Translations under genes and position numbers: made by a program
Assembly: GCA_022606425.2 (NCBI GenBank)
Contig: JAHDVF020000581.1
Span: 186,001-250,000, forward strand
Reading direction: 5' to 3'
Source of the DNA: Lepidostoma basale
Taxonomy: Eukaryota; Arthropoda; Insecta; Trichoptera; Lepidostomatidae
Length of the DNA: 64,000 bases
Notes under the pieces: model-generated
The model's database searches: none
Told to the model about the DNA's origin: nothing
What the model saw: only the letters and a program-made list of their open reading frames with translations
In this document: positions 1 through 64,000 of the stretch, piece after piece
Numbering within the stretch: position 1 is the stretch's first letter
Layout of the letters: each line of letters begins with the position of its first letter

Positions 1-66
1 GACCGACGTTTCCTATACCTCTATACCCTGAAGATGGAGACTGCAACGATCTCCGAAACGTCGGTC
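1..66 (+). ncRNA. Hammerhead-ribozyme-like motif, family HHR-G
   Basis: CTGAAGA (28-34) and GAAACGTC (55-62) bracket a stem II of GGAGA/TCTCC. The core residues of a hammerhead (CUGANGA, GAAA, cleavage triplet GUC) are all present. Stem III is the minimal palindrome ACGT, and three base pairs of stem I (25-27 with 63-65) can form. A perfect 12-bp inverted repeat, GACCGACGTTTC (1-12) with 55-66, marks a second, truncated head-to-head copy cut by the window edge. Family knowledge: such minimal hammerheads occur in Penelope-like elements. Activity is inferred. Confidence 0.65.
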
Positions 67-332
67 GAGAAGGAGTTACCCAAAACACACCAAACATGTG
101 ACAAATTTGTTTCGCCTTGCGAGGACATTCTCAAACTGAACCTAATTGCCAAACAGTGTGTCCTTATATTGAGTTTAGAAATCTTAAGGGTGGGGAAAAA
201 AGATTATAATATGCAAATTTTTGAGTTGTTAAATAAAAATATTAAGTGATGAGTTATAAGTAAATTTACAACTAAATTTCTGTGAATTTTTTAGGTTCAA
301 TACATAATAATAAACAGTATCATCGCAACTGA

Positions 333-357
333 ATTTACTAGGAATTTTTGAGGTTCA
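333..357. repeat. Target-site duplication of J element, left copy
   Basis: The 25 bases beginning ATTTACTAGGAATTTTTGAG recur at 3160-3184 with one mismatch. They flank the Jockey-like LINE, so they are its target-site duplication. Confidence 0.8.
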
Positions 358-3159
358 CTTCATAATCAGTTCAGTTTAGTTTATTTCATTTCATCAATAG
401 ACATTACAAAATAAAATTTTAAGGCATCTATTGAGAACAGGTACAATAATATATTGTTATAATAATAATATACTACCAGAAACGCATGAGAGATGGTTGA
501 ACATTAGGAAGACAGGATACCCTCCAGAATTAAGAGTATTTGCCTTCTGAACGTACTTTTACTGATATGAAAGACGTCGATTTCCGAGGAGACCGCGTTC
601 AGCAGATTGATTGCTCTTCCCACCGGTGTCACCAGAGCCAGGTTGGTTCTAGCGGCGGATAGGTAAAACAATCTATGCTGGCGCTGTCGGAGATATCTGT
701 CGGGAACAAAAAGACCTACACCCTCCAGCACGGCTGAGTTTTCAAAATATCCCCTAATAAGCTAAAGAAATGGGTTATGAGAAACCCGTCTCTTCGAAGC
801 TGCAGAGAATTAGACCCCAACATTCCCAAAAGAAACGCTGTGGGATAGAGCCATGGATAGCTACCATACTCCTTCATGTAGAGATACCTCAGAAATTTTT
901 TCTGAACCCTCTCCAGCATAAGGGAATATCTCGCCTCGTGCGGACTCCATATCACAGAACCACTTTCGAGTCTGCTCCGAACCAATGAATTGTATAGTAC
1001 TCTGAGCACATTGGGATCTCTGAAAACCCTTCCGGTCCGAATCATGAAGCCCAACATCTTCAGCGCAATGCCACAAATTCTCTCAACATGAGCATGAAAG
1101 GTTAATCTACTCTCATAGATGACCCCGAGATCTCTCATAGTGGATACATGTGCCAACTGCTGGTTATTCATCGTGTATCTATGATATATAGTTCTCCGTG
1201 CTCTCGTAAAAGATAACATTACGCACTTAGAGACATTGAATTTCATATGATTACTGTGACTCCAGGTAACAATATTATTAATATCCGACTGAAGGCGTAG
1301 ACAGTCGTCAGGATTATTTATGTCTAGGAATAATTTCAGGCCATCGGCAAATAAAAGAAATCGCGAGAAGTTTATTACCTTCGCAATATCGTTTATGAAT
1401 ATAGTGAAGAGAAGTGGGCCAAGGTTCGAACCCTGTGGCACCCCTGAATAAACAAAAAAAGGTTCCGATTGAAAAATTCCGTACGAGACGAATTGTTTCC
1501 TCCCCTCAAGGTAACTAGTGAAAAGCATAATAAGTTGAGAAGAGAAACCAATTTGAGATAGCTTTGCTATAAGAATGTCATGGTTCACAGTATCAAATGC
1601 CTTTGAGAAGTCATTATATGAACAGTCAACTTGGTGACCATTGTCCAAAGCCCTTGTTATGTATTCTGTGAAGACCATGAGATTTGTTTCAGTAGAGCGC
1701 CCCTTCCTGAACCCATGTTGTTCTGTTATAATATATGGGTCAACTCTGGGAAATATCAATTTATGTAGAATAGATTCGAATAGCTTGGCTGGAGCCGACA
1801 GTATTGCTACAGGTCTGTAGTTTTCGACTGACTCTTTTGTTCCGCTCTTGAAGATAGGACTGATCCTAGAAACTTTCCAGAGATCAGGAAAAGTATTTGT
1901 ACTTAACGATAGGTTAAATAAAAAGTACAGCGGATATATTAAGAGCTCAGAGCAGCCTTTGAAGAAGAAGATGGGAAGAAAATCCGGACCAACCGAGTGC
2001 GAATTCTTCATTGCTTTGATGGATGATTTAATATCATTTGTGTCTATGTTAGATATGTCAAAGCTATGAGCGCACTTACTGGTATTCGAACCGGTCGCTG
2101 AATTTAAATTGAGCCGCGGGGGAATATTGCTATAGACAGATTGAAAGTGCTTAGCGAATGCGTTCGCTATGTTTGCGCCCTCAACCTCTCTATCCCCATG
2201 CATCATGGTATTTAGGATGCCACCGTCTTTACGTAGGCTTTTTATGTAGTTCCAGAAAGTCCCGGGGTCATTCATAAGATCGCCCTCAATGGTGCTTATA
2301 TATGCTCGAAAGGCTGACCGAACATTCCGTCTCACCACCGAGCGGTGCTTACTGAAAAGTTCATACTCATCCCGAGAGCCAGTGGCCTTCCACTTCACAT
2401 GATGTGCATGTTTGATCTTAATTTCCGCGATGATTTCCCTAGAAAACCACCTAGGATATCTCCGTCCACCATTGCTCACGCGTTTTCTGGGAAAGCACAT
2501 ATCAAATAAACTGTAAATCACACTATAAAAATATTGTAAGGCATCATTTACGGAGGACAAGTTGTACAGGTCACTCCAGTCAAGTTGAGTCATCAGCTGG
2601 TATAGGTTCAGAAAATCACCCCGACTGAAGTTCCATCCCCTGAAGATTTCATCATGCCGCGGTACTCTGGTTATATTAGGATTATTTTTACCAGAGCACT
2701 CAAACTCCAATGCGGGATGAAAATTATCCTCAGGTACTAATGGAGACACTGATCTAGAAACTTGCAATTTGATATTGCTCAAAATCAAGTCCAAGGTTCT
2801 GAAATCAGAATTCAAAATGCCACTGTGCTGCGCAAGCCCAAAGACCGCGCATAGGTACTCCAAGTCTTGCTGGACATTGTCGATCCCATGAGCGGAGTGT
2901 AGGTTAAAGTCGCCCATCACGATGACATTTTTACCTCCGACCAGATTGAAATTTGTATGCATCGCATCAAAGAAATGTTTATAGACTACCCAATTAGACC
3001 CCGGAGGAATGTATGTTACACAAATAAAAATTATATTTCTAAGTCCAGTCAGTTTTACCCATAGGTCCTCATTGATTGATTCAAGATTTGAGACACGCTC
3101 AGCCCTCAGCGCATCCCTCCTCGAATAATGATAGATAGTAACATTTAAATTTACAGCTG
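358..3159 (-). mobile_element. Jockey-like LINE (J), 5'-truncated insertion
   Basis: A non-LTR retrotransposon copy on the minus strand bounded by 25-bp direct repeats. It contains the end of the endonuclease, the whole reverse transcriptase region, a C-terminal region and a 3' UTR (about 358-500) that matches the J ends at 20738-20888 and 51456-51822. The 5' end is truncated within the endonuclease, as is usual for target-primed reverse transcription. The insertion lies between diverged copies of a short AT-rich sequence (258-310 resembles 3143-3199). Confidence 0.85.
504..3159 (-). pseudogene. J element ORF2: endonuclease (partial), reverse transcriptase
   Basis: The frame is open from the truncated 5' end (about 3159) to 716. 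Counting residues from the Met at 2962: the endonuclease motif GDFN is at 17-20, reverse transcriptase spans about 365-600, DFSKAFD starts at 451 (catalytic Asp), and GVPQGS is near 508. The catalytic loop reads FADG (538-541) where FADD is expected, a single transition (GAC to GGC, near 1340), which should kill polymerase activity. A one-base deletion near 760-765 then shifts the frame. The true C-terminus continues in another frame at 504-731 (FVPDRYLRQRQHRLF), as shown by the copy at 17278-17997. A dead but recent copy. Confidence 0.85.
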
Positions 3160-3184
3160 ATTTACTAGGAATTTTTGAGATTCA
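3160..3184. repeat. Target-site duplication of J element, right copy
   Basis: Matches 333-357 with one mismatch. Confidence 0.8.
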
Positions 3185-3300
3185 ATATACATTAGTAATA
3201 GTCCATTGTTATGGCCGAAACACTATGATATTTTAACATTTTATAACTGTCAATTAAAAAACTTTGTTTTATATCACAAATTGTATTTATTTTACTTTAC

Positions 3301-3336
3301 GACAGCTGTTTCATCAACCAATGTTGACATCATCAG
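3301..3336 (-). ncRNA. Hammerhead-ribozyme-like motif, HHR-A
   Basis: On the minus strand, CTGATGA, then T, then GTCAAC/GTTGAT stem II with loop ATTG, then GAAACAGCTGTC. Stem III is the self-complementary ACAGCTGT, with no room for a loop in one molecule, so a dimeric fold is more likely. The GUC cleavage triplet is intact. Confidence 0.65.
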
Positions 3337-3395
3337 GTGTTACAAAAATATGTATCAAAAATGATTTATATTTTTGATATATATTTTTGTAACAC

Positions 3396-3431
3396 CTGAT
3401 GATGTCAACATTGGTTGATGAAACAGCTGTC
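3396..3431 (+). ncRNA. Hammerhead-ribozyme-like motif, HHR-A
   Basis: Plus-strand partner of the motif at 3301-3336 with the same intact core residues. Stem I begins with C-G and A-T pairs flanking the core, and an outer AT-rich helix (TATTTT with AAAATA) can form around an internal loop. Confidence 0.65.
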
Positions 3432-3692
3432 GTAAAGTAAAATAAATACAATTTGTGATATGAAATAAAGTTTTTGAATTGACAGTTATATAACGATAAT
3501 AGTAACATCACCACCATCAATAATTGTTTTATTATTTTGTATCTATAAGATTTAACAAAAAATACAATAAAATGGTTTCTTTAAAGGTGTTTTATATTTT
3601 AAATAATTTTTGGAAATTCTTTTTAACAGTAGCTTATTTTATATTATAAGCCTCCAGGGTTTCCGAGAATTGGAAATATAAAGCTCCTTGTA

Positions 3693-4981
3693 AAGGGTGT
3701 TTTTTTAGCTGCATGAGAAGTTTCGATGGTTGTTGTCTATGGTTTGACAGTTGATAATGTCAAATTGTGTTGACAATTCATCATGAATCGTTTAACGCCA
3801 GAACAACGCTTCCAAATTGTGGAAATTTACTTTGAAAAAAATAAATCTGTTCGCCAAGTTCATAGAGCACTTCGTCCATTTTACGGTCAACATAATCGGC
3901 CTAGTGAGCAAGCAATTCGTGCAGTTATTGATCATTTTCGCACTAATTTTACTCTTCTCGATTCAAAACCATCAGGAAGACAAAGAAATATGCGTACCGA
4001 AGAGAATATTGCTGCTGTAGCGCGAAGTGTTGAAGAAGACGCCAAAATGTCGATTCGTCGCCGTTCTCAACTTGTCGGCCTTTGTCCTTCGACTACGTGG
4101 AAAATTTTACTTAAGGATCTTGGCTTACGTGCCTATAAAATACAGCTCGTGCAAGAATTAAAGCCAAATGACCATCGTTTACGTTGCATTTTAGCTGATT
4201 GGGCTAATTTGAAACTGGCCGAAGATGAGTATTTTTACCGAAGAATTATGTTTAGTGATGAAGCTCATTTCTGGTTAAATGGCTTCGTCAATAAGCAAAA
4301 TTGCCATATATGGAGCGAAGACAATCCTCAAGACATTAACGAATCACCATTACATCCATTAAAATTGACTGTTTGGTGCGGTTTACACGCTGGCGGCATC
4401 ATCGGTCCTTATTTCTTTCGAAATGAGGAAGGAACTGCCGTTACGGTGAATGGCGAGCGATATCGAGCCATGCTGACTGATTTTTTGTTTCCAAAAATTA
4501 ATCTGCTAAACATCGACGACATTTGGTTCCAACAAGACGGCGCAACTTGCCATACAGCGCGCTTAACCATCAATTTATTGCAAAATCAATTTGGTGACAA
4601 CTTTATTTCCAGAAGTGGTCCTGTTAACTGGCTCCCTCGTTCGTGCGACTTGACGCCTCTTGATTACTTGTTATGGGGCTATCTTAAGTCATTGGTTTAT
4701 GCCGACAAACCAACAACTCTTGAAGCATTGGAAGCCAATATTCAAGCCACCATTGACGCCAAACGGCCAGATTTATTGGAAAAAGTATTGAATAATTGGA
4801 CTGATCGAATGGACTATGTAACTCGTAGCCGCGGCAGACGTACTCGTATACCGGAAATCATATTTAAAAAATAAATGTCATGAAATTATCTACCAGATTA
4901 TAATAATAAAAAAATCATCCCAAAAATAGTTCTGTCTTGTATTATTATTTAAAGTTCTCAAGCTCTTAAAAAAACACCATA
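3693..4981 (+). mobile_element. Mariner transposon, DD41D (rosa-like), apparently complete
   Basis: TA dinucleotides flank the element (3691-3692 and 4982-4983). Imperfect terminal inverted repeats of about 28 bp start AAGGGTGTTTTTTTAG on the left and TATGGTGTTTTTTTAA on the right. The size of about 1.29 kb and the single uninterrupted transposase frame are typical of mariners. No nested insertion is seen, so it is one of the youngest elements here. Confidence 0.9.
3783..4874 (+). CDS. Mariner transposase, DD41D type, 363 aa
   Basis: Cut-and-paste transposase that would bind the flanking inverted repeats and insert at TA. The N-terminal part (about 1-115) reads as two helix-turn-helix segments. 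The DDE/D catalytic domain shows FSDEAHF (Asp159), QQDGATCHT (Asp252) and PLDYLLWG (Asp294). The 41 residues between the second and third Asp give DD41D, the spacing described for the rosa group. The frame is intact from Met to stop, with full usual length, and the start is the first Met after the left repeat. It may still encode active enzyme. An alternative count to Asp289 gives 36, but alignment of PLDY with the usual SDY favours 41. Confidence 0.92.
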   Translation: MNRLTPEQRFQIVEIYFEKNKSVRQVHRALRPFYGQHNRPSEQAIRAVIDHFRTNFTLLDSKPSGRQRNMRTEENIAAVARSVEEDAKMSIRRRSQLVGLCPSTTWKILLKDLGLRAYKIQLVQELKPNDHRLRCILADWANLKLAEDEYFYRRIMFSDEAHFWLNGFVNKQNCHIWSEDNPQDINESPLHPLKLTVWCGLHAGGIIGPYFFRNEEGTAVTVNGERYRAMLTDFLFPKINLLNIDDIWFQQDGATCHTARLTINLLQNQFGDNFISRSGPVNWLPRSCDLTPLDYLLWGYLKSLVYADKPTTLEALEANIQATIDAKRPDLLEKVLNNWTDRMDYVTRSRGRRTRIPEIIFKK

Positions 4982-4983
4982 TA

Positions 4984-5574
4984 CTTCCCCTAATCGTAAC
5001 CTTAATATTAACGTCCATACACAGTTCTTAGTCCTTGTTGTTTATGATGACGTATTTTATTGCCAAGTTTTTTTTATATCAATATCAAAGTAGTAAAGTC
5101 TATCGTAAAAGAGCAAGCCCTCGCCCGACCTATCCACTTTAACAAATGGCCTCTGCTTATATTTCATACCATAAATTTTTACTCCATCTCGGAGGTCCCT
5201 TTGAAAAATGAGTGTAGAAAATTGAAAATAAAACTAGCAGACTTTTGCTTGTTGTCTTCACCGGGAGGCAACATGACGAGAAGCAAAATTACTTCTTGGG
5301 ACATTGCTTTTTGAAGGGGCGTGTTTTTTTCTTCTTCTGAAATACAAAGCATTACGTAATTTTTGTACGAAACTTGTGCGCATTTAAAATCTATTATTAA
5401 AATATTACGAACGAATATCACTTTGTATTATATATTAAACCTTTTTTGTATTCTTCAGCCTTCTTCCCTCTTCCATTTTCTTCCACTCGTTCCTGTCTTG
5501 TTCCTTCCGCATCAAGGTCGTTCCAGTATTTAACTATTATATGTTAATTAATTCTTGCTAGGTATGCTAAGCTA
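4984..5574. other. No feature seen
   Basis: AT-rich with a few short open frames of unlikely composition. I recognise no gene or repeat. Confidence 0.5.
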
Positions 5575-6010
5575 CCAATCATTGGAGAGAAGGAGTAATA
5601 TTCACTTGGGAATTCACTTCTTTCAGCTGATTGGCGGCCGTATACAGAACTCGGATGTCCTGAGTGATGTAGGTCTATTTGTCCCTGATAATTAAAAGAC
5701 AGCACAGATTGTTTTATTTGCCGCGCTTTCAAACCAACCTGCCAATGGTTATGCCTGTGTGTAGGGCAATCTTATTGCTTAATCGGATCGCCTCGGAGGT
5801 CGACATATTTCGTGATAGTGTGAGTAGCCTCAGGGATGCAATATCAATGTTATGATTATTTATAATTCTTAAACTTTTTTTATTTATTTATATGTTTTTA
5901 TGCTTCTCTTTTAAATTTTTATAATGTAATTGCAAACGATCTGGAACTATTTCTGTAATGTTTGCAATTTTTATTAAAATAAATGAAATGAAAATGAAAT
6001 GAAATGAAAT
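5575..6010 (+). mobile_element. J2 LINE 3' end with AAATG tail
   Basis: Decayed C-terminus of a Jockey-like ORF2: a GLFVPDN segment, then frameshifted pieces equivalent to HRLFYLP and ASEVDIF. A 3' UTR and an (AAATG)n tail at about 5983-6010 follow. Same family as 21967-22290 (minus). Confidence 0.7.
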
Positions 6011-6170
6011 GAGTTGCCTCAGGGATGCAATATCAATGTTATGATTTTTTCTTATTCTTAATCTTAATTTTTTTAATGCTTCTCTTTTTATAATGTAATT
6101 GAAAACGATCTGGAATTGTATGCCTGTAATGTTTGTGATTTTTATTAAAATAAATGGAATGAAATTGTTT
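6011..6170 (+). mobile_element. Second J2 LINE 3' end, in tandem
   Basis: Starts at GTTGCCTCAGGGATGCAATA, which also occurs at about 5826 in the copy before it, and ends in AAATGGAATGAAAT. It lies directly after the AAATG tail of the previous copy, so two 3' ends are stacked head to tail. Confidence 0.65.
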
Positions 6171-6207
6171 CTTGAACACTGAGGTAAAACTACATATAAA
6201 ATAAATA

Positions 6208-6345
6208 CAAATTGACTAACCATCACGCCGTCTCTCTGAAGGGGTAGGCAGAATGAGTAGACAGCCACACTGCTCTTTTCTGACATAACATACTTCTCTC
6301 GCTTCCTCAATATTCATACATCGAGTCATACACGCACGTTAATAT
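6208..6345 (-). mobile_element. RA LINE 3' end
   Basis: Minus-strand RA tail: CTAACCATCACGCCGTC, then GGGGTAGGCAGA, then the coding end equivalent to NVEEAREVCQ. 5'-truncated. Confidence 0.7.
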
Positions 6346-6585
6346 CTCCTTGAAAATCTACCGGCATAATGTTTGGTAGAAGCAAGGAATAGATACCAAC
6401 ACTTATTCAATATTATAATGATAAGAAAAGTTTTGAAGGAAAGTTCAATTTAAAATAATGAAATAATTAAAATAAATATAACAAAATTTATTTATATATT
6501 GAATGAAGGGTTGGTGCGGGTAATAAAGTGAATGGAGCTTAACAAATATTTATTGGAAACAAGAATTTATAAATGAAAGCGAAAA

Positions 6586-6710
6586 TGGCCGTTCACAATG
6601 GAGTCCTGGTCCCAACCCTTATGTATGGAAGCGAAGCATGGGACTAGCAGAAGAAAGAAGAGAGCAGAATAAATGCGGTAGAGATGAGGTCCCTAAGGCA
6701 TATGTGTAAA
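6586..6710 (+). mobile_element. RA LINE coding fragment
   Basis: Reads LMYGSEAWD and INAVEMRSLRHMC, as in the better copy at 48231-48720. Both ends are truncated. Confidence 0.65.
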
Positions 6711-6714
6711 ATCC

Positions 6715-6910
6715 CTTTTTTATATGTATATATACGATTAAAAACGTCTATTTCAAAGAAGTTTCATAACAGTTTAAGTGACTGACATGTATCGACTTAC
6801 AACTGACAATTATCCCACATTTATTAATGCCTTAGAAAGGCGAAGCATGTGATTCCGTAAAATCATAACAAAACTTCTAAAAACCGACGTTTTCATTCGT
6901 ATTCACCATC
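6715..6910. repeat. HHR-C hairpin, degraded
   Basis: Inverted arms around AAAACGTC...AAGTTTCATAAC and ATAACAAAACTTCTAAAAACCGACG, with AATGCCTTAGAAAGGCG in the middle. The core is mutated (GAAGCATGTG), so no activity is expected. Confidence 0.55.
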
Positions 6911-7296
6911 AAAAAAATAAATATTATATTACTGTTTACATCGTGAAATGATGTACAACCATTACAATTCATTGAAGATAAATAACGTCATTATACCAGT
7001 AACTGTTCGAACTTATGCTACTGAGTTACTCGCCAATATGTGACTTTATCTTCTTGAAATTTACAATACACTGCGAATCCAACCGGTTTGATCTTGTAGG
7101 TCGATATAATAGTCCGGTTTTTGATGTCACTGAACTTGATGAAACCGGTCGCAGACCCATTCATCCACTGTATCGGTATTATAACCTCGACTCCTAAAAT
7201 ACATACTTTGATCTTCTGTTTTTGTTAAATAAACGAAAAATTGCATTTGACGTGCTTGCATTAAAGGATATATGAATTTGAGGAATCAAGAGAATA
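6911..7296. other. No gene recognised
   Basis: Mostly AT-rich. A 60-codon frame at 7015-7197 has no recognisable features. Confidence 0.4.
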
Positions 7297-7393
7297 ATGT
7301 AAGAAAGAACAGTGCGGTGATCCATTATTTCTGCCTACTACTTCGGAGAGACTGTTAGACCGGAGAGACGGAGAGACGGAGAGACTTCGGAGA
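7297..7393 (+). mobile_element. RA LINE extreme 3' end plus GGAGAGAC tandem repeat
   Basis: About 55 bases match the RA 3' end (AGTGCGG...TTTCTGCCTAC). They are followed by four units of GGAGAGAC-like sequence (7349-7393), probably an expansion of the tail. Confidence 0.5.
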
Positions 7394-7437
7394 TAGTTTG
7401 ATGTTATTAAATATGAAATTAGTCTTCTTCAATCAAA

Positions 7438-7865
7438 AACCTTTATTATATTTTCTTCTTCTTCTTCCTCTCTCAGGCGATCTGTGACACATAAATCATG
7501 TCTCGTTGGATGATGAGATCCAGCTGTCCCTCCATCTCTGAGGCGGTCTTCCAGATGGGCTGTGTCCGGAAAGAATTTCATAAACGGCTGTATATGTAAG
7601 TCTGTCACCATTAGGGCTACATGGTCCCTCCAGTATCTTCATCTGGACTACACCACTGAATGATATCTTCTATTTCGCAAGTTTTTCTTATGTCTGCGAT
7701 GCGGACACGATCTTTGAGAGTTTTTCCAGACATTGATTAGGACTTTCATCTCTGATGTTCTTAGTAGACCCATGGTTCGCACAGTGCCGGCCCGCGTCTC
7801 TACAGCGTACGTCATGATAGGTTGCATTGAATGCAGACTGGTTGGCGTAGACTGCATTGCAATAA
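7438..7865 (-). pseudogene. RB LINE C-terminal fragment
   Basis: Minus strand reads MTYAVETRAGTVRT and LLRTSEMKVL, the conserved block after the reverse transcriptase of RTE-like LINEs (usually TYGVETRAD...LRTTEMK). It ends in GAA repeats near 7451-7466. Frameshifts and stops make it a dead fragment. Confidence 0.65.
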
Positions 7866-7974
7866 TCTAGTCGTGATACGACGAAGAAATTGATTCACGT
7901 TTTAAAACTGTCAGCGGGAATATTTATTTTTATGGGTCTTAATTGCCTTAGCAATGTCACAAAAAGTGCCAACA

Positions 7975-8365
7975 AGCTAAGAGTCACTCAGAGAGCAACG
8001 GAGAGAGCCCATGTTGGGTATCAGTTTACAGGACAGACTCAGAAATGAGGACATAAGAGTCAGGACAAAGGTTTCCGATGTTATCAAGATGGCCGCAACC
8101 CTCAAGTGGCGATGGGCGGGACATGTCGCTCGCGATCCAGATGAAAAGTGGACAAGGCGACTGCTGTGCTGGTGACCAAGGATGGCAAAGCGTGGAGTTG
8201 GGCGCCCACAGTTGCGTTAGCGCGACGATGTCCGGAGAAGTGCGGGAAGTGCCTGGATGCGGATCGCTCAGGATAGAAGAGAATGGAAAATGCGAGGGGA
8301 GGCCTACGTCCAGGAGTGGACGGTCAATACAGGCTGAAGAAGAAGAAGAAGAATTGCCTTAGATG
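7975..8365 (+). pseudogene. RB-type LINE C-terminal fragment
   Basis: Reads RVTQRATERAMLGISLQDRL, then KMAATLKWRWAGHVARDPD, then a stop-containing GVGRPQLR and EWKMRGEAYVQEW, ending in GAA repeats. This is the typical end of RTE-like ORFs in arthropods. A related copy lies at 56500-56828. 5'-truncated and interrupted by in-frame stops. Confidence 0.75.
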
Positions 8366-8888
8366 AAAGAAACGATATTGCTTACTGTTTTATTGATTAG
8401 TGTTTTCAATGAAAGATAAGTCTCTAGATATGTCGTTATCCTCGTATTGGAGTCTTTAATTTTTTTCAATTTTGAATATTGATTTAATATTTCTTTTTCC
8501 CAGAACCTCAAGTACGTACGTTTAAGAAATATCTTAGCTTATCCATAAACACTTCCAGGAAAATTGAATTAAATGGAAATTATAATAAATATGTAAATCA
8601 AGACTGAGAGTGATTTTAATCATAGCTGAAAAATTCATATTACGCGCCGGGATATTGAAGGACTTTTTACTTCAAACGCCGGAAAAATAATCAATGAACC
8701 ATATCCATCGTCAAAAGCATATTTGTGTGTAAGTATTTACATTAATATGTTATGGAAATATTATTAACGTACTCAAATTGTATTTTCACAAATCGCCCCA
8801 TCATGAGAATGAAGACGTATCTCAAAAATCGTGAATATACTCGTATTTGAAAAATATGTATACCTACTCGTATTTAAAAAAAAAAAAA
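8366..8888. other. No feature seen
   Basis: AT-rich, no recognisable gene. Two copies of the octamer TACTCGTA occur at 8838 and 8865. Confidence 0.5.
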
Positions 8889-9235
8889 CTAACTAACCAT
8901 CACGCCGTCTCCCCGAAGGGGTAGGCAGAAATAATGGACTGCCACACTTTTCTATCCTGACATATTTCTCTCGCTTCCTCAACATTCATACATGGTGTCA
9001 TGCACGCGCGTCGATTTCTCTGACTCCTCACATGGCCGAAATTCAATATTTGATTTATTTGATCGTGCCACGTTTTCCTCGGTCTTCCTATATTTCTGGT
9101 TCCATTTACATCATTAACATATAATTTTTTTAGCATTCTTTCTTCATTCATTCTTTCCATATGTCCAAACCATTTTAATGATCCTTTCATTATTTTGTTC
9201 ATGACACCATCATTCGCACCATTGTTCATGACACC
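8889..9235 (-). pseudogene. RA LINE C-terminal fragment, 109 aa open
   Basis: Minus strand reads NDGVMNKIMKGSLKWFGHME, then KTWHDQINQIL and NVEEAREICQ, ending in the RA 3' terminus at 8889. 5'-truncated. The frame has stayed open, so the insertion is fairly recent. Confidence 0.75.
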
Positions 9236-9270
9236 ATTGTATATGTTTTAATACAAATAAAATTACATAT

Positions 9271-9553
9271 TCCATTGTTTTGGCCAAAACACTATGATAC
9301 TTTAACATTATAGACTGTTAAATTAAAAAAAAACTTTGTTTTAAATATAATAATTGTATTTTTATTTTTCGCGACAGCTGTTCCGTCAACCTATGTTGAC
9401 ATCATCAGGTGTTACTATAATATATCAAAATTTGATATTTTATTGTAACACCTGATGATGTCAACATAGATTGACGAAACAGCTGTCGCGAAATATAAAT
9501 ACACGATTGTGATATATATACTCGTATATGACAAAGTTTTTTAATTTAACAGT
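9271..9553. repeat. HHR-A hairpin element, both arms kept
   Basis: Left end CCATTGTTTTGGCC, with a minus-strand motif at 9373-9408 (GAAA mutated to GGAA) and a plus-strand motif at 9452-9487. Arms mirror over most of the element. Confidence 0.75.
9452..9487 (+). ncRNA. Hammerhead-ribozyme-like motif, HHR-A
   Basis: CTGATGA, T, GTCAAC/ATTGAC stem II (five pairs), GAAACAGCTGTC. All core residues are intact. An outer stem I helix ATATTT/AAATAT is possible. Confidence 0.65.
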
Positions 9554-9723
9554 TTACAAATAAAATTACAAATTACACATTAACCCATAAATGTATCCCA
9601 TTAACCCATAAATATAAAATACCCATAAATATTATAAATACAAGATATAATATTAAGCAATTTTTAACATGAATGTGGTCAGTTTTAACAGATGTTACAG
9701 TAAATTGAATTCTTTTTCTTTCA

Positions 9724-9803
9724 GTTTCATATCACGTCTCCCCGACGTCGACTATCACTTGAAAGAAGGCGTTTCTATCCCTGGCAGCTCGAAACTGCTC
9801 CAT
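9724..9803 (-). mobile_element. RC LINE 3' fragment
   Basis: Short match to the RC 3' end, also seen at 44958-45045 (GACTATCACTTGAAAG). Too short for frame analysis. Confidence 0.45.
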
Positions 9804-9887
9804 ATCGCTTTTAAGCCAGCACAGTCTCTTATGTTGTGGAGCTAGGAGTTTCGCCTCCTGCCAACACCTCGTCGACTTTCTATTTTC

Positions 9888-9955
9888 CCTGAGAACCGCG
9901 CCCTTGAGGTGAGCTATTCACAAAAGCGAAGCGATGCAAATTAGCTTAATTGTTA
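9888..9955 (+). mobile_element. CR1-like LINE 3' end
   Basis: CGCCCTTGAGGTGAGCTATT matches the 3' UTR of the CR1 copy at about 41810. It runs directly into the ATT repeat. Confidence 0.6.
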
Positions 9956-9998
9956 TTATAGCGATTATTAATATTATAATTATTATAATTATTATTAC

Positions 9999-10029
<31 letters not shown>

Positions 10030-10260
10030 GTTGTTATTATTATTATTACTATTTTTTTATATTTTATTATTATTATTATTATTATTTTTGTTGTTAATAT
10101 TATTATTTGTATTTTTATTATTATTATTATTATTATTATTTTTGTTGTTATTATTATTATTATTATTATTACTATTATCATTATTATTATTATTGTTATT
10201 ATTATCATTATTATTATTATTAAACTTATTATTAATATTTTTATTATTATTATTATTTGC
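9956..10260. repeat. (ATT)n microsatellite
   Basis: About 300 bases of imperfect ATT repeats with GTT, TTT and ATC interruptions. It begins at the 3' end of a CR1-like LINE whose natural tail is ATT repeats. Open frames in it are repeat artefacts. Confidence 0.9.
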
Positions 10261-10261
10261 T

Positions 10262-11108
10262 CTCAATGATTGAGTGTAGCAATTCATATTTTTCTTCTTT
10301 CCCTAAGCATTCCCTAAGCATATTACATAAATATGTTCAATTTAAAATAGTTCACAATGCCTTAATAAAATTAAGCTCACTTATATTTAATTTGTTTTTT
10401 TAAGAGCATATTTTCAATTGGATTTTGTCTTTTGTCAAATAACGTTTATCTTTTGGGTTTCATAAAAAATAAAATTGCCAAAATTCTTCTTTCTCTCGTA
10501 AGTAAAAAACGATAATGTCAATTTTCGAGTTGTATCATGAATCCCATAAGCAGTCGAATGCAAAAAGCACGTCGCATGCCTCCTCGTTTGGAAGACGGTA
10601 TTCATGCTTACATCTTTGTAAAAATATTTCAATATGTTTCCTATAAGGCGAGCCGTCACTTATCCCCGTACAGTTGACAAAAATAAATCTGGAATACAGC
10701 GAAATTCAATAGCAGTTGGCTAAAGTCTAATTTGTCAATTTAATACTCCCTGGCAGGCGCCAAACGTTCCGGGGGTAAACGTGAGCCGGTACGGGGATGA
10801 TTTATTTCTGTTTGCACTCACAAAAAATGCTCTGGGCGAGTCGCACATATAAGTATGCGCGCTTTACCGCGAAGTCACCCCGTGTTGCCACCCTCGTAAA
10901 TGTGGCATAACGTTGCAACCCGCACACTTGTGATTTGAGATTAAAGTCTTTAAAATTGTTTCTATTACTTCAGAAATGGTGTAATACTATTTAATTAATT
11001 ATATACAATACCCGAGGCTACATATGTCAAATTGCAACAAAATATTAAGTCTAAGCTCAAAATACAATATGTAAGCCGTAATGAAATATAAATAAAATAG
11101 TTTTCAAA
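10262..11108. other. Repeat-poor DNA with a G+C-richer island at about 10735-10925
   Basis: No gene seen. The island (TCCCTGGCAGGCGCCAAACG and following) is unlike the AT-rich surroundings and matches none of the repeat families here. It could be conserved non-coding DNA. Confidence 0.4.
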
Positions 11109-11195
11109 TTAGCTAACCATCAAGCCATCATAAATAAATACAAATTAACTAACCATCACCACCATAGTGTTTCGGCCAAAACAATGGACTATTTA
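11109..11195. repeat. RA tail and HHR-A end fragments
   Basis: Two short RA 3'-terminal pieces (CTAACCATCA) are followed by the HHR-A outer end CATAGTGTTTCGGCC (about 11163-11193). The body of the HHR element is absent. Confidence 0.5.
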
Positions 11196-11577
11196 AAAAA
11201 AAATATTAAAAATCAATTGATATTAAACTTAATACATTGTAATATTATTGTAGAAAAATAAAAATAAAATTCATTCTTTTCAATGAACTTCTACCAAGAA
11301 ATTTCAAATAACATTAAATAAAAATATAAATCTGTATAAAAACGTAAATATCTAATTATGTAATTTCAAATCAAAGTTCCCGTTACAACACAAGGTATTG
11401 GACCCAGAATCATTCTTAGGATTCTATTCACAAACCAGTATATAGCTATTTAATAGTCATCCATGAGCCAGAAATATATGGTATATCACCACTGGTTTAA
11501 TGATGGTGTTATAACGTGAATCTAAGATAACATGTGAATCCGTGACCTTGAGGTTACTTGGAAAGTGTTCTTCTATA
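11196..11577. other. No gene recognised
   Basis: AT-rich. Contains ATGAACTTCTACCAAGAAAT (about 11283), a block that recurs near 46369 and, diverged, near 20635 and 59890. Confidence 0.4.
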
Positions 11578-11984
11578 TTTAATTGTATCTCAATAGAGAC
11601 GAAGACGCAAACTGAATATGGATGATCAAGGTGTTTACAGGACTTATGACCTGTCATTGGTTGGGTTAAGCGCACGCTTTATGTAATTACAACATTCCCC
11701 ATTCCACTTTGTTATGATAAGTTAACCTTGAATGTATTCACAAGTGCAACCAATCTACATAGATGGATAATTGAAACTGACACGTGAAGATAGGTATGGA
11801 TTTTGAAGTATATATACATCTTCCAAAAATTTGTCATGCATGATCATAACAAAGGTGGAATGGGGAATGTTGTAATTACATAAAGCGTGCGCTTAACCCA
11901 ACCAATGACAGGTCATAAGTCCTGTAAACACCTTGATCATCCATATTCAGTTTGCGTCTTCGTCTCTATTGAGATACAATTAAA
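11578..11984. repeat. Foldback repeat with near-perfect 141-bp arms
   Basis: Left arm 11578-11718 and right arm 11843-11984 are inverted copies with about one indel, around a 124-bp spacer. The arms include ACCTGTCATTGGTTGGGTTA and a TTAAGCGCACGC block. A diverged single arm lies at about 27178-27316. I recognise no transposase. This could be a foldback/MITE-type DNA element or an inverted duplication. Confidence 0.8.
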
Positions 11985-12425
11985 TTTGAATTGACCACCC
12001 TTTGGTGAAAATCCAGAATTTCGTATACAAGTATAAGTATACATTCACAAAAATATTTGTTCTTCTATAGATTGTCTTATCACTAAATGGCCAGATTATC
12101 TTTATATATTTTAATGTTTTGTTTTTAAAATGCTCTAAACATGAGTTGCATCTTTTTACCGTTTCTACATCAGAATGGAAAATTTTGGGCCCCGTTTGCG
12201 CTGACCGTAACAGCGTCCCCGTTTATTTATTTATGAGAGAACCCCGTAGGTGGAGTTCAGACAAAATAACATATGTATGTCAACATTTCCAGTCATTTCT
12301 GCAAATATTACGACTTTATAAAATCCTGTACAACCGTTTTTAATTCGAGTTAGTTGTCAAACTGATACAAATCCTTTTTTGGGTTAGGGTATACGGGTTT
12401 ATGTTTCGCCTTTTTTGAGTTTATC
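11985..12425. other. No gene recognised
   Basis: AT-rich. A 74-codon frame at 12119-12343 shows no family features. Confidence 0.4.
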
Positions 12426-12560
12426 AAATGTTTTGATATCAATAAATGAAAATAATCAATACGAATGAAAAGCTCAGTTTTCTAGAAGTTTTATTATAGT
12501 TTATAAGAAAAGTAATACAGTTTCGCCCGTCTATGACATTATCAGATGTAACATTTTCAT
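12426..12560. repeat. HHR-C left half
   Basis: AATACGAATGAAAAGCTCAG, TTTTCTAGAAGTTTTATTAT and a degraded minus-strand core (CTGATAATGTC...GGGCGAAAC). The right half is absent. Confidence 0.5.
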
Positions 12561-12604
12561 TCTTATTAATTATTTAATAAGATATATTATAATATTTAGT
12601 ATCA

Positions 12605-12635
12605 CTGAAGAAGGACTGGTTGTCCGAAACATGTC
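12605..12635 (+). ncRNA. Hammerhead-ribozyme-like motif, HHR-B copy 1
   Basis: CTGAAGA, A, GGAC-TGGTT-GTCC stem II, GAAACATGTC. Core intact with N7 = A. Stem III is the palindrome ACATGT. GUC cleavage triplet. Confidence 0.65.
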
Positions 12636-12706
12636 TATGTAATTTTAATTTTTTAATGAAGTGTTGTATGTACAATAATTAGTACATATATTTATAACAT
12701 GTATCA

Positions 12707-12737
12707 CTGAAGAAGGACTGGTTGTCCGAAACATGTC
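12707..12737 (+). ncRNA. Hammerhead-ribozyme-like motif, HHR-B copy 2
   Basis: Identical core to copy 1 across CTGAAGA, stem II and GAAACATGTC, with diverged flanks. Identity confined to the core suggests constraint or recent homogenisation. Confidence 0.65.
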
Positions 12738-13027
12738 TTTGTAATTAAACAATTTTAATGTACGAGTAAGTGTTGCATATAAAAAAGTATATAAAAAAGG
12801 AAAGGAGAAATAAATCATCTACAACACAAAGTATGGCGAATATAGAAGATATTTAATAAGAAGTTATATCATTGTTCAAGAAACAATAAAAATTAATGGA
12901 AAAACATTTAATACTGCAACAGCAAGGTTCGACAAGGTGAAACGTGCCATTCACAAATATCTCTTAATTGTTATCGGTTTCACCAAACCTCATTATATTT
13001 ATAGTTTAAATTACTATAATTTTTAGT

Positions 13028-13075
13028 CCATTGTTTTGGCATGTTAAACACTATGTTATTTCAACATTTTGTGTT
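13028..13075 (-). repeat. HHR-A outer end fragment
   Basis: TAGTCCATTGTTTTGGC followed by ACACTATGTTATTTC matches the left end of the HHR-A hairpins. The hairpin itself was lost or replaced by the RC LINE that follows. Confidence 0.55.
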
Positions 13076-13077
13076 TA

Positions 13078-13372
13078 ATGTATCTTCTTCTTCAAGTGCC
13101 CTGCCGGGTCCCCCCAACGTTGGCGATCACCTCGGTGAACCTGTCCCTGTCCTGCGCCGCTCAGAACAGCTCCACTCCCTCACGTTTCGCAGCCAGGACA
13201 TTTGTCTCATACCGGGCCCTCGGCGTCCCTCAATTTTCCCCTCCAATATCAGTTGGAGAAGTTGGTACTTTTCCCCACGCAGTATATGACCCAGATGTGA
13301 AATCTTTCAAACCTTGATAGTTGATAACAGTTCCCTGCCAACTCTAGCTCGCCTCAGGACTTCTGTATAAAA
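13078..13372 (-). pseudogene. RC LINE C-terminal fragment
   Basis: Minus strand encodes pieces equivalent to VLRRARVGRELLSTIK, HLGHILRGEKYQLLQLILEG and GRRGPGRRQMSWLQ, in broken frames. 5'-truncated RTE-like LINE, same family as 44092-44343 and 54098-54665. Confidence 0.75.
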
Positions 13373-13479
13373 TTTATTTCGGTTTAAAGTATAATCTAGC
13401 TAAATAATATTTCATGTAATTAAATAAGCTACTTAAGATTTTAGCGGAAAAAAGTATTATGAAAAAAAAAACGAAATGA

Positions 13480-13705
13480 TCACTGCGATGGTTTGGACAT
13501 ATGGAACGCATGGATGAAAGAAGAATGGTTAAGTTTAATAAAATTTGAATGGAATACGAAGTCGTTGGAGACGTGGGGAGAACCCACATGCGTGTATAAC
13601 TCGCTGTATGAATGTGGAGAAATCTGGAAACGTGTGTATGGATCGATAAGTATGGCAATCCATTCTCTCTGCCTACCCCTTCTGGAAAATGGCAAGATGG
13701 TTTGT
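13480..13705 (+). pseudogene. RA LINE 3' fragment, rearranged
   Basis: Reads RWFGHMERMDERRMVK, then a deletion, then CMNVEK-like sequence and the RA 3' end (CTCTGCCTACCCCTTC). No start and several lesions. Confidence 0.65.
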
Positions 13706-14368
13706 TGTTGTTGTTCGCATTTTAGGATTTTTTATAGTTCAATTGACGCCTATTATTATTTGGATGTAATTTTGTATTTTCTTAACGATGTAAAGACAAT
13801 ACAAGACTTACCATATATTTGGGATTGTGTAGGTTGTATTTTATATTTACTTCTGTTCCAGAGGTTGAACACAAGGGATGTTTGTTCCGTGCTTTCTTTA
13901 CTGGCAATACGAAGAGTGCAATGCATTAGGAGGATGCGGATGTGCGGTTAATTTATGGTACAGCTGATTTCAAAGGCTCAACTTATAGTATACATGTTAA
14001 ATAACCTTGATAGGTCGTTGGTTATAGCTTGAAACGCTGGTTCTCAAACGTTTTCATCTGACTCTCTGTTTTTTAAGAAAAAAAAGTGAGATCCGGAAAT
14101 ATACCTTATCTAAATTATACATATTGATTTTTGGGGGATGTGGTGAGTGTTAAAAGCAGTGGAGGTTTCAGCGTTTATTGAGGATCACAAGTAATCATAC
14201 GTTACAGTATTATGTACTCGTAATGGAGCGTGGCTGGAGTCCGGGTGGTGAGCAGTAGAGGATGATGGCTCGCTGGGCAGTAGCGTCGGTCGGCTGGAGC
14301 GAAGACTCGTCGAAAGTCTTTTGTACGTAGACTTAACCTACATATTTTTTAAATAAATTCTACATTAT
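13706..14368. other. No gene recognised
   Basis: Mixed composition. The part 14225-14340 is G+C-richer and repeat-free here. A possible hAT-like end (CTGGTTCTCAAACG, about 14037) has no partner that I can see. Confidence 0.35.
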
Positions 14369-14378
14369 GGGATCATTC

Positions 14379-14502
14379 GCCGAACGCCGACCAGGAAGAC
14401 CCCCGAAACGGTGGAGAGAAAGCTGGAGTTCAGCATCTCAAGAGGACCCGCCTGAAATAACAGACTCCTGAGTCTACCAAAAGGGAAGAAGAAGAAGAAG
14501 AA
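14379..14502 (+). mobile_element. RB LINE 3' end nested in the transposon
   Basis: Reads RRPGRPPKRWRESWSSASQE and ends in (GAA)n. Flanked by the perfect 10-bp duplication GGGATCATTC (14369-14378 and 14503-14512). Confidence 0.8.
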
Positions 14503-15353
14503 GGGATCATTCTGGTTTATAACTTTCAAAAAATCTTTTTTTTTTTACATTTAACAAAATTATATATATCTAAAAGTATTGTGTTAAAAGTTGATATTTA
14601 TCGAATCAGTCTAACTATATTATTTCACAACCTTTACGTTGCTCAGAAATTGAAAAAATCAAAGGTTACGACTTTCGATGTGCACATTGATTAAAGGCTA
14701 GTTACGGCATTATAAGTTTTCTCCTTGTTTTCTCAATGCTATCGAAATATTTAAAGCGCAAAGATTGTAACGGGGAAGTTTCGTTCACAAAATATGGACA
14801 GAGAGAATTAGATATTTTGAACTGAAGGAATTTCGTATGGTGCAGGCATCGCTGATTTCGTTAAAAAACTTTAAACGCGTTTTTCTCAAAACTATATTTT
14901 TTCGGTCGGCGGCGGTGATTTCTCCGGAACGTCTGAACTGATCTTCATGAATTTGTTTACCATATATTGTACACAGCAATAGCTTCAATGCAAACTACAA
15001 TCAAATAATTATTTTGATTTTTACTATTTTTTTTAACCAAAATCAGTGAAAAAAACGTAATTTTTATAATTTTTTTTAAATATACGCCATTTTGCTATTC
15101 ATAAATAAATATAATTTTTTGTAGTTTGCGCTAGAGCCACTGATATACTGAAGCTAAAAAAAAATTGTTTTTGTTTAAGATGAGCTTTAATTGAGTTATC
15201 ACCGCCGCCAGCGACATACTAACTTTTTGAGGCATACCGTTCGCCGGTTGTTTATGTAAGTAAATAATAATAATAATAAATACTAATGTTTTTTTTAGGT
15301 TTTTCAAAAGTGTAACCGTTGAGCTTTATAACTCTTATATCAATATCTAGGAG

Positions 15354-15916
15354 AGAACTAACTAACTAACTAACCATCACGCCGTCTTCCCGAAGGGGTA
15401 GGCAGACATAATGGACTTCCACACTTTTCTTTCCTGACATATTTCTCTCGATTCCTCAACATTCATACATCATGTCATACACGCGCGTCAATTTCTCTGA
15501 CTCCTCACATTGCCAACATTCAATATTTGATTTATTTGATCGTGCCCGTGATAACCTTGGACTTATTAACATTCATCATCAGATCATTTCGCATGCATAC
15601 CTCATACATACAATTCACCAGGACTTGAAGTTCATGCTCGTTGTCTGCAAGTAGGACAGCGTCATCCGCATACAGCTTAAGAGACAGCTTACTGATACTC
15701 CGCTCATTTTGGCACCTACATCCAACCCTTTCAGCTCTTTCATACATTTGTCCATATACAGATTAAATAACCACGGGGACATTACGCAACCCTGTTTGAC
15801 ACCTTTACTGATATCAAACCAGGCTGTAAGATCTCCATTTTCTCTGACATTAGCAGTGCTTTCAGTGTATAGCGACTTAATTGCCTTGTTCAGTTTTGTA
15901 CTTATTCCATATTCAT
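15354..15916 (-). pseudogene. RA-like LINE, internally deleted, nested in the transposon
   Basis: Flanked by the 11-bp duplication ATATCTAGGAG (15343-15353 and 15917-15927). Minus strand encodes reverse transcriptase with DISKGVKQGCVMSPWLFNLY and LYADDAVLLADNEHELQ (intact YADD), in frame with stops upstream. Near 15540 it jumps to the RA 3' end and GTTA tail, so the region between polymerase and C-terminus is missing. It was either deleted afterwards or skipped by template switching during insertion. Confidence 0.75.
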
Positions 15917-15983
15917 ATATCTAGGAGCGTATTTCCATAAAAAAAACAGTCTTTTTTTCGAGCGTCTAAACCAGAATGATCCC

Positions 15984-17149
15984 TTATGTATATTATTGTT
16001 CGTTAAGGCTATAAAAATATAATGTAGTACATTATAGATGCAGACGAGAAGAATGCATTGATAACAATTTAATAATAAGTCGTCCGGCCAGATCGGTTTG
16101 ATCGGTGCGTCCCAAGAATGGCTGTAACTACGAAAATATTCAGAATTTCAGAAAATCTTCTTAGGGTCATATTCTTAAAAGTCTAAACTTTAAAAATATG
16201 GAAAAAACGGTTCTTTCAATTTTCTACACTGGAATACCCCCTCAAGTTTATTAATAATGTTAAATAATAATTTTAAATTCTGCTAAAATATTCCAATATT
16301 TAGCATTGAGTCTTTGGCTTGATCTTGAGTCGAATCTATCTATGTATTATACATAAAATTGGAAAACAATGTTATATACTCGTATATATAAAAATCTTTT
16401 TCTTTTTTGTTAATGTAAACATCTTATAGAAACTAGATCAAAACAAAGATTTATATCTTATTCTAAAAAATATTATTCGTAGTAAAATTTAATAACCTAT
16501 ATTCAATAACTGTTGAAATAACGTTTCGATTCTATTATGTAATAATATTAAAAACTGTTCTCATATTATATTGTTTGAACATTTTTTTCAAATGATTTAT
16601 TCAGCACGTTAAAGCAAATAGATATTATGGGTATGCAATTGAATGGGGAAAAATCGACATAAGCCCCCTTTAAATAACTCGTGACCCCAAGCCCGAAGAT
16701 AGTGACCCCTCAGAGTTATCTTTCAGTACAACTGAATTCATTAAACACAACGCGAGCCAATTTAATTTCGTAACATGAAACATGTACATATATTATGTTT
16801 GATTTCTCCAGGGAACAGTAAGTTAATTGCTCTTATAAACTCACTAGAAAACTAAGTCGAGATAGCGTACTACAGCGTAGTTGATATAATGTCTAGCCTT
16901 GTGCATACAAATTGTTCACCAAATTGGCAATTCCTCCCAAAGGTCGGAACGGAGAAATGTAATTTTAAACATCTGTTATCCGACGACTGTTTTAAATTTG
17001 AACAAGTATTTTCACCATCCTTTACATTTGCCGAATCGCACGAAATCGAGAGATTCACTTTATTTTTTCAATTTTATAATACTTTCTTTGTTAAAAAAAA
17101 AAAAAAAACAATGTATATTAAGCTAAAATTCACAAATACTTGTACCTTT
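15984..17149. other. No gene recognised, AT-rich
   Basis: About 1.1 kb without recognisable repeats. A 119-codon frame at 16889-17248 runs into a poly(A) stretch and has no family features. Confidence 0.45.
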
Positions 17150-17181
17150 GACCGGTTTCAGCAGCTCGCAGCCATCTTCTG
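17150..17181 (-). ncRNA. Hammerhead-ribozyme-like motif, HHR-F
   Basis: Minus strand: CAGAAGA, T, GGCTG/AGC-TGC-like stem II (imperfect), GAAACCGGTC with palindromic stem III ACCGGT. U4 of the core is A, as in the other HHR-F copy at 46234, so activity is doubtful. Confidence 0.5.
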
Positions 17182-17277
17182 GTACCTATATAAAATTTTG
17201 CTAGGATTATATTGTACAATATATGAGATAAAAATGGTGAGGGGATGAAGTTCAGCGTTTCTATATAATCCAATCAA

Positions 17278-17997
17278 GAGGATTTGTGACATTGCACTGA
17301 GGATGTTGGGCTTCACCATTCGGACATTCGGAGTTTTCAGAGATCCTAATGTGCTCAGAGTCCTATACAACGCGTTGGTTCGGAACACACTTGAAACTGG
17401 GTCTGTGATATGGAGTCCTCACGAGGCAAGATATTCCGTTATGCTGGAGAGGGTTCAGAAAAAAAATCTGAGGTATCTCTACATGAGGGAGTATGGTAGT
17501 TATCCGTGGCTCTATCCCACGGCATATGATATCCGTGGCTCTATCCCACGGCATTTCTTTTGGGAATGTTTGGAACCAATTCTTTACAGCTTCGAAGAGA
17601 TGGGCATCTCATTACCAATTTCTTTAGATTAATCAGGGGATATTTCAAGAACTCGGCCGTGCTAGAGGGTGTTGGTTTTTTTGTCCCTGATAGATTTCTC
17701 CGACAGCGACGGCACAGATTGTTTTACCTACTGGCCGCTAGAACCATTCTACCCCTGGCGACACCGGTGGGAAGGGCAATTAGCCTGTTGAACGCGGTCT
17801 CCTTGGAGATCGACGTCTTTCATATTAATACGTTCAGGGGACTAATACTCTTGACTTTAGAAAGTATCTCTAATGCGTTCCTGGTATTATGTTGTATTTT
17901 TATAAAATTTTACCTATACTATATAGATGCCTTAAACATTTTGCTGTTTGTAATGTCTTTTGAGTTAATAAACTGGTATGATTTGATTTGATTTGAA
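17278..17997 (+). pseudogene. J LINE 3' fragment (C-terminus and tail)
   Basis: Reads RMLGFTIRTFGVFRDPNVL, then an internal tandem duplication (24 bases at 17503-17526 repeated at 17530-17553) that breaks the frame. The frame resumes in 17560-17900 with NSAVLEGVGFFVPDRFLRQR. Ends in TGATT repeats (about 17970-17997). It serves as the reference showing where the J copy at 504-3159 is frameshifted. Confidence 0.8.
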
Positions 17998-18867
17998 TAG
18001 TATTAGAAGGTTCGGACAGTATTATTATTATTGTTATTATTATTTTGTAAGGAATTATTTCTAGTTTCTATATAATTAAAAATCCATTACGCTTGTGATT
18101 TATGTTCATGATGATACTATACTTGCTTTTTAATTGCACAGAAATGTTTTCTTTTAATTATATAGTAATGAGATTTTGAAAGTATAGAAGTTTGAATCGA
18201 CTCATTTGGATACACATTTACTTGCAATAGGAACTGTTAAAACATTTTGATATACATGACAAGACAAAACTAATAAAAAATGATAACAATACTAAACGCG
18301 CTGATTTCCTGCAAGACTTCCAAACATGATATTAAATGGGTTGCGTTTTTTGCAGTAGGTACAACCCTACGATATTAAGGCTATCTGCTTCGGAATTCGC
18401 AGAACGCATTGCTCTCCCTATTCGCAAAAATATAGGCAAGTTGGTTCTGCCTCAGAAACAGTGTAAATTAAATATTCATATTCGTATTGCCGAAAAAGCA
18501 ATTTAAGATTTAAACATTTCAAATATTTTAATGCAATGTCAAATACTTCAAAGTGTATACCAAAATGTAACAAGAATAATATACCATCACGCCATTTCTC
18601 CGAATCAGAATTTAGGAAGTATGGATTGCTAGACTACTAATTAGATAAATCTCTTTTTCTTCGTAAAGTGAGGGACACACGCCCATAGATTCTTTTAACA
18701 TGGTCTGTCCTATTTTTTTTTAAATTTAACACAATAACATTTTTAACTCAAAGTAAACGACCTAGTAATTTTTGAGAGAAAGATTCTAAAGATTTTTTAA
18801 GACTTATAGATGGAAAATCAGACTTCCAGAATCAAAATAAATCTTGAGCTTGAAGTACTGATTACAG
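17998..18867. other. No gene recognised; decayed RA end at about 18584-18640
   Basis: AT-rich with a short ATT run near 18020-18050 and a diverged minus-strand RA 3' end (ACCATCACGCCATTTCTCCG). Confidence 0.4.
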
Positions 18868-19115
18868 TGGCTATATTCTATAGGTCTCAACGCCTACGGT
18901 GGGCTGGTCATGTAGAAATAATGCTTGAGGGTAGAGCATCGAAAATTATTGTCTAGAAGGGTGCCGCGCAAAAAGAGACCAAGAGTTAGAACAAGGAAAA
19001 GATGAACGGACTAGGAGAAATATATCAGGAAAATTTAGCGAGATGGTCAGGAACAGGAGCCATTAAGCTGTTGTGGAGAAGGCCAAATAGCGCTGAGAAG
19101 AAGAAGACGTAGAAG
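18868..19115 (+). pseudogene. RTE-like LINE C-terminal fragment
   Basis: Reads LRWAGHVEIMLEGRASKII followed by stops and frameshifts, ending at GAAGAAGAAG. Typical RTE-like ORF end, heavily decayed. Confidence 0.6.
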
Positions 19116-19488
19116 AATAAAATGTATTTTTTATTGAAATTTTTATTTTATTACTAACTCGTCTCGTCACTCTACCGGTTCGGTTATAAATGTTTCATTA
19201 AATACAAATATTTCCCCAAAAATAAGAGTTATTCCCTAAAGGGGTACTTTATCGGGTTTCTTTGTAAAAGTTCAATAGAATTTATGGAAGAATTCCTAAT
19301 AAAGTTTTCATAGTAACATGCACACAAAAGGGGAATATTCTCAAGCATCTCAATCTTCGGTAATGTCAATTTTATGATGTCTAAATCATTCGCGATGAAA
19401 ATGTTTTTCCGAATAGCTGGTGAAAATATATATTTTACCGGGAAGTCAATAAAATATTGAAATTATTCAGAATTGCTACGTGTTTTTA
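19116..19488. other. No feature seen
   Basis: AT-rich, nothing recognised. Confidence 0.4.
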
Positions 19489-19745
19489 CAACTAACCATC
19501 ACGACGACCTTCGTGGCAGAGTGGTTACGAGCTCTGACTTCCATGCCGAAGGTCCTGGGTTTGATTCCCGGCGATTGCAGTGTGATTGTCACACTGTATT
19601 TGGTCTGGTGTAGAATTCACGTGACAATAAAATGGCGATAGATTGGCTACCTATCACATGTCACGAAAATCAATATAATAGCTAAAAAATAAAATTTGTA
19701 TACAGTAATTGGGTCCAAACGACCTGTTGTGTACATAAAAAAAAA
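19489..19745 (+). mobile_element. tRNA-derived SINE, full length
   Basis: Starts at about 19504 directly after an RA terminal piece (ACTAACCATCAC). Pol III A box TGGCAGAGTGG (about 19513) and B box GGTTTGATTCC (about 19558) belong to a tRNA-like head with a good T-arm. The body has GGCGATAGATTGGCTACCTA, and the tail GTATACAGTAATTGGG...TGTACATAAAAAAAAA ends in poly(A). Transcription would be from internal promoters; mobilisation needs a LINE in trans. Confidence 0.85.
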
Positions 19746-19801
19746 GATGAAGTAGAAAATTGTTTTCAAAAATTTATTCAAAAAAATTTTTTTTTAAAAA
19801 A

Positions 19802-20315
19802 ATCACGTCGTCTCTCCAAAGGGGAAGGCAGAAACAATGAACAGCCCCAATTTTCCTGCTTAACATTCATCGTGTCTTGCAGCACGTCAATTTCTCCGAC
19901 TCCTCACGTGGCCTTCTTCTTCTTATTATTATTCCTTGTTGTAGATCTATGTGGTCTGTTCTCCAGAGTGTTACTCCTGCTGTAAGGTAGACTCCCAGCT
20001 ATCCTTCCATTTTTAGGAGGTCTTCAACGAGGAAGAGTCTCATAAGGCTGATCATGTAGTGCAATATAGGTGGAGTCTGGTGGTGTCCATTATTTGAACA
20101 TGACACTTACCAGTCCCTTTTTCGTAGTCTGCTCCATCTTATAATATCCTCTACCTCACATATCTCTCTTATTATGGTGTTCCTCACGCGATCTCTCAGT
20201 ATCATGCCTTCTATCGTCCTCAGTGTCTTCACGTAGCTGACATTCAATATTTGATTTATTAGATCATGCCACATTTTCCTCGGTCTTCCTATATTTCTAT
20301 TTGTATTAACACCGT
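19802..20315 (-). mobile_element. RA LINE 3' end split by an RB insertion
   Basis: RA 3' terminus and C-terminal coding (19802-19912) continue at 20238-20315 (equivalent to KTWHDQINQIL and NTNRNIGRPRK). The interruption is at 19913-20229. Confidence 0.75.
19913..20229 (-). mobile_element. RB LINE 3' end nested in RA
   Basis: Minus-strand RB end with GAA tail at 19913. Flanked by CACGTGGC (19905-19912) and CACGTAGC (20230-20237), an 8-bp duplication with one change. Reads pieces equivalent to RDRVRNTIIREICEVED. Confidence 0.75.
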
Positions 20316-20737
20316 GTTTTTATTAAAACATATAACAGTATTATGTTCAGAACACCTTTTAAAGTTTCAAAGAAGCAGCTAGCCACTATTCAATTGTATT
20401 GAAAACAGAATGCTCTTTAATAACTTTAATAATAATTAACATTTAAATTCAGAAAAAATTTGATAATTATTTTATTATTGTTTTTGTATAGAATCATGTT
20501 TACCACCCCTAATCTGTATGTATATGAAGGAGTCAGTTTATAACAGTGTCACCAGTCTATTGATGCCAGCGAGCCTGGCAAAATAAAGCCAAAAATGGTA
20601 GTAGTTCAAAGCGTCGTTTTATTTAATTATTATTTAAAATGAACTCCCATCAAGAGATTTCAGTAAAATCATTCGAATCACCTTGTATTGTTACTGACTA
20701 TTTGTAATAATCTTGTCTCGTGTATTAAGCAAGTTAT
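20316..20737. other. No gene recognised
   Basis: AT-rich. Contains a diverged copy (about 20627-20670) of the ATTTAAAATGAACT block noted at 46363. Confidence 0.4.
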
Positions 20738-20888
20738 CAAATCAAAACAAATCAGCTTATTTCCCCAAAAGATATTACAAACAACAATTATGGTACAAGG
20801 TTGAGAACAGGTAAAATATAAAAAATAAAACTATAATATATATACTCGTAAAACCAGAAACGCATGAGAAATAGTCCGACATTAGGAA
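20738..20888 (-). mobile_element. J LINE 3' UTR fragment
   Basis: Starts with the family tail (ATCAAATCAAAAC) and matches 3' UTR blocks such as AGAAACGCATGAGA in the copy near 480. Non-coding part only. Confidence 0.65.
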
Positions 20889-20894
20889 TAATAA

Positions 20895-21205
20895 TACCAT
20901 TCATAATACCCTTATGTTTGGAAGTGAAGCTTGGAGTTGGCAGAAGAAGAATGAAAGTAGAATAAATGCCGCAGAAATTATATCACTTAGAAGAATATGC
21001 AGAAAAAAAAGTATGATAGAATAGCCAAAGAAGAAAATAGAAAGAAATGTAAGGCGGATGGACATATGGAATGAATGGATGAGAGAAAATATGTTAAAAA
21101 TATAAGTAGTTTGAAAGGAAAAAGAAGTCGAGGAAGGCCAAGGAAATCGAAGCATGACCAAATAAACCAAATACTGAAAGGCAGCCATGCTCGAAGAAGG
21201 GACAA
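20895..21205 (+). pseudogene. RA LINE C-terminus, 5' part of a SINE-split copy
   Basis: Reads LMFGSEAWSWQKKNES, then frameshifts, then GRGRPRKSKHDQINQILKG. Continues after the SINE at 21448. Confidence 0.7.
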
Positions 21206-21447
21206 GGCGACCTTCGTGGCAGAGTGGTAAAAGCTCTGTCTTCCATACCGAAGGTCCCGGGTTCGATTCCCGGCGATGGCAGTGTGATTGTCACACTGTC
21301 ATTGGTCTGATGTAGAATTCATGTGACAATAAAATGGCGATAGATTGGCTACCTATCACAAGTCACGAGAATCAATATAATAACTAAAAAATAAATTGTA
21401 TACAGTAATAAGGTTTAATCGACCTATTGTATACATAAAAAAAAACA
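21206..21447 (+). mobile_element. tRNA-derived SINE nested in RA LINE
   Basis: Head GCGACCTTCGTGGCAGAGTG, B box GGTTCGATTCC (consensus), body and poly(A) end as in the copy at 19504. It sits inside an RA copy whose coding sequence resumes after it. The duplication is short (ACAA). Confidence 0.88.
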
Positions 21448-21580
21448 ATCGACGAGTGTGCATGTCACGCTGTGTGAAAGTAAAAGAGGCGCGATAATTA
21501 TGTCAGGATAGAACTGTTTGGCGGTCCATCCTCCCTGCCTACCCCTCCGGGGAAACGGCATGATGGTCAGTTAGTTAATA
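21448..21580 (+). mobile_element. RA LINE 3' end, after the SINE
   Basis: Continues the RA copy (RRVCMSRCV-like, then CTGCCTACCCCTCCGGGG and GGTCAGTTAGTTAA). Confidence 0.7.
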
Positions 21581-21966
21581 ATACAAATAATGTAGACTAT
21601 AACATTCAACAAGTATTTGTAGCTTCAAAAACTATTGAAACTTTATGTGTGTGTAATTATGTTTATCCTTGTAATTTCCATTGTGTTCCATGTTTGAGGG
21701 AGAGTTGGCATTTTGACAAACACCATTATAAGGTCTTACAATCACATAACACAGGCACTTTAAAATAATTGGTCTACATTCCACATAAAGCAGCGAGCTC
21801 TAGTTCTCTCCCTGAACATACCAAGAGTCCCGTGACAATTTATTTACTTCGTTTTTAAGTAATATTTTAAACAATTTCAGCAAACCATAATTTACGGGGG
21901 GGGGGGGGGGGATATATCCCTAAGAAGAGATTTCATTTTATAAATATTAGTTTTCCTTAAAAAATA
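21581..21966. other. No gene recognised; poly(G) run
   Basis: AT-rich except for about 16 consecutive G at 21896-21911. Confidence 0.5.
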
Positions 21967-22290
21967 TAAATACATTTCATTTCATTTATTTTAATTAAAA
22001 TTACAAACATTACAGACATATTTCCAGATCGTTTGCAATTACATTATAAGAATTTAAAAGAGAAGCATAAAAACATATAAATAAATAAAAAAGTTTAAGA
22101 ATTATAAATAATCATAAAATTGATATTGCATCCTTGAGGCAACTCACACTATCACGAAATATGTCGACCTCCGAGGCGATCCGATTAAGCAATAAGATTG
22201 CCCTACCCACAGGCATAACCATTGGCAGGTTGGTTCTGCAGCGTGGCAAATAAAACATTCTGTGCTGTCTTTGACGAAGGTAATTATCAT
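21967..22290 (-). mobile_element. J2 LINE 3' end
   Basis: Minus-strand AAATG tail at 21975-21992, 3' UTR, and C-terminal coding equivalent to ASEVDIFRDS and HRMFYLPRCRTNLPMV. Same family as 5575-6010. 5'-truncated. Confidence 0.75.
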
Positions 22291-22334
22291 TATTTTAATG
22301 TGTTCCCGTAAGTAGTTAACTTATAACGGATAGT

Positions 22335-23445
22335 AATTAAGCATTTCTGGCAGTCAATGAACTGCTGCAGAAATATTGCGATCAGCGCAAAGAAGTCTTT
22401 GCATGCTTCATCGACTACAAAAAGGCATTTGATAGAGTGAGACTCACAGAACTGATGAAAATGCTCAAGACCTGCAATATTGATTATAAGGACCAAAACT
22501 TTATTAAAAATCTCTACTGGTATCAAACTGCGGAGATTAGACATGGAAATGAGAGTACATACGAAATAGTTATAAGGTTGCATTTTATCACCTCTATTGT
22601 TTACTTGTATTCCAATTAAGTCTTCCAATGTATTGAAAACTCCAGCCCGGGAGTGAAGGTTAATGGGGTTGTTGTTAATAACATCGAGTATGCTGTTGAC
22701 ACAGTTACTTTAGCTGATAGTATACCCGATCTTCAAGAACTCCTAAATAAAATTGAGAGGATCTGGGCTTAAAAATCAACGTTAAGAAGACCAAATAGAT
22801 GACATTTGGACGACTTAACTATTCTTTATCCACTTTGCAACTGAATGGTGTGAATGTTGAAATGGTCGACCAATTTAAATACCTTGGCAGCATTATCACT
22901 AAAGCGCTTCCCCAGACATTGAAATAAAATGCAGATTGCACGAGCTGCATTTAATAAAATGAAAATATATTCTTTTGCAACGAATCTTTACTTGAAACTC
23001 AGACAAAGAATGATTAAATTTTATATATGGTCTGTTCTATTATTTGGCTGGTATAACGAAACCTGGACTCTGAAAGTGAATGTAATGAACCGGTTGGAAG
23101 CGTTCGAAATGTGGATATACCGCAGAATGCTCCGATAACCGTGGACCGATAGATTCAGTAATGCAGACGTTGTCGAGTGAAAATCAGTAAGGTCTCATAT
23201 TTGGGTCATGTGCTAAAGCTAGAAAAATACCACCTCCTTCAACTGATATTAATGGGTAAAGTGGAGGGACGTCGGGGAGTTGGTAGAAGGCAGCTGTCCT
23301 GGCTGCAGGACATCAAAGAGTGGACAGGAATAACAAGAGTTCAGAACCTGTTCCAAGTGGTGCAGGATAGAGATGCCTTTGCTGCAGTGATCGCCAACGT
23401 TGGGGGGGACCTGATGCGGCACCGAAAGAAGAGAAGAAGGATAGT
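22335..23445 (+). pseudogene. RC LINE: reverse transcriptase to C-terminus, decayed
   Basis: Reverse transcriptase motif FIDYKKAFDRV is readable near 22400-22440. The active loop is mutated to EYAVDTVTLAD (near 22685) from an expected YADDTV. Downstream are KVNVMNRLEAFEMWIYRRML, KVSYLGHVLKLEKYHLLQL and GRRGVGRRQLSWLQDIKEW, ending with RRH-KKRR. Stops and frameshifts between these blocks show an old copy. It is the longest RC copy and gives the domain order for the shorter RC fragments. Confidence 0.8.
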
Positions 23446-24205
23446 AATAAAAGAGGTGTTTTCTTTGGGCCTGAGTTACAAAGAGAAAAACATGAAATAA
23501 ATATAGTATGCTATGCCGACGCGACGGTGCTGCAATACTAGCATAAAACGAAGATGATCTTCAGAAAATGCTCTACAAATTCCATCTTACATTTTAAAAA
23601 AAATACAACATGCCGATTTCTTTCAGTAAAACAAAGTGCTTAAAGATATCAAAGAACTACTCAAATGTAAACTGATCATCGATAACATTCCTATTGTGCA
23701 AGTCGTGGGATTCATTAACCTAGCTGTAGAGATCTATAGTGACCTAAATGGCTAAGTGCGAGCACAAACCAACAAAGCGACAGCCGTGGCTGGCTCCTTG
23801 TGCGACACCATAAGGAGGAACGAATATGTTACATGCTAACCGAAAGCAAAGTCAGGATAGTCAAAAACATGCGTCCGCCCCATCATGACGTTTGGGATCA
23901 GAGCCGATACCAATAGGACTAAGAACCCTCTCAGAGTAGCGGAAATGAGAACCCCAGCTCCATCGCAAGGAGAACCCCCCCATATTGGATTAGAAATGAG
24001 ACAGAGTAAGGTGGGGAAGAAGCAGTAGGCGTTATTGGAGATCTTGTAGACTGCATGGAAGATACAAGAATTGCATAAAAATATCAAAATAAAAACCCCA
24101 GCAGCAAAATATTACCAGGAAGACCGCCGAAGAGGTGAGAAACTTTCCGAAAGAACAGTTTAGCGGTATCTTCTTTCTGCCTATTCCTTCGAAAAGCGGC
24201 ATGTT
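23446..24205 (+). pseudogene. RB LINE remnant with RA 3' end attached
   Basis: Contains NIVCYADATVL (polymerase loop, YADA in place of YADD), NEDDLQKMLYKFH, then RPIMTFGIRADTNRTKNPLR and PGRPPKR, with many stops. The last part (24150-24205, TTTCTGCCTATTCCTTCG) is an RA 3' end, so two insertions are fused. Confidence 0.65.
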
Positions 24206-24298
24206 GTTTTATTTTTATTTTGATAATAAATATACTTTTTCATTTACTTAGGAAATTAAAAATAACTTTGTTTAATCCACAAAATATTAAAAAAACAC

Positions 24299-24329
24299 CA
24301 CATATTTCGGAGGATACCTCCATCTTCAG
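24299..24329 (-). ncRNA. Hammerhead-ribozyme-like motif, HHR-H, minus arm
   Basis: CTGAAGA, T, GGAGG-TAT-CCTCC, GAAATATGTG. Core kept except in the stem III/cleavage part (ATATGTG in place of ACATGTC). Confidence 0.55.
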
Positions 24330-24344
24330 GTAAGACATATCCAC

Positions 24345-24375
24345 CTGAAGATGGAGGTATCCTCCGAAACATGTC
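24345..24375 (+). ncRNA. Hammerhead-ribozyme-like motif, HHR-H, plus arm (best core in the window)
   Basis: CTGAAGA (24345-24351), T, stem II GGAGG-TAT-CCTCC with five perfect pairs, GAAACATGTC (24366-24375). Stem I adds CAC/GTG (24342-24344 with 24376-24378). All hammerhead core residues and the GUC triplet are intact. Confidence 0.7.
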
Positions 24376-24489
24376 GTGTTTTTCAATATTTTGTGGATTA
24401 AACAAAGTAATTTTCAATTTCCTAAGTATATTATTATATTATAGAATTCCACAGTGTTGCCTTAGCGTTCAAAATTTTTTCATTAATAG

Positions 24490-24800
24490 TTTTTTATTAA
24501 AGCATATTTTTATTAATTCTTTTCAATGATACAGAAGTTTCATTCCATTTTATGGGAACGACAGGTTTCGCCTTTCTAAGGCATTATCATATGATAATGA
24601 TTTGATAATGCCTTAGAAAAGAGAACCATGCCATTTCCTTAAAATATAACAAAACTGTTAATTGTTTTATTATATTTTAAGGAAATGGCATGGTTCTCCT
24701 TTCCAAGGCTTTATCATATGATAACGATTTGATAATGCCTTAGAAAAGAGAACCATGCCATTCCCTTTAAAAATAACAAAACTTCTAGAAAACAAAAATT
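24490..24800. repeat. HHR-C cluster: hairpins within hairpins
   Basis: At least four HHR-C cores in alternating orientation: minus at 24560-24590, plus at about 24600-24630, minus near 24690-24715 and plus near 24730-24760. The first reads ATGATAATGCCTTAGAAAGG then CGAAACCTGTC; the others end GAACCATGCC. G8 of the hammerhead core is A in all, so catalysis is not expected. Confidence 0.6.
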
Positions 24801-25186
24801 ATCATTTGTTTTAATCATCCAATATTTTTAGTTAGTTTGTGTATACGTTTTCATAGTCGATCTCGCTGGGATATTTCAACAGTGGCCACGCTAAAGAAAA
24901 TATTATCGGATGGGCGTTACATCAATGTTGTTCCGACTTGTTAGGAGAAAGTTTCCGCACAGATTGGAGTCAGATCCGTCATTGTATTCGCTGGCTGCTG
25001 GAAAGTTCGCCACTTTTACAACTGCGGAAAGGGACGTTGTTTCGGACACGACTAAAATGAAATGCTAACTTTTAGACTCCCATCACATCGGGGTCGCACT
25101 AGTTTGCATAGATCTAAATATTGTATAACTTGAAATAATCCTAATAATTTGAGTTTTTTTTGTAACAAATATTTATATAATGTAAT
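24801..25186. other. No gene recognised; G+C-richer island 24850-25110
   Basis: Repeat-free mid-composition sequence with no convincing reading frame. Possible conserved non-coding DNA. Confidence 0.35.
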
Positions 25187-25617
25187 ATTTCTCCTTCTCC
25201 CTCTCTCTCTCTCTCTCTCTCTATCGCTCTCTCTCTATCTCTCTCTCTCTCTCTCTGTCGCTCTCTCTCTGTCGCTCTCTTTCTCTGTCGCTCTCTCACT
25301 CTGTCGCTCTCTCTCTCTGTCGCTCTCTCTCTCTCTCTCTCTCTGTCGCTCTCTCTCTCTGTCGCGCTCTCTCTGTCGCTCTCTCTCTCTGTCGCTCTCT
25401 CTCTCTGTCGCTCTCTCTCTCTCTGTCGCTCTCTCTCTCTGTCGCTTTCTCTCTTTGTCGCTTTCTCTCTATCGCTCTCTCTCTATCGCCCTCTCTTTTT
25501 ATCGCTCTCTCTCTCTATCGCTCTCTCTATCGCTCTCTCTATCGCTCTCTCTATCGCTCTCTCTATCGCTCTCTCTATCGCTCTCTCTATCGTTCTCTCT
25601 ATTGCTCTCTTTCTCTT
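25187..25617. repeat. (CT)n microsatellite with GTCG/ATCG interruptions
   Basis: About 430 bases of CT repeats broken by TGTCG and TATCG. Toward the 3' end this becomes a regular 12-mer (CTCTCTCTATCG) repeated about eight times. Open frames across it are artefacts. Confidence 0.92.
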
Positions 25618-25892
25618 AATGGTAAAATACATAAATATGACATTAAAAGTTTAGAAGCAAACATGTAAACATATAACCTGGTGAAAGCATATTCAAAATA
25701 CGAAGCAGAAAAAAATGCTCTGGTAATTCTCACATTCAATAAACTATGATACTTCTTATAACATCTTATGATAGTCAACAGTAACGGTAAACTACCACAT
25801 TAAAAAGGCCCCATACTGATCTGTCTTTACTTCCCTCTCGAATATCCTCTACAAATACAATTGTATGAATATGTGCATGGATATATTAATAG

Positions 25893-26800
25893 ATTTTGCT
25901 GGAGAGGTTCAGAAAAAAAGTCTGAGGTATCTCTACACGAGAGAGTATGGTAGTTATCCGTGGCTCTATCCCACAGCATTTCTTTTGGGAATGCTCGGAA
26001 CCAATTCTCAGAGAAGCTTCGAAGAGATGGGCATCTAATAACCCATTTCTTTAGATTAATTAGAGGATCTTTCGAGAACCCAGCCGTGCTGGAGGGTGTT
26101 GGTCTTTTGTAGATAGATATCTTCGACAGCGACAGTACAGATTGTTTTACCTACCGGCCGCCAGAACCAATCTGCCTCTGGTGACACCGGTGGGAAGAGC
26201 AATTAGTCTGCTGAACGCGGTCTCCTCGGAGATCGACGTCTTTCATATTAGTGAAAGTATGTTCAGGGGACAAATACTCTCGACTTATGAAAGAATCTTG
26301 TCTTCGTAATGTCGAAACATCTCTCATGCGTTCCTGGTATTATGTTGAATGTATATAATATTTTACCTATACTCAATCTTCTTTTTCTTCTTAAACAGCT
26401 GCTGTCGTCCACTGTTGGACATAGGCCTCCCCCATACTTCTCCACGTATGATTTGTCATATGGGGGGTGGTTGGCATTACAATGCCACGCTTACCAGACA
26501 GGTTGGCGAGATGTCCTTCCACGTTGGCCTATGAATCAATATTTTCCACTGAGGTTAATTACTCGATCTCTAACATTTTGCATAGTTTCCAGGGGAGATC
26601 AAAGTCGAGGAGGTGTGGATAGGTACTTGGGATCAGATTATTCCTCCAGCGTAGCATTGACATCACCATGGTGATGGCCATGCACCGCTCTAAGAGTCAA
26701 TAGGATCCCCCTTACTGTACTCAATAGATGCCATAAACATTTATGCTGTTTGTAATATATTTTTAGTAAATTAACTGATTTTATCTGAATTTGTTTTTTT
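25893..26800 (+). pseudogene. J LINE C-terminus and 3' UTR, split by a nested insertion
   Basis: Reads SLRYLYTREYGSYPWLYPT, NPAVLEGVG and NLPLVTPVGRAISLLNAVS with frameshifts, then the J 3' UTR. Interrupted at 26378-26718. The distal UTR resumes with AGATGCCATAAACATTTATG. Confidence 0.75.
26378..26718 (-). mobile_element. Retroelement 3' end nested in J
   Basis: Flanked by ACTCAAT (26371-26377 and 26719-26725). Minus strand starts with a GAA-rich tail and contains CCACTGTTGGACATAGGCCT, a block widespread in 3' ends of insect LINEs. It encodes WGRPMSNSGRQQL-like sequence. Family not determined. Confidence 0.65.
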
Positions 26801-26849
26801 TATACAAATACCTACCCATTGCGGGTTAATCATTACATTTTATCTTAAT

Positions 26850-27330
26850 AGATGGCGCTAGTGTACAACAATGTTAAGTTATTAAAAATAGTAGTTCCAA
26901 AAATTTGTCAAATGTATACATTGCTTCCCCCCCTCAAAATTGCTCTACCTTATCATATGTATAAGTATACTCTTAATATATAATATCTGTAAACTCAACC
27001 CTCCTACACACTAAACTCAACCCCATAAAGTCACACACACTACACCACACACAAATACAAAAAACCACACCCACAAACCACATAACTCGTCAATGGGAAG
27101 AAGTAACAGACTTCCGAGTCTCACTCCAACAAATCACAGATCCAAGTCAAGTTGTCAAATGTGGTGTCGTAAGAAGGGCGGAATGGGAAATGTTGTTAAC
27201 ATAAAGTGATCGCTTAACTCAACCAATGACAGGTCATAATTCCTGTAAACGCCTCGACTACCATATTTTGTTTCCAAATAATTTACGTCTTCGTCTCTAT
27301 TGGGATACAATTAATACTTAAAAAATATTT
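26850..27330. repeat. Diverged half of the foldback family, with an AC-rich tract
   Basis: TTCCAAAAATTTGTCAAATG (about 26893) corresponds to 11822-11837 of the foldback, and 27178-27316 matches its right arm (AACCAATGACAGGTCATAA). The part between (about 26995-27085) is an AC-rich low-complexity tract. No opposite arm is present. Confidence 0.55.
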
Positions 27331-28083
27331 TATTTCATTTAATTTATGAGTCTTTAATATCATTGCGTAAGTTATAAACTGTAAGATATTTAATTTGTAC
27401 AAGATCGAACAGAAAATTGAATCACGAAACTTTACAACTCTTCGCAAGTAAATTATTTTTTTGTATAGGATTTCGTAGATATCCGATCTACTTTAGAGAA
27501 CATCTATGCTTCATAAAAACCAGGACATGTCCTGCTATAAATTTTATGACGATCCCTTGCGATGATTCACGCAAAGGTCACCTCGTTTCGCCTGAGCCAG
27601 TGAGCACGGCAAGAAGTCCCCCGCCTTTTATCGCCGTCTCGGAAGTTGGACGATTCGCAAAGGTGTTTTGTCCCAAAGTTGCACATCATCTGATTAGGGG
27701 CGGGGTAATTAACGAGTGAGAAAGTTAGATTAACCGTAACTGAAGATTACCGCCCCGCGGCGTGGTATGTGGCACGTAAACACAAGTTCAAAATAAGATT
27801 AACTACTTACCTACCGAGAAAACCCTTTGAGAAGAAAGTTCTTAACTAATTTACCTCTTCTACATATTTGAAATTCACCTTAAAACACATTATAACAGTT
27901 TCATATATCTGAATAGATTTAATTAAAGTAGACTTATCCCTGGGAGAGAATATAAGTAAGTTACTGTACCTATAATATCCTGTCTAACATATCGACTGAC
28001 GCAAATATTATATACGAGAAGAAGAGCAGAAATGAGTTACTTGCGTAAGCGAGTGAAGCTTAGTGCTATTTGAAAAACAACCA
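27331..28083. other. Repeat-free DNA with an island at 27530-27780
   Basis: A 100-codon frame at 27417-27719 lies across the island. Its composition (SPEPVSTARSPPPF) is not clearly protein-like and no family is recognised. The island is G+C-rich against AT-rich flanks and may be regulatory or exonic. Confidence 0.35.
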
Positions 28084-28172
28084 TGTCACACTGTCTTTGG
28101 TCTGGTGTAGAATTCACGTGATAATAAAATGGCGATAGATTAGCTACCTATCACATGTCACGAGAATCACTA
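28084..28172 (+). mobile_element. SINE body fragment
   Basis: Matches the SINE body (TGGTCTGGTGTAGAATTCAC, ATGGCGATAGATTAGCTACC) without the tRNA head or the tail. Confidence 0.75.
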
Positions 28173-28315
28173 TGATACCCATAATACCCTTTACAACAAT
28201 TTGGTTCTTACTGTCATGATGTAAATAGCGATTCAACAAAATAATACATAATAATAATATTCATATTTTATACATTCTTATGAAGATTTCTGGTGTGGTA
28301 TTATTTAAAATATTT

Positions 28316-28505
28316 TAAGAAGAAAACGTGGCACGATCAAATCAATCAATTATTAAATCTCGGTCACGTGATGAGTCGGAGAAATCGACATGGGTGCATG
28401 GCATGATGAATGAATGTTGACGATTAGACAGAAGTATGTTAGGAAATAACATTGTGGCAGATCATTCATTCTGCCCTTCCCTTCGGGTAGACATCGGGGA
28501 GAAGA
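28316..28505 (+). pseudogene. RA LINE 3' fragment
   Basis: KKTWHDQINQLLNLGHVMSR, then a stop, RA 3' end with CTTCCCTTCGGG. 5'-truncated and decayed. Confidence 0.7.
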
Positions 28506-28611
28506 GAAAAAATCTAATTCACCTTAAGGGCGCATTGGTTGTTTAAGGTACGGGATTCTAAGTTCAATCTCAAGGTATTCAAATCGATAATGAGCAAAAG
28601 TAAAAAACTTT

Positions 28612-28998
28612 TTTTATTTCTTCTATATTCGCCATACTTTGTGTTGTTATGATGCTATATTTCTCTTTTTCTTTTTTATGTACTTTGTATATACAACACT
28701 TATATTAATAAAATAAAATTACATAGACATGTTTCGGACAGTCCTTTTTCAGTGATACATATTATAAAGATATATTTTAAAAATATTTCAAAATTGTTAT
28801 ATGATCTGACAGATGTTATAAAGATTTATTTTAGCATAAACGTTCCAAAATAAATCTTTATAAAATTTGTCAGATCTTGTAAACAATTTTATAATATTTT
28901 AAAAATGTATCTTTATAATATGTATCACTGAAAAAGGACCGGTTGTCTGAAACAAGTGTTGTATATACAAAGTATAAAAAAAATAAAAAAGAGAAATA
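28612..28998. repeat. HHR-B hairpin element
   Basis: Long inverted repeat: TTTCTCTTTTTCTTTTTTAT and TTGTATATACAACACT on the left mirror GTGTTGTATATACAAAG and AAAAAAGAGAAATAAAAC on the right. Minus core 28726-28752 (CTGAAAA, GAAACATGTC) and plus core 28928-28957 (CTGAAAA, GAAACAAGTG). G8 is A in both, so probably inactive. Confidence 0.7.
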
Positions 28999-29694
28999 AA
29001 ACTTTTTTATTAATAAAAAAAATTTAAATTTATTTTTTCGACAAGTTTTAAGGGTTTTTATATAACATAATCGGAGCAAAAGTATATGGGCTGCGAACCT
29101 TTAAAAGCATCGTGAAAAATAAATTCGAATGCAAAAAAACATGTTTTTTATTCATAAACATACCTCGTACACCATAGATATGAAAAACACTGTCAGATGT
29201 TTTCTTGTAAGCCAAAATTTTCGTGTCATCTAGTACGCTACATTGCCTCTTGTATTACATCTATTCTGATATTTTCCTTATTCATATAAGGAACTTAATT
29301 GTTCAACATTTTAAGGAACTTTATAAAGTAAACAATCCTAACCTTCAGTGTCAAAACCAGACAATCATATCGCTTACATCCATTCTTACCGTGTACGTGT
29401 TTTCTCTGCTACTTTTGAAAGAAAGATTTCAGTTTAAATTTTACAGGACCAAACAGCCTTTATAAGTCATCATCTTTTGTCAGATTTTCAAGAAAAAAAC
29501 ATTAATTTTTCCAGATTTCAAACGTCTCCATGGAACATTAATCATTACAAAAAATGTTCTTACTTATTCCACACAGAGCTAAGTGATTTCATGCTTTACT
29601 TTGTTATGTAAATATTCCATTAGAGAGAAACCGTGTCCCTCTCTCTGACATCTTTGTAAGATATGGATACAACTAACATTCACAGAGGGACGTA
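28999..29694. other. No gene recognised
   Basis: AT-rich. Frames at 29223-29465 have no family features. Confidence 0.4.
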
Positions 29695-30325
29695 CGAGGC
29701 CTGTTCAAAAGAAAAGGTGAATTTTGAATTTTCACGGGCTGTGTACATTCGATTATCCAATTTATTTTTTTGTTATGTTGGTACACATATGTTCATCATA
29801 TGTTAGCATTATCAGCCATTTTGGATTAGTGGTTTGTTTTTGACAACTGGAAAGGTTAGTCACGTTTTTATGTGTTCTTCGATTTTTTACTTTTGAAAAA
29901 AAATGATGAAGTTTGTTCCGAAATTGCTAAATTTTGAGCAAAAGTAACGTCGCATTGGTATTGCTCTGGAGTGATTATTTGGACAAATACAACACCGTAA
30001 TCATGCCTCAACCACCGTATTCACCAGATTTAGCGGGAGCTAAAAAGTCACGGGGACGTGACTTTTTCCTATTCCTGAAACTGAAGAGACCAATGAAAGG
30101 AAAGCGTTTTGCCACAATTGATGAGATAAAGTCAGAATCGAAGAATGAGCTGATGGCCATACCGAAAAGCGCATTCCATAAGGGCTTTGAGGATTGGAAG
30201 AAGCGCTGGCATAAGTGCATTATATCTGAGAGGGATAACTTTGAAGGTGAGAAAATGGATATTGATGAATAAATAAATACTTTTCGAAAAAATTCGAAAT
30301 TCAATTTTCTTTTGAACAAACCTCG
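29695..30325 (+). mobile_element. Mariner internal-deletion derivative (631 bp)
   Basis: TA (29693-29694, 30326-30327) flanks inverted ends ACGAGGCCTGTTCAAAAGAA and, inverted on the right, ACGAGGTTTGTTCAAAAGAA. The 5' leader is joined to the last third of a transposase gene, and the rest is deleted. Unrelated in sequence to the DD41D mariner at 3693. It could be mobilised only in trans. Confidence 0.88.
29955..30272 (+). pseudogene. Mariner transposase C-terminal remnant (DD34D type)
   Basis: Reads YNTVIMPQPPYSPDLAG, then GRDFFLFLKLKRPMKGKRFA, WKKRWHKCIISERDNFEG and DIDE at the stop, the classic C-terminus of DD34D mariners (usual PPYSPDLAPCDFFLFPKLK). The third catalytic Asp (DFFLF) is present next to a short insertion (GAKKSRGR in place of PC). 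The first two Asp and all DNA-binding domains are deleted, so it cannot be active. Confidence 0.85.
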
Positions 30326-30649
30326 TATATTTTGAATTTTCGGGAAAATATTTATTTCAATAAAATATTATTTATCGAAAAAACCTTTTGTTTTATGTGT
30401 TGCATGTTTATGTTCTCTGCACGGAGGAAATACAAGTCAAATCGTTATCATATTACTATTCAACATTATAACCATTAGTAGGACTTCAATGCTCCAAGAA
30501 ACGTATCCATTAATTTTCACTCTAAGCTGTGCGCGTGTGCGCGCGCATACAAATCGCCGAGCGCGCGCACACAGTTTACAACAAAGCGTACAAAAGTTAC
30601 ACATGCGTTAAGATATAAGGGCGTTAGAAAGAGAAACATTTTTAGGTAT
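30326..30649. other. No gene; alternating GC palindrome at 30525-30573
   Basis: GTGTGCGCGCGC and GCGCGCGCACACA form an inverted repeat rich in CG/CA steps. The rest is AT-rich. Confidence 0.5.
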
Positions 30650-31290
30650 CCTCTCTCTCATCGGCTGTCCCTCGTGTCCGAGGAAGACTGTCCTTCACGG
30701 TTATGGGTCTGCATGTGACTGAAGTGCCCGATCCTGGACCCACAAATTCTGGGGCATCTGGGGTAGGGGAAGGCGCTTGTAATGGACCGTCTCTCAGTGG
30801 TCTCTCCTTTCTCCTCCTCCTCCTTTTTTTTGCGATGTCGTCTCTGCGCTGTGCTTCAAAGTCTTGCGTGCCTTTATGTACTGTTGTTCTCCACCTAGGT
30901 CTGTCTTCTGCAGTCTTTTCCCAGCAATCACAGTTGATGTTAATCTTTTGTAGGTTTCTTTTAAGGGAGTCCTTGAAGAGTTTTCTCTGACCACTGCATG
31001 AGCATTTCCCTTGGGTAAGCTGAGAATACATAATCTTCTTCTCAGGCATTCTAATGACGTGACCAGCCCAGCGCAGTTGTCTCTGAACAATGGCAGCCTC
31101 AATACTTGTCATATTGACTCAGCAAGTATTATGCCATTTGTCCGTTGGTCCTGCCATTTCACATTTGGGATCCTACGTAGACAGCGTTGGTGGTATCGCT
31201 CTAGGGCTTTTATGTGTCTTCTGTATGGGGTCCATGTTTCCGAGGCATACAGGAGTGTTAGCAGGACAACGGACTTGTAAACTAGAATTT
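30650..31290 (-). pseudogene. RTE-like LINE C-terminal region with zinc-finger tail
   Basis: Minus strand reads YKSVVLLTLLYASETWTPYR near the 5' end, then QRQLRWAGHVIRMPEKKIMY, QGKCSCSGQRKLFKDSLKRN and CWEKTAEDRPRWRTTVHKG. After a frameshift it reads CGSRIGHFSHMQTHNREGQS, a degenerate C2H2 finger usual at the end of this widespread animal LINE lineage. Upstream polymerase is missing. Confidence 0.8.
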
Positions 31291-31749
31291 TTTACAATTG
31301 TTTTTGTAATATTGTATTTGAGAATACACTCTTTTATTCAATTATTTTGTCACAATAAATAATATATTTCGGGTGGACTCAAATCTTTATCAATACATTG
31401 ACAACGAGTATTATTACCTCGGATAGAAAATAAGGAACACAATGGAGAATATTCAGATTTATAAAATGTATATAAGATACACAGGAAGCAAAGAAAATGT
31501 CAATCTCAGTCGGCAGCATATTGAGAGATGTACTGCTCTTGAGACCATCATCTCCTGGGATCAAAACGTTATGATATATATTATGTCTCCTTAGTTTTCT
31601 AGTAATAATAACATTTTCTCTGCTTTGATCTTCATTGCATGATTTTTACAATGTTAACGAAAATAATATTTTTAGTTACAGGTATACAGGTATCTATTGC
31701 AAAATAAAACATAGGAAGAGAAATAAAAATCATGTCGTTCAAAATTCAA
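31291..31749. other. No gene; weak hammerhead-like remnant on minus strand
   Basis: Minus strand near 31366-31395 reads GATAAAGATTTGAGTC then CACCCGAAATATA, loosely similar to the HHR layout but with the wrong core. Otherwise AT-rich. Confidence 0.3.
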
Positions 31750-32045
31750 AAAACTAACCATCACATCTACTATCCGTAAGGGTAGGCAGATAGGATGGAC
31801 GACCACACTGTTTTGTCCTGACATAACTGCACACTCGACGATTGTTTCTTATTCGAAAATGGCCGCCTTTCAGTAATTGATTAATATGATCATGCCATGT
31901 CTTACTTGGCCTTCCTCGACATCTTCTTCCATTCATACTACTTTTAACCATATATTTTTTATATATTTTATAACGTACATATATTTTTAACCATTCTTCC
32001 CCCATTCTTTTACCATATGTCCAATCGATCTAAATGACCCTTTTT
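31750..32045 (-). pseudogene. RA-like LINE 3' fragment (diverged subfamily)
   Basis: Minus strand reads RRCRGRPSKTWHDHINQLLK and GHFRIRNNRRVC, then the RA-like 3' end with CTAACCATCACATC. More diverged than other RA copies. Confidence 0.7.
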
Positions 32046-33074
32046 TATTGTATTTGGACGATAAAAATGCGTTTGCAGCAAATTAACTAGCAATCAAATT
32101 TTTTGTATTGTTTAAAAATATATTTTATTATTACACGCAATTAATGATTGAACAAGAAATTAATACTCACCGGGCAATTTTGTTTTTATTTGTTTATTTG
32201 AAAATAAAGTTTTTTATAATTCAACATATGTGTACTAAACTGGTCAAGCCAACAGTCAAGGTACTGTGTGTTCCGTGTTAGGTAGATGGGAGCGTAGAGT
32301 GTAGGGTACGACAGGAATATGTATGAATTTAAAATATTCTATACAAATATTAGTAGATTTTTCGGTTTGTTCAAATATATTATACTATACCGTGCAATGA
32401 ATGGTTATCATAAAAATACATTTAAAATACTACACTGCACTTGTTTATTGTCTTATTGTCTCCAATGCCAGCCAAAAGATCTGAAAGTTTTGATTAATCG
32501 TGTTTGCTAATGTTCACGCAAGAATGGATGTATTCTAATGATAATTGCATGTACACTTATGTATGGTGTTCCATTTGGCATCATGACCCGTTAGGATATC
32601 TCTCTGAACATGATAAAAGGCCGCGACGTCGTTACCGCTGTAAGGCGTCGCCGTCGAATGGCGTCGGCGTCGCGGTGCCATTGTGAACAAGATTCCCTAT
32701 TATTTGGATACTTACATGTAACTTTTCGATATAAGAACCCACTTTAAAGTTTTTCAACGAATAATCGAGTTCATTCAAGTTGGTGATATTCACGTAAAAA
32801 GTAATATCCTTGTAACGAAATAACAAGTATACAGTAATTTGGTTCAAACGACATATTGTATACAAAAAAAATATATAACATACGAGTATATCTGAATAAT
32901 AAAATAAATTCATTATTTTTAATAACCGTGGGGATATGATAGTTTCATTCACACCATTACACTATTCCGATATACTCGTATAATAGATACACGAGGATAG
33001 CATATCTGTTAATAACACTTTTTTGAATGCTAATACTTTTAAAACAAACATCGAATACTGCTTTATAAAATTCA
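32046..33074. other. No gene recognised; SINE tail and a small G+C island
   Basis: A SINE tail fragment at about 32821-32868 (GTATACAGTAATTTGG). A short GGCGTCG-rich patch at 32620-32685. Two TACTCGTA octamers (32881, 32973). Confidence 0.4.
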
Positions 33075-33920
33075 TCATTCATTTCTCGTCGCTACTTCCC
33101 GGTATGGGGGTAGGCCTCCTCCAAAACGGTCCTTCACTGACTTCTGTCTCTGGCCATCTCTCTCCATTCCCCAGCTCATTTCCCCCCAATCTTCTTCCAC
33201 GCAATCCGCCCATCTTTTCCTCGGTATGCCTCTTGGTCTCTTTTCGCGGGGCACGCATCTGGATATAATTTGTGGTATTCTACCCTCTGGCGTTCTTTCC
33301 ACATGGCCAGCATAAGTACATGGCAATGTAAGCGTTGAGACTTACAGAATCTAACAACTGTTTTATTGTTAATTAGTACTTCAAGTTCACTGTTTCTTTT
33401 AATTCTGTAAGTCCCATCCTCCGACGTGGGTCCAAAATCTTTTCTCAGTATTTTCCTCTCAAAAACTGCCAGCCTGTCCTCCTCTCTCTGCATTAGAGAC
33501 CTTGTCTGCCAGCCGTAGGTGACTACTGGTCTTATGATATTCTTATATATAAAAAAAAATGTATTCCTGCTATATTTGCGGCTATATTTATCACTCTTTC
33601 AGAACATGCTCTTTCCACATGATTTCTCCAGTAGCGTCTTCTCAGTCTTCCCCATCGCACGACATCTTCTACATTGCAGATCTTTATTATTTCAGCCGCA
33701 AATAAAGTACCAACAGGAAATCGACCTGCAGGAAGACCACCTAAAAGATGGCGAGGCAGTTGGACATCTGCATCCCGGGAACAGGCTCCGAGAAATAACA
33801 GGACACAGTCCTAAATAAAGCAGAAGAAGAAGAAGAAGAAGTATTCCTGCTGAGGAATTTAGAGCCCAGTAGCTTCTTACACCCATGAAAAGATCTGTTT
33901 GCTACTTGGAAGTAGTCAAT
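33075..33920 (-). pseudogene. RTE-like LINE C-terminal region, split by RB insertion
   Basis: Minus strand from 33920 reads KKLLGSKFLSR, then across the insertion IIRPVVTYGWQTRSLMQREE, RLAVFERKILRKDFGPTSED, YRIKRNSELEVLIN, a frameshift near 33330, then CTYAGHVERTPEGRIPQIIS and KRPRGIPRKRWADCVEEDW. The frame restores when 33572-33840 and one 11-bp repeat are removed. Confidence 0.78.
33572..33840 (+). mobile_element. RB LINE 3' end with 5' inversion (twin-priming structure)
   Basis: Flanked by the perfect 11-bp duplication GTATTCCTGCT (33561-33571, 33841-33851). The 3' half (about 33696-33840) is plus strand: GRPAGRPPKRWRGSWTSASR and (GAA)n. The 5' half (about 33572-33695) is the adjoining upstream part in inverted orientation (minus strand IIKICNVEDVVRWGRLRRRY). 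The segments meet at inverted copies of GCCGCAAATA. Confidence 0.8.
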
Positions 33921-34026
33921 GTCTCACAGTCTTTAAGTAAGAGAGAAGAAATAAAAATAATAATGTTTCAAATATCCCAACTGAAGATTATTTTTATAAT
34001 TTGATTTCTATGTAACTAAATAATCT

Positions 34027-34165
34027 AACTTCCCATCACGTCATTTGCCCTAAGGGATATATTGAAATAATTGACGACCACACTCTTTTCTATCCTGACA
34101 TAATAATCGGCATCCTTACATCGTGTCATACAAGCACGTCGATGTCTCCAAAGCCCTTCCTCAGT
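34027..34165 (-). mobile_element. RA LINE 3' fragment
   Basis: CCATCACGTCATTTGCCC, then CCACACTCTTTTCTATCCTG. Decayed. Confidence 0.6.
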
Positions 34166-34210
34166 GTATTGTATGTGTGTTTGAACAATCTGACAGTTCA
34201 ATAATTAAGA

Positions 34211-34790
34211 GTAAAAATTAATTTCTTCTATGTTCGCCATACTTTGTGTTGTAGACGTTTTATTTGTCTTTTTCTTTTTTATTATACTTTGTATATACAA
34301 CACTATTAAAATTACATATCAGACATGTTTGAGACAATTAGCCCTTCTTCAGTGGTACATATTATAAAGATGTATATTTTAAATATTATTAAATTGTTTA
34401 CAAATATATGATCAATTTTATAATATTTTAAATATGTATCTTTATAATATGTATCACTAAAGGACTGGTTGTCCAAAATATGTCTGATATGTAATTTTAA
34501 TAGTGTTGTATTTACAAAGTACATAAAAAAAGAAAAAGACAAAAATAAGTGAAAATAAATTATTGAAAAATTCCAAAATAAATCTTTATAACATCTGTCA
34601 GATCATATAAACAATTTTATATTATTTTGAAATATGTATATTTATAAAATGTATTACCAAAGAAGGACTGGTTGTCCGAAACATGTCAAATAATTAAAAA
34701 AAAATAATATGAGTATTGTATAAACAATGTGTATAAAAAAAGAAAAAGAGGAATAAAGCAATAACAACACAAAGTATGCCTAATACAGAA
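34211..34790. repeat. HHR-B hairpin plus an extra direct copy
   Basis: Minus core at 34322-34352 (CTGAAGA, GGGC/GTCT, CAAACATGTC), plus core at 34455-34484 (deleted), and a third, plus-strand core at 34657-34687 (CCAAAGA, GGAC/GTCC, GAAACATGTC). Each is followed by the family tail (GTATAAAAAAAGAAAAAGAG, ACAACACAAAGTATG). Spacing between the two plus copies is about 200 bp. Confidence 0.65.
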
Positions 34791-35244
34791 CTCAGATTGA
34801 AAAGTATATTCAAATGTGAATTTTTACGAAATTGTATTACCTTTTATTTCAGAATGTTAATATTTCATACAAAACCATTCATTCGCAAAATTATACTAAG
34901 TACCTTTTATGAATATCCATAAATAGAAGCGAAAATGTTTAATATTGTTTTGAAATGTTTTGACTTAGTTATTTTAATTGGTCTCGCCTGTCAATATTCG
35001 TAAAATCTTCTAAGCTTACTTCGTCTGGCGCGTGATGGACTTATATTATATTTAGAAGAAAATTATTTTGTGTCAACTTATATTAATAATACTTATAAGA
35101 CAATTTATGTTTTAAGCATGAATTCATCTTTAGTAGAAATTCATGTTTAATTGACTGCCTCACAAAATAGTTGAGTAATGAAATAGTTTGCCTTACAAGA
35201 GTCAATTATAAATATAAAAAGTGAATTCAGTGAGAATAAAAGCG
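34791..35244. other. No gene recognised
   Basis: AT-rich, nothing recognised. Confidence 0.4.
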
Positions 35245-37147
35245 AACAAATCAATTAAATGACTGAAAAATTGCAAAGAAAGTACACGTAAATGACGTAA
35301 ACGGAAAAAAACTAGAAATAGATTAATTCCGAGGAAAACATGTCACCTTGAAATAAATCGAACATTAAAGAGGCGTGGAAGAATTTTGAGAAAAACTGTA
35401 TCAATGAAGCCACAACAGTATTGGGCAACTCAAAGAGAGCCTGCAATAAAAAAGAAGACACTTTGGTGAACAGAAGATGTCGAAGAGTCGTTTACTAAGA
35501 AAAAATGTAAGTCCGAAACCTGGCAACGGACCAAAAGCAAATCGGACTCCAACGAATATAGAGTTGCAAAAAAAGAAGCAAAAATTATGTTAGCCCCAGC
35601 AAAGGTAGCCTCAAATGAAAGGCTTTTCAGCAACTTTAAAATTGCAAGAACGATTACAACATTTTTAAAGTAGCCAGTTTTCGAAAGTACAAATCTAAAG
35701 GCATTAAATATAATAAGTATATAAAAGAAAATCAGGAAAAACTCTATAAGGTAGTATGACTACTACAATCACCTTTGAATGAAGAATTTCCCAAGGAAAA
35801 CCTATCACAGGAACCTCATGTCTCTGGTCCGATACAAGAAGTCTCTCTTGAGGAAGTCAAACGAGAAATATCTAAAATGAAAAATGGTCAAACTGTGGGA
35901 CCTGATACCATACCTGCTAAAATATGGAAACTAACGGATGACGCAGGTGCCTATTGGCTTACAAAACTATTTAACAAGATGCTCATGGAGGGACAATTTC
36001 CTGAATCCTGGCGAAGAAGCTACCATGTGCCTTTCTACAAAAATAAAAGGGACGTCAGAGATTACGGCAACTACAAAGGCATTAAACTTACATCCCATAC
36101 ACTCAAAATCTGGGAACGTATCATAAACCAAAGACTAAGACTTTCATCTAGACTGATAGAATTGACTCCAAACTAACATGCGATTGTAGCGGGTAAATCA
36201 ACAACCAATGCCATACAAGCAATGAGAGTTCTGTCAGAAAAACACAAAGCCAGAAAGAAGGATCTACACATTTTTGATAGAGTTCCCTGAGAATTGATGT
36301 GGCAACCCATCAAGACTCAAAAAATTCCCAAAATCTATGTGAATGTCATTAGAGTGATGCACAAATCTCCAACCACATCGGTGTGTAGTCCAGCTGGCAT
36401 AGGCCCCTCTTTTGTTGTAAATGTGGGAGTGCGCCAAGGATCAGCTCTGAGCCCACTTCTCTTTAATCTGATCATGGACCACCTCACAGCAGGTATCCAA
36501 AAGCCACTTCCATGAAATATGCTATACGCAGACGACGTGGTCCTAATAAACGAATCCAGCGTGGAACTAAATAACTCACTAGAGCAATGGAAATATGTCT
36601 AGAAAAAAATAGGCTTCGAATCAGCAAAATTAAAACGGAGCATATGATTTGCAGGTTCTCACGAACCAGGACCCAGCCAAGGAACATCTACCTGCAAGGT
36701 ATCCCATTAAAAAAGGTGGACCACTTCAGATATCTCAGCTCTATTCTTACCAATGATGCCACGATTGAAAATAACAAAGAGCATAGAATAATCGTAGAAT
36801 GGCTTAAATGACCTGACCTTTCAGGAGTACTTTGCGACAGTTAAGTACTCGTGCAAATATAATAAAAGATAAGGTGTATGCTCTACGGATCAAAATGCTG
36901 GGACCTAAGGCGACAAGAAGAACAGAAGCTACACGTAGCAGCAATGAAGATGCTGAGGTAGGCCACCGGGGCTACGATAAAGCTAGAAATTAGCACATCA
37001 TAGGTAGCTTAAAAGTCGCTCCAATAGTGGAAAAGGATAGGGAACGTTGTCTGCAATGGTACAGCAATGTGAGCAGGAGGGACAGTGAATACATCGTTCA
37101 CAAGGCCCTGCAACTAAAAGATGAAGGAGGGGACGTCAGGGTCGGCC
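35245..37147 (+). pseudogene. RTE-like LINE: linker, reverse transcriptase and C-terminus
   Basis: Blocks in order, in shifting frames: FEKNCINEATTVLGNSKRAC and KKEAKIMLAPAK (linker, 35360-35610); EVSLEEVKREISKMKNGQTV, GPDTIPAKIWK and GNYKGIKLTSHTLKIWERII (polymerase fingers, 35775-36176); VNVGVRQGSALSPLLFNLIM (36418-36477); MLYADDVVLINE (36520-36555, intact YADD); then APIVEKDRERCLQWYSNVSR and GRQGRPS up to 37147. Several stops and frameshifts. The endonuclease is absent. The copy is ended by a poly(T)-led insertion. Confidence 0.82.
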
Positions 37148-37325
37148 TTCTTTTTTTTTTTTAAGGAACATAGAAGTTCCCGCCACATACCCGAGGCTGT
37201 TTTAAGGTGTAATGGCGCCCTTTTGTCAGCCTCGCTCGTACGCTCCCTGGGCCTGTCCCCGGTCCATCCGGCACTTAAATTTAAAGACGGCAACAACAAG
37301 GGGGTGCCAGACCACATTTAATCTA
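37148..37325 (-). mobile_element. Possible retroelement 3' end with poly(A), minus strand
   Basis: About 13 T at 37149-37162 followed by a G+C-richer unique block (AAGGAACATAGAAGTTCCCG to GGGGGTGCCAGACCACATT). Read on the minus strand it is a sequence ending in poly(A), interrupting the LINE before it. Family unknown. Confidence 0.4.
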
Positions 37326-37775
37326 CCCCATCCTACTTCTATGCTCCGCTGTACTTTTTTGAATAAATAAGCATAACATGTAATACATTAACATTTCAGA
37401 AACATTATATAAAATATAAAAATAATGATACACCACAGGAATATACAGCGGGAAAAACAGGAGAGGCAGAGAAGACAAATGCGGGATGGGAAAAAAATGT
37501 GGAGTACAGTTTTTGGCATGTAGGACAAAGGACGAGGTTTAGGAAGCATTTCATAATATTAAATAAAAACCACTGCACAAATTATTATAATGGCCGAGAG
37601 GGAGAGGAACGACTTCGAGGTGGTAGGTTCGAGGTGGAAGTCGATAGTTAGGAATACCTGAAGGCGCTGGGACTGGAGAGCCAGATGACCCTACATCATG
37701 AGATTTGGCGGAGCCGTATAAGAGAGCCGACCCTAATAACGGGAAATGGCTAGGGGAAAGAATAAAGAAGATTGA
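37326..37775. other. LINE-like remnant, unassigned
   Basis: 37420-37560 and 37590-37760 look like scrambled LINE coding sequence; GAGAGCCGACCCTAATAA resembles 43890-43906 near other RTE-like remnants. No clear frame. Confidence 0.35.
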
Positions 37776-37915
37776 ATAACGGCCACATGATGAATTGGAA
37801 AAATTGACATGCACTCATAACACGATGTATGATTGTAAGCGAGAAAAGTATATCAGGATAAAATAGTGTATCGGTCCATTCATTCTGCTTACCCTTTCAG
37901 AGAGATCTAGTTAGT
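37776..37915 (+). mobile_element. RA LINE 3' fragment
   Basis: GTATATCAGGATAAAATAGTG, CATTCATTCTGCTTACCCTT. Decayed RA 3' end. Confidence 0.55.
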
Positions 37916-38519
37916 TTAAAAATATATAAAGTTATTAAATAAAATAAATGAACGATTTCTTGTTTGGAACCATTTTTAATAAAACCTTTTAATAAAAATT
38001 ACATGACTGGTCGTCAAAATTCAATTTATTATTTGAAGGCCTGTTTAAATTTTCTAAATTACTTTGTAAGGTACTTGTTTATAAACACATTAATTTAAAT
38101 CAATAATGTTCTTAAGAAATTTTCTCAATTAAGCCCCTAATATTCTCAAGTTCACTAACCTGAAAAGCTTCCCAAAGTTTCAGTAAGCTCCCCCAATTAC
38201 TCAGCCGGAGTGATTAAATAATAAAGAGTAAAGTTTGAAAAACAAATCTTCTACTTTATCTTTTCAACCACGTACTTAAGTCATCTTCTGAATTATTACC
38301 GCTTGAGTATTATTCATTAAAACAACATTATTATTTTTAAACCAATAATACGGTTGACGGCATAAAAATTCGAAAATTTTGAAATTCACTATAATAATAA
38401 AAAATGTGTATACTATATTTGATAATTGACACAAATATATCTGACCAACAGTTGTTGGATTCTGTTATTGTACTTGTATTATGACCAATACCATCGTAAT
38501 ATTACGTAATATGGTGATT
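37916..38519. other. No gene recognised
   Basis: AT-rich, nothing recognised. Confidence 0.4.
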
Positions 38520-38780
38520 GTATTATGTTAAATATCATTTTGGTTTTTTCTACCATATTCACCACAACTTTGTGTTGAGTATTCATTGAACAATGTTTAT
38601 TTATTTGTAAACAACACAAGATCAAACATTTAAAATTTAATAAACACAAACATGATAACACAAAAGCCCTTCATCAGTGTAGTGAATTATTGTACATACA
38701 AAATAAATATTAAAACAAAATTTTCATTCTAATTTTTTTTGTTGTTGAATTGTGTGTTTTGTATTTACAATAATTAACTA
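38520..38780. repeat. HHR-D hairpin, left arm
   Basis: Family left end (CCATATTCACCACAACTTTG, GAACAATGTTTATTTATTTG) with a degraded minus core (38648-38677, CTGATGA kept, GAAA lost). The right arm continues at 39286 after an RA insertion. Confidence 0.65.
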
Positions 38781-39285
38781 TTTAGATGGCAGTACATAAT
38801 GGTTTTCTCGTGCAGACCCTTATGTATGGAAGTGAAGCATGGAACTGGCAAAAGAAGGATGAAAGTGGAATAAATGCAGTAGAAATGAGATCTCTAAGAC
38901 GAATGTGCTGAAAATCTGTATATGATAGAGTGACAAATGCAAGTATAAGAAGTGAATGTGGTGCGAATGAAAATGTTATGAACAAAATAAGGAAAGGGTC
39001 ATTAAGATGGTTTGGATACATGGAAAGAATCAGTGAAGACAGAATGGTAAAGAAGGTATATGTAAATGGCGTGAACGGAGCTAGAAATAAAGGAAGGCTG
39101 AGGAAAACGTGGCAAGATCAAATCAATCAAATATTGAATGTCGGTCACGTGAGGAGTCGGAGAAATCGACGTGAGTGCATGACAATGTAGAGGAAGCGAG
39201 AGAAGTATGTCAGGAAAGAAAAGTGTGGCAGTCCATTCTTTCTGCCTACCCATCTGGGGAGACGGCGTGATGGTTAGTTAGTTAG
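38781..39285 (+). pseudogene. RA LINE C-terminus, nested in HHR-D
   Basis: Flanked by TTAACTA (38774-38780, 39286-39292). Reads LMYGSEAWNWQKKDESGINA, a stop, then an open frame from 38930 with NVMNKIRKGSLRWFGYMERI and KTWQDQINQILNVGHVRSRR, a frameshift, then the RA 3' end with GTTA repeats. 5'-truncated. Confidence 0.8.
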
Positions 39286-39360
39286 TTAACTACTCTGATG
39301 AAGGGCTTCTGTGTCCGAAACATATTTGTGTTTATTACATTTTTAATTTTTAATAATGAA
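39286..39360 (+). ncRNA. Hammerhead-ribozyme-like motif, HHR-D, with right arm
   Basis: Core 39295-39326: CTGATGA, A, GGGC-TTCTGT-GTCC stem II (one G-T pair), GAAACATATTTG. Core residues are intact; stem III palindrome is reduced (ACATAT). The family consensus at 41885 and 51357 is ACATGT with a GUU triplet. Confidence 0.55.
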
Positions 39361-39411
39361 ATAAAAAGTATTTAATTTTGGATAGTTGATATAGTTCTCC
39401 CTATGATGAAT

Positions 39412-39889
39412 AGAGTCAAATAATATAGACCTAAAACTAAGAATACTCCTCATCAAGACCTATGTATGGAGTGTCTTGATGTACGGCTGCGAGACATGGT
39501 GCCTATCCGAAAGGGATAAGCGGAGACTAGAGGCTTTTGAGATGTGGTCCTATAGAAGACTCTTTGGAATTTCCTGGAGAGACCACATCACGAATGAGGA
39601 AGTTCTTCAAGGAATCGAAGGAGGAAGGCACCTGCTCAGGACCTTGTCTGAAAGGCGTGCAAGATGGATCGGCCATGTAATACGTCAAGAAGGTCTCTTG
39701 CATGCCGTAATGGAGGGTATGATCGAGGGGACAAACTCTAGGGGACTCCCACGCCGAGAGTACCTGGAGGACCTGTTGGTGGACGTACGCTGCTCATCAT
39801 ATGCAGATTTCAAAAGAGCCGCACAAGACAGGGAAAAATGGAAGAGAATAATGGAGGAAATTGCTGCAAACCAATCCCAGGATTGAAAC
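39412..39889 (+). pseudogene. RTE-like LINE C-terminus, 150+ open codons
   Basis: Open without Met from about 39415 to the stop at 39886: LKLRILLIKTYVWSVLMYGC, ETWCLSERDKRRLEAFEMWS, YRRLFGISWRDHITNEEVL, ARWIGHVIRQEGLLHAVMEG and RAAQDREKWKRIMEEIA. This is the region after the polymerase in RTE-like ORFs. No frame lesion is visible, so the copy is young but severely 5'-truncated and not functional. Confidence 0.8.
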
Positions 39890-39903
39890 CAGAGAAGAGA
39901 GAA

Positions 39904-39938
39904 GAGATGATGAAGGTGTAAAAATTTCGAAACATGTT
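39904..39938 (+). ncRNA. Hammerhead-ribozyme-like motif, HHR-E
   Basis: GAGATGA, T, GAAGG...TTTC stem II, GAAACATGTT. The first core bases are changed. Better copy at 51899-51933. Confidence 0.45.
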
Positions 39939-40374
39939 GAGAAAATTTAACTCAATAATGGAAAAGGCGACGTTCATAAAAAATATTCCTTTTTGGAATT
40001 ATACTGTATTACGCTTTAAGTTTATCAAAAACTTCTTAAAACAATCTCTTCGTTTCAACGGTTCGACAAAATAAATGTTTTACAATTTAGTTTGAGGGAA
40101 ATTTACTCCTAAAACGCCGAATTCGGGCAGAAGCGGCAATAGAATTTAATAATGAAAATGTCATCGCAGACCGCGGTCTCGGGAGGGAATTTACTCCTGC
40201 GGTGTAAATTGAATTCCTGTTTTGCGACGGAGGCGGCGGGCGGCGCGAGTCGCTGGACCGGAGGCTTAAAATAATACAAAATAATACAATTTGTACTTTT
40301 AATACAACTGCAATCTAAATAAGATACTTCAGTCATAATATCACCCAGGACAGGGCGGGCTAAATATTTTAGAT
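39939..40374. other. Repeat-free island at 40085-40270
   Basis: AT-rich flanks around a block of about 185 bp that is very G+C-rich (GGCGGCGGGCGGCGCGAG). Twice contains the phrase GAATTTACTCCT/GAAATTTACTCCT. No frame. Candidate regulatory DNA. Confidence 0.4.
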
Positions 40375-40800
40375 TCATTTAAATTTATTCAAAAAATTAT
40401 AAACATTACAGAATAATAACAAATCGTTTATAATCTATTAACAATATAAAATAATATTAAAGAGAAAAGAGAAGGATGGAGTGCTGCATCAGTAAAAGTG
40501 TGACAGTTCATTCTTTCTGCCTACTGTAAAGATAAACATTTTTGTACAATAAGAAGAGAATAGCAATTTAATACATAAGAGATAGATGCTTTCTGAGGGT
40601 AGCCTCACTATCGTGAAAAATGTCCACATCCGAAGAGATGCGGTTTAATAGGATTATTGCCCTGCCCACGGGCATTACCTTAGGTAGATTGGTTCTATAC
40701 AGTGGCAGGTGAAATAATCTATGTTGCCTTTGTCGCAGATAATTGTCGGGGACAAACATAGTCAAGTCATTCAACATATCAGAGTTATGTAGTGCAGAGA
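40375..40800 (-). pseudogene. J2-type LINE 3' end
   Basis: Minus strand reads DLTMFVPDNYLRQRQHRLF and NLPKVMPVGRAIILLNRISS in one open frame (40568-40777), then a 3' UTR. A short RA-like piece (about 40480-40525, TTCATTCTTTCTGCCTACTG) lies within the UTR. Confidence 0.75.
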
Positions 40801-40894
40801 GTAGTGTATGCAGAGAGTAGATGGGGCAAGTTAGCCAGAGGTGCTATTGAAACCAATATGTCAAGGAAATTTAGAGCTTATTTATTGTTTCTCG

Positions 40895-40978
40895 AACAAT
40901 GATCATTTTTATCTTTATTCGCCATAACTTCGTGTTGTGGATTCATTAAATATTGTTTATTTATTTTTGAACAACACT
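40895..40978. repeat. HHR-D left end, before CR1 insertion
   Basis: TTATTCGCCATAACTTCGTG and TATTGTTTATTTATTTTTGA match the HHR-D arm at 38560-38625. The element resumes at 41874. Confidence 0.6.
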
Positions 40979-41873
40979 TGCTTCTACGAAGCGCCAAAAC
41001 TTAATTGATCGCTCCCCAGTATTTACATCCAACACAGATATCTCTCCTAAAAAAGCAATAAAACTTCTTGGCGTTCATCTAGAGACTGATTTTTCGTTGA
41101 AAACTCAAATCAATAAAACAGTCAGCAATTGCTTCTTTCATCTAAGGCAATTAAGATCCATAAAAAGAAATATTCCCATTGACAGTTTTAAAACATTGAT
41201 CAATTCCTTCGTCGTATCCCGACTAGATTACTGCAATGGTGTCTACGCCAACATCCCCAAACAGCAAATAAATAAACTCCAGTCTGCATTCAATGTAGCA
41301 GCAAGACTGATAAGGGGTGTGCCAAAGAGTTGTCACATAACACAGCATCTTAAGGAGCTCCACTGGCTGAAATGTCCAGAAAGGATACAATACAGGCTCT
41401 GATGGACGGTCTATAAGGCGTTGCATGGAATGGCACCAGCTTATATATCTGAACTCTGCATCAACGAGAACCTGAATGCTAGACAGTCTACATTGCGATC
41501 AGCTAAGTCTTCTGCGATCGGTAGATTGACTGTGCCAAAACGCTGTCCAAGCACAAACTTTGGCGACCGAGCCTTCGCGGTAGCCGGCCCTTCAGCCTGG
41601 AACAGTCTTCCAGCAGACCTTAAGTGCATTGAGAATCAATCAGAGTTTAGATCGAGACTCAAAACGCACCTTTTCAAATTATCATTTCCTGACAGGAAGG
41701 GCTGATCGATTTCGTCGGGTGCAGCCCTCATACTAAATATGTTTATATATATTTTTTCATTATTATTATTATTATTATCTAGTTGATAAAACGGAGCATC
41801 TTCTACAGCGCCCTTGAGATGAGCGATTCATAAAAATGGCGCTTTATAAATTATCCAATTTATTATTATTATT
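40979..41873 (+). mobile_element. CR1-like LINE 3' end, nested in HHR-D
   Basis: C-terminal coding to 41705, 3' UTR, and the (ATT)n tail at 41860-41873. An additional ATT run at 41758-41776. 5'-truncated. Confidence 0.8.
40985..41705 (+). pseudogene. CR1-like LINE ORF2 C-terminus
   Basis: One frame from about 40985 to 41705 with a single nonsense codon at 41402 (TGA where Cys or Trp is expected). Reads KAIKLLGVHLETDFSLKTQI, SFVVSRLDYCNGVYANIPK, LQSAFNVAARLIRGVPK, HLKELHWLKCPERIQYRL, stop, WTVYKALHGMAPAYISELC and GDRAFAVAGPSAWNSLPADL. These are textbook CR1 C-terminal blocks. The polymerase domain is missing. Confidence 0.88.
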
Positions 41874-41990
41874 ATTATATTTACAAACATGTTTCAGACA
41901 TAGAATCCCTTCATTAGTGCAATTACTATTGTGTGTAAAAAATAAATATTTAAATGGTTTTTTCATGAATACGGTCAGTTTTGACATTTT
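41874..41990. repeat. HHR-D continuation after CR1
   Basis: Minus core 41885-41917: CTAATGA (G5 changed), GGGATTCTATGTCT, GAAACATGTTT. Followed by the sequence ATGAATACGGTCAGTTTTGA, also found in the HHR-D hairpin near 59040. Confidence 0.55.
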
Positions 41991-42049
41991 CTTGACAATT
42001 TTAATATAATTTAATGTGTCTTGGACGATGCTCTAAAACTCCATATTAA

Positions 42050-42157
42050 ATAATTAATATGAATGAAAAAGTCTGTAATTCTATTATATTTTAGATAGAA
42101 AAACATGTTTCGCCCTTCTAAGGCATTATCAAATTACATTTAAAAATTAACAATAAA
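42050..42157. repeat. HHR-C left half
   Basis: TAATATGAATGAAAAAGTCT, TAGATAGAAAAACATGTTTC and GCCCTTCTAAGGCATTATCA: a minus-strand TTGATAATGCC...GGGCGAAACATG core (C3 and G8 changed). Confidence 0.55.
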
Positions 42158-42295
42158 TGAATTTTATGTTAACTTAGTTAGTTGAATTTTATGTTAACTT
42201 AGTTGAAATGAATTTTATGTTAACTTAGTTAGTTGAATTTTTACTTAGTTAGTTAGTTAATGAATTTTATGTTAACTTAGTTAGTTGAAATCCAT
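42158..42295. repeat. Minisatellite, about 25-bp unit
   Basis: Five imperfect units of TGAATTTTATGTTAACTTAG plus TTAGT. The GTTAGTT part resembles the RA tail. Confidence 0.75.
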
Positions 42296-42644
42296 ATGAT
42301 TTATTGTGAATTGTGAATATTGTTATAGCTGCCAAAATTTCCGCTCACTCTATAAATTAATTTTGACATTGTGTAACAACTTTGGAAAAATATTACACGA
42401 GGAAATCAGTAATACCGTATCGATTGCCAAGAGCTAGGAAAATAAAGAATTTTTGTACTTACTAAATAGTCAACCCGACCTGCTGTGAGATTATACAGAT
42501 CGTGGAATACATCTTAAAAGTTGATAAGTCAAATATTGAACGAGGTTTTAAGTTATTTTTAATGTTCCTTTATAATGAAAACATCTGTTTTCTAGAAGTT
42601 TTACTATGTTCCCGTAAAATATAATTAAACTTATTACTGTTAAA

Positions 42645-42900
42645 ATTCAAAACACTGTTATAATATCACAATTTTTTTTTATTCACTGAGTTACAATATT
42701 TGGCATCACCAGGTGTTTTACTTTTATTTATATTGATACAATAAACTTTTATTGTAACACCTGATGATGTCAACATCGGTTGGCGAAACAGCTGTCGCAA
42801 CACTCTGAGTGAATAAAAAGAAATTGTGATATTAGAACTGTGTTAAATTTTAACAGTATTAATGCTGAAGCATCATAGTATTTCGGCCAAAACAATGGAC
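42645..42900. repeat. HHR-A element nested in HHR-C
   Basis: Arms around TTTTTTATTCACTGAGTT and ACTCTGAGTGAATAAAAAG. The minus core (about 42690-42712) is deleted; the plus core is intact. Right end CATAGTATTTCGGCC...AATGGACTATT complete. Confidence 0.72.
42761..42796 (+). ncRNA. Hammerhead-ribozyme-like motif, HHR-A (intact)
   Basis: CTGATGA, T, GTCAAC-ATCG-GTTGGC (six pairs including a G-T), GAAACAGCTGTC. The compensated stem II change relative to the copies at 3396 and 9452 supports selection on pairing. Outer stem I CTTTTATT/AATAAAAAG. Confidence 0.68.
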
Positions 42901-42938
42901 TATTGAAATAATAAAACTTCTATAGAACATTCGTTTTC

Positions 42939-43023
42939 TTCTTTTTCTTCTTTTAATAGATCTGACGATCTGTGACACAGAAATCATATCTCGTCGGATG
43001 ATGAGATCCAGCTGTCCCTCCAT
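42939..43023 (-). mobile_element. RB LINE 3' end
   Basis: Flanked by CGTTTTC (42932-42938, 43024-43030). Matches 7438-7545 (TCTGTGACACAGAAATCAT). Confidence 0.7.
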
Positions 43024-43129
43024 CGTTTTCATTCGTATTAAATATTTAATATGAAATATATATACTTAATTGTTCAAGAAACCATAAATACACATGAATA
43101 TCTAAATGTGTCCAATTTATGTTTTTAAA

Positions 43130-43405
43130 TTATCAATATAACAGTACATTACCAAATCGCTTATGACTACAGAATGTAAAAAAAAACAATTTCAAACATA
43201 AAGAAGATACAGAACAATTAGACAATATAAATATTATGACATAAAATTACAATATAATTAGAAAAAAAGACCAATTTACTACATAAGAGATAGATGTTTT
43301 CTGAGGATTCTCAGTATCGTGAAAAATTTCCACATCTGATGAGATGCATTTAAGAAGAATTACTGCCCTACCCACTGGCATAACCCTAGGTAGATGTTTG
43401 ATATA
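43130..43405 (-). mobile_element. J2-type LINE 3' end
   Basis: 3' UTR plus the C-terminal block equivalent to PRVMPVGRAVILLKCISSDV, in broken frame. Same family as 40375-40800. Confidence 0.65.
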
Positions 43406-43514
43406 TGTTAAGAGCGCTACTGACATAGACTACCTATTTTGTAACATACATCATTAACATACAAAGTCACATCCAAAGTTAAGATAACGGCGGAAACTTC
43501 AGAAACTCTAATGA

Positions 43515-43935
43515 ATATTGTTTTCTTCTTCTTGTGCCATATCAGGTTTCCCCAATGTTGGCCATCACTTCTGCAAAGGCTTTTCTGCCTTGCGCCGCCC
43601 GGAATAACTCATCCTCCACTTCAATCATGTCAGGTTGGAGGATCTTATATCTGTCTACACGAGATGTGACCCAGGTAGGAAATTTTGCAGCAACTGCACA
43701 GCGTTGAAATGAGGCAGTTTTAGATTGAGGCCAACCGACCATGCTACACGGAAGGGTAATGGAGACAGACTTATAACCCAGAGGATGTGATAAACCCAAG
43801 TTGACGTGAATGGGACTTATTCAAAGGAGTCTCAAAAGTTACCAGATTCTACCAAACGCCACCCAGGATAGATACACGAAGAGCCGACCCTAAGTATAAT
43901 AGATGGGACAAGAAAGAAAATTAAGTAGCTAGCGA
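43515..43935. pseudogene. RTE-like LINE remnants (mosaic)
   Basis: Minus strand 43542-43670 reads FRAAQGRKAFAEVMANIGET and a TTCTTC tail, the end of an RC-like ORF. 43670-43935 carries plus-strand pieces including RYTRRADPKYNRWDKKEN. At least two old insertions are joined. Confidence 0.5.
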
Positions 43936-43949
43936 AATTCGAAACCGAA

Positions 43950-44365
43950 TTCTTCTTCTTCTTATTCTTCAAGTCCCCGGTCGGGTTTCCTCAACGTTGG
44001 CGATCACCTTGGTGAACCTTTCCCTGTCCTGCGCCGCTTGATACAGCTCCTCCACACTTCGGATTCCGGTCCACTCCCTAACGTTTCGCAGCTAGGACAT
44101 TTGTCTCCTACTGGGCCCTCGGCGTCCCTCAATTTTCCCCTCCAATATCAGTTGGAGAAGGTAGTATTTTTCCTCACGCAGTACATGACCCAGATGCAAA
44201 ATCCTCCGAACCTTCACAGCTGAAAACAGCTCCCTGTCAACTCTAGCTCGTCTCAGGACCTCGGTACTGGCAACCATGTCCGTCCAGGGAACTCTGAGCA
44301 CTCGACGACAGAGCCACACTTCAAACGCCTCCAGTCCGTTCATTGAGTTGACTTTTAAGGTGCAC
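43950..44365 (-). pseudogene. RC LINE C-terminus, 83 codons open
   Basis: Minus strand: MNGLEAFEVWLCRRVLRVPW, STEVLRRARVDRELFSAVKV, LGHVLREEKYYLLQLILEGK and GRRGPSRRQMS, then a frameshift and the RC 3' end with GAA-rich tail at 43950. Confidence 0.8.
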
Positions 44366-44957
44366 GTTTCCCGAATTAACCATTATCAAATCTTTAGTTC
44401 AGAATAAATAATTAGGTAAACACTTAGATTCATGTGGAATCTATCACTCCAATAAAATAGAATAATTTCCCAGAAAAAAGGTGTTGGCATCAACACCAAA
44501 GGTTTTTGACTTGCTACTTTTTTCAACTGGTGCCGGTATTTGTTCCAAAGAATTATCCCCTCCGATGCCAATGTTGGCATTACAAAGCCTTTGTAAAACA
44601 ATATCTTTCCATTTTCTGAGCATTTATGAATTTGAAATATTTGTTGACAAACATTTTTTCCTTGGGGACATTGTTTTCTAAATGGCACCAAAGAACATTC
44701 TGGGAAAATGTGGTTAAAAGTTATTTCTTGATTTATTACAATCTTATCAAAAGAAAGCTACGTGTAATCTTCTATAATATTTACATTATAGATTTATTTA
44801 TAAACAGATTCTTTGTATAGTCCAGTCATGAGGTTAACAAATAACTTTGTATTTTTAGTTACGTTTAAGTAAATATCCTCTCAATAGCTTAATAATAAAA
44901 TCTTCTTAATATAGATTTTCACAATTGTGCATTTTTTGTTTATTCTCCTTTTATCTA
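44366..44957. other. No gene recognised; short frames in 44386-44691
   Basis: Minus-strand frames here read, in pieces, CLSTNISNS and NANIGIGGDNSLEQIPAPVE. This looks like decayed coding sequence but I recognise no family. It could be a transposase remnant. Confidence 0.3.
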
Positions 44958-45045
44958 CCTTGGTGTCGTGTCAGGGGACTCCTTGACGTTGACTATCACT
45001 TGAAAGTAGGCATCTCTGTCCCCGACAGCTTGAAACAGCTCCCGC
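44958..45045 (-). mobile_element. RC LINE 3' fragment
   Basis: GACTCCTTGACGTTGACTAT and TCTCTGTCCCCGACAGCTTG match the RC 3' end (compare 9724-9803). Confidence 0.5.
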
Positions 45046-45479
45046 TTTTTTCATTTAGAAGCAATATTTTATTAATAATCGTTAAGATAGAGGTGGTATC
45101 CTCTGTAATTTTTTTCGAAAAGGGATTATTGTATTTTGTCTAGTCTTCTTAAAGTTTTTTGGTTCTTAATTTAACAGCCAGGTATATGTCACGACACGTG
45201 GACTCTTTAAAACAAATTTGATTAAAAAGTTTCGGAATATTTATTTTTTAAACAAAGAATAAATAGTTTCGAAGGTACTCCACAATGGGGCACCTCTGAC
45301 ACTCCCCATAAGCTTTGACACATCCATTACTTCAACAGCAAAGTATCTATAATTTTTGTAATCACACTTTTTTTAAATAAACTATTCATAAAAAAGGTTT
45401 ATTAAATAAGTAAAAAACATGATATTACTTTAGTGAACACCATGATATAATAATATACGGATAATATAAAAATATGTTT
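45046..45479. other. No gene recognised
   Basis: AT-rich, nothing recognised. Confidence 0.4.
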
Positions 45480-45600
45480 TATGTGAATGTAAACGTTAGT
45501 TTTCTAGAAGTTTGAATATATTATATACTTGATAAGGCATAATTAAACTTGATAATGACTTAGGATTGTGTCGGAGCTGCTCGAAACTATAGGGACAAAC
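45480..45600. repeat. HHR-C, degraded
   Basis: AAACGTTAGTTTTCTAGAAG and TTGATAATGACTTAGG. No GAAAC block. Confidence 0.45.
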
Positions 45601-45679
45601 GGAATTATACTAAATTTAGATGTTTATTATTTTAATTATTTAATATGGAGTGGAACAGCATTGTTAAATAAAAATAACT

Positions 45680-45840
45680 AAATCAGGCAATTGGTGGTTA
45701 AATAATACCAATTCAGAAGGTAATCAGTTGGTAAATAAGACCAAATCAGAAGGTAATCGGTTCGTAAATAAGACCAAATCAGAAGTTAACCGGTGGGAAA
45801 AAAATACTGAATTAGAAAGTCATCAGTGGGTAAATCAGAC
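45680..45840. repeat. Minisatellite, 33-bp unit
   Basis: About four and a half units (GTAAATAAGACCAAATCAGA, AGGTAATCGGTTC). The period is a multiple of three, and one plus-strand frame (about 45670-45850) stays open through all units as an 11-residue repeat (VNKTKSEGNRF). No start codon context or family. Confidence 0.75.
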
Positions 45841-45866
45841 AAATATTTGAATCCATATTATAACTT

Positions 45867-46125
45867 CTTCTTCTTCACTTTTGATAGACTTAGGAGTTTG
45901 TTATTTCAGGCGGGTCCTCTTGAGACGCTGAACTCCAGCTTTCTCTCCACCGTTTCAGGGGTCCTCCTGGTCGGCGTTGTCCATTTGGTGTTCCATGGAG
46001 AGCTATGTATGGTATCCTATTTGAGCTCATTCTTTCTACATGTTGATGCCAGTATCGCCGTCTTTGACGTCCTTTGTCCTGAGCATGCTCTTTGGCTTGA
46101 CAGTGTCTGCCCTCGATTCAATGCC
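45867..46125 (-). pseudogene. RB LINE C-terminus and GAA tail
   Basis: Minus strand reads YWHQHVERMSSNRIPYIALH, RRPGGPLKRWRESWSSASQE and DPPEITNS, stop, then (GAA)n. 5'-truncated, with almost no lesions over 70 codons. Confidence 0.8.
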
Positions 46126-46149
46126 ATATTATATACCTATAATAAATCT

Positions 46150-46372
46150 TTAAATAATGAAAACAAAAAAAAATATAATACAAAATTTCTTGATTATTAT
46201 ATATTTAGTGCGCTTCCACTTGTGTTTATCATGGATCGGTTTCGGCAGCTTGCTGCCATCTTCTGGCAGCAAGCTGCCGAAACCGATCGACGATAAACAC
46301 AAGTGGAAGCACACAAAATATTTAATAATAAAGAAATTTTGTTTATTTTTTTTTGTTTTCATTATTTAAAAT
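46150..46372. repeat. HHR-F hairpin, nearly perfect palindrome
   Basis: Arms of about 105 bp (CTTTAAATAATGAAAACAAA to its inverse; CGCTTCCACTTGTGTTTATC to GATAAACACAAGTGGAAGC) around a collapsed centre where the two hammerhead-like cores overlap. Right flank ATTTAAAATGAACTTCTACC is a recurrent boundary block. Confidence 0.75.
46234..46266 (-). ncRNA. Hammerhead-ribozyme-like motif, HHR-F
   Basis: Minus strand: CAGAAGA, T, GGCAG-CAAG-CTGCC (five perfect pairs), GAAACCGATC. U4 of the core is A. Stem III palindrome ACCGAT is imperfect. Confidence 0.5.
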
Positions 46373-47107
46373 GAACTTCTACCAAGAAATTTCAATTATT
46401 AATATTAATTAATAAATCTTTAAAATATAAAAATAATGGTTGGTATGTGATCAGCATGTACACAACGTCATTATAATAACATAAGCGGCATAGTTCAGAA
46501 AAGTCGTTAAAGTATATAAAAAATCACTCGACAAAAAAAAAAACTTAATGTAAAAAGTTTTATACTTATATAATCCCATTCATATTTAATTTGAGTACTC
46601 CTATACATTAACTGTAACAAATCTCTATTTCGGCACGCCGCTAGGAGATTGTGAAGCGAGAAAATTGGACGAATTATTGGCTTTAGATGTGAACGGCGAA
46701 TTCGCTCTTTCTGGCTATTTAATCTGGTTATATTTCTGCAATAATCTCGGCCTAATGCTTTAAGGATCGATCTCCCGGGAGGCATCGCGTATTATTCCTT
46801 AGGATGGAGGAAGTTCGCGGATATATCGCCTCCTCGGATCTTGGCGCCAATCCAAATTCCCCCATAAAAAGTACCGACTTGTGCAAGTATTATAACGGCA
46901 TTACAGGATGGCTTGAATATTCCATGTCGCTGACGTGATTCGACTTGGGGCTGGGTGCTTTGCACTTTGCATGGGGGAATTTATTGAAAATGGAGCGTTA
47001 TTTTCATGCAGTCACAATTAGGTTTTATTATAAAGCATAACGAGCATGTTTTACAGAATAGACTTTAAGTGTTTCAAATGCACTTTCTCGTTTTATTTTT
47101 ATAGTTG
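46373..47107. other. Repeat-free DNA with an island at 46615-46990
   Basis: No convincing gene (a 92-codon minus frame at 46507-46785 has no family features). The island is G+C-richer, contains GGATCGATCTCCCGGGAGG and GGCGCCAA, and matches no repeat here. Candidate conserved non-coding DNA or exon. Confidence 0.4.
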
Positions 47108-47290
47108 AGGATTGAAGGTCGACGAGGTGTTGGGAGAAGGCGGGTTTCCTGGCTGAGGAACATCCGAGAGCGGGTGGGGCTGAGGACCGGGGGGAGCTGT
47201 TCTGAGCAGCCCAGGACGGGGAGGCCTACTCAAGGGTGATAGTCAACGTTGGGGAGACCTGACAGGACACGGAAAGAAGAAGTTAAAGAA
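47108..47290 (+). pseudogene. RC LINE 3' end
   Basis: IEGRRGVGRRRVSWLRNIRE, then frameshift and ACACGGAAAGAAGAAG end. 5'-truncated. Confidence 0.7.
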
Positions 47291-47331
47291 AAAATAAATA
47301 TATTTGCATATCGACTTTCGAATCTGAATGG

Positions 47332-47834
47332 CAGTGATTCTTAACCGGGGCGCCAGCGCCCCTTTGTGGCGGTTTTGGAGGTCTGGCGGGGCGTTTTTAT
47401 TTTTTTAGCATTTAGGGGGCGCTGCAGAAATTCGAGTGGGCATTGTGTCAAAATAGAAAAATAAGCTCATTCAAGAGCCATGCATACCGATACACTTTTG
47501 CACTTTCATTAGGAGCTTTGACTTTTTAAGTTCTGTTAAATAAACTACACTTTCACGAGCAAAATTTTAAACTTGGGCATAATACTCAATATCATCTTCT
47601 TCATATAAAATAAAAGCTCATTCAAAAAGGTTAGTTAAATCACCTATGATTGTTTTGATATAAGACAAATTTTGTACCGTACGAGGCTTTTATTTATAGT
47701 AGGAAATCCATTGCATAAAATACATACCTACTTAGAGAAAATTGTAAATTTTAAATTTCGTGTTTTTGTTTGGGGGGGGGGTTAATTTACTGTGGTAAAA
47801 GGGACGATTCTTTCAATACGGTTAAGAAACACTG
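47332..47834. mobile_element. hAT-type non-autonomous element (503 bp)
   Basis: Inverted ends CAGTGATTCTTAACCGGGG (47332-47350) and, inverted, CAGTGTTTCTTAACCG (right end at 47834). CAGTG...TTCTTAACC is typical of hAT elements. Flanking octamers CTGAATGG and ATCTATGG share five positions, consistent with an aged 8-bp duplication. No transposase. Confidence 0.8.
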
Positions 47835-48230
47835 ATCTATGGGATGGTTAAAATACAGCTATTTCTATGGGAAGCAAAGATTTGTTTTATGACCGAATAT
47901 ATGTTAATCAACTTACGCTTCTACATCAATGCTGTAAAACTACAAATTAAATTATTAATAAGAATTAAAACGTGTGTTTTCTAGAAGTCTTATTATGAAA
48001 ATAACGTATTTTTATGTTTATTTGCAGATCCTGCTGCTGTGATGCTGCAACATGTAAGCAGCTAAACACGTACACGGACAAAGTTATAAATCTACATCAT
48101 TTCATAAATAATCAATCGGATTCTTGTGTTTATTATGAAACATGAATATATTTGATTTTTCTGCTATTTATACGCAAAAGCAGGTTTAGTATGTTAAAAG
48201 CTTTAGTTATTTTGTGGATATTATTACAAT
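47835..48230. other. No gene recognised; HHR-C fragment and possible micro-exon
   Basis: A lone HHR-C arm (TGTGTTTTCTAGAAGTCTTA, about 47973). 48001-48058 has a pyrimidine-rich TTTATTTGCAG, 26 bases, then GTAAGC. Confidence 0.35.
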
Positions 48231-48720
48231 GGAGTTCTGATCCCATCACTAATGTATGGAAGCGAAGTATGGAACCGGCAGAAGAATGATGAAGGCAGAA
48301 TAAATGCGGTAGAGATGAGGTCCCTAAGACATATGTGTGGTAGAACGATATACGACAGAATCTCAAATGCTGATATAAGAAAGGAATGTAGAACGGAAGA
48401 AGGTATTATGAACAAAATTTTGAAAGGATCGCCGCGTTGGTTCGGACATATGGAACGCATGGATGGAGAAAGAATGGTTAAAAAAGTATTATTTAATGAT
48501 GTAAATGGGGTACGGAGTCGAGGTAGATCGAGGAAAACATGGCATGACCAAATTAATCCAATTTTAAAGGTTGGTCATGTTAGAAGTCGGAGGAATCGAC
48601 GTGGATGTATGACTCGTTGTATGAATGTGGAGGAAGCTAGAGAGGTTTGCCAGGATAGAGTAGTGTGGTGGTCCATTCTCTCTGCCTACCCCTGCAGAGA
48701 AACGGAGTGATGGTTTGCTT
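48231..48720 (+). pseudogene. RA LINE C-terminus, best-preserved copy
   Basis: Flanked by a 15-bp duplication (48216-48230 GGATATTATTACAAT; 48721-48735 with one change). Open for 152 codons from 48252 to 48710: MYGSEVWNRQKNDEGRINAV, EGIMNKILKGSPRWFGHMER, KTWHDQINPILKVGHVRSRR and CMNVEEAREVCQDRVVWWS. A 3' end with GAGAAACGGAGTGATGGTTT follows. 5'-truncated to about 490 bp, so not autonomous. Used as the RA reference. Confidence 0.85.
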
Positions 48721-48735
48721 GGATATTATTGCAAT

Positions 48736-48957
48736 TAACTTATGAAACAATGTAACTGTACCGATTTTGAGATCTTTCTTTTGCCATTTGATCATTAGTT
48801 GAAACATAATAGACAAATCTTATAATTAATCTATGTAAATAGAGTACATGCATACATACAATATTGTCTTTTAGTTCAATGTAAAAATCTTTAATGAGGA
48901 CAATTATATATAAAACGATATTAATAAAGCACTATTTGTTTGACTTATTTACAAGGG
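48736..48957. other. No gene; contains left duplication ATTTACAAGGG
   Basis: AT-rich. 48947-48957 is the target duplication of the next LINE. Confidence 0.5.
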
Positions 48958-49222
48958 GGCCCCTTATAACGAGCACTGCGAGAGCCAGTCGCCTAGCATG
49001 GATTGGGCCCGTATGCCGAGCCGAAGAGACCAGAGAAATCAAGACCCTGTACGCGTCTAGACCGACTGGAGTAAGACCTCTAGGAAGGCCTAGACAGCGC
49101 CTTATGGACAATGTTCTGGCTGATCTGGCTAGGTTGGGCGAATCGGACTGCTGGGAGCAAAAGGCGCAAAGGAGGCTAAAACTCTTCAAGAGTTGTATGG
49201 CCATAGGTAGTAAGTAAGTAAG
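48958..49222 (+). pseudogene. RTE-like LINE C-terminus with GTAA tail
   Basis: Flanked by ATTTACAAGGG (48947-48957, 49224-49234). Reads TARASRLAWIGPVCRAEETR, GVRPLGRPRQRLMDNVLADL and ARLGESDCWEQKAQRRLKLF, then (GTAA)n. Different subfamily from RA, RB and RC. 5'-truncated, frame clean. Confidence 0.8.
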
Positions 49223-49227
49223 TATTT

Positions 49228-50046
49228 ACAAGGGAGAGCACGATATAAGAAACTGACTTCGGTATTGGATTTTGTAGGATTGAAGTACCCCCTAAGAGTT
49301 GTCTATAGTCAAAGTAAGAAAGCGCAATATAGAGCCAATTTCTAGAAGGAAAAAAAAATCGCTGTTGTCTACATATTAGAAGAAAACGGCATGCCGCAGG
49401 TTTTTAACTGGAGATTGGCCAGTTAGGAGAAAAAAGAAGGCAAGCCTTTCGCTCAGCTACTTAGCTACTGAAAATAGTAGGGAAATTTCTAATGTGTAAG
49501 CAACGATGAAAAGTAAATTTCTTTTATTATAGAAATTGACTAGCTATTGCGTTTTATACTTTGACTATAGACAACTCTTAGGTGGAACTATTATAACACT
49601 ATGATTTTTGTTTATAAAATTAAGAGTAATATGGTGCCTGCATATCTAACTAAAATGTAGCATATAGTTATGAAATATATTTGACGAGAGGTCGTGATAG
49701 ATTCCGACTCCGGAGACCCAGACTTGAAAGTACAGAGAAAGGTGTTTTTTTTATAGAGGTTCAAAATTATATAATGAATTATCAAATGAGGTAAGACGTG
49801 CCGGGTCTCTTGCCATCTTTCGTCGAAAACGCTTTCAATATGTTCTAAGATATTGAATGTTTTTGTTGTTTTACTCATTTGCGATTTTTATATTATTAAT
49901 TAATTGTTTATAAAATACTGTTTTATAAGTTGTAAAATGTTCCTGTAATTTTTGATAACTTTGTTAAATAAACTTTATTAAATAAACTAGAATTCTGCAA
50001 AATCCTATCCCGAAGTCAATTTCCTATGTAGTGCCCTCCCCTTGTT
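49228..50046. mobile_element. Unclassified inverted-repeat DNA element with inner inverted repeat
   Basis: Outer ends: ACAAGGGAGAGCACGATATA with GAAACTGACTTCGG (49228-49280) are inverted at 49990-50046 (GACTTCGGGATAGGATTTTG on the minus strand). An inner pair CCTAAGAGTTGTCTATAGTC (about 49290-49330 and 49545-49585, inverted) lies inside. A LINE 3' end fills 49590-49985. No transposase frame. The left end is interrupted by the LINE at 48958-49222. Confidence 0.6.
49590..49985 (+). pseudogene. LINE 3' end (CR1/Jockey-like C-terminus) nested in the inverted-repeat element
   Basis: Reads KSNMVPAYLTKM and, after stops, SKLYNELSNEVRRAGSLAIF and RRKRFQYVLRY. Ends in TTAAATAAACTTTATTAAAT. Decayed. 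Confidence 0.6.
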
Positions 50047-50417
50047 AGCTTAAATCACTTTTTTGAGTTAGTAGGGCCAACCTGTTTCTCTCTGTAGCGA
50101 GTTTCCTCAAAGCTATACACGAACTGTGTGATTGTTTGTTTAACTCAAACAAAATGGTTTTTACTATGTGAAAAAGTGTTTATATTTATTATTAAACCTA
50201 TGATTTTAGTTGTAAGATTACCCAACAAAAAAAATTACAATCTTAATATACATTTTCACAGTGTGCAGACATATTTTCATTTGATCTTTAGGGTAATGGT
50301 TAAGGTAAGGGTAATTAGGGTAATCACTACTCCGATGATAAATACTGCAATGATCTCCGAAACACATATCGTAAAGGATACCGAGATATACAAATATACC
50401 TAAGATCCCAGAGAATC
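50047..50417. repeat. HHR-G motif (50332-50370) in otherwise unassigned DNA
   Basis: CCGATGA, then TAAATACTGCAATGATCTCC, then GAAACACATATC. It matches the copy at window start (ACTGCAACGATCTCCGAAAC) but stem II and U4 are broken. Nothing else recognised. Confidence 0.45.
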
Positions 50418-50770
50418 TTCTTCTTCTTCCTCTTAAATTAAGTCGTATGACCTGTTTGTGACGGTGGGCTGTCCTGGGATGATGATGTCCAGCCATCTTT
50501 TCATCTCTTCGGCGGCCTTCCTGGTAATCTCTTGCGGCTTGGGTTTTCATCCTTAACAATTTTTGCGATTCTTGTATTCTCCATGCGGTCCACGTGGTCT
50601 CTCCAAAAGCGCTTTCTGCTTCTTCCTCATCTCATTATGTCTTCAACACCACAGACAGACCTTACCGTGTCATTTCTGATCCGATATCTGAGAGTTTTGC
50701 CTGCGATGGAGCATAGGGTTCACATTTCTGCTACTCTAAGAAGATTCTTAGTTATATTGGTATCGGCTTT
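50418..50770 (-). pseudogene. RB LINE C-terminal fragment
   Basis: Starts with GAAG repeats, then minus-strand pieces equivalent to DIMRWGRSRKRFWRDHVDRM, NTRIAKIVKDENPSRKRLPG and ADTNITKNLLRVAEM. Frames broken. Confidence 0.7.
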
Positions 50771-51209
50771 GACCTCTTATAACTTAATTAAATACAATAT
50801 ACTGGTTGATAAAAATCTCATGAATTCTAAAGAATTCGAACGCCGAAAATAATATAAATTCAATACAAAAAGTTGTGAGTAATTGACGAATATATAATGT
50901 TTGACATTTAAAGGACGCCGTAAGATTTCACGAGCACGATAAAATAGCCCCTGATCCTTTGGAAGGACGAAATCCTTACACGTAAATGGAAATTATTCGG
51001 CCTCACATCACTCGACCGTTCTGCGGGGAATCTGAACCTCGGAGTCGAGAGGATAAAACACATTTAACTTTGAGACATTGCCCATAAATCTAATTATATA
51101 ATTATTTAGAATACGCACTGAGATGATAAAGTCGTATATTAAGTTATCAATTTTACTGAATACTAACATTAAATATTGTATTAAACTGATTGAAAATAAA
51201 TTGTGTTAG
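50771..51209. other. Repeat-free DNA with island 50885-51075
   Basis: Moderately G+C-rich (GGACGCCGTAAGATTTCACG, GGCCTCACATCACTCGACCG). No frame or repeat match. Candidate conserved non-coding DNA. Confidence 0.4.
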
Positions 51210-51430
51210 ATATGAGATTCCGGACAAACACTTGTATGATATTATCACAACCGTTTTTTGGGCTTTTCAAAAGCATGTTTCGGGACACAAACTTCAGTGT
51301 AAAAATTCATACTTGGTGTATGAATTTTTACACTGAAGAATATAAGTTTGTGTCCTGAAACATGTTTGTGAAAAGCGCAAGAAAATAATGTGATAATACA
51401 ATGTTTCCAAAAAGTTTTTCAAATGCGAAT
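51210..51430. repeat. HHR-D-like hairpin
   Basis: Inverted repeat centred near 51313 (TTCATACTTGGTGTATGAA). Plus core 51333-51367: CTGAAGA, TATAAGTTTGTGTCCT, GAAACATGTTT. Minus core 51274-51297: GAAACATG and CTGAAGT, with part of stem II deleted. Confidence 0.65.
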
Positions 51431-51455
51431 CCACAACACAAAGTAATGGGGAATA

Positions 51456-51822
51456 TATCAAATCAAATCAAATCAAATCAGTTTATTAACTCAAAAGACA
51501 TTACAAACAGGAAAATGTTTAAAGCATCTATTGAGTACAGATAAAATATTATAAAAATACAACAAGGAACGCATTAGAGATGGTTCGACATTAGGAAGAC
51601 AAGATACTTTCTAAAGTCAAGAGTATTTGTCTCCTGAACGTACCTTCATTTATATAAAAGACGTCGATCTCCGAGGAGACCGCGTTCAGCAGACTAATTG
51701 CTCTTCCCACCGGTGTCACCAGAGGCAGATTGGTTCTGGTGGCCGGTAGGTAAAACAATCGGTGCTGTCACTGTCGGAGAAATCTATCAGGGACAAAAAG
51801 ACCAACATCCTCTAGCACTTAG
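51456..51822 (-). pseudogene. J LINE 3' end with (ATCAA)n tail
   Basis: Minus-strand TGATT tail (51456-51482), 3' UTR, and the C-terminus equivalent to VGLFVPDRFLRQ, TGHQNQSASGDTGG in a broken frame, and LLNAVSSEIDVFYI. 5'-truncated. Confidence 0.75.
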
Positions 51823-51898
51823 TTCTCGTAATAATAATAAGAGTAAACTTGTATGATAGGTGCTTTTGTTATGAATTAAACGAGTTTATATCGTTTTT

Positions 51899-51933
51899 CC
51901 GATGATGAAGGTGTAAAGCCTTTGAAACATGTC
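51899..51933 (+). ncRNA. Hammerhead-ribozyme-like motif, HHR-E
   Basis: CCGATGA, T, GAAGG-TGTAAAG-CCTTT stem II, GAAACATGTC. Only U4 deviates (C). Confidence 0.5.
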
Positions 51934-52004
51934 AAGAAAAATGAAGTCAAAAGTGGAAAAACAGTGAATTAATTTTTTTAAAAATCGTCATTATGGGATT
52001 CCAG

Positions 52005-52145
52005 AGTGTTAATGCCTTAAGTTTATATAAAATGTATGATATTTACTTAATACGAATGAATACGTCTGTTTTAAACAAATTTTATTAGTACGTATGTGAA
52101 TGACACGTTTCGCATGTCTTAGGTATAATCGAATGTAGCAGAAAT
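52005..52145. repeat. HHR-C, degraded
   Basis: AATACGAATGAATACGTCTG and GACACGTTTCGCATGTCTTA (minus core GAAACGTGTC with GCAT/ATGC-like stem II). Confidence 0.45.
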
Positions 52146-52570
52146 CAAAAGCGTTTTTGTCTTTATGGACGAGTAGTAGATAAAGGAGTAGAATAGAGTA
52201 ATTAAGGTAATTGACGTGGCACAATTAAGGGATAAACCCCAGAATACAGGAAAGTATTATCTGAAATTAGTTAAATTAATGAATACAAAGTTTACAAAGG
52301 TAATGAATACTAAATAACGTAACAAAAATCAGGAAAGTATTCAAAATAAAGTGTTTCTGAGAAAAATATATTTTAACAACTATTTACAAATTATTATTTT
52401 AATTCTTCATATAAAGCACTCACATTGTGGTTAGACATTTAAACAAAATATATAAATAAAACAACTTTGTATTTAACCACGGTAAGGTTATTATATTGAT
52501 GCCAACTACAATAGTTTCGCTTGGACCCTTATTTTTGATTAATTTACTGATTTTACATAAAATAAAATAA
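52146..52570. other. No gene recognised
   Basis: AT-rich, nothing recognised. Confidence 0.4.
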
Positions 52571-52648
52571 TGTCAAGAAAGAACAGTGTAGCGGATCTTT
52601 CTTTCTGCCTACCCCTTTGGATAGACGGCGTGATTGTTAGTTAGTTAA
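52571..52648 (+). mobile_element. RA LINE extreme 3' end
   Basis: TTTCTGCCTACCCCTTTGGA, GACGGCGTGATTGTTAGTTA. Only about 75 bases. Confidence 0.65.
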
Positions 52649-53232
52649 AAAATTGTGTAGTTTAAGAAATAAATCTTTAAAAAAATAACAATAAAATTGA
52701 ATTTTTTATCAGATTATGAAATGACTACAATTTATCCATTATTTGTTTTTAAAATAAATATTAAGTACATAAAAATTTATGACAAACTATAAAATGAATA
52801 CAAAATGTTTTAGAAGCATTTGTTTGAAGGGTTTGTCTTTTGAGTTAACTCCCAACCCCTGGAGTAAGATATTGAGTAAGTTTTAGTGATATGGAATACT
52901 ATTTGTATACGGCCTCCGCCCATAATGGTCATACATTATGTGGCGTATCACACCCGCTGAAGGTTTAATGCGGGTTTTAATTCCGTGTCCGGAGATGAAA
53001 TCTGATTGAAAACTTTCCGTGCGATATATCGGTAAATACGCCCTAGCTTATACGACTATAAATATATTCTATTTATTTTGTTCGGTTTTACTCACAATAT
53101 TACTTTTTTTTTAATACGCGAAATCAATGAAAACGAAATTGGGTGAAATTCACAGCCGAGATTTAGTTTCCACGCTTTTTCAAAAATATTTTTAATAAAT
53201 TAATGTATACCAATTGTTTTTAGATATATTTA
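52649..53232. other. Repeat-free DNA with island 52850-53050
   Basis: Island with ACGGCCTCCGCCCATAATGG and GTGTCCGGAGATGAAATCTG. No frame. Candidate conserved non-coding DNA. Confidence 0.4.
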
Positions 53233-53394
53233 TTGATTCTCATGACATGTGATAGTTAGGTTATCTATGCCATTTTATTGTCACGTGAATTCTGCACCAA
53301 ATCATATACAATGTAACAATCACACTGCCATCGCTGGTAATCAAACCCGCGGCCTTCGGTGTGGCATTCAAAGATCTTGCCACTGTGCCAATGG
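53233..53394 (-). mobile_element. SINE, minus strand
   Basis: Body and tRNA-like head with diverged boxes (B box equivalent GGTTTGATTACC; head TGGCACAGTGGCAAGATC). Lacks the tail. Confidence 0.75.
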
Positions 53395-53482
53395 TATGTG
53401 TGAAAGCAAAATATGAAACTGGCAGGATAAATATGAGAGCAGAATAAATGTGGTAGAGATGAGGTCCTTTAGACATATTGTA
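53395..53482 (+). mobile_element. RA LINE coding fragment
   Basis: GAGCAGAATAAATGTGGTAG, GAGATGAGGTCCTTTAGACA (equivalent to INAVEMRSLRH). It abuts the SINE head. Confidence 0.6.
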
Positions 53483-54097
53483 CTATAAATGTATAAGAAA
53501 AATATATTATTTTTTACGAAAATCTGAATACAACGAATAAATGATGTGGTGTTTTATTTTTTATCACAGCTTTCACGAATCGTGATAAAGTAAAGAGCAG
53601 ATATAGAAAAAAATAAATGCGCGGAAAAGTGAATGGTCATTGGACGTAAACGATACGAAAAATTTTCTGCCCGAAGTTAAGATAAAAACATTTTCCATCA
53701 CGCGATTGTGGGAACTATACATTGGGCTACAATACTCACCATATTGACCGAAAGAAGGTGATACTTCGAAATATTCAGTAGCAAAGTTTGATGATTTTTA
53801 CTGTAACTAGAGTTTATTTTTTATATACGAGTACATTCGGCTTTAAAATTCTTTAATTTACTCGTATTTCAGAAAACGTTAGACTTTAATATGATAATGG
53901 TGAATTATGTCATTCAAAATATAACAACATATATGAAAAAAATATGTTTCTCGAAATATTAAATACTATTATTTTTGCGCCTTTTTTAGTTATATAGATA
54001 ACGTATAAGATCAAATATGTAATCATAATGAATGTGGCCTCTTCTACCGATACAAAATAAATTATGTTTCTTTGCCGTCTTCCCAGTGAGAAAGTTA
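53483..54097. other. No gene recognised
   Basis: AT-rich with two TACTCGTA octamers (53826 and 53859). A small repeat-free block at 53630-53710. Confidence 0.4.
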
Positions 54098-54665
54098 TTT
54101 TCTTCTTCAAGTGCCCTGTCGGCTCCCCCCAACGTTGGCGATCGGAACAGCTTCTCCACACTTCGGATGCCGGTCCACTCTCTCACGTTTTGCAGCCAGG
54201 ACATCTGTCTCCTACCGGGCCCTCGGCGTCCCTCAATTTTCGCCTCCAATATCAGTTGGAGAAGGTGATACTTTTCCCCCTGCAGTATATGACCCAGATG
54301 TGAGATCTTTCGAAACTTGATAGTTGATAACAGTTCCCTGTCAAATCTAGCTCGACTCAGGACTTCGGTATTGGTAACCATGTCTGTCTAGGGAAATCTA
54401 AGCATTCGGTGACAGAGCCACATTTCAAATGCTTCCAGTCTGTTCATTGAGTTGACTTTTATGGTCCACGTTTCACATCCATACAATAAAACAGACCACA
54501 CATAGCATTTGATCATTCTCTTTGCGGAGTTTCCAGTTTATGTTATAATTGCAGAAGAGTGATTTCATATTATTAAAAGTAACTCTTGCTGCCTCAATTC
54601 TGCATTCTATATCTACATCTGGGTCAAGAGATTGTGTTAGTATGCTGCCGGGGTATATACAAGTT
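54098..54665 (-). pseudogene. RC LINE C-terminus, longest minus copy
   Basis: Minus strand from 54665: pieces equivalent to ARVTFNNMKSLFCNYNINWK, MVKCYVWSVLLYGCET and VNSMNRLEAFEMWLCHRML, then an open frame from 54381: TNTEVLSRARFDRELLSTIK, LGHILQGEKYHLLQLILEAK and GRRGPGRRQMSWLQNVREW. Ends in TTCTTC/GAAGAA at 54098. 5'-truncated. Confidence 0.82.
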
Positions 54666-54784
54666 ATATTGTTTGGTATGAAATCGTTTTATTGTACAAT
54701 ACTCAAAATCATTCGAGTCAAATAAACTAAAATAAGTGGGGAAAATAGAGTCTTAATATACTGAATATATTTTTATTCACATTA

Positions 54785-54955
54785 GATGAACCGCAAAGAA
54801 GAGTGAAGGGTGACCGCAACTACGGTGGAAGGATGACCTGAACCGATCGGCATAACCCGGATGCAGTCTACAAGAGACATAATGGCATGTAAGCAAATGG
54901 AGGAGGCCTTTATCTAGTAGTGTACGGGAACATGCTGAAGAAGAAAAAGAAGAAC
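54785..54955 (+). pseudogene. RTE-like LINE 3' end
   Basis: Reads RPQLRWKDDLNRSA, stop, then WHVSKWRRPLSSSV and (GAAGAAAAAGAAG). Equivalent to the GRPxLRWxDDL block of RB-type ends. Confidence 0.6.
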
Positions 54956-55454
54956 ACGATGATGACGATAAAATCCATTTTTAATTATTCAACTTTGCTG
55001 ATTCGTGAAACTTCGTGAGCTCTGAAACTTCACCTAAAGAGTATCTTGCGAAAAAAGTTCTTTTAAACTTCTTGTGGCACCGAGAAGTTAAGAAGAAACT
55101 TGTAGAAGTAATCTGATATATCACAAATTAGAGAACATGCTATCAGCTGGCTTATGGGAAAATGAAAATTCGAATGAATTTAGTTTTACAGTAAGTTAAC
55201 CCCTATAGTGCGGCTGGCTACATTTACAGTCCAAAAAAGTGCTTTCGAAGTGTAATTAATTGAATGTAACTAATAAACCCCTAAACTTAAGTTGCTAACT
55301 ACTAAATTGTGCGTAACATTATGATGAACTGGAACTATCTATCTGAGCTGCAAATGAAGGCAACCGCAGTTCTAGACAATTACTGCAAATGAAGCCAGTA
55401 GCGCAATGAGTGTTAAATTTTGCGTTTATAATTTAATACGAGTATCAACACCAA
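54956..55454. other. No gene recognised
   Basis: Mixed composition, nothing recognised. Confidence 0.4.
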
Positions 55455-55678
55455 ACGGTATCCGTGACAGAGTAGCAACAGCTCTGACTGTCACACTGAA
55501 GCTCCCGGTTTCGATTTTTAGGGATGACAGAGTGGGAAAAAACCACGTTGTCTTTTATCTGGTAGTATTCACGTGACAAAAAATGGCAAAGCTACCTATC
55601 ACATGTAATGAAAATTAATAATAATAATAAATTATACAGTTATTGGTATTGAATAACCTATTGTACCTATATAAAAAC
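55455..55678 (+). mobile_element. SINE, old diverged copy
   Basis: ACGGTATCCGTGACAGAGTA head (A-box-like), degraded B box (GGTTTCGATTTT), body CTACCTATCACATGTAATGA, tail CCTATTGTACCTATAT. Most diverged of the set. Confidence 0.7.
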
Positions 55679-56315
55679 GTGGAGCCAAAAGGAATATAAT
55701 AATTTAAGGCCTGGGTGGGATCTCTAGGACCAGGAAATATATTAGAATTTGATGCCAATCAATCCCTCAGATTGAAACATAAAAAATATCAATACCAAAA
55801 ATACATTTATAATATTTTGTTTACGTATTATTTTTTTTTAAATCGCTTTTTTACGATTTTATTAATGTATAATTATTTTCCGAAACACCGTATGTAGGTA
55901 CTTTAGATTATTGAAGTTCTAGCAACATAAATCACTTTCTCGTATTATCCGAGGTATAAATAGGTATACCTAACTCCAGTAACCAACATCATTAATCATA
56001 TCTTTGACATTTTGGTTACTGGACATTTGACGCAAATGCTACACTGTATTGAGTCTGCATATCTCTATGAAAATTTTGGCTACATTTCAAGATACAGTCT
56101 TTATACTATACATGTGTTATATGATCGTAAAAACCTAACTGAATTTAGTTTTTTTAAAGATAGACACATTTTAATCACAATCAAAGTGTTTCTTTTTTTA
56201 TATACTTTGTACACAACACACACTCGAGTTCATTGCAGTGCCTCGTGTTGGAGACGAGAACAATCTTATAAAAATGATACAGTGAAAAGTACATTCCCAG
56301 GATACAAAAAACTGA
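55679..56315. other. No gene recognised; HHR-B-like end near 56190
   Basis: AT-rich. TTTTTATATACTTTGTACAC with ACAACACACA recalls the HHR-B arm. Confidence 0.35.
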
Positions 56316-56490
56316 TTAATAGGAACGAAAACGTCTGTTTTTCTAGAAGTTTTATTATAGTTTATGGAAATGACATGTTTCGTCTTCCTTAAGCATTATA
56401 AAATATTTGATAATGTCTTAGAACCATGAACTATAAAAAAACTTGTAGAAAACAGACGTCTTCATTGGTATTGATTAATGAATATAGTTA
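56316..56490. repeat. HHR-C hairpin
   Basis: Arms GAACGAAAACGTCTGTTTTT and its inverse AAACAGACGTCTTCATTGGT. Minus core: GAAACATGTC (56372-56381) with ATAATGCTTAAGGAAGAC; the CTGA part is lost. Plus core reads TTGATAATGTCTTAGAACCATG. Confidence 0.65.
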
Positions 56491-56499
56491 ATCTCCATA

Positions 56500-56828
56500 T
56501 TGGGTATCTCGCTTAGAAACCATATACCCAACGTAAAGATTAAAAGACGCACCAGGGTTACCGATGTAGGGATACGCATTGCGAGGATGAAATGGCAATG
56601 GGCTGGTCATGTATGTCGACGGGATGATGGGAAGATGGAGCCAGAGGGTTACTGATTGGAGGTCAAGGATGGACCGGAGAAGTGTCGGGAGACAGCCAAC
56701 CAGGTGGAGCGATGATGTTGTGCGGACGGCGGGAAGGGCCTGGAGAACACTGGCGAGAGACCGAGAGAGATGGCGCGGGAGTGGAGAGGCTTACGTCCAG
56801 CAGTGGATGGAAACAAGCTGACGAAGAT
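56500..56828 (+). pseudogene. RB-type LINE C-terminus
   Basis: KIKRRTRVTDVGIRIARMKW, QWAGHVCRRDDGKMEPEG, stop, GRQPTRWSDDVVRTAGRAWR and RERWRGSGEAYVQQWMETS. Homologous to 7975-8365 but better kept. 5'-truncated. Confidence 0.8.
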
Positions 56829-57009
56829 TTAATATAGAGTTTTTTATTAAATACAAAAAACTATACAATATCAATGACTGGTTAAGTGGTTCATACACAA
56901 AACAAAGAAAAAGAGAATATAACTCTTTTTTATATATAATATTTGTAGTAGCACGGGTGGCATCTTATGTGTGAAGTAGGAACTACACTGTATTCAATTT
57001 CAAATTCAT

Positions 57010-57240
57010 ATCAATTCATATCGTGGAAGATGTCCACATCCGAAGAGATGCGGATTAGACGGATTATTGCCTTGCCCACGGGCATTACCTTAGGTAAATT
57101 GTTTCTGCACAGTGGCAGGTGAAATAATCTATGTTGCCTTTGTCGTAGATAATGCCAGGGAAATTCAATCACTTTACACCTTTGCACAGTTACTGATTGG
57201 ACTTTATGTTTAACACCAAATAGGGACCAAAATCTCATTC
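57010..57240 (-). pseudogene. J2-type LINE C-terminal fragment
   Basis: Minus strand: YLRQRQHRLFHLPLCRNNLP and KVMPVGKAIIRLIRISSDVD in one frame. Truncated on both sides. Confidence 0.7.
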
Positions 57241-57959
57241 TTGACTATTTTGGTACTTGGCACTTTGGTGATCATCATATATTCTCGTTTGTGATGTGAA
57301 TACAACAACACATAATAATAATAATTTATTTTTACTGTTAGAGTCAAGTATATGTTTAATGCATTCATCCTTGGGTTATATAATAGATGTTATTGGAGGA
57401 TGGCAGCATTGTTAGGCTAAGCAGGGCCAAATTGGTAAAATAGGTGACACTTCGTGCCGTAGATTGGGGTTAACCCGACGGCATTCGGAGTGCCGTTTCC
57501 CGGACCGCAATGAAACCCCTCGGCAATCAAACGACCAGTGATGGCCCGCTTCTCCGGACGGCGGCTTGGAATATAGATGACGAATTAGACGGAATAGCTG
57601 TCATTGAATTTCTGATTAATAATAATAAAGAAGACATGTGAACGAGTATGGGGTGATTCGCAAGGGTTAGAGTTTTTTGATGTTGAAATTAATATTTGTA
57701 TTCATTTTTGATAAAACTAACTATGGAATTCCATTATGACGTTTTTTTTTATTAAATACTGTTTTTTTCTAATTTTAAATAATTTTGTTGAAGATTTTAC
57801 AACTTAATCATCAGAGGACTGATATTAACTAACCAAACATATATTTATCAAAAAATAAAAACTTAAGTACACATGTAACACGTGCTATTTAAAATTAGAT
57901 AGATTACAAGTAACAGAATATTGACAAGAGCTTAATATATGAATATTTTAATAACTGTC
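57241..57959. other. Rep-free DNA with island 57440-57600
   Basis: Island with GGTTAACCCGACGGCATTCG and GATGGCCCGCTTCTCCGGAC. No convincing frame. Rest AT-rich. Confidence 0.4.
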
Positions 57960-58110
57960 AAATTTACCCGATGATGCCAACATCGGGTGACGAAACAGCT
58001 GTCGCGACATTCTCAAAAAATTTACAATAAAAAATATGATAAACATTAAAACAGTGCTCTCAATTTAACAGTGTTGAGGTATATAGTATTTCGACTAAAA
58101 CAATGAACTA
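57960..58110 (+). repeat. HHR-A, right half only
   Basis: Core 57968-58003: CCGATGA (U4 to C), T, GCCAAC-ATCG-GGTGAC, GAAACAGCTGTC; then family right arm and end (TAGTATTTCGACTAAAACAA). Confidence 0.6.
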
Positions 58111-58538
58111 TTTAATTAATATTTTATGTTTTGAAAAGGATTTTTTAATTGAAAGATAAGGATTAGCCTTGATTAACTATAAAGCTTTTGATTTAGTAAA
58201 GGAACAACTGTTCATATTTTAAGACATGAAGCAAATTGTCATTTCACCCAACAAGTAAATAAAGACAATTTTGTATAGTATAGTATACCATACTCAATGC
58301 TCCAGTAATGTGTTATATAATGTTTTATATTTTACATGAGCATAGGAAGGATAAATACAGGAATCAATATTTAAAGCCTTTTTATATAAATCACTAGAAA
58401 CAAAAATCTTGTCATAAAGGATATTTTATATCTTAAGTTTCAATCCTAGGGATTGATTTGTAGCAAGTCTCACATCTATCCTGGTTTTTGGAATGCCAAT
58501 TGGGTATTTGGTAATGTAGTAGTTTCCCGTTGATTTTT
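58111..58538. other. No gene recognised
   Basis: AT-rich, nothing recognised. Confidence 0.4.
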
Positions 58539-58635
58539 TCACACTGTCATCGCCAGGACCCCAGGACCTTTGTTGTGGCTGTAATAACTGTTGTCACTCT
58601 GCCACGAAGACCGTCAAGTTAGTTAGTTAGTTAAT
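58539..58635 (-). mobile_element. SINE head fragment fused to GTTA repeats
   Basis: tRNA-like head on the minus strand (CACTCTGCCACGAAGACCGT), immediately followed by GTTAGTTAGTTAGTTA, the RA tail. The same junction order occurs at 19489-19505. Confidence 0.65.
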
Positions 58636-58939
58636 AATAAAATCTGATAGTTTTGTTTTAAACGTTATTTAAATTTCATTTTCAAGTTCCTGTATACTCG
58701 TATATGGGTGCCCACTAACTAAAAATACCTGTTCAATCCCGTTGACCTGAATCCTTGATACCGAATATGATTTGAATAAAAATATTACCTCAGAATATTT
58801 TACATTCCAGTGCAAACAAGAGCAGCATTTTTCCATAATGTTCATTCAAGCAGATGGAACTCAATAAACAATCACATTCTAATGCAATATAAAGTAGAAG
58901 AGATTTCAGAACTCATCGTACTCGTACCACGAACAATGT
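58636..58939. other. No gene recognised
   Basis: AT-rich; TACTCGTA at 58695 and 58919. Confidence 0.4.
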
Positions 58940-59265
58940 TATTTCTTTGTAAACAACACTTTATTAAAAAAAAAATTAACTTGCACAAACAAGTTTCGGA
59001 CACAAAAGCCGTTCATTAGTGTAGTAAACAAATTTTTCATGAATGTGGTTAGTTTTGACATTTTTTTTTTGTATTTTCTGACAACTTTAATATCTGTCCA
59101 AACTGACCACATATATACAATAATTAACTACACTGATGAAGGGCTTCTGTGCCAGACACATGTTTGTGTTAATTTTTATTTATTTTTAATTTAGTGCTAT
59201 TTATAAATAAATAAACATTGTTCAATGAATCCGCAACACAAAATTATGGTGAATACAGGTATAAA
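58940..59265. repeat. HHR-D hairpin element
   Basis: Outer arms TTGTAAACAACACTTTATTA and its inverse near 59190-59240. Minus core 58988-59019 (CTAATGA, GAAACTTGTTT). Plus core 59133-59166 (CTGATGA, GGGCTTCTGTGCC, AGACACATGTT). Each core has one or two changes. The centre has its own inverted repeat (GTGGTTAGTTTTGACA, TGTCCAAACTGACCAC). Confidence 0.7.
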
Positions 59266-59394
59266 AGAAATGCTTCGTAAATCTTTTGAAATAAATATAA
59301 ACACTTGTGAAGATATACAATATATTTGTTACAACATGTTATACTTCTGCTTCTTCTATATAAAAGCCTTGTGGTGTATTTTTCAAGAGTGTTA

Positions 59395-59820
59395 AGCCTC
59401 CTGCGAAGTTGATTATCTGATCCTTTACAAGTCACACCTCCGTGGTGCATAGGGCCTCAAGGAACCTTCTCCACCTGACTCTATCGCATGCCTGATGCCT
59501 AACATCATCCCAAGTGAGGCCTGCTGCCTTAACCTCGTCCTGCAGGGCTCTTCTCCAGGTGCCTCAAGGTCTGCCTCGCTTGCTCTTTCCCTCCATAGGG
59601 GACCAGTCTAGTGAGAACTGAGCGATGCAGACTGGGTTCCGTCTCAGAGTGTGGCCGATCTACTGCCATTTGCGTCTAGCGACTTGTTCTCTAATTGGTT
59701 TTTCGCCTGCCATGGTCCAGAGAACGGCATTTGACACTGTTTGGGGGTTAAAGATCTTGAATATTGAGCGAAGGCACCTATTTATAAACACCTGCAAGTC
59801 TCATACTCTTCCAAATATTT
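59395..59820 (-). pseudogene. RTE-like LINE C-terminal region
   Basis: Minus strand reads GRVRDLQVFINRCLRSIFKI, FNPQTVSNAVLWTMAGEKPI, REQVARRKWQ, stop, IGHTLRRNPV, KSKRGRP, stop, and TWRRALQDEVKAAGLTWDDV. A widely distributed animal RTE-like C-terminus, distinct from RA, RB and RC. Confidence 0.78.
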
Positions 59821-60529
59821 TTTAAATTTCCATTATTTACAAATAACTTCTACCAAGATATTATTTCAAAGAACAAATTAACAGCAATATTATTTAAAAT
59901 GAACTTCCGTCAAGAGATTTTAGTAAAATCATTAGTTAATCATTTTAGTGGTTTGCTTGCTTCATCTATCTTGGGGTTGGGCATGCAATGTGAGGGATTC
60001 ATCTCACATGTGCATACCAATGTTTTATCCATTGCATACCCCACCTTATGACATTTTCTACCTCACTTAAATACTAATCATTTTAATGCTAATTAAAAAA
60101 CGCTCAATCGTTAATTTAATAACTGAATCTCCTTAATTTGTTTGATGATGTTTGGTGTTATGGCAACTTAACTCCTTAACTGCCTTTTCGAGTCTGGCAC
60201 ATTTTCTTTTAACGTCTTCGTGTTTGTTTTAATCGGAGTAATTTGGCCAATTAAGTGCGTTGCTTACTCCTTATCGGGCGTGTCCCTTGCTATCGTCACG
60301 AGGCATCTTAACCCGCGCTAACCTCACAAACCGTCTATTACATTTGCATAATTCTCGCGGAGTAAATAAAACCACAACAGTCCGCAGGTTTGGGAGCATT
60401 TCCACGGTAAGCAGGGTCGTGTATGCCGAATTAGAGATAATTTGTTTTGTTCGTGACATAAAAACGTATATTCACATTCGTTTTTAGGTCTTTGACATCA
60501 GTTAGAGAATTTAATGTTTACAGAAATCA
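59821..60529. other. Repeat-poor DNA with island 60130-60430
   Basis: Block TATTTAAAATGAACTTCCGT (about 59890) is the recurrent boundary sequence. The island (GTTGCTTACTCCTTATCGGG, CTTAACCCGCGCTAACCTCA) matches no repeat here. Short frames on both strands, none convincing. Confidence 0.4.
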
Positions 60530-60965
60530 TCATCTCATTTTAGACCCTTGGTATGTTCCTATTGTCAGGTTGGCCTCTCTTGGAAAGTTGACTCCCAGCT
60601 TCCCTTCCATCTTTTTGGTGGTCTTTCGGGGGGACGGAAGCCAACAGGAATTCGATGCATGTGAGATTCTGGAGGGATCCATCCTCTGCACGTACACATT
60701 CCGGTGTCTTCTGTGTTGTTTGCCCCATCTGACAAAATCTCTCACCTTGCAGATTTCGCGGATAGCCGTGTTCCTCATCCTTTCTTGTAGAGCTTTGCCT
60801 GCTATTGTCCTCAGCGTCCGCATCTCTTACACCCGCACTTTAGCCTTAGTTCGTGTTGTATCAGCTCTGGTATCAATGGCTGATGTCAATATAAGCCTTA
60901 TGCGGGTTTTGTATATGTTGACCTTACTGTCAGGTCTCTGTCAAAACCTGATATTACCGAAACTT
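60530..60965 (-). pseudogene. RB LINE C-terminal region
   Basis: Minus strand: NIYKTRIRLILTSAIDTRAD, stop, then open from 60823: MRTLRTIAGKALQERMRNTA, REICKVRDFVRWGKQHRRHR and PRKTTKKMEGKLGVNFPREA. Best copy of this block. Polymerase missing. Confidence 0.78.
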
Positions 60966-61074
60966 GTCCCATTGTTCCGCTGACAAGGTCATTTTGACTA
61001 AGAATATCCATTACCAGATATCATTTTTTTGTTTTGTTTTGTGTTTTGTTTTTGGTCGCTTAAACCGCTATTAT

Positions 61075-61180
61075 ACTGATTCTCGTGACATGTATTAGGT
61101 AGCTAATCTATCGCCATTTTTTTGTTACATGAATTCTACACCAGACCAAAGACGGTGTAACAATCACACTGCCATTTAGT
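61075..61180 (-). mobile_element. SINE body fragment, minus strand
   Basis: GATTCTCGTGACATGTATTA, CTATCGCCATTTTTTTGTTA. No tRNA head or tail. Confidence 0.7.
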
Positions 61181-61261
61181 AACCTTATAGATATAATTTT
61201 GATTAAAATAAAATTGAGAGCATTTCATAGAGTTAGGCGTTCCCCTGCACTGCACGATGTA

Positions 61262-61351
61262 CCTACGAAATTGTAAGGATTGAAGGATGTGGATGGCTGA
61301 GAGTGGCAATGGATAGGAAGTATTGGCGTACTTTGAGAGAGGCCTATGTTC
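61262..61351 (+). mobile_element. RB-type LINE fragment, interrupted by R1
   Basis: IVRIEGCGWLRVAMDRKYWR and REAY correspond to the GEAYVQQW end of RB-type ORFs. The sequence is cut at 61351 by the poly(T) of the R1 element. Confidence 0.6.
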
Positions 61352-61660
61352 TTTTTTTTTTTTTTTTTTTTACTTGGGTTGTTTCTATTTTTGTTGCCCT
61401 GCATTTTATTTGTCAGGGCGGTGTGGACTTGTTTAATTGGCATTTCAGCGAAGTAGTGTATCTTTGGGGTGGCAGAGATTTGCCGAGAAAAAGAAAGAAA
61501 GAGTTTAGAGGGGAGAGAAGAAAAATTAAAGAAGTGGAGTTCCTATCTATGGGATTCCATGGACTAGCTAATAAGCATCCCGACATTTGCCTTACAACTG
61601 AGGGAACCATGGAAAACCTCAGTCGGGACGCGACGTACCTGTAAAAAAAAAATACAATTG

Positions 61661-62152
61661 TTATTTATTGCTGACCCGCAACCGATCCACCACCGTGGTT
61701 GCGAAGTCCACGAAACTGCATAGTGTATCTTTGTTGCGGAGGATAGCCGGGAGATCTGTGATGTGGATGTCTCTTCTTTGACACTCCTTCTCCAGTTTCC
61801 ATCTCTCTCGCGTGTAGATGGGGCAATGGATGATAACGTGTTCGATTGTTTGGTCTGTTTGTGAGTCACAGGGACAGTGAGGTGAATCTTTGATCTTGAA
61901 TCTGTGTAGATACGAGAGTGTGGCACCATGCCCAGTGAGAATTTGCGAGAGCTGGAACGAAGGTGCTATTCTCTTCCTCAGCTCTTTCGCATCTCTTATG
62001 GAGGGGAGAAAATTCTTGGTCCCGCTTCCGGTGGCGCTGTTCTCGTATCTCTCTTCCCACAGCTGATTCGTGTGTTCTCTGATAGTGCGCTTTGCGTAGC
62101 TGAGAGGAAACTCAGAGAAACTAAATATCAATTTCGTCAGAGGGGAATGCAT
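61661..62152 (-). pseudogene. R1-type ORF2 C-terminus (CCHC domain), after the frameshift
   Basis: Continues the polymerase frame after one extra T near 62121-62124 (removing it would rejoin the two frames). Reads FSEFPLSYAKRTIREHTNQL and the knuckle HCPCDSQTDQTIEHVIIHC (Cys93, Cys95, His105, Cys110), typical of R1-clade C-termini. An alternative is two natural overlapping ORFs, but R1 ORF2 is normally one frame. Confidence 0.8.
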
Positions 62153-64000
62153 CTCTTCTGTATGTCTCAGGGTGGGCCGTCAATTCCCCGGTCTGCTCGA
62201 CAGGATGCGGCAGCTCCGTCCACTTGACGACACCCTGGTACCCGCGGTCCCCCGGTAAGAGTTCGATCGAGCCGGTTCGTTTGACATCACCTATCATTTT
62301 GAGCTCCTTGAGCCTCAGGTCCAGCGGCATCAGGTCTGCTATCGCTTGAACAGAGGTCAGAGAGACGGTCCTATAGGCCTTACAAATTCTAATGCCTATC
62401 GTTCTCTGCACCCTGTTCAGCTTCAGCTGGATGTTATTCCTGCATGCCGCTTCTGCCCAGACGCTCGCCGCATAGGTGATGGTCGGCTCCACCACGCCGA
62501 TATAAAGGGCCCGCAGTACCTCCGGGCTGAGTCCCCATGTGGCCTTCGCCATGCACGTCAGCTTCTTGGTGTAATTGACGGCCTTTTTGCACGCCATGTC
62601 CACGTGTTTACTCCAGTTGAGAGTGTCGTCTAATACAATCCCCAGAACCTTGCAGTCCTTGGACAGCGGGAGAGGCTTCCCGTTCATCACGAGGTTAGGG
62701 GCTGACGCCTTTCTTCTCGTGATGAACAAAGCCTTAGTTTTCTCCTCTGAGAATTGCAATTTGACTCGATCCCCCCAGGAGGTGATCTGTTCGAGTGTTT
62801 CGTTGACTATCGCTTCCACGGCTCCGACGTCTCGGTGCCTTACGATCAGCAGCACGTCGTCGGCGAAAGCCTGGATGTGGACTTCCTTGCGATACGGCAG
62901 CTGCAGAAGCTCGTCCAGCGCTATGTTCCAGAGAACCGGTCCGCAGGCTGATCCCTGGATGCAGCCCTTGCTCGTCGACCTGCTCGAGTAGGCCCCTGCG
63001 TGTCGCATCTCCACAGTCCTGTCCGAGAGGTAGTCTTTGAAGACGCCGTAGACGTTTCTCGGACAGTCATGTCGGGCGAGCTGCGACAGCAGATGGGGCC
63101 ACCAGGCGTTGTCGAACGCCCCTTTGATGTCTAGGGATATCACACAAGCGTGACACCCCTCGCTGTTTGCTTTCTTGATAAGGCCGACCGCAGATACCAT
63201 CGCGTCCTCAGTGCCCATCTGCCGGGTGAATCCGTACTGGCGGACGCTGAGCGCTCCCCGTCCTCCGAATCTCCAGGAGATGCGGTTGATCAGGAGCTTT
63301 TCGAGCGTCTTTCCCAGCACAGGAAGCAGTCCCAGGGGTCTGTAGGAGGCGACTTCTCCGTAGTCGTCCTTATTGGGCTTCGGAATGACTTTGACTCTCG
63401 CTATTTTCCACAGAATCGGAAAGGTCCCCAAACGCAGACAGGCATTGAAGATGCCGGTCAGCACCTCGGGGGCGGTCGCGAAAGCTCTCGAGCAGATGTC
63501 CGAGGTGAGATGGTCTCGTCCCGGCGCTCTGGTCGGATCCATATTATTCAGCACTCTAGAGATCTCCTCAGCCGCGAATGGGACGTCGTCCTCCGCGAGC
63601 AGTGACTCGTAGTCGTTTCGGCGAATGCAGAGCTGCTCGGGCGTTTCGCGTGAAGTTACGTCTGCGGGGAAAAAATGTTCCAGAAGTGCGGTCGCCGTCT
63701 CAAGCGCGGAGTCGGTGGTGTTATTCCCAAATTTGAGGGTGGCGGGAGGCGGACGCCGGGCGCTCTTCATGATCCTCTGTACAGACGACCAGACCGTCTC
63801 TTTATTTTGAATGCAGCAGAACTCTTTCCAGCTGTTTATCTTCGCGTGTTTGATCGCGTCTTTATATTTTTGCTTTATTTCTAGATAGGCGGGCAACGTC
63901 ACGAGCTCCTTGCGGACTGGGCCGGAACTGGCGAGTTTCCTTCTGGCCCGGACGACCTCCCTCTTCATGTCGTCCAGGTCTGAGTTCCACCACGGGTTCC
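62121..64000 (-). pseudogene. R1-type ORF2: reverse transcriptase, partial
   Basis: Copies element RNA into DNA at a nicked target. The frame is open to the window edge, with PWWNSDLDD upstream of the Met at 63968, so the endonuclease lies outside. Residues counted from that Met: RARVKVIPKPNK-like finger near 190-200, SYRPLGLLPVLGKTLEK at 208-224, VISLDIKGAFDNAWW (Asp280), GCIQGSACGP (335-344), AFADDVLL (Asp370, Asp371, intact). Thumb and connection run to about 560. I see no RNase H motif between 560 and the CCHC. The frame ends early at 62121 because of a one-base insertion. Confidence 0.9.

Follow-up and report, generated by a model that had tools for sequence, protein, structure and literature searches.

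Hammerhead-like motifs in the window

The window, i.e., the whole 64-kb stretch of Lepidostoma basale DNA analyzed here, carries 28 sites of a hammerhead-like motif, tabulated from a relaxed scan and inspection (rows B6 and F_R of this table are badly anchored), and no Penelope-type enzyme or ORF was found within it. A covariance model (CM) trained on 17 motifs, all of them outside the window, returned 26 matches in the window at E<=0.005, a number that rises to 48 at E<=10; the E-values are rough. Judged by the tabulated sites and these CM counts, the "about 30" motifs of an earlier note on this DNA are therefore a fair number, and the stem II and stem III sequences named there are present. 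Many of the motifs lie head-to-head inside palindromic repeats of ~160-300 bp.

Three copies match pseudo-LTRs of Penelope-like ORFs found elsewhere in the genome (classes PLE1 to PLE5, see below). The first is a family G motif (20..72, + strand; CM 33.8 bits, E 1.3e-6), whose surroundings (24-91) are 95.6% identical over 68 bp to the PLE2 pseudo-LTR and ORF start in locus L029 and whose ATG opens METATISETSVEKE, as in PLE2. It is followed by a PLE4-type motif (96..142, - strand; CM E 1.7e-4) in a region (98-218) with 86% identity over 121 bp to the PLE4 pseudo-LTR in L051/L043. The third is the family E palindromic element (51240..51398; motifs 51264-51305(-), weak, and 51325-51374(+), stem I of 8 bp; CM E 0.58 and 1.9e-4); the overlapping stretch 51322-51457 has 77.5% identity with the pseudo-LTR of PLE3 in L058.

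Family A forms three elements and a single arm. Element 1 (3197..3499; motifs 3295-3344(-) and 3388-3437(+), CM E 1e-7 for both) has arms of 94.6% identity, a tail on the left side only and a proposed 7-bp TSD that is not significant (219 of 1000 controls). In element 2 (9268..9554; motifs 9367-9416(-) and 9444-9493(+), CM E 2.4e-6 and 1.7e-8) the arms are 86.8% identical and the tail is again confined to the left side; its TSD is a perfect 16-bp direct repeat, reached by 0 of 1000 controls, with the left copy TACAAATAAAATTACA at 9252..9267 and the right copy at 9555..9570 (both + strand). Element 3 (42631..42913) retains one motif (42753-42802(+), CM E 1.5e-7), the left arm having lost its own; the tail is on the right side only and a 12-bp TSD with one mismatch was matched by 40 of 1000 controls. 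The single arm with tail (57958..58121, + strand) carries a motif at 57960-58009 in which U4 is changed to C (CM E 2.8e-5).

Family B occurs as a direct tandem (12563..12860, + strand; motifs 12597-12643 and 12699-12745, CM E 1.2e-9 and 9.8e-9) with the 3' end ...CAACACAAAGTATGGCGAATATAG, as an inverted pair (28612..29002; motifs 28718-28760(-) and 28920-28966(+), CM E 3.2e-6 and 2.9e-6) and as a cluster (34217..34790; motifs 34314-34360(-), 34449-34492(+), weak, and 34649-34695(+), CM E 2.2e-4, 1.7 and 1.6e-5). The family H palindromic element (24242..24431; motifs 24291-24337(-) and 24337-24383(+), CM E 7.7e-5 and 3.2e-7) has arms of 90% identity, and a search for a TSD found none; a further weak motif (24552..24598, - strand, CM E 0.0017) is located in the palindrome 24533-24786. 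Family D is represented by motifs at 39287..39334 (+ strand, CM E 3.2e-7) and 41878..41925 (- strand, stem I of 5 bp, core CTAATGA, CM E 0.0011) and by an inverted pair (58931..59223; motifs 58980-59027(-), weak, and 59125-59172(+), CM E 0.28 and 0.0044). The core CAGAAGA is found in the family F palindromic element (46149..46370, arms 89% identical; motif 46226-46273(-), CM E 1.1e-5) and in a family C/F motif with the stem III ACCGGT (17142..17189, - strand, CM E 0.0039). Two family J motifs, one with stem II GAAGG/CCTTT, a 5-bp stem I and the core CCGATGA (51891..51941, + strand, CM E 2.4e-6) and one with a degenerate 5' side (39906..39946, + strand, CM E 8.7e-4), and a family K motif with the U3-A8 core TTGATAA (42094..42140, - strand, CM E 1.3e-4) complete the inventory.

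A clear TSD was present in one of five elements tested (the 16 bp of family A element 2). With 14/26 arms most similar to their own partner, the palindrome may or may not be renewed at each insertion. Inverted arms, small size and a very high copy number would also suit DNA transposons of the MITE or foldback type that carry the motif by chance. We consider this very improbable, because the 16-bp TSD of the one element and the one-sided tail are unlike the fixed-length TSDs and symmetric ends of such transposons and because the family G, family E and PLE4-type copies match pseudo-LTRs of Penelope-like ORFs.

Motif frequency in the window and the genome

A strict scan (CTGANGA, one unpaired N, stem II of >=3 bp, GAAA) detected 11 window sites, one of which, 57814(-), is probably a chance match; 60 Markov-1 control sequences averaged 0.32 sites and never had more than 2. 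The canonical register, with stem II directly after A9, yielded a single, spurious window site. The search with Rfam hammerhead models that the earlier note had proposed produced zero matches in the window even at E<=10, i.e., these models miss every motif copy there, and in the genome a single Hammerhead_1 match (73 of 94,533 candidates scored). Covariance-model support, the lack of which would have counted against the note, came instead from the CM built on outside motifs, with its 26 copies at E<=0.005.

Genome-wide, two motif classes account for 14,023 and 14,461 exact copies (28,484 in total), and the reversed-pattern controls gave 1 and 0. These two classes alone correspond to one copy per 27 kb; with an expectation of 2.4 for the window, 7 are present. 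Close pairs within the first 100 listed places are arranged head-to-head in 9/10 cases. Low-scoring sites of the relaxed pattern are about equally frequent in controls, as expected if the matches were chance or loose-pattern artefacts in AT-rich DNA, but this reading is already refuted by the genome counts against their reversed controls, and both the strict scan and the success of a model trained outside the window speak against it.

Core, register and stems

For a comparison between families we used 12 representatives (PLE1, PLE2, PLE3, PLE4, PLE5, A, B, D, F, H, J, and K). CTGANGA is exact in seven of them (PLE1, PLE2, PLE3, A, B, D, and H); the departures are U3 with A8 in PLE4 and K, U3 with G8 in J, U6 in PLE5 and A4 in F. 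The earlier note had given every family this block, which does not hold for families C/F, where A replaces U4 (CAGAAGA). GAA, A15.1-U16.1 and H17 are present in 12/12 representatives, and in 12/12 families the palindrome ends in U, followed by C, U or A. The 3-8 pair is formed in all 12 as C-G, U-A or U-G (matched by 234 of 5000 shuffles), and U3-A8 is recorded as an active natural hammerhead variant in section 8 of PMC3088659.

One unpaired nucleotide, mostly A or U, separates A9 from stem II in 12/12 representatives and in 53/54 strict motifs of 40 Penelope-like loci. The motif formula of the earlier note (CTGANGA, N, stem II, GAAAC, palindrome, T/C) is indeed found in the window, and its "N" turns out to be this extra unpaired core nucleotide. 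Pairing of 10.1-11.1 directly after A9, by which type I hammerheads are recognized, is absent from all 12 representatives; matches mispaired at N10.1-N11.1 were discarded by Perreault et al. (PMC3088659).

With the extra nucleotide left unpaired, stem II pairs in 48/48 cells (0 of 20,000 shuffles) and stem I in 43/60 (4 of 20,000), and the canonical register gives only 21/48 cells for stem II (3359 of 20,000). A less favourable set, in which families with window copies were represented by these and PLE4 by its common copy, still gives 45/48 for stem II (0 of 20,000) and 37/60 for stem I (128 of 20,000); the fourth stem II pair is mismatched in 29/30 PLE4 copies. Pairs 1, 2 and 3 of stem I are formed in 11, 10 and 10 of the 12 representatives, and the core-adjacent part is absent or broken in A, F, and K. 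Across the 28 window sites, the contiguous stem I pairs were equalled by 8 and the pairs among the first five positions by 98 of 5000 permutations. Stem III is a loop-less palindrome (4-10 nt in the 12 representatives) that can be used only when two motifs pair with each other.

Within family A (95 of 100 copies listed), stem II pair 2 is TA in 49, CG in 39, TG in 3 and GC in 1, and pair 3 is CG in 71, TA in 12 and TG in 6 (0 of 5000 shuffles each); for the 50 distinct sequences, pairs 2 and 3 were reached by 0 and 24 of 5000 shuffles. Invariant columns make up 29/36 inside the motif and 22/61 outside. A conserved hammerhead-like fold is supported, because stems I and II covary between families, stem II covaries within family A and the 3-8 pair varies. 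This bears out the view of the earlier note that the covariation marks a conserved RNA fold, and the compensatory changes at pairs 2 and 3 show that stem II pairing is kept among the listed copies of family A.

Energy folding of six single motifs returned the open layout for family B and the PLE4 centroid. PLE1, A, and J folded into extended hairpins, and in H stem II was accompanied by a competing hairpin; folding was clearly better than in shuffles only for PLE1 (z -4.3) and J (z -2.9), with z of -0.5 to -1.7 for the others. The extended hairpins of lowest energy, the near-universal extra nucleotide among the motifs listed and the A in place of U4 in C/F could indicate a conserved Penelope RNA hairpin that is now non-catalytic, e.g., a site at which the reverse transcriptase binds or initiates, hammerhead activity having been lost to the extra nucleotide. 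It would also agree with this that insertion by PAc (Poseidon of Anolis carolinensis) in vitro is independent of cleavage and that PAc cleavage needs protein (PMC11167929). We nevertheless regard it as improbable, since a plain hairpin needs neither CTGANGA-like and GAAA blocks across families with unrelated stems, nor a 3-8 pair that is also seen as U-A, nor a palindrome ending in U and then C, U or A in all 12 families. Furthermore, the extra nucleotide occurs together with three hammerhead-like stems in 14/23 IMG/VR viral contigs that have a related pattern (a stem count without shuffle control).

Penelope-like elements in the genome

The genome (769 Mb, G000) contains at least 95 Penelope-like matches to the query P0116, several with open frames of 820-873 aa. 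In 40 of these loci, 49/56 ORF blocks have a motif downstream on the same strand; the remaining seven have no more than 94 bp between their end and the locus edge, and where more sequence follows 49/49 have one. Five motif classes (PLE1-5) were defined after inspection of the 40 loci, and for all five a Penelope-like RT/GIY-YIG ORF lies beside the pseudo-LTRs. The distance from ORF to motif, counted from where the protein match stops, is near-constant per family: 623-861 bp in PLE1, 179-181 in PLE2, 131-132 plus one of 300 in PLE3, 375-405 in PLE4 and 419-420 in PLE5. PLE1 copies have one of two ends, near ...KNIS or, 10-11 codons further on, at ...GNLRSY, with one exception (L032). In one family, the ATG consists of A9, the extra nucleotide (U) and G10.1 and opens an 814-aa ORF. 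In a scan of the 40 loci, out of at least 95 matches, for the PLE1-5 classes, the motif next to each ORF belonged to one of these classes, and no ORF with a pseudo-LTR of A, B, D, F, H, J, or K was identified.

The earlier note had presented density, variety and the missing Penelope-type enzyme as new, which is not supported. The window does lack the enzyme, yet the genome holds at least 95 Penelope-like matches, and the ORFs of the 40 loci carry the motif at their ends; the motifs are common genome-wide, and a single coral has already been reported to possess >6000 minimal or canonical hammerhead motifs in 16 families (PMC7229834). Since the same fold flanks Penelope-type elements elsewhere in the genome, the finding is probably, for the most part, another instance of a known phenomenon, as both minimal hammerheads in Penelope elements and many families in one genome (the coral) have been published. 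Less familiar is the single unpaired nucleotide, mostly A/U, between A9 and stem II.

Proposed origin and known systems

We think it highly probable that the window motifs are Penelope-like pseudo-LTRs (G, E, and PLE4-type) together with likely ORF-less derivatives of the same retrotransposon class, which the remaining families would represent, and that the motif is a predicted minimal type I hammerhead cutting mainly as a dimer. In read-through RNA with two motifs, the palindromes would pair into a shared stem III, and cleavage by each motif just 3' of the NUH triplet would release RNA of unit length that starts with a 5'-OH. Target-primed reverse transcription, with the enzyme probably supplied in trans, is the probable source of the palindromic window copies, which would be inverted pairs of pseudo-LTRs. 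What appeared to be an outbreak of unrelated ribozyme families is thereby reduced to one class, Penelope pseudo-LTR motifs and their likely derivatives, and their copies, which number tens of thousands in this genome, provide a large natural alignment for stem II, the 3-8 pair and the extra nucleotide.

In coding copies, the predicted cut would separate the start codon from the ORF, so that any one transcript could either act as mRNA or enter RNA processing, but would not do both. A wider reading, which we offer tentatively and consider rather unlikely, is that a hammerhead core with a twelfth nucleotide, "9a", unpaired and mostly A/U, is common to Penelope-like elements and one class of the IMG/VR viral contigs (these being probably phages), that Rfam models miss this core, and that the AUG of coding elements is A9-U9a-G10.1. 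As 9a would then be the U of AUG, ribozyme and start codon would be one structure, and each cut would remove the start codon. If true, this overlap would be a built-in choice, or switch, between translation and RNA processing, and it is readily tested by experiment.

Published accounts describe Penelope hammerheads as minimal type I ribozymes in pseudo-LTRs with little or no helix III, present in thousands of dispersed copies and thought to need dimers (Cervera and de la Pena, 2014; Lunse et al., 2017; PMC7761336, PMC6155905, PMC6466107); minimal layout, pseudo-LTR setting and many dispersed copies are alike here. Animal retrozymes, as described in PMC7229834, are likewise small and ORF-less with type I hammerheads, but they form tandem repeats with the classical type I, whereas the window elements are mostly palindromic with a minimal core and the extra nucleotide. 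We therefore rejected an assignment to retrozymes, as the copies are mainly head-to-head and carry the extra nucleotide; one direct tandem (12605, 12707) is present.

The bdelloid rotifer Penelope described in PMC3846280 shares head-to-head pseudo-LTRs, a junction palindrome, a one-sided tail and TSDs with the elements found here, where pseudo-LTRs are tandem or head-to-head and TSDs variable (clear at one of five elements). Its optional 31-bp tail on one inverted pseudo-LTR is also resembled by the alternative ends of PLE1. Unlike it, the window copies are without a Penelope ORF and consist only of inverted or single pseudo-LTR-like units. In PAc, according to PMC11167929, the start codon lies inside the ribozyme, after C3 and G8, mutations of which abolish cleavage, and the RNA is cut 26 bp past this codon. 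The same arrangement is seen here, with the start codon after C3/G8, a motif at the junction of pseudo-LTR and ORF and a cut just downstream, predicted from sequence alone at 25 nt (H) or 29 nt (PLE2/G, PLE1) from the A of ATG.

Hammerhead-Like Motifs in the Window and Their Fold

A strict search for CTGANGA followed by one free nucleotide, stem II and GAAA returned 11 sites in the window, compared with a mean of 0.32 over 60 Markov controls. A covariance model trained on 17 motifs, all outside the window, and searched with filters switched off, matched the window at 26 places for E ≤ 0.005; with the threshold relaxed to E ≤ 10, there were 48. A relaxed scan with two mismatches was kept out of these counts because low-scoring sites were about as frequent as in controls. 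The stem II and stem III families named in the earlier note were found in the window; the Rfam hammerhead models, whose use was proposed there, recovered none of the window motifs. On the window, one tRNA exceeded its Rfam gathering score and the matches below gathering were chiefly of miRNA type, located at palindromes. Genome-wide, Rfam Hammerhead_1 gave one match, with a very long stem II loop (73 of 94,533 candidates scored).

The motif families (A to H, J and K in the window, and those of the Penelope-like ORF families PLE1 to PLE5 of the same genome) differ in their stem sequences. In 12 hand-chosen family representatives (B, D, F, J and G from outside the window despite window copies, and for PLE4 the only one of 30 copies whose stem II is perfect), stem II was paired in 48 of 48 cells, which 0 of 20,000 shuffles equalled. 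Stem I was paired in 43 of 60 cells (4 of 20,000). The canonical register, in which stem II directly follows A9, paired only 21 of 48 stem II cells. Less favourable copies, i.e., window ones where available and a common PLE4, still gave 45 of 48 for stem II (0 shuffles) and 37 of 60 for stem I (128 shuffles), and it should be considered that motif finding relied on stem II as a criterion, but not on stem I. The covariation of stem II across families claimed in the earlier note is supported with both sets. The core 3-8 pair was kept in 12 of 12 representatives as C-G, U-A or U-G, which 234 of 5000 shuffles equalled. The core of PLE4 (L043-L054) reads TTGAAAA, so that U3-A8 replaces C3-G8 in one Penelope-like family.

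Within family A, stem II pair 2 occurs as T-A, C-G or G-C, and pair 3 as C-G or T-A, in 95 of 100 listed matches, the other five being excluded as they differ in length; 0 of 5000 shuffles equalled this for each pair, and 0 and 24, respectively, with 50 distinct sequences. Taken as a group, the window sites support stem I, as permutation did equally well in 8 of 5000 runs when contiguous pairs were counted and in 98 of 5000 when the first five were, but it is missing in families A, F and K. Stem III is a loop-less palindrome in all 12 representatives and, judged from the sequence, should therefore be formable only between two motifs. Energy folding of single motifs gave mixed results: B and the centroid of PLE4 adopt the open layout, PLE1, A and J fold into extended hairpins, and H shows a competing hairpin.

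An Extra Nucleotide in the Core

An unpaired nucleotide between A9 and stem II is present in 53 of 54 strict motifs at 40 loci. Among the first 100 listed GAAACATGTC matches in the genome, at least three stem II pairs were formed in this register in 83, and the extra nucleotide was A in 55, T in 43 and C in 2. In 95 listed family A matches, at least four pairs were formed in 77, and the nucleotide was T in 94 and G in 1. The canonical register was rejected, as it yielded one spurious window site and reached three pairs in 1 of the 100 and 0 of the 95 listed genome matches. Where a G follows CTGANGA (97 genome matches, judged by eye), the extra nucleotide is retained in most, and a handful show the canonical register. 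At L024, a locus with a Penelope-like ORF, the ATG made at the extra nucleotide starts an 814-aa Penelope-like frame.

A pattern scan of IMG/VR, biased towards the extra-nucleotide register, found 23 viral contigs. The extra nucleotide together with three stems (stem I 4-8, stem II 5-7 and stem III 4-10 pairs) occurred in 14 of them (L003, L004, L005, L007, L008, L010, L011, L013, L014, L015, L019, L020, L021 and L022), in a simple count without controls in which several of the 14 are near-identical; L009, L016 and L017 are in the canonical register. The extra base is U in 13 of the 14 and C in L010, and an Rfam hammerhead gathering score was reached by 0 of the 10 that belonged to a set of 12 loci scanned with Rfam. 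The nucleotide is thus compatible with a three-stem hammerhead layout, and these hammerhead-like motifs possibly represent an undescribed phage variant.

Genomic Abundance and Association With Penelope-Like Elements

The pattern CTGANGAN{10,26}GAAACATGTC matched the genome 14,023 times and its reverse once, and the GAAACAGCTGTC form 14,461 times and its reverse 0 times. Together the two forms occur once per 27 kb, and the window contains 7. No Penelope-like ORF was detected in the window by tblastn (120 queries, best E 0.012), in agreement with the earlier note, which had seen no Penelope-type enzyme; this does not extend to the genome, as a Penelope-like protein has at least 95 scored matches in the 769-Mb assembly, and in several of them the frame stays open for 820-873 aa. 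In 40 of these loci, some of which overlap (contigs C219, C848, C753 and C1396) so that some ORF blocks are counted twice, a motif lies downstream of 49 of 56 ORF blocks on the same strand, at a near-fixed distance within each of five families whose motif classes were defined on those same loci. The remaining 7 blocks stop at most 94 bp short of the locus edge.

The pseudo-LTRs of these elements resemble window sequences: PLE2 and family G share 95.6% identity over 68 bp, PLE4 and window positions 98-218 86% over 121 bp, and PLE3 and family E 77.5% over 138 bp. Families A, B, D, F and J are represented too in some of the 40 loci, and an ORF carrying a pseudo-LTR of one of these five families was not identified there. 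No Penelope-like relatives were confirmed in the genome_contigs and viral_contigs databases. Most likely, the motifs are predicted pseudo-LTR hammerheads of Penelope-like elements and of their ORF-less derivatives.

Palindromic Elements and Target Sites

Self-comparison of the window revealed that many motifs sit head-to-head within palindromic repeats, each reading outward, and the same order holds for 9 of the 10 pairs of close neighbours within the first 100 listed genome positions. Family A elements carry a one-sided tail of about 42 bp, and one of them is flanked by a perfect 16-bp target-site duplication matched by 0 of 1000 controls. Candidate duplications were rejected at the palindromic elements A1 (score 7, equalled by 219 of 1000 controls), A3 (score 9, 40), H (score 6, 661) and E (score 5, 907). 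Across four family A copies, the motif is invariant in 29 of its 36 columns, versus 22 of 61 columns outside it. The three window A copies agree with the assumption that the palindrome is made anew with each insertion, but further copies weaken it. In 12 further copies plus A1 and A2 of the window, with the single-copy family H left out, the own partner was the nearest arm in 10 of 18 cases in family A and in 4 of 8 in family B, and mean identity was 86.3 for own versus 71.5 for cross comparisons in A, and 88.0 versus 81.1 in B. Bit scores, which are biased by the tail, gave 10 of 22. At 11577-11985 lies a further palindrome, about 409 bp long (83%), which lacks the motif and is kin to 27167-27314.

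Other Features of the Window

An open 366-aa DD41D/mariner-like transposase (PF16087) at 3774-4874 is 89% identical to a JGI-contig protein, has its best named relatives in a spider, a copepod and flies, and is possibly a recent insertion. These relatives suggest that the host is probably an arthropod. An open 821-aa reverse transcriptase frame (PF00078) lies at 716-3181 on the minus strand; the segment 394-1083, which spans and passes its 3′ end, recurs at 17277-17963, 25894-26377 and 51491-51818. A tRNA-Gly (TCC) at 21210-21281 is located within a repeat 90% identical to 19505-19745. G+C rises from about 0.35 to 0.49 at 60001-64000, and a weak zf-RVT match under the cut-off was found at 61661-62179.

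Proposed Mechanism and Comparison With Known Elements

In a read-through transcript with two motifs, the palindromes could pair with each other, and the paired motifs would cut after the NUH triplet and release unit-length RNA. This RNA might then be copied into a nicked target by the enzyme of an intact element, which would often leave a head-to-head pair. Order, tail and target-site duplication of the window elements agree with the Penelope structure in PMC3846280. For PAc, the Penelope-like element of Anolis, PMC11167929 describes a protein necessary for cleavage and an in vitro insertion that proceeds without cleavage. Minimal hammerheads in Penelope-like elements, with thousands of dispersed copies and a likely action as dimers, appear already in PMC7761336, PMC6155905 and PMC6466107, and 16 hammerhead families are reported for one coral in PMC7229834. 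The novelty of density and variety claimed in the earlier note is not supported; the extra core nucleotide and its role in the start codon may be the less known part of the finding.
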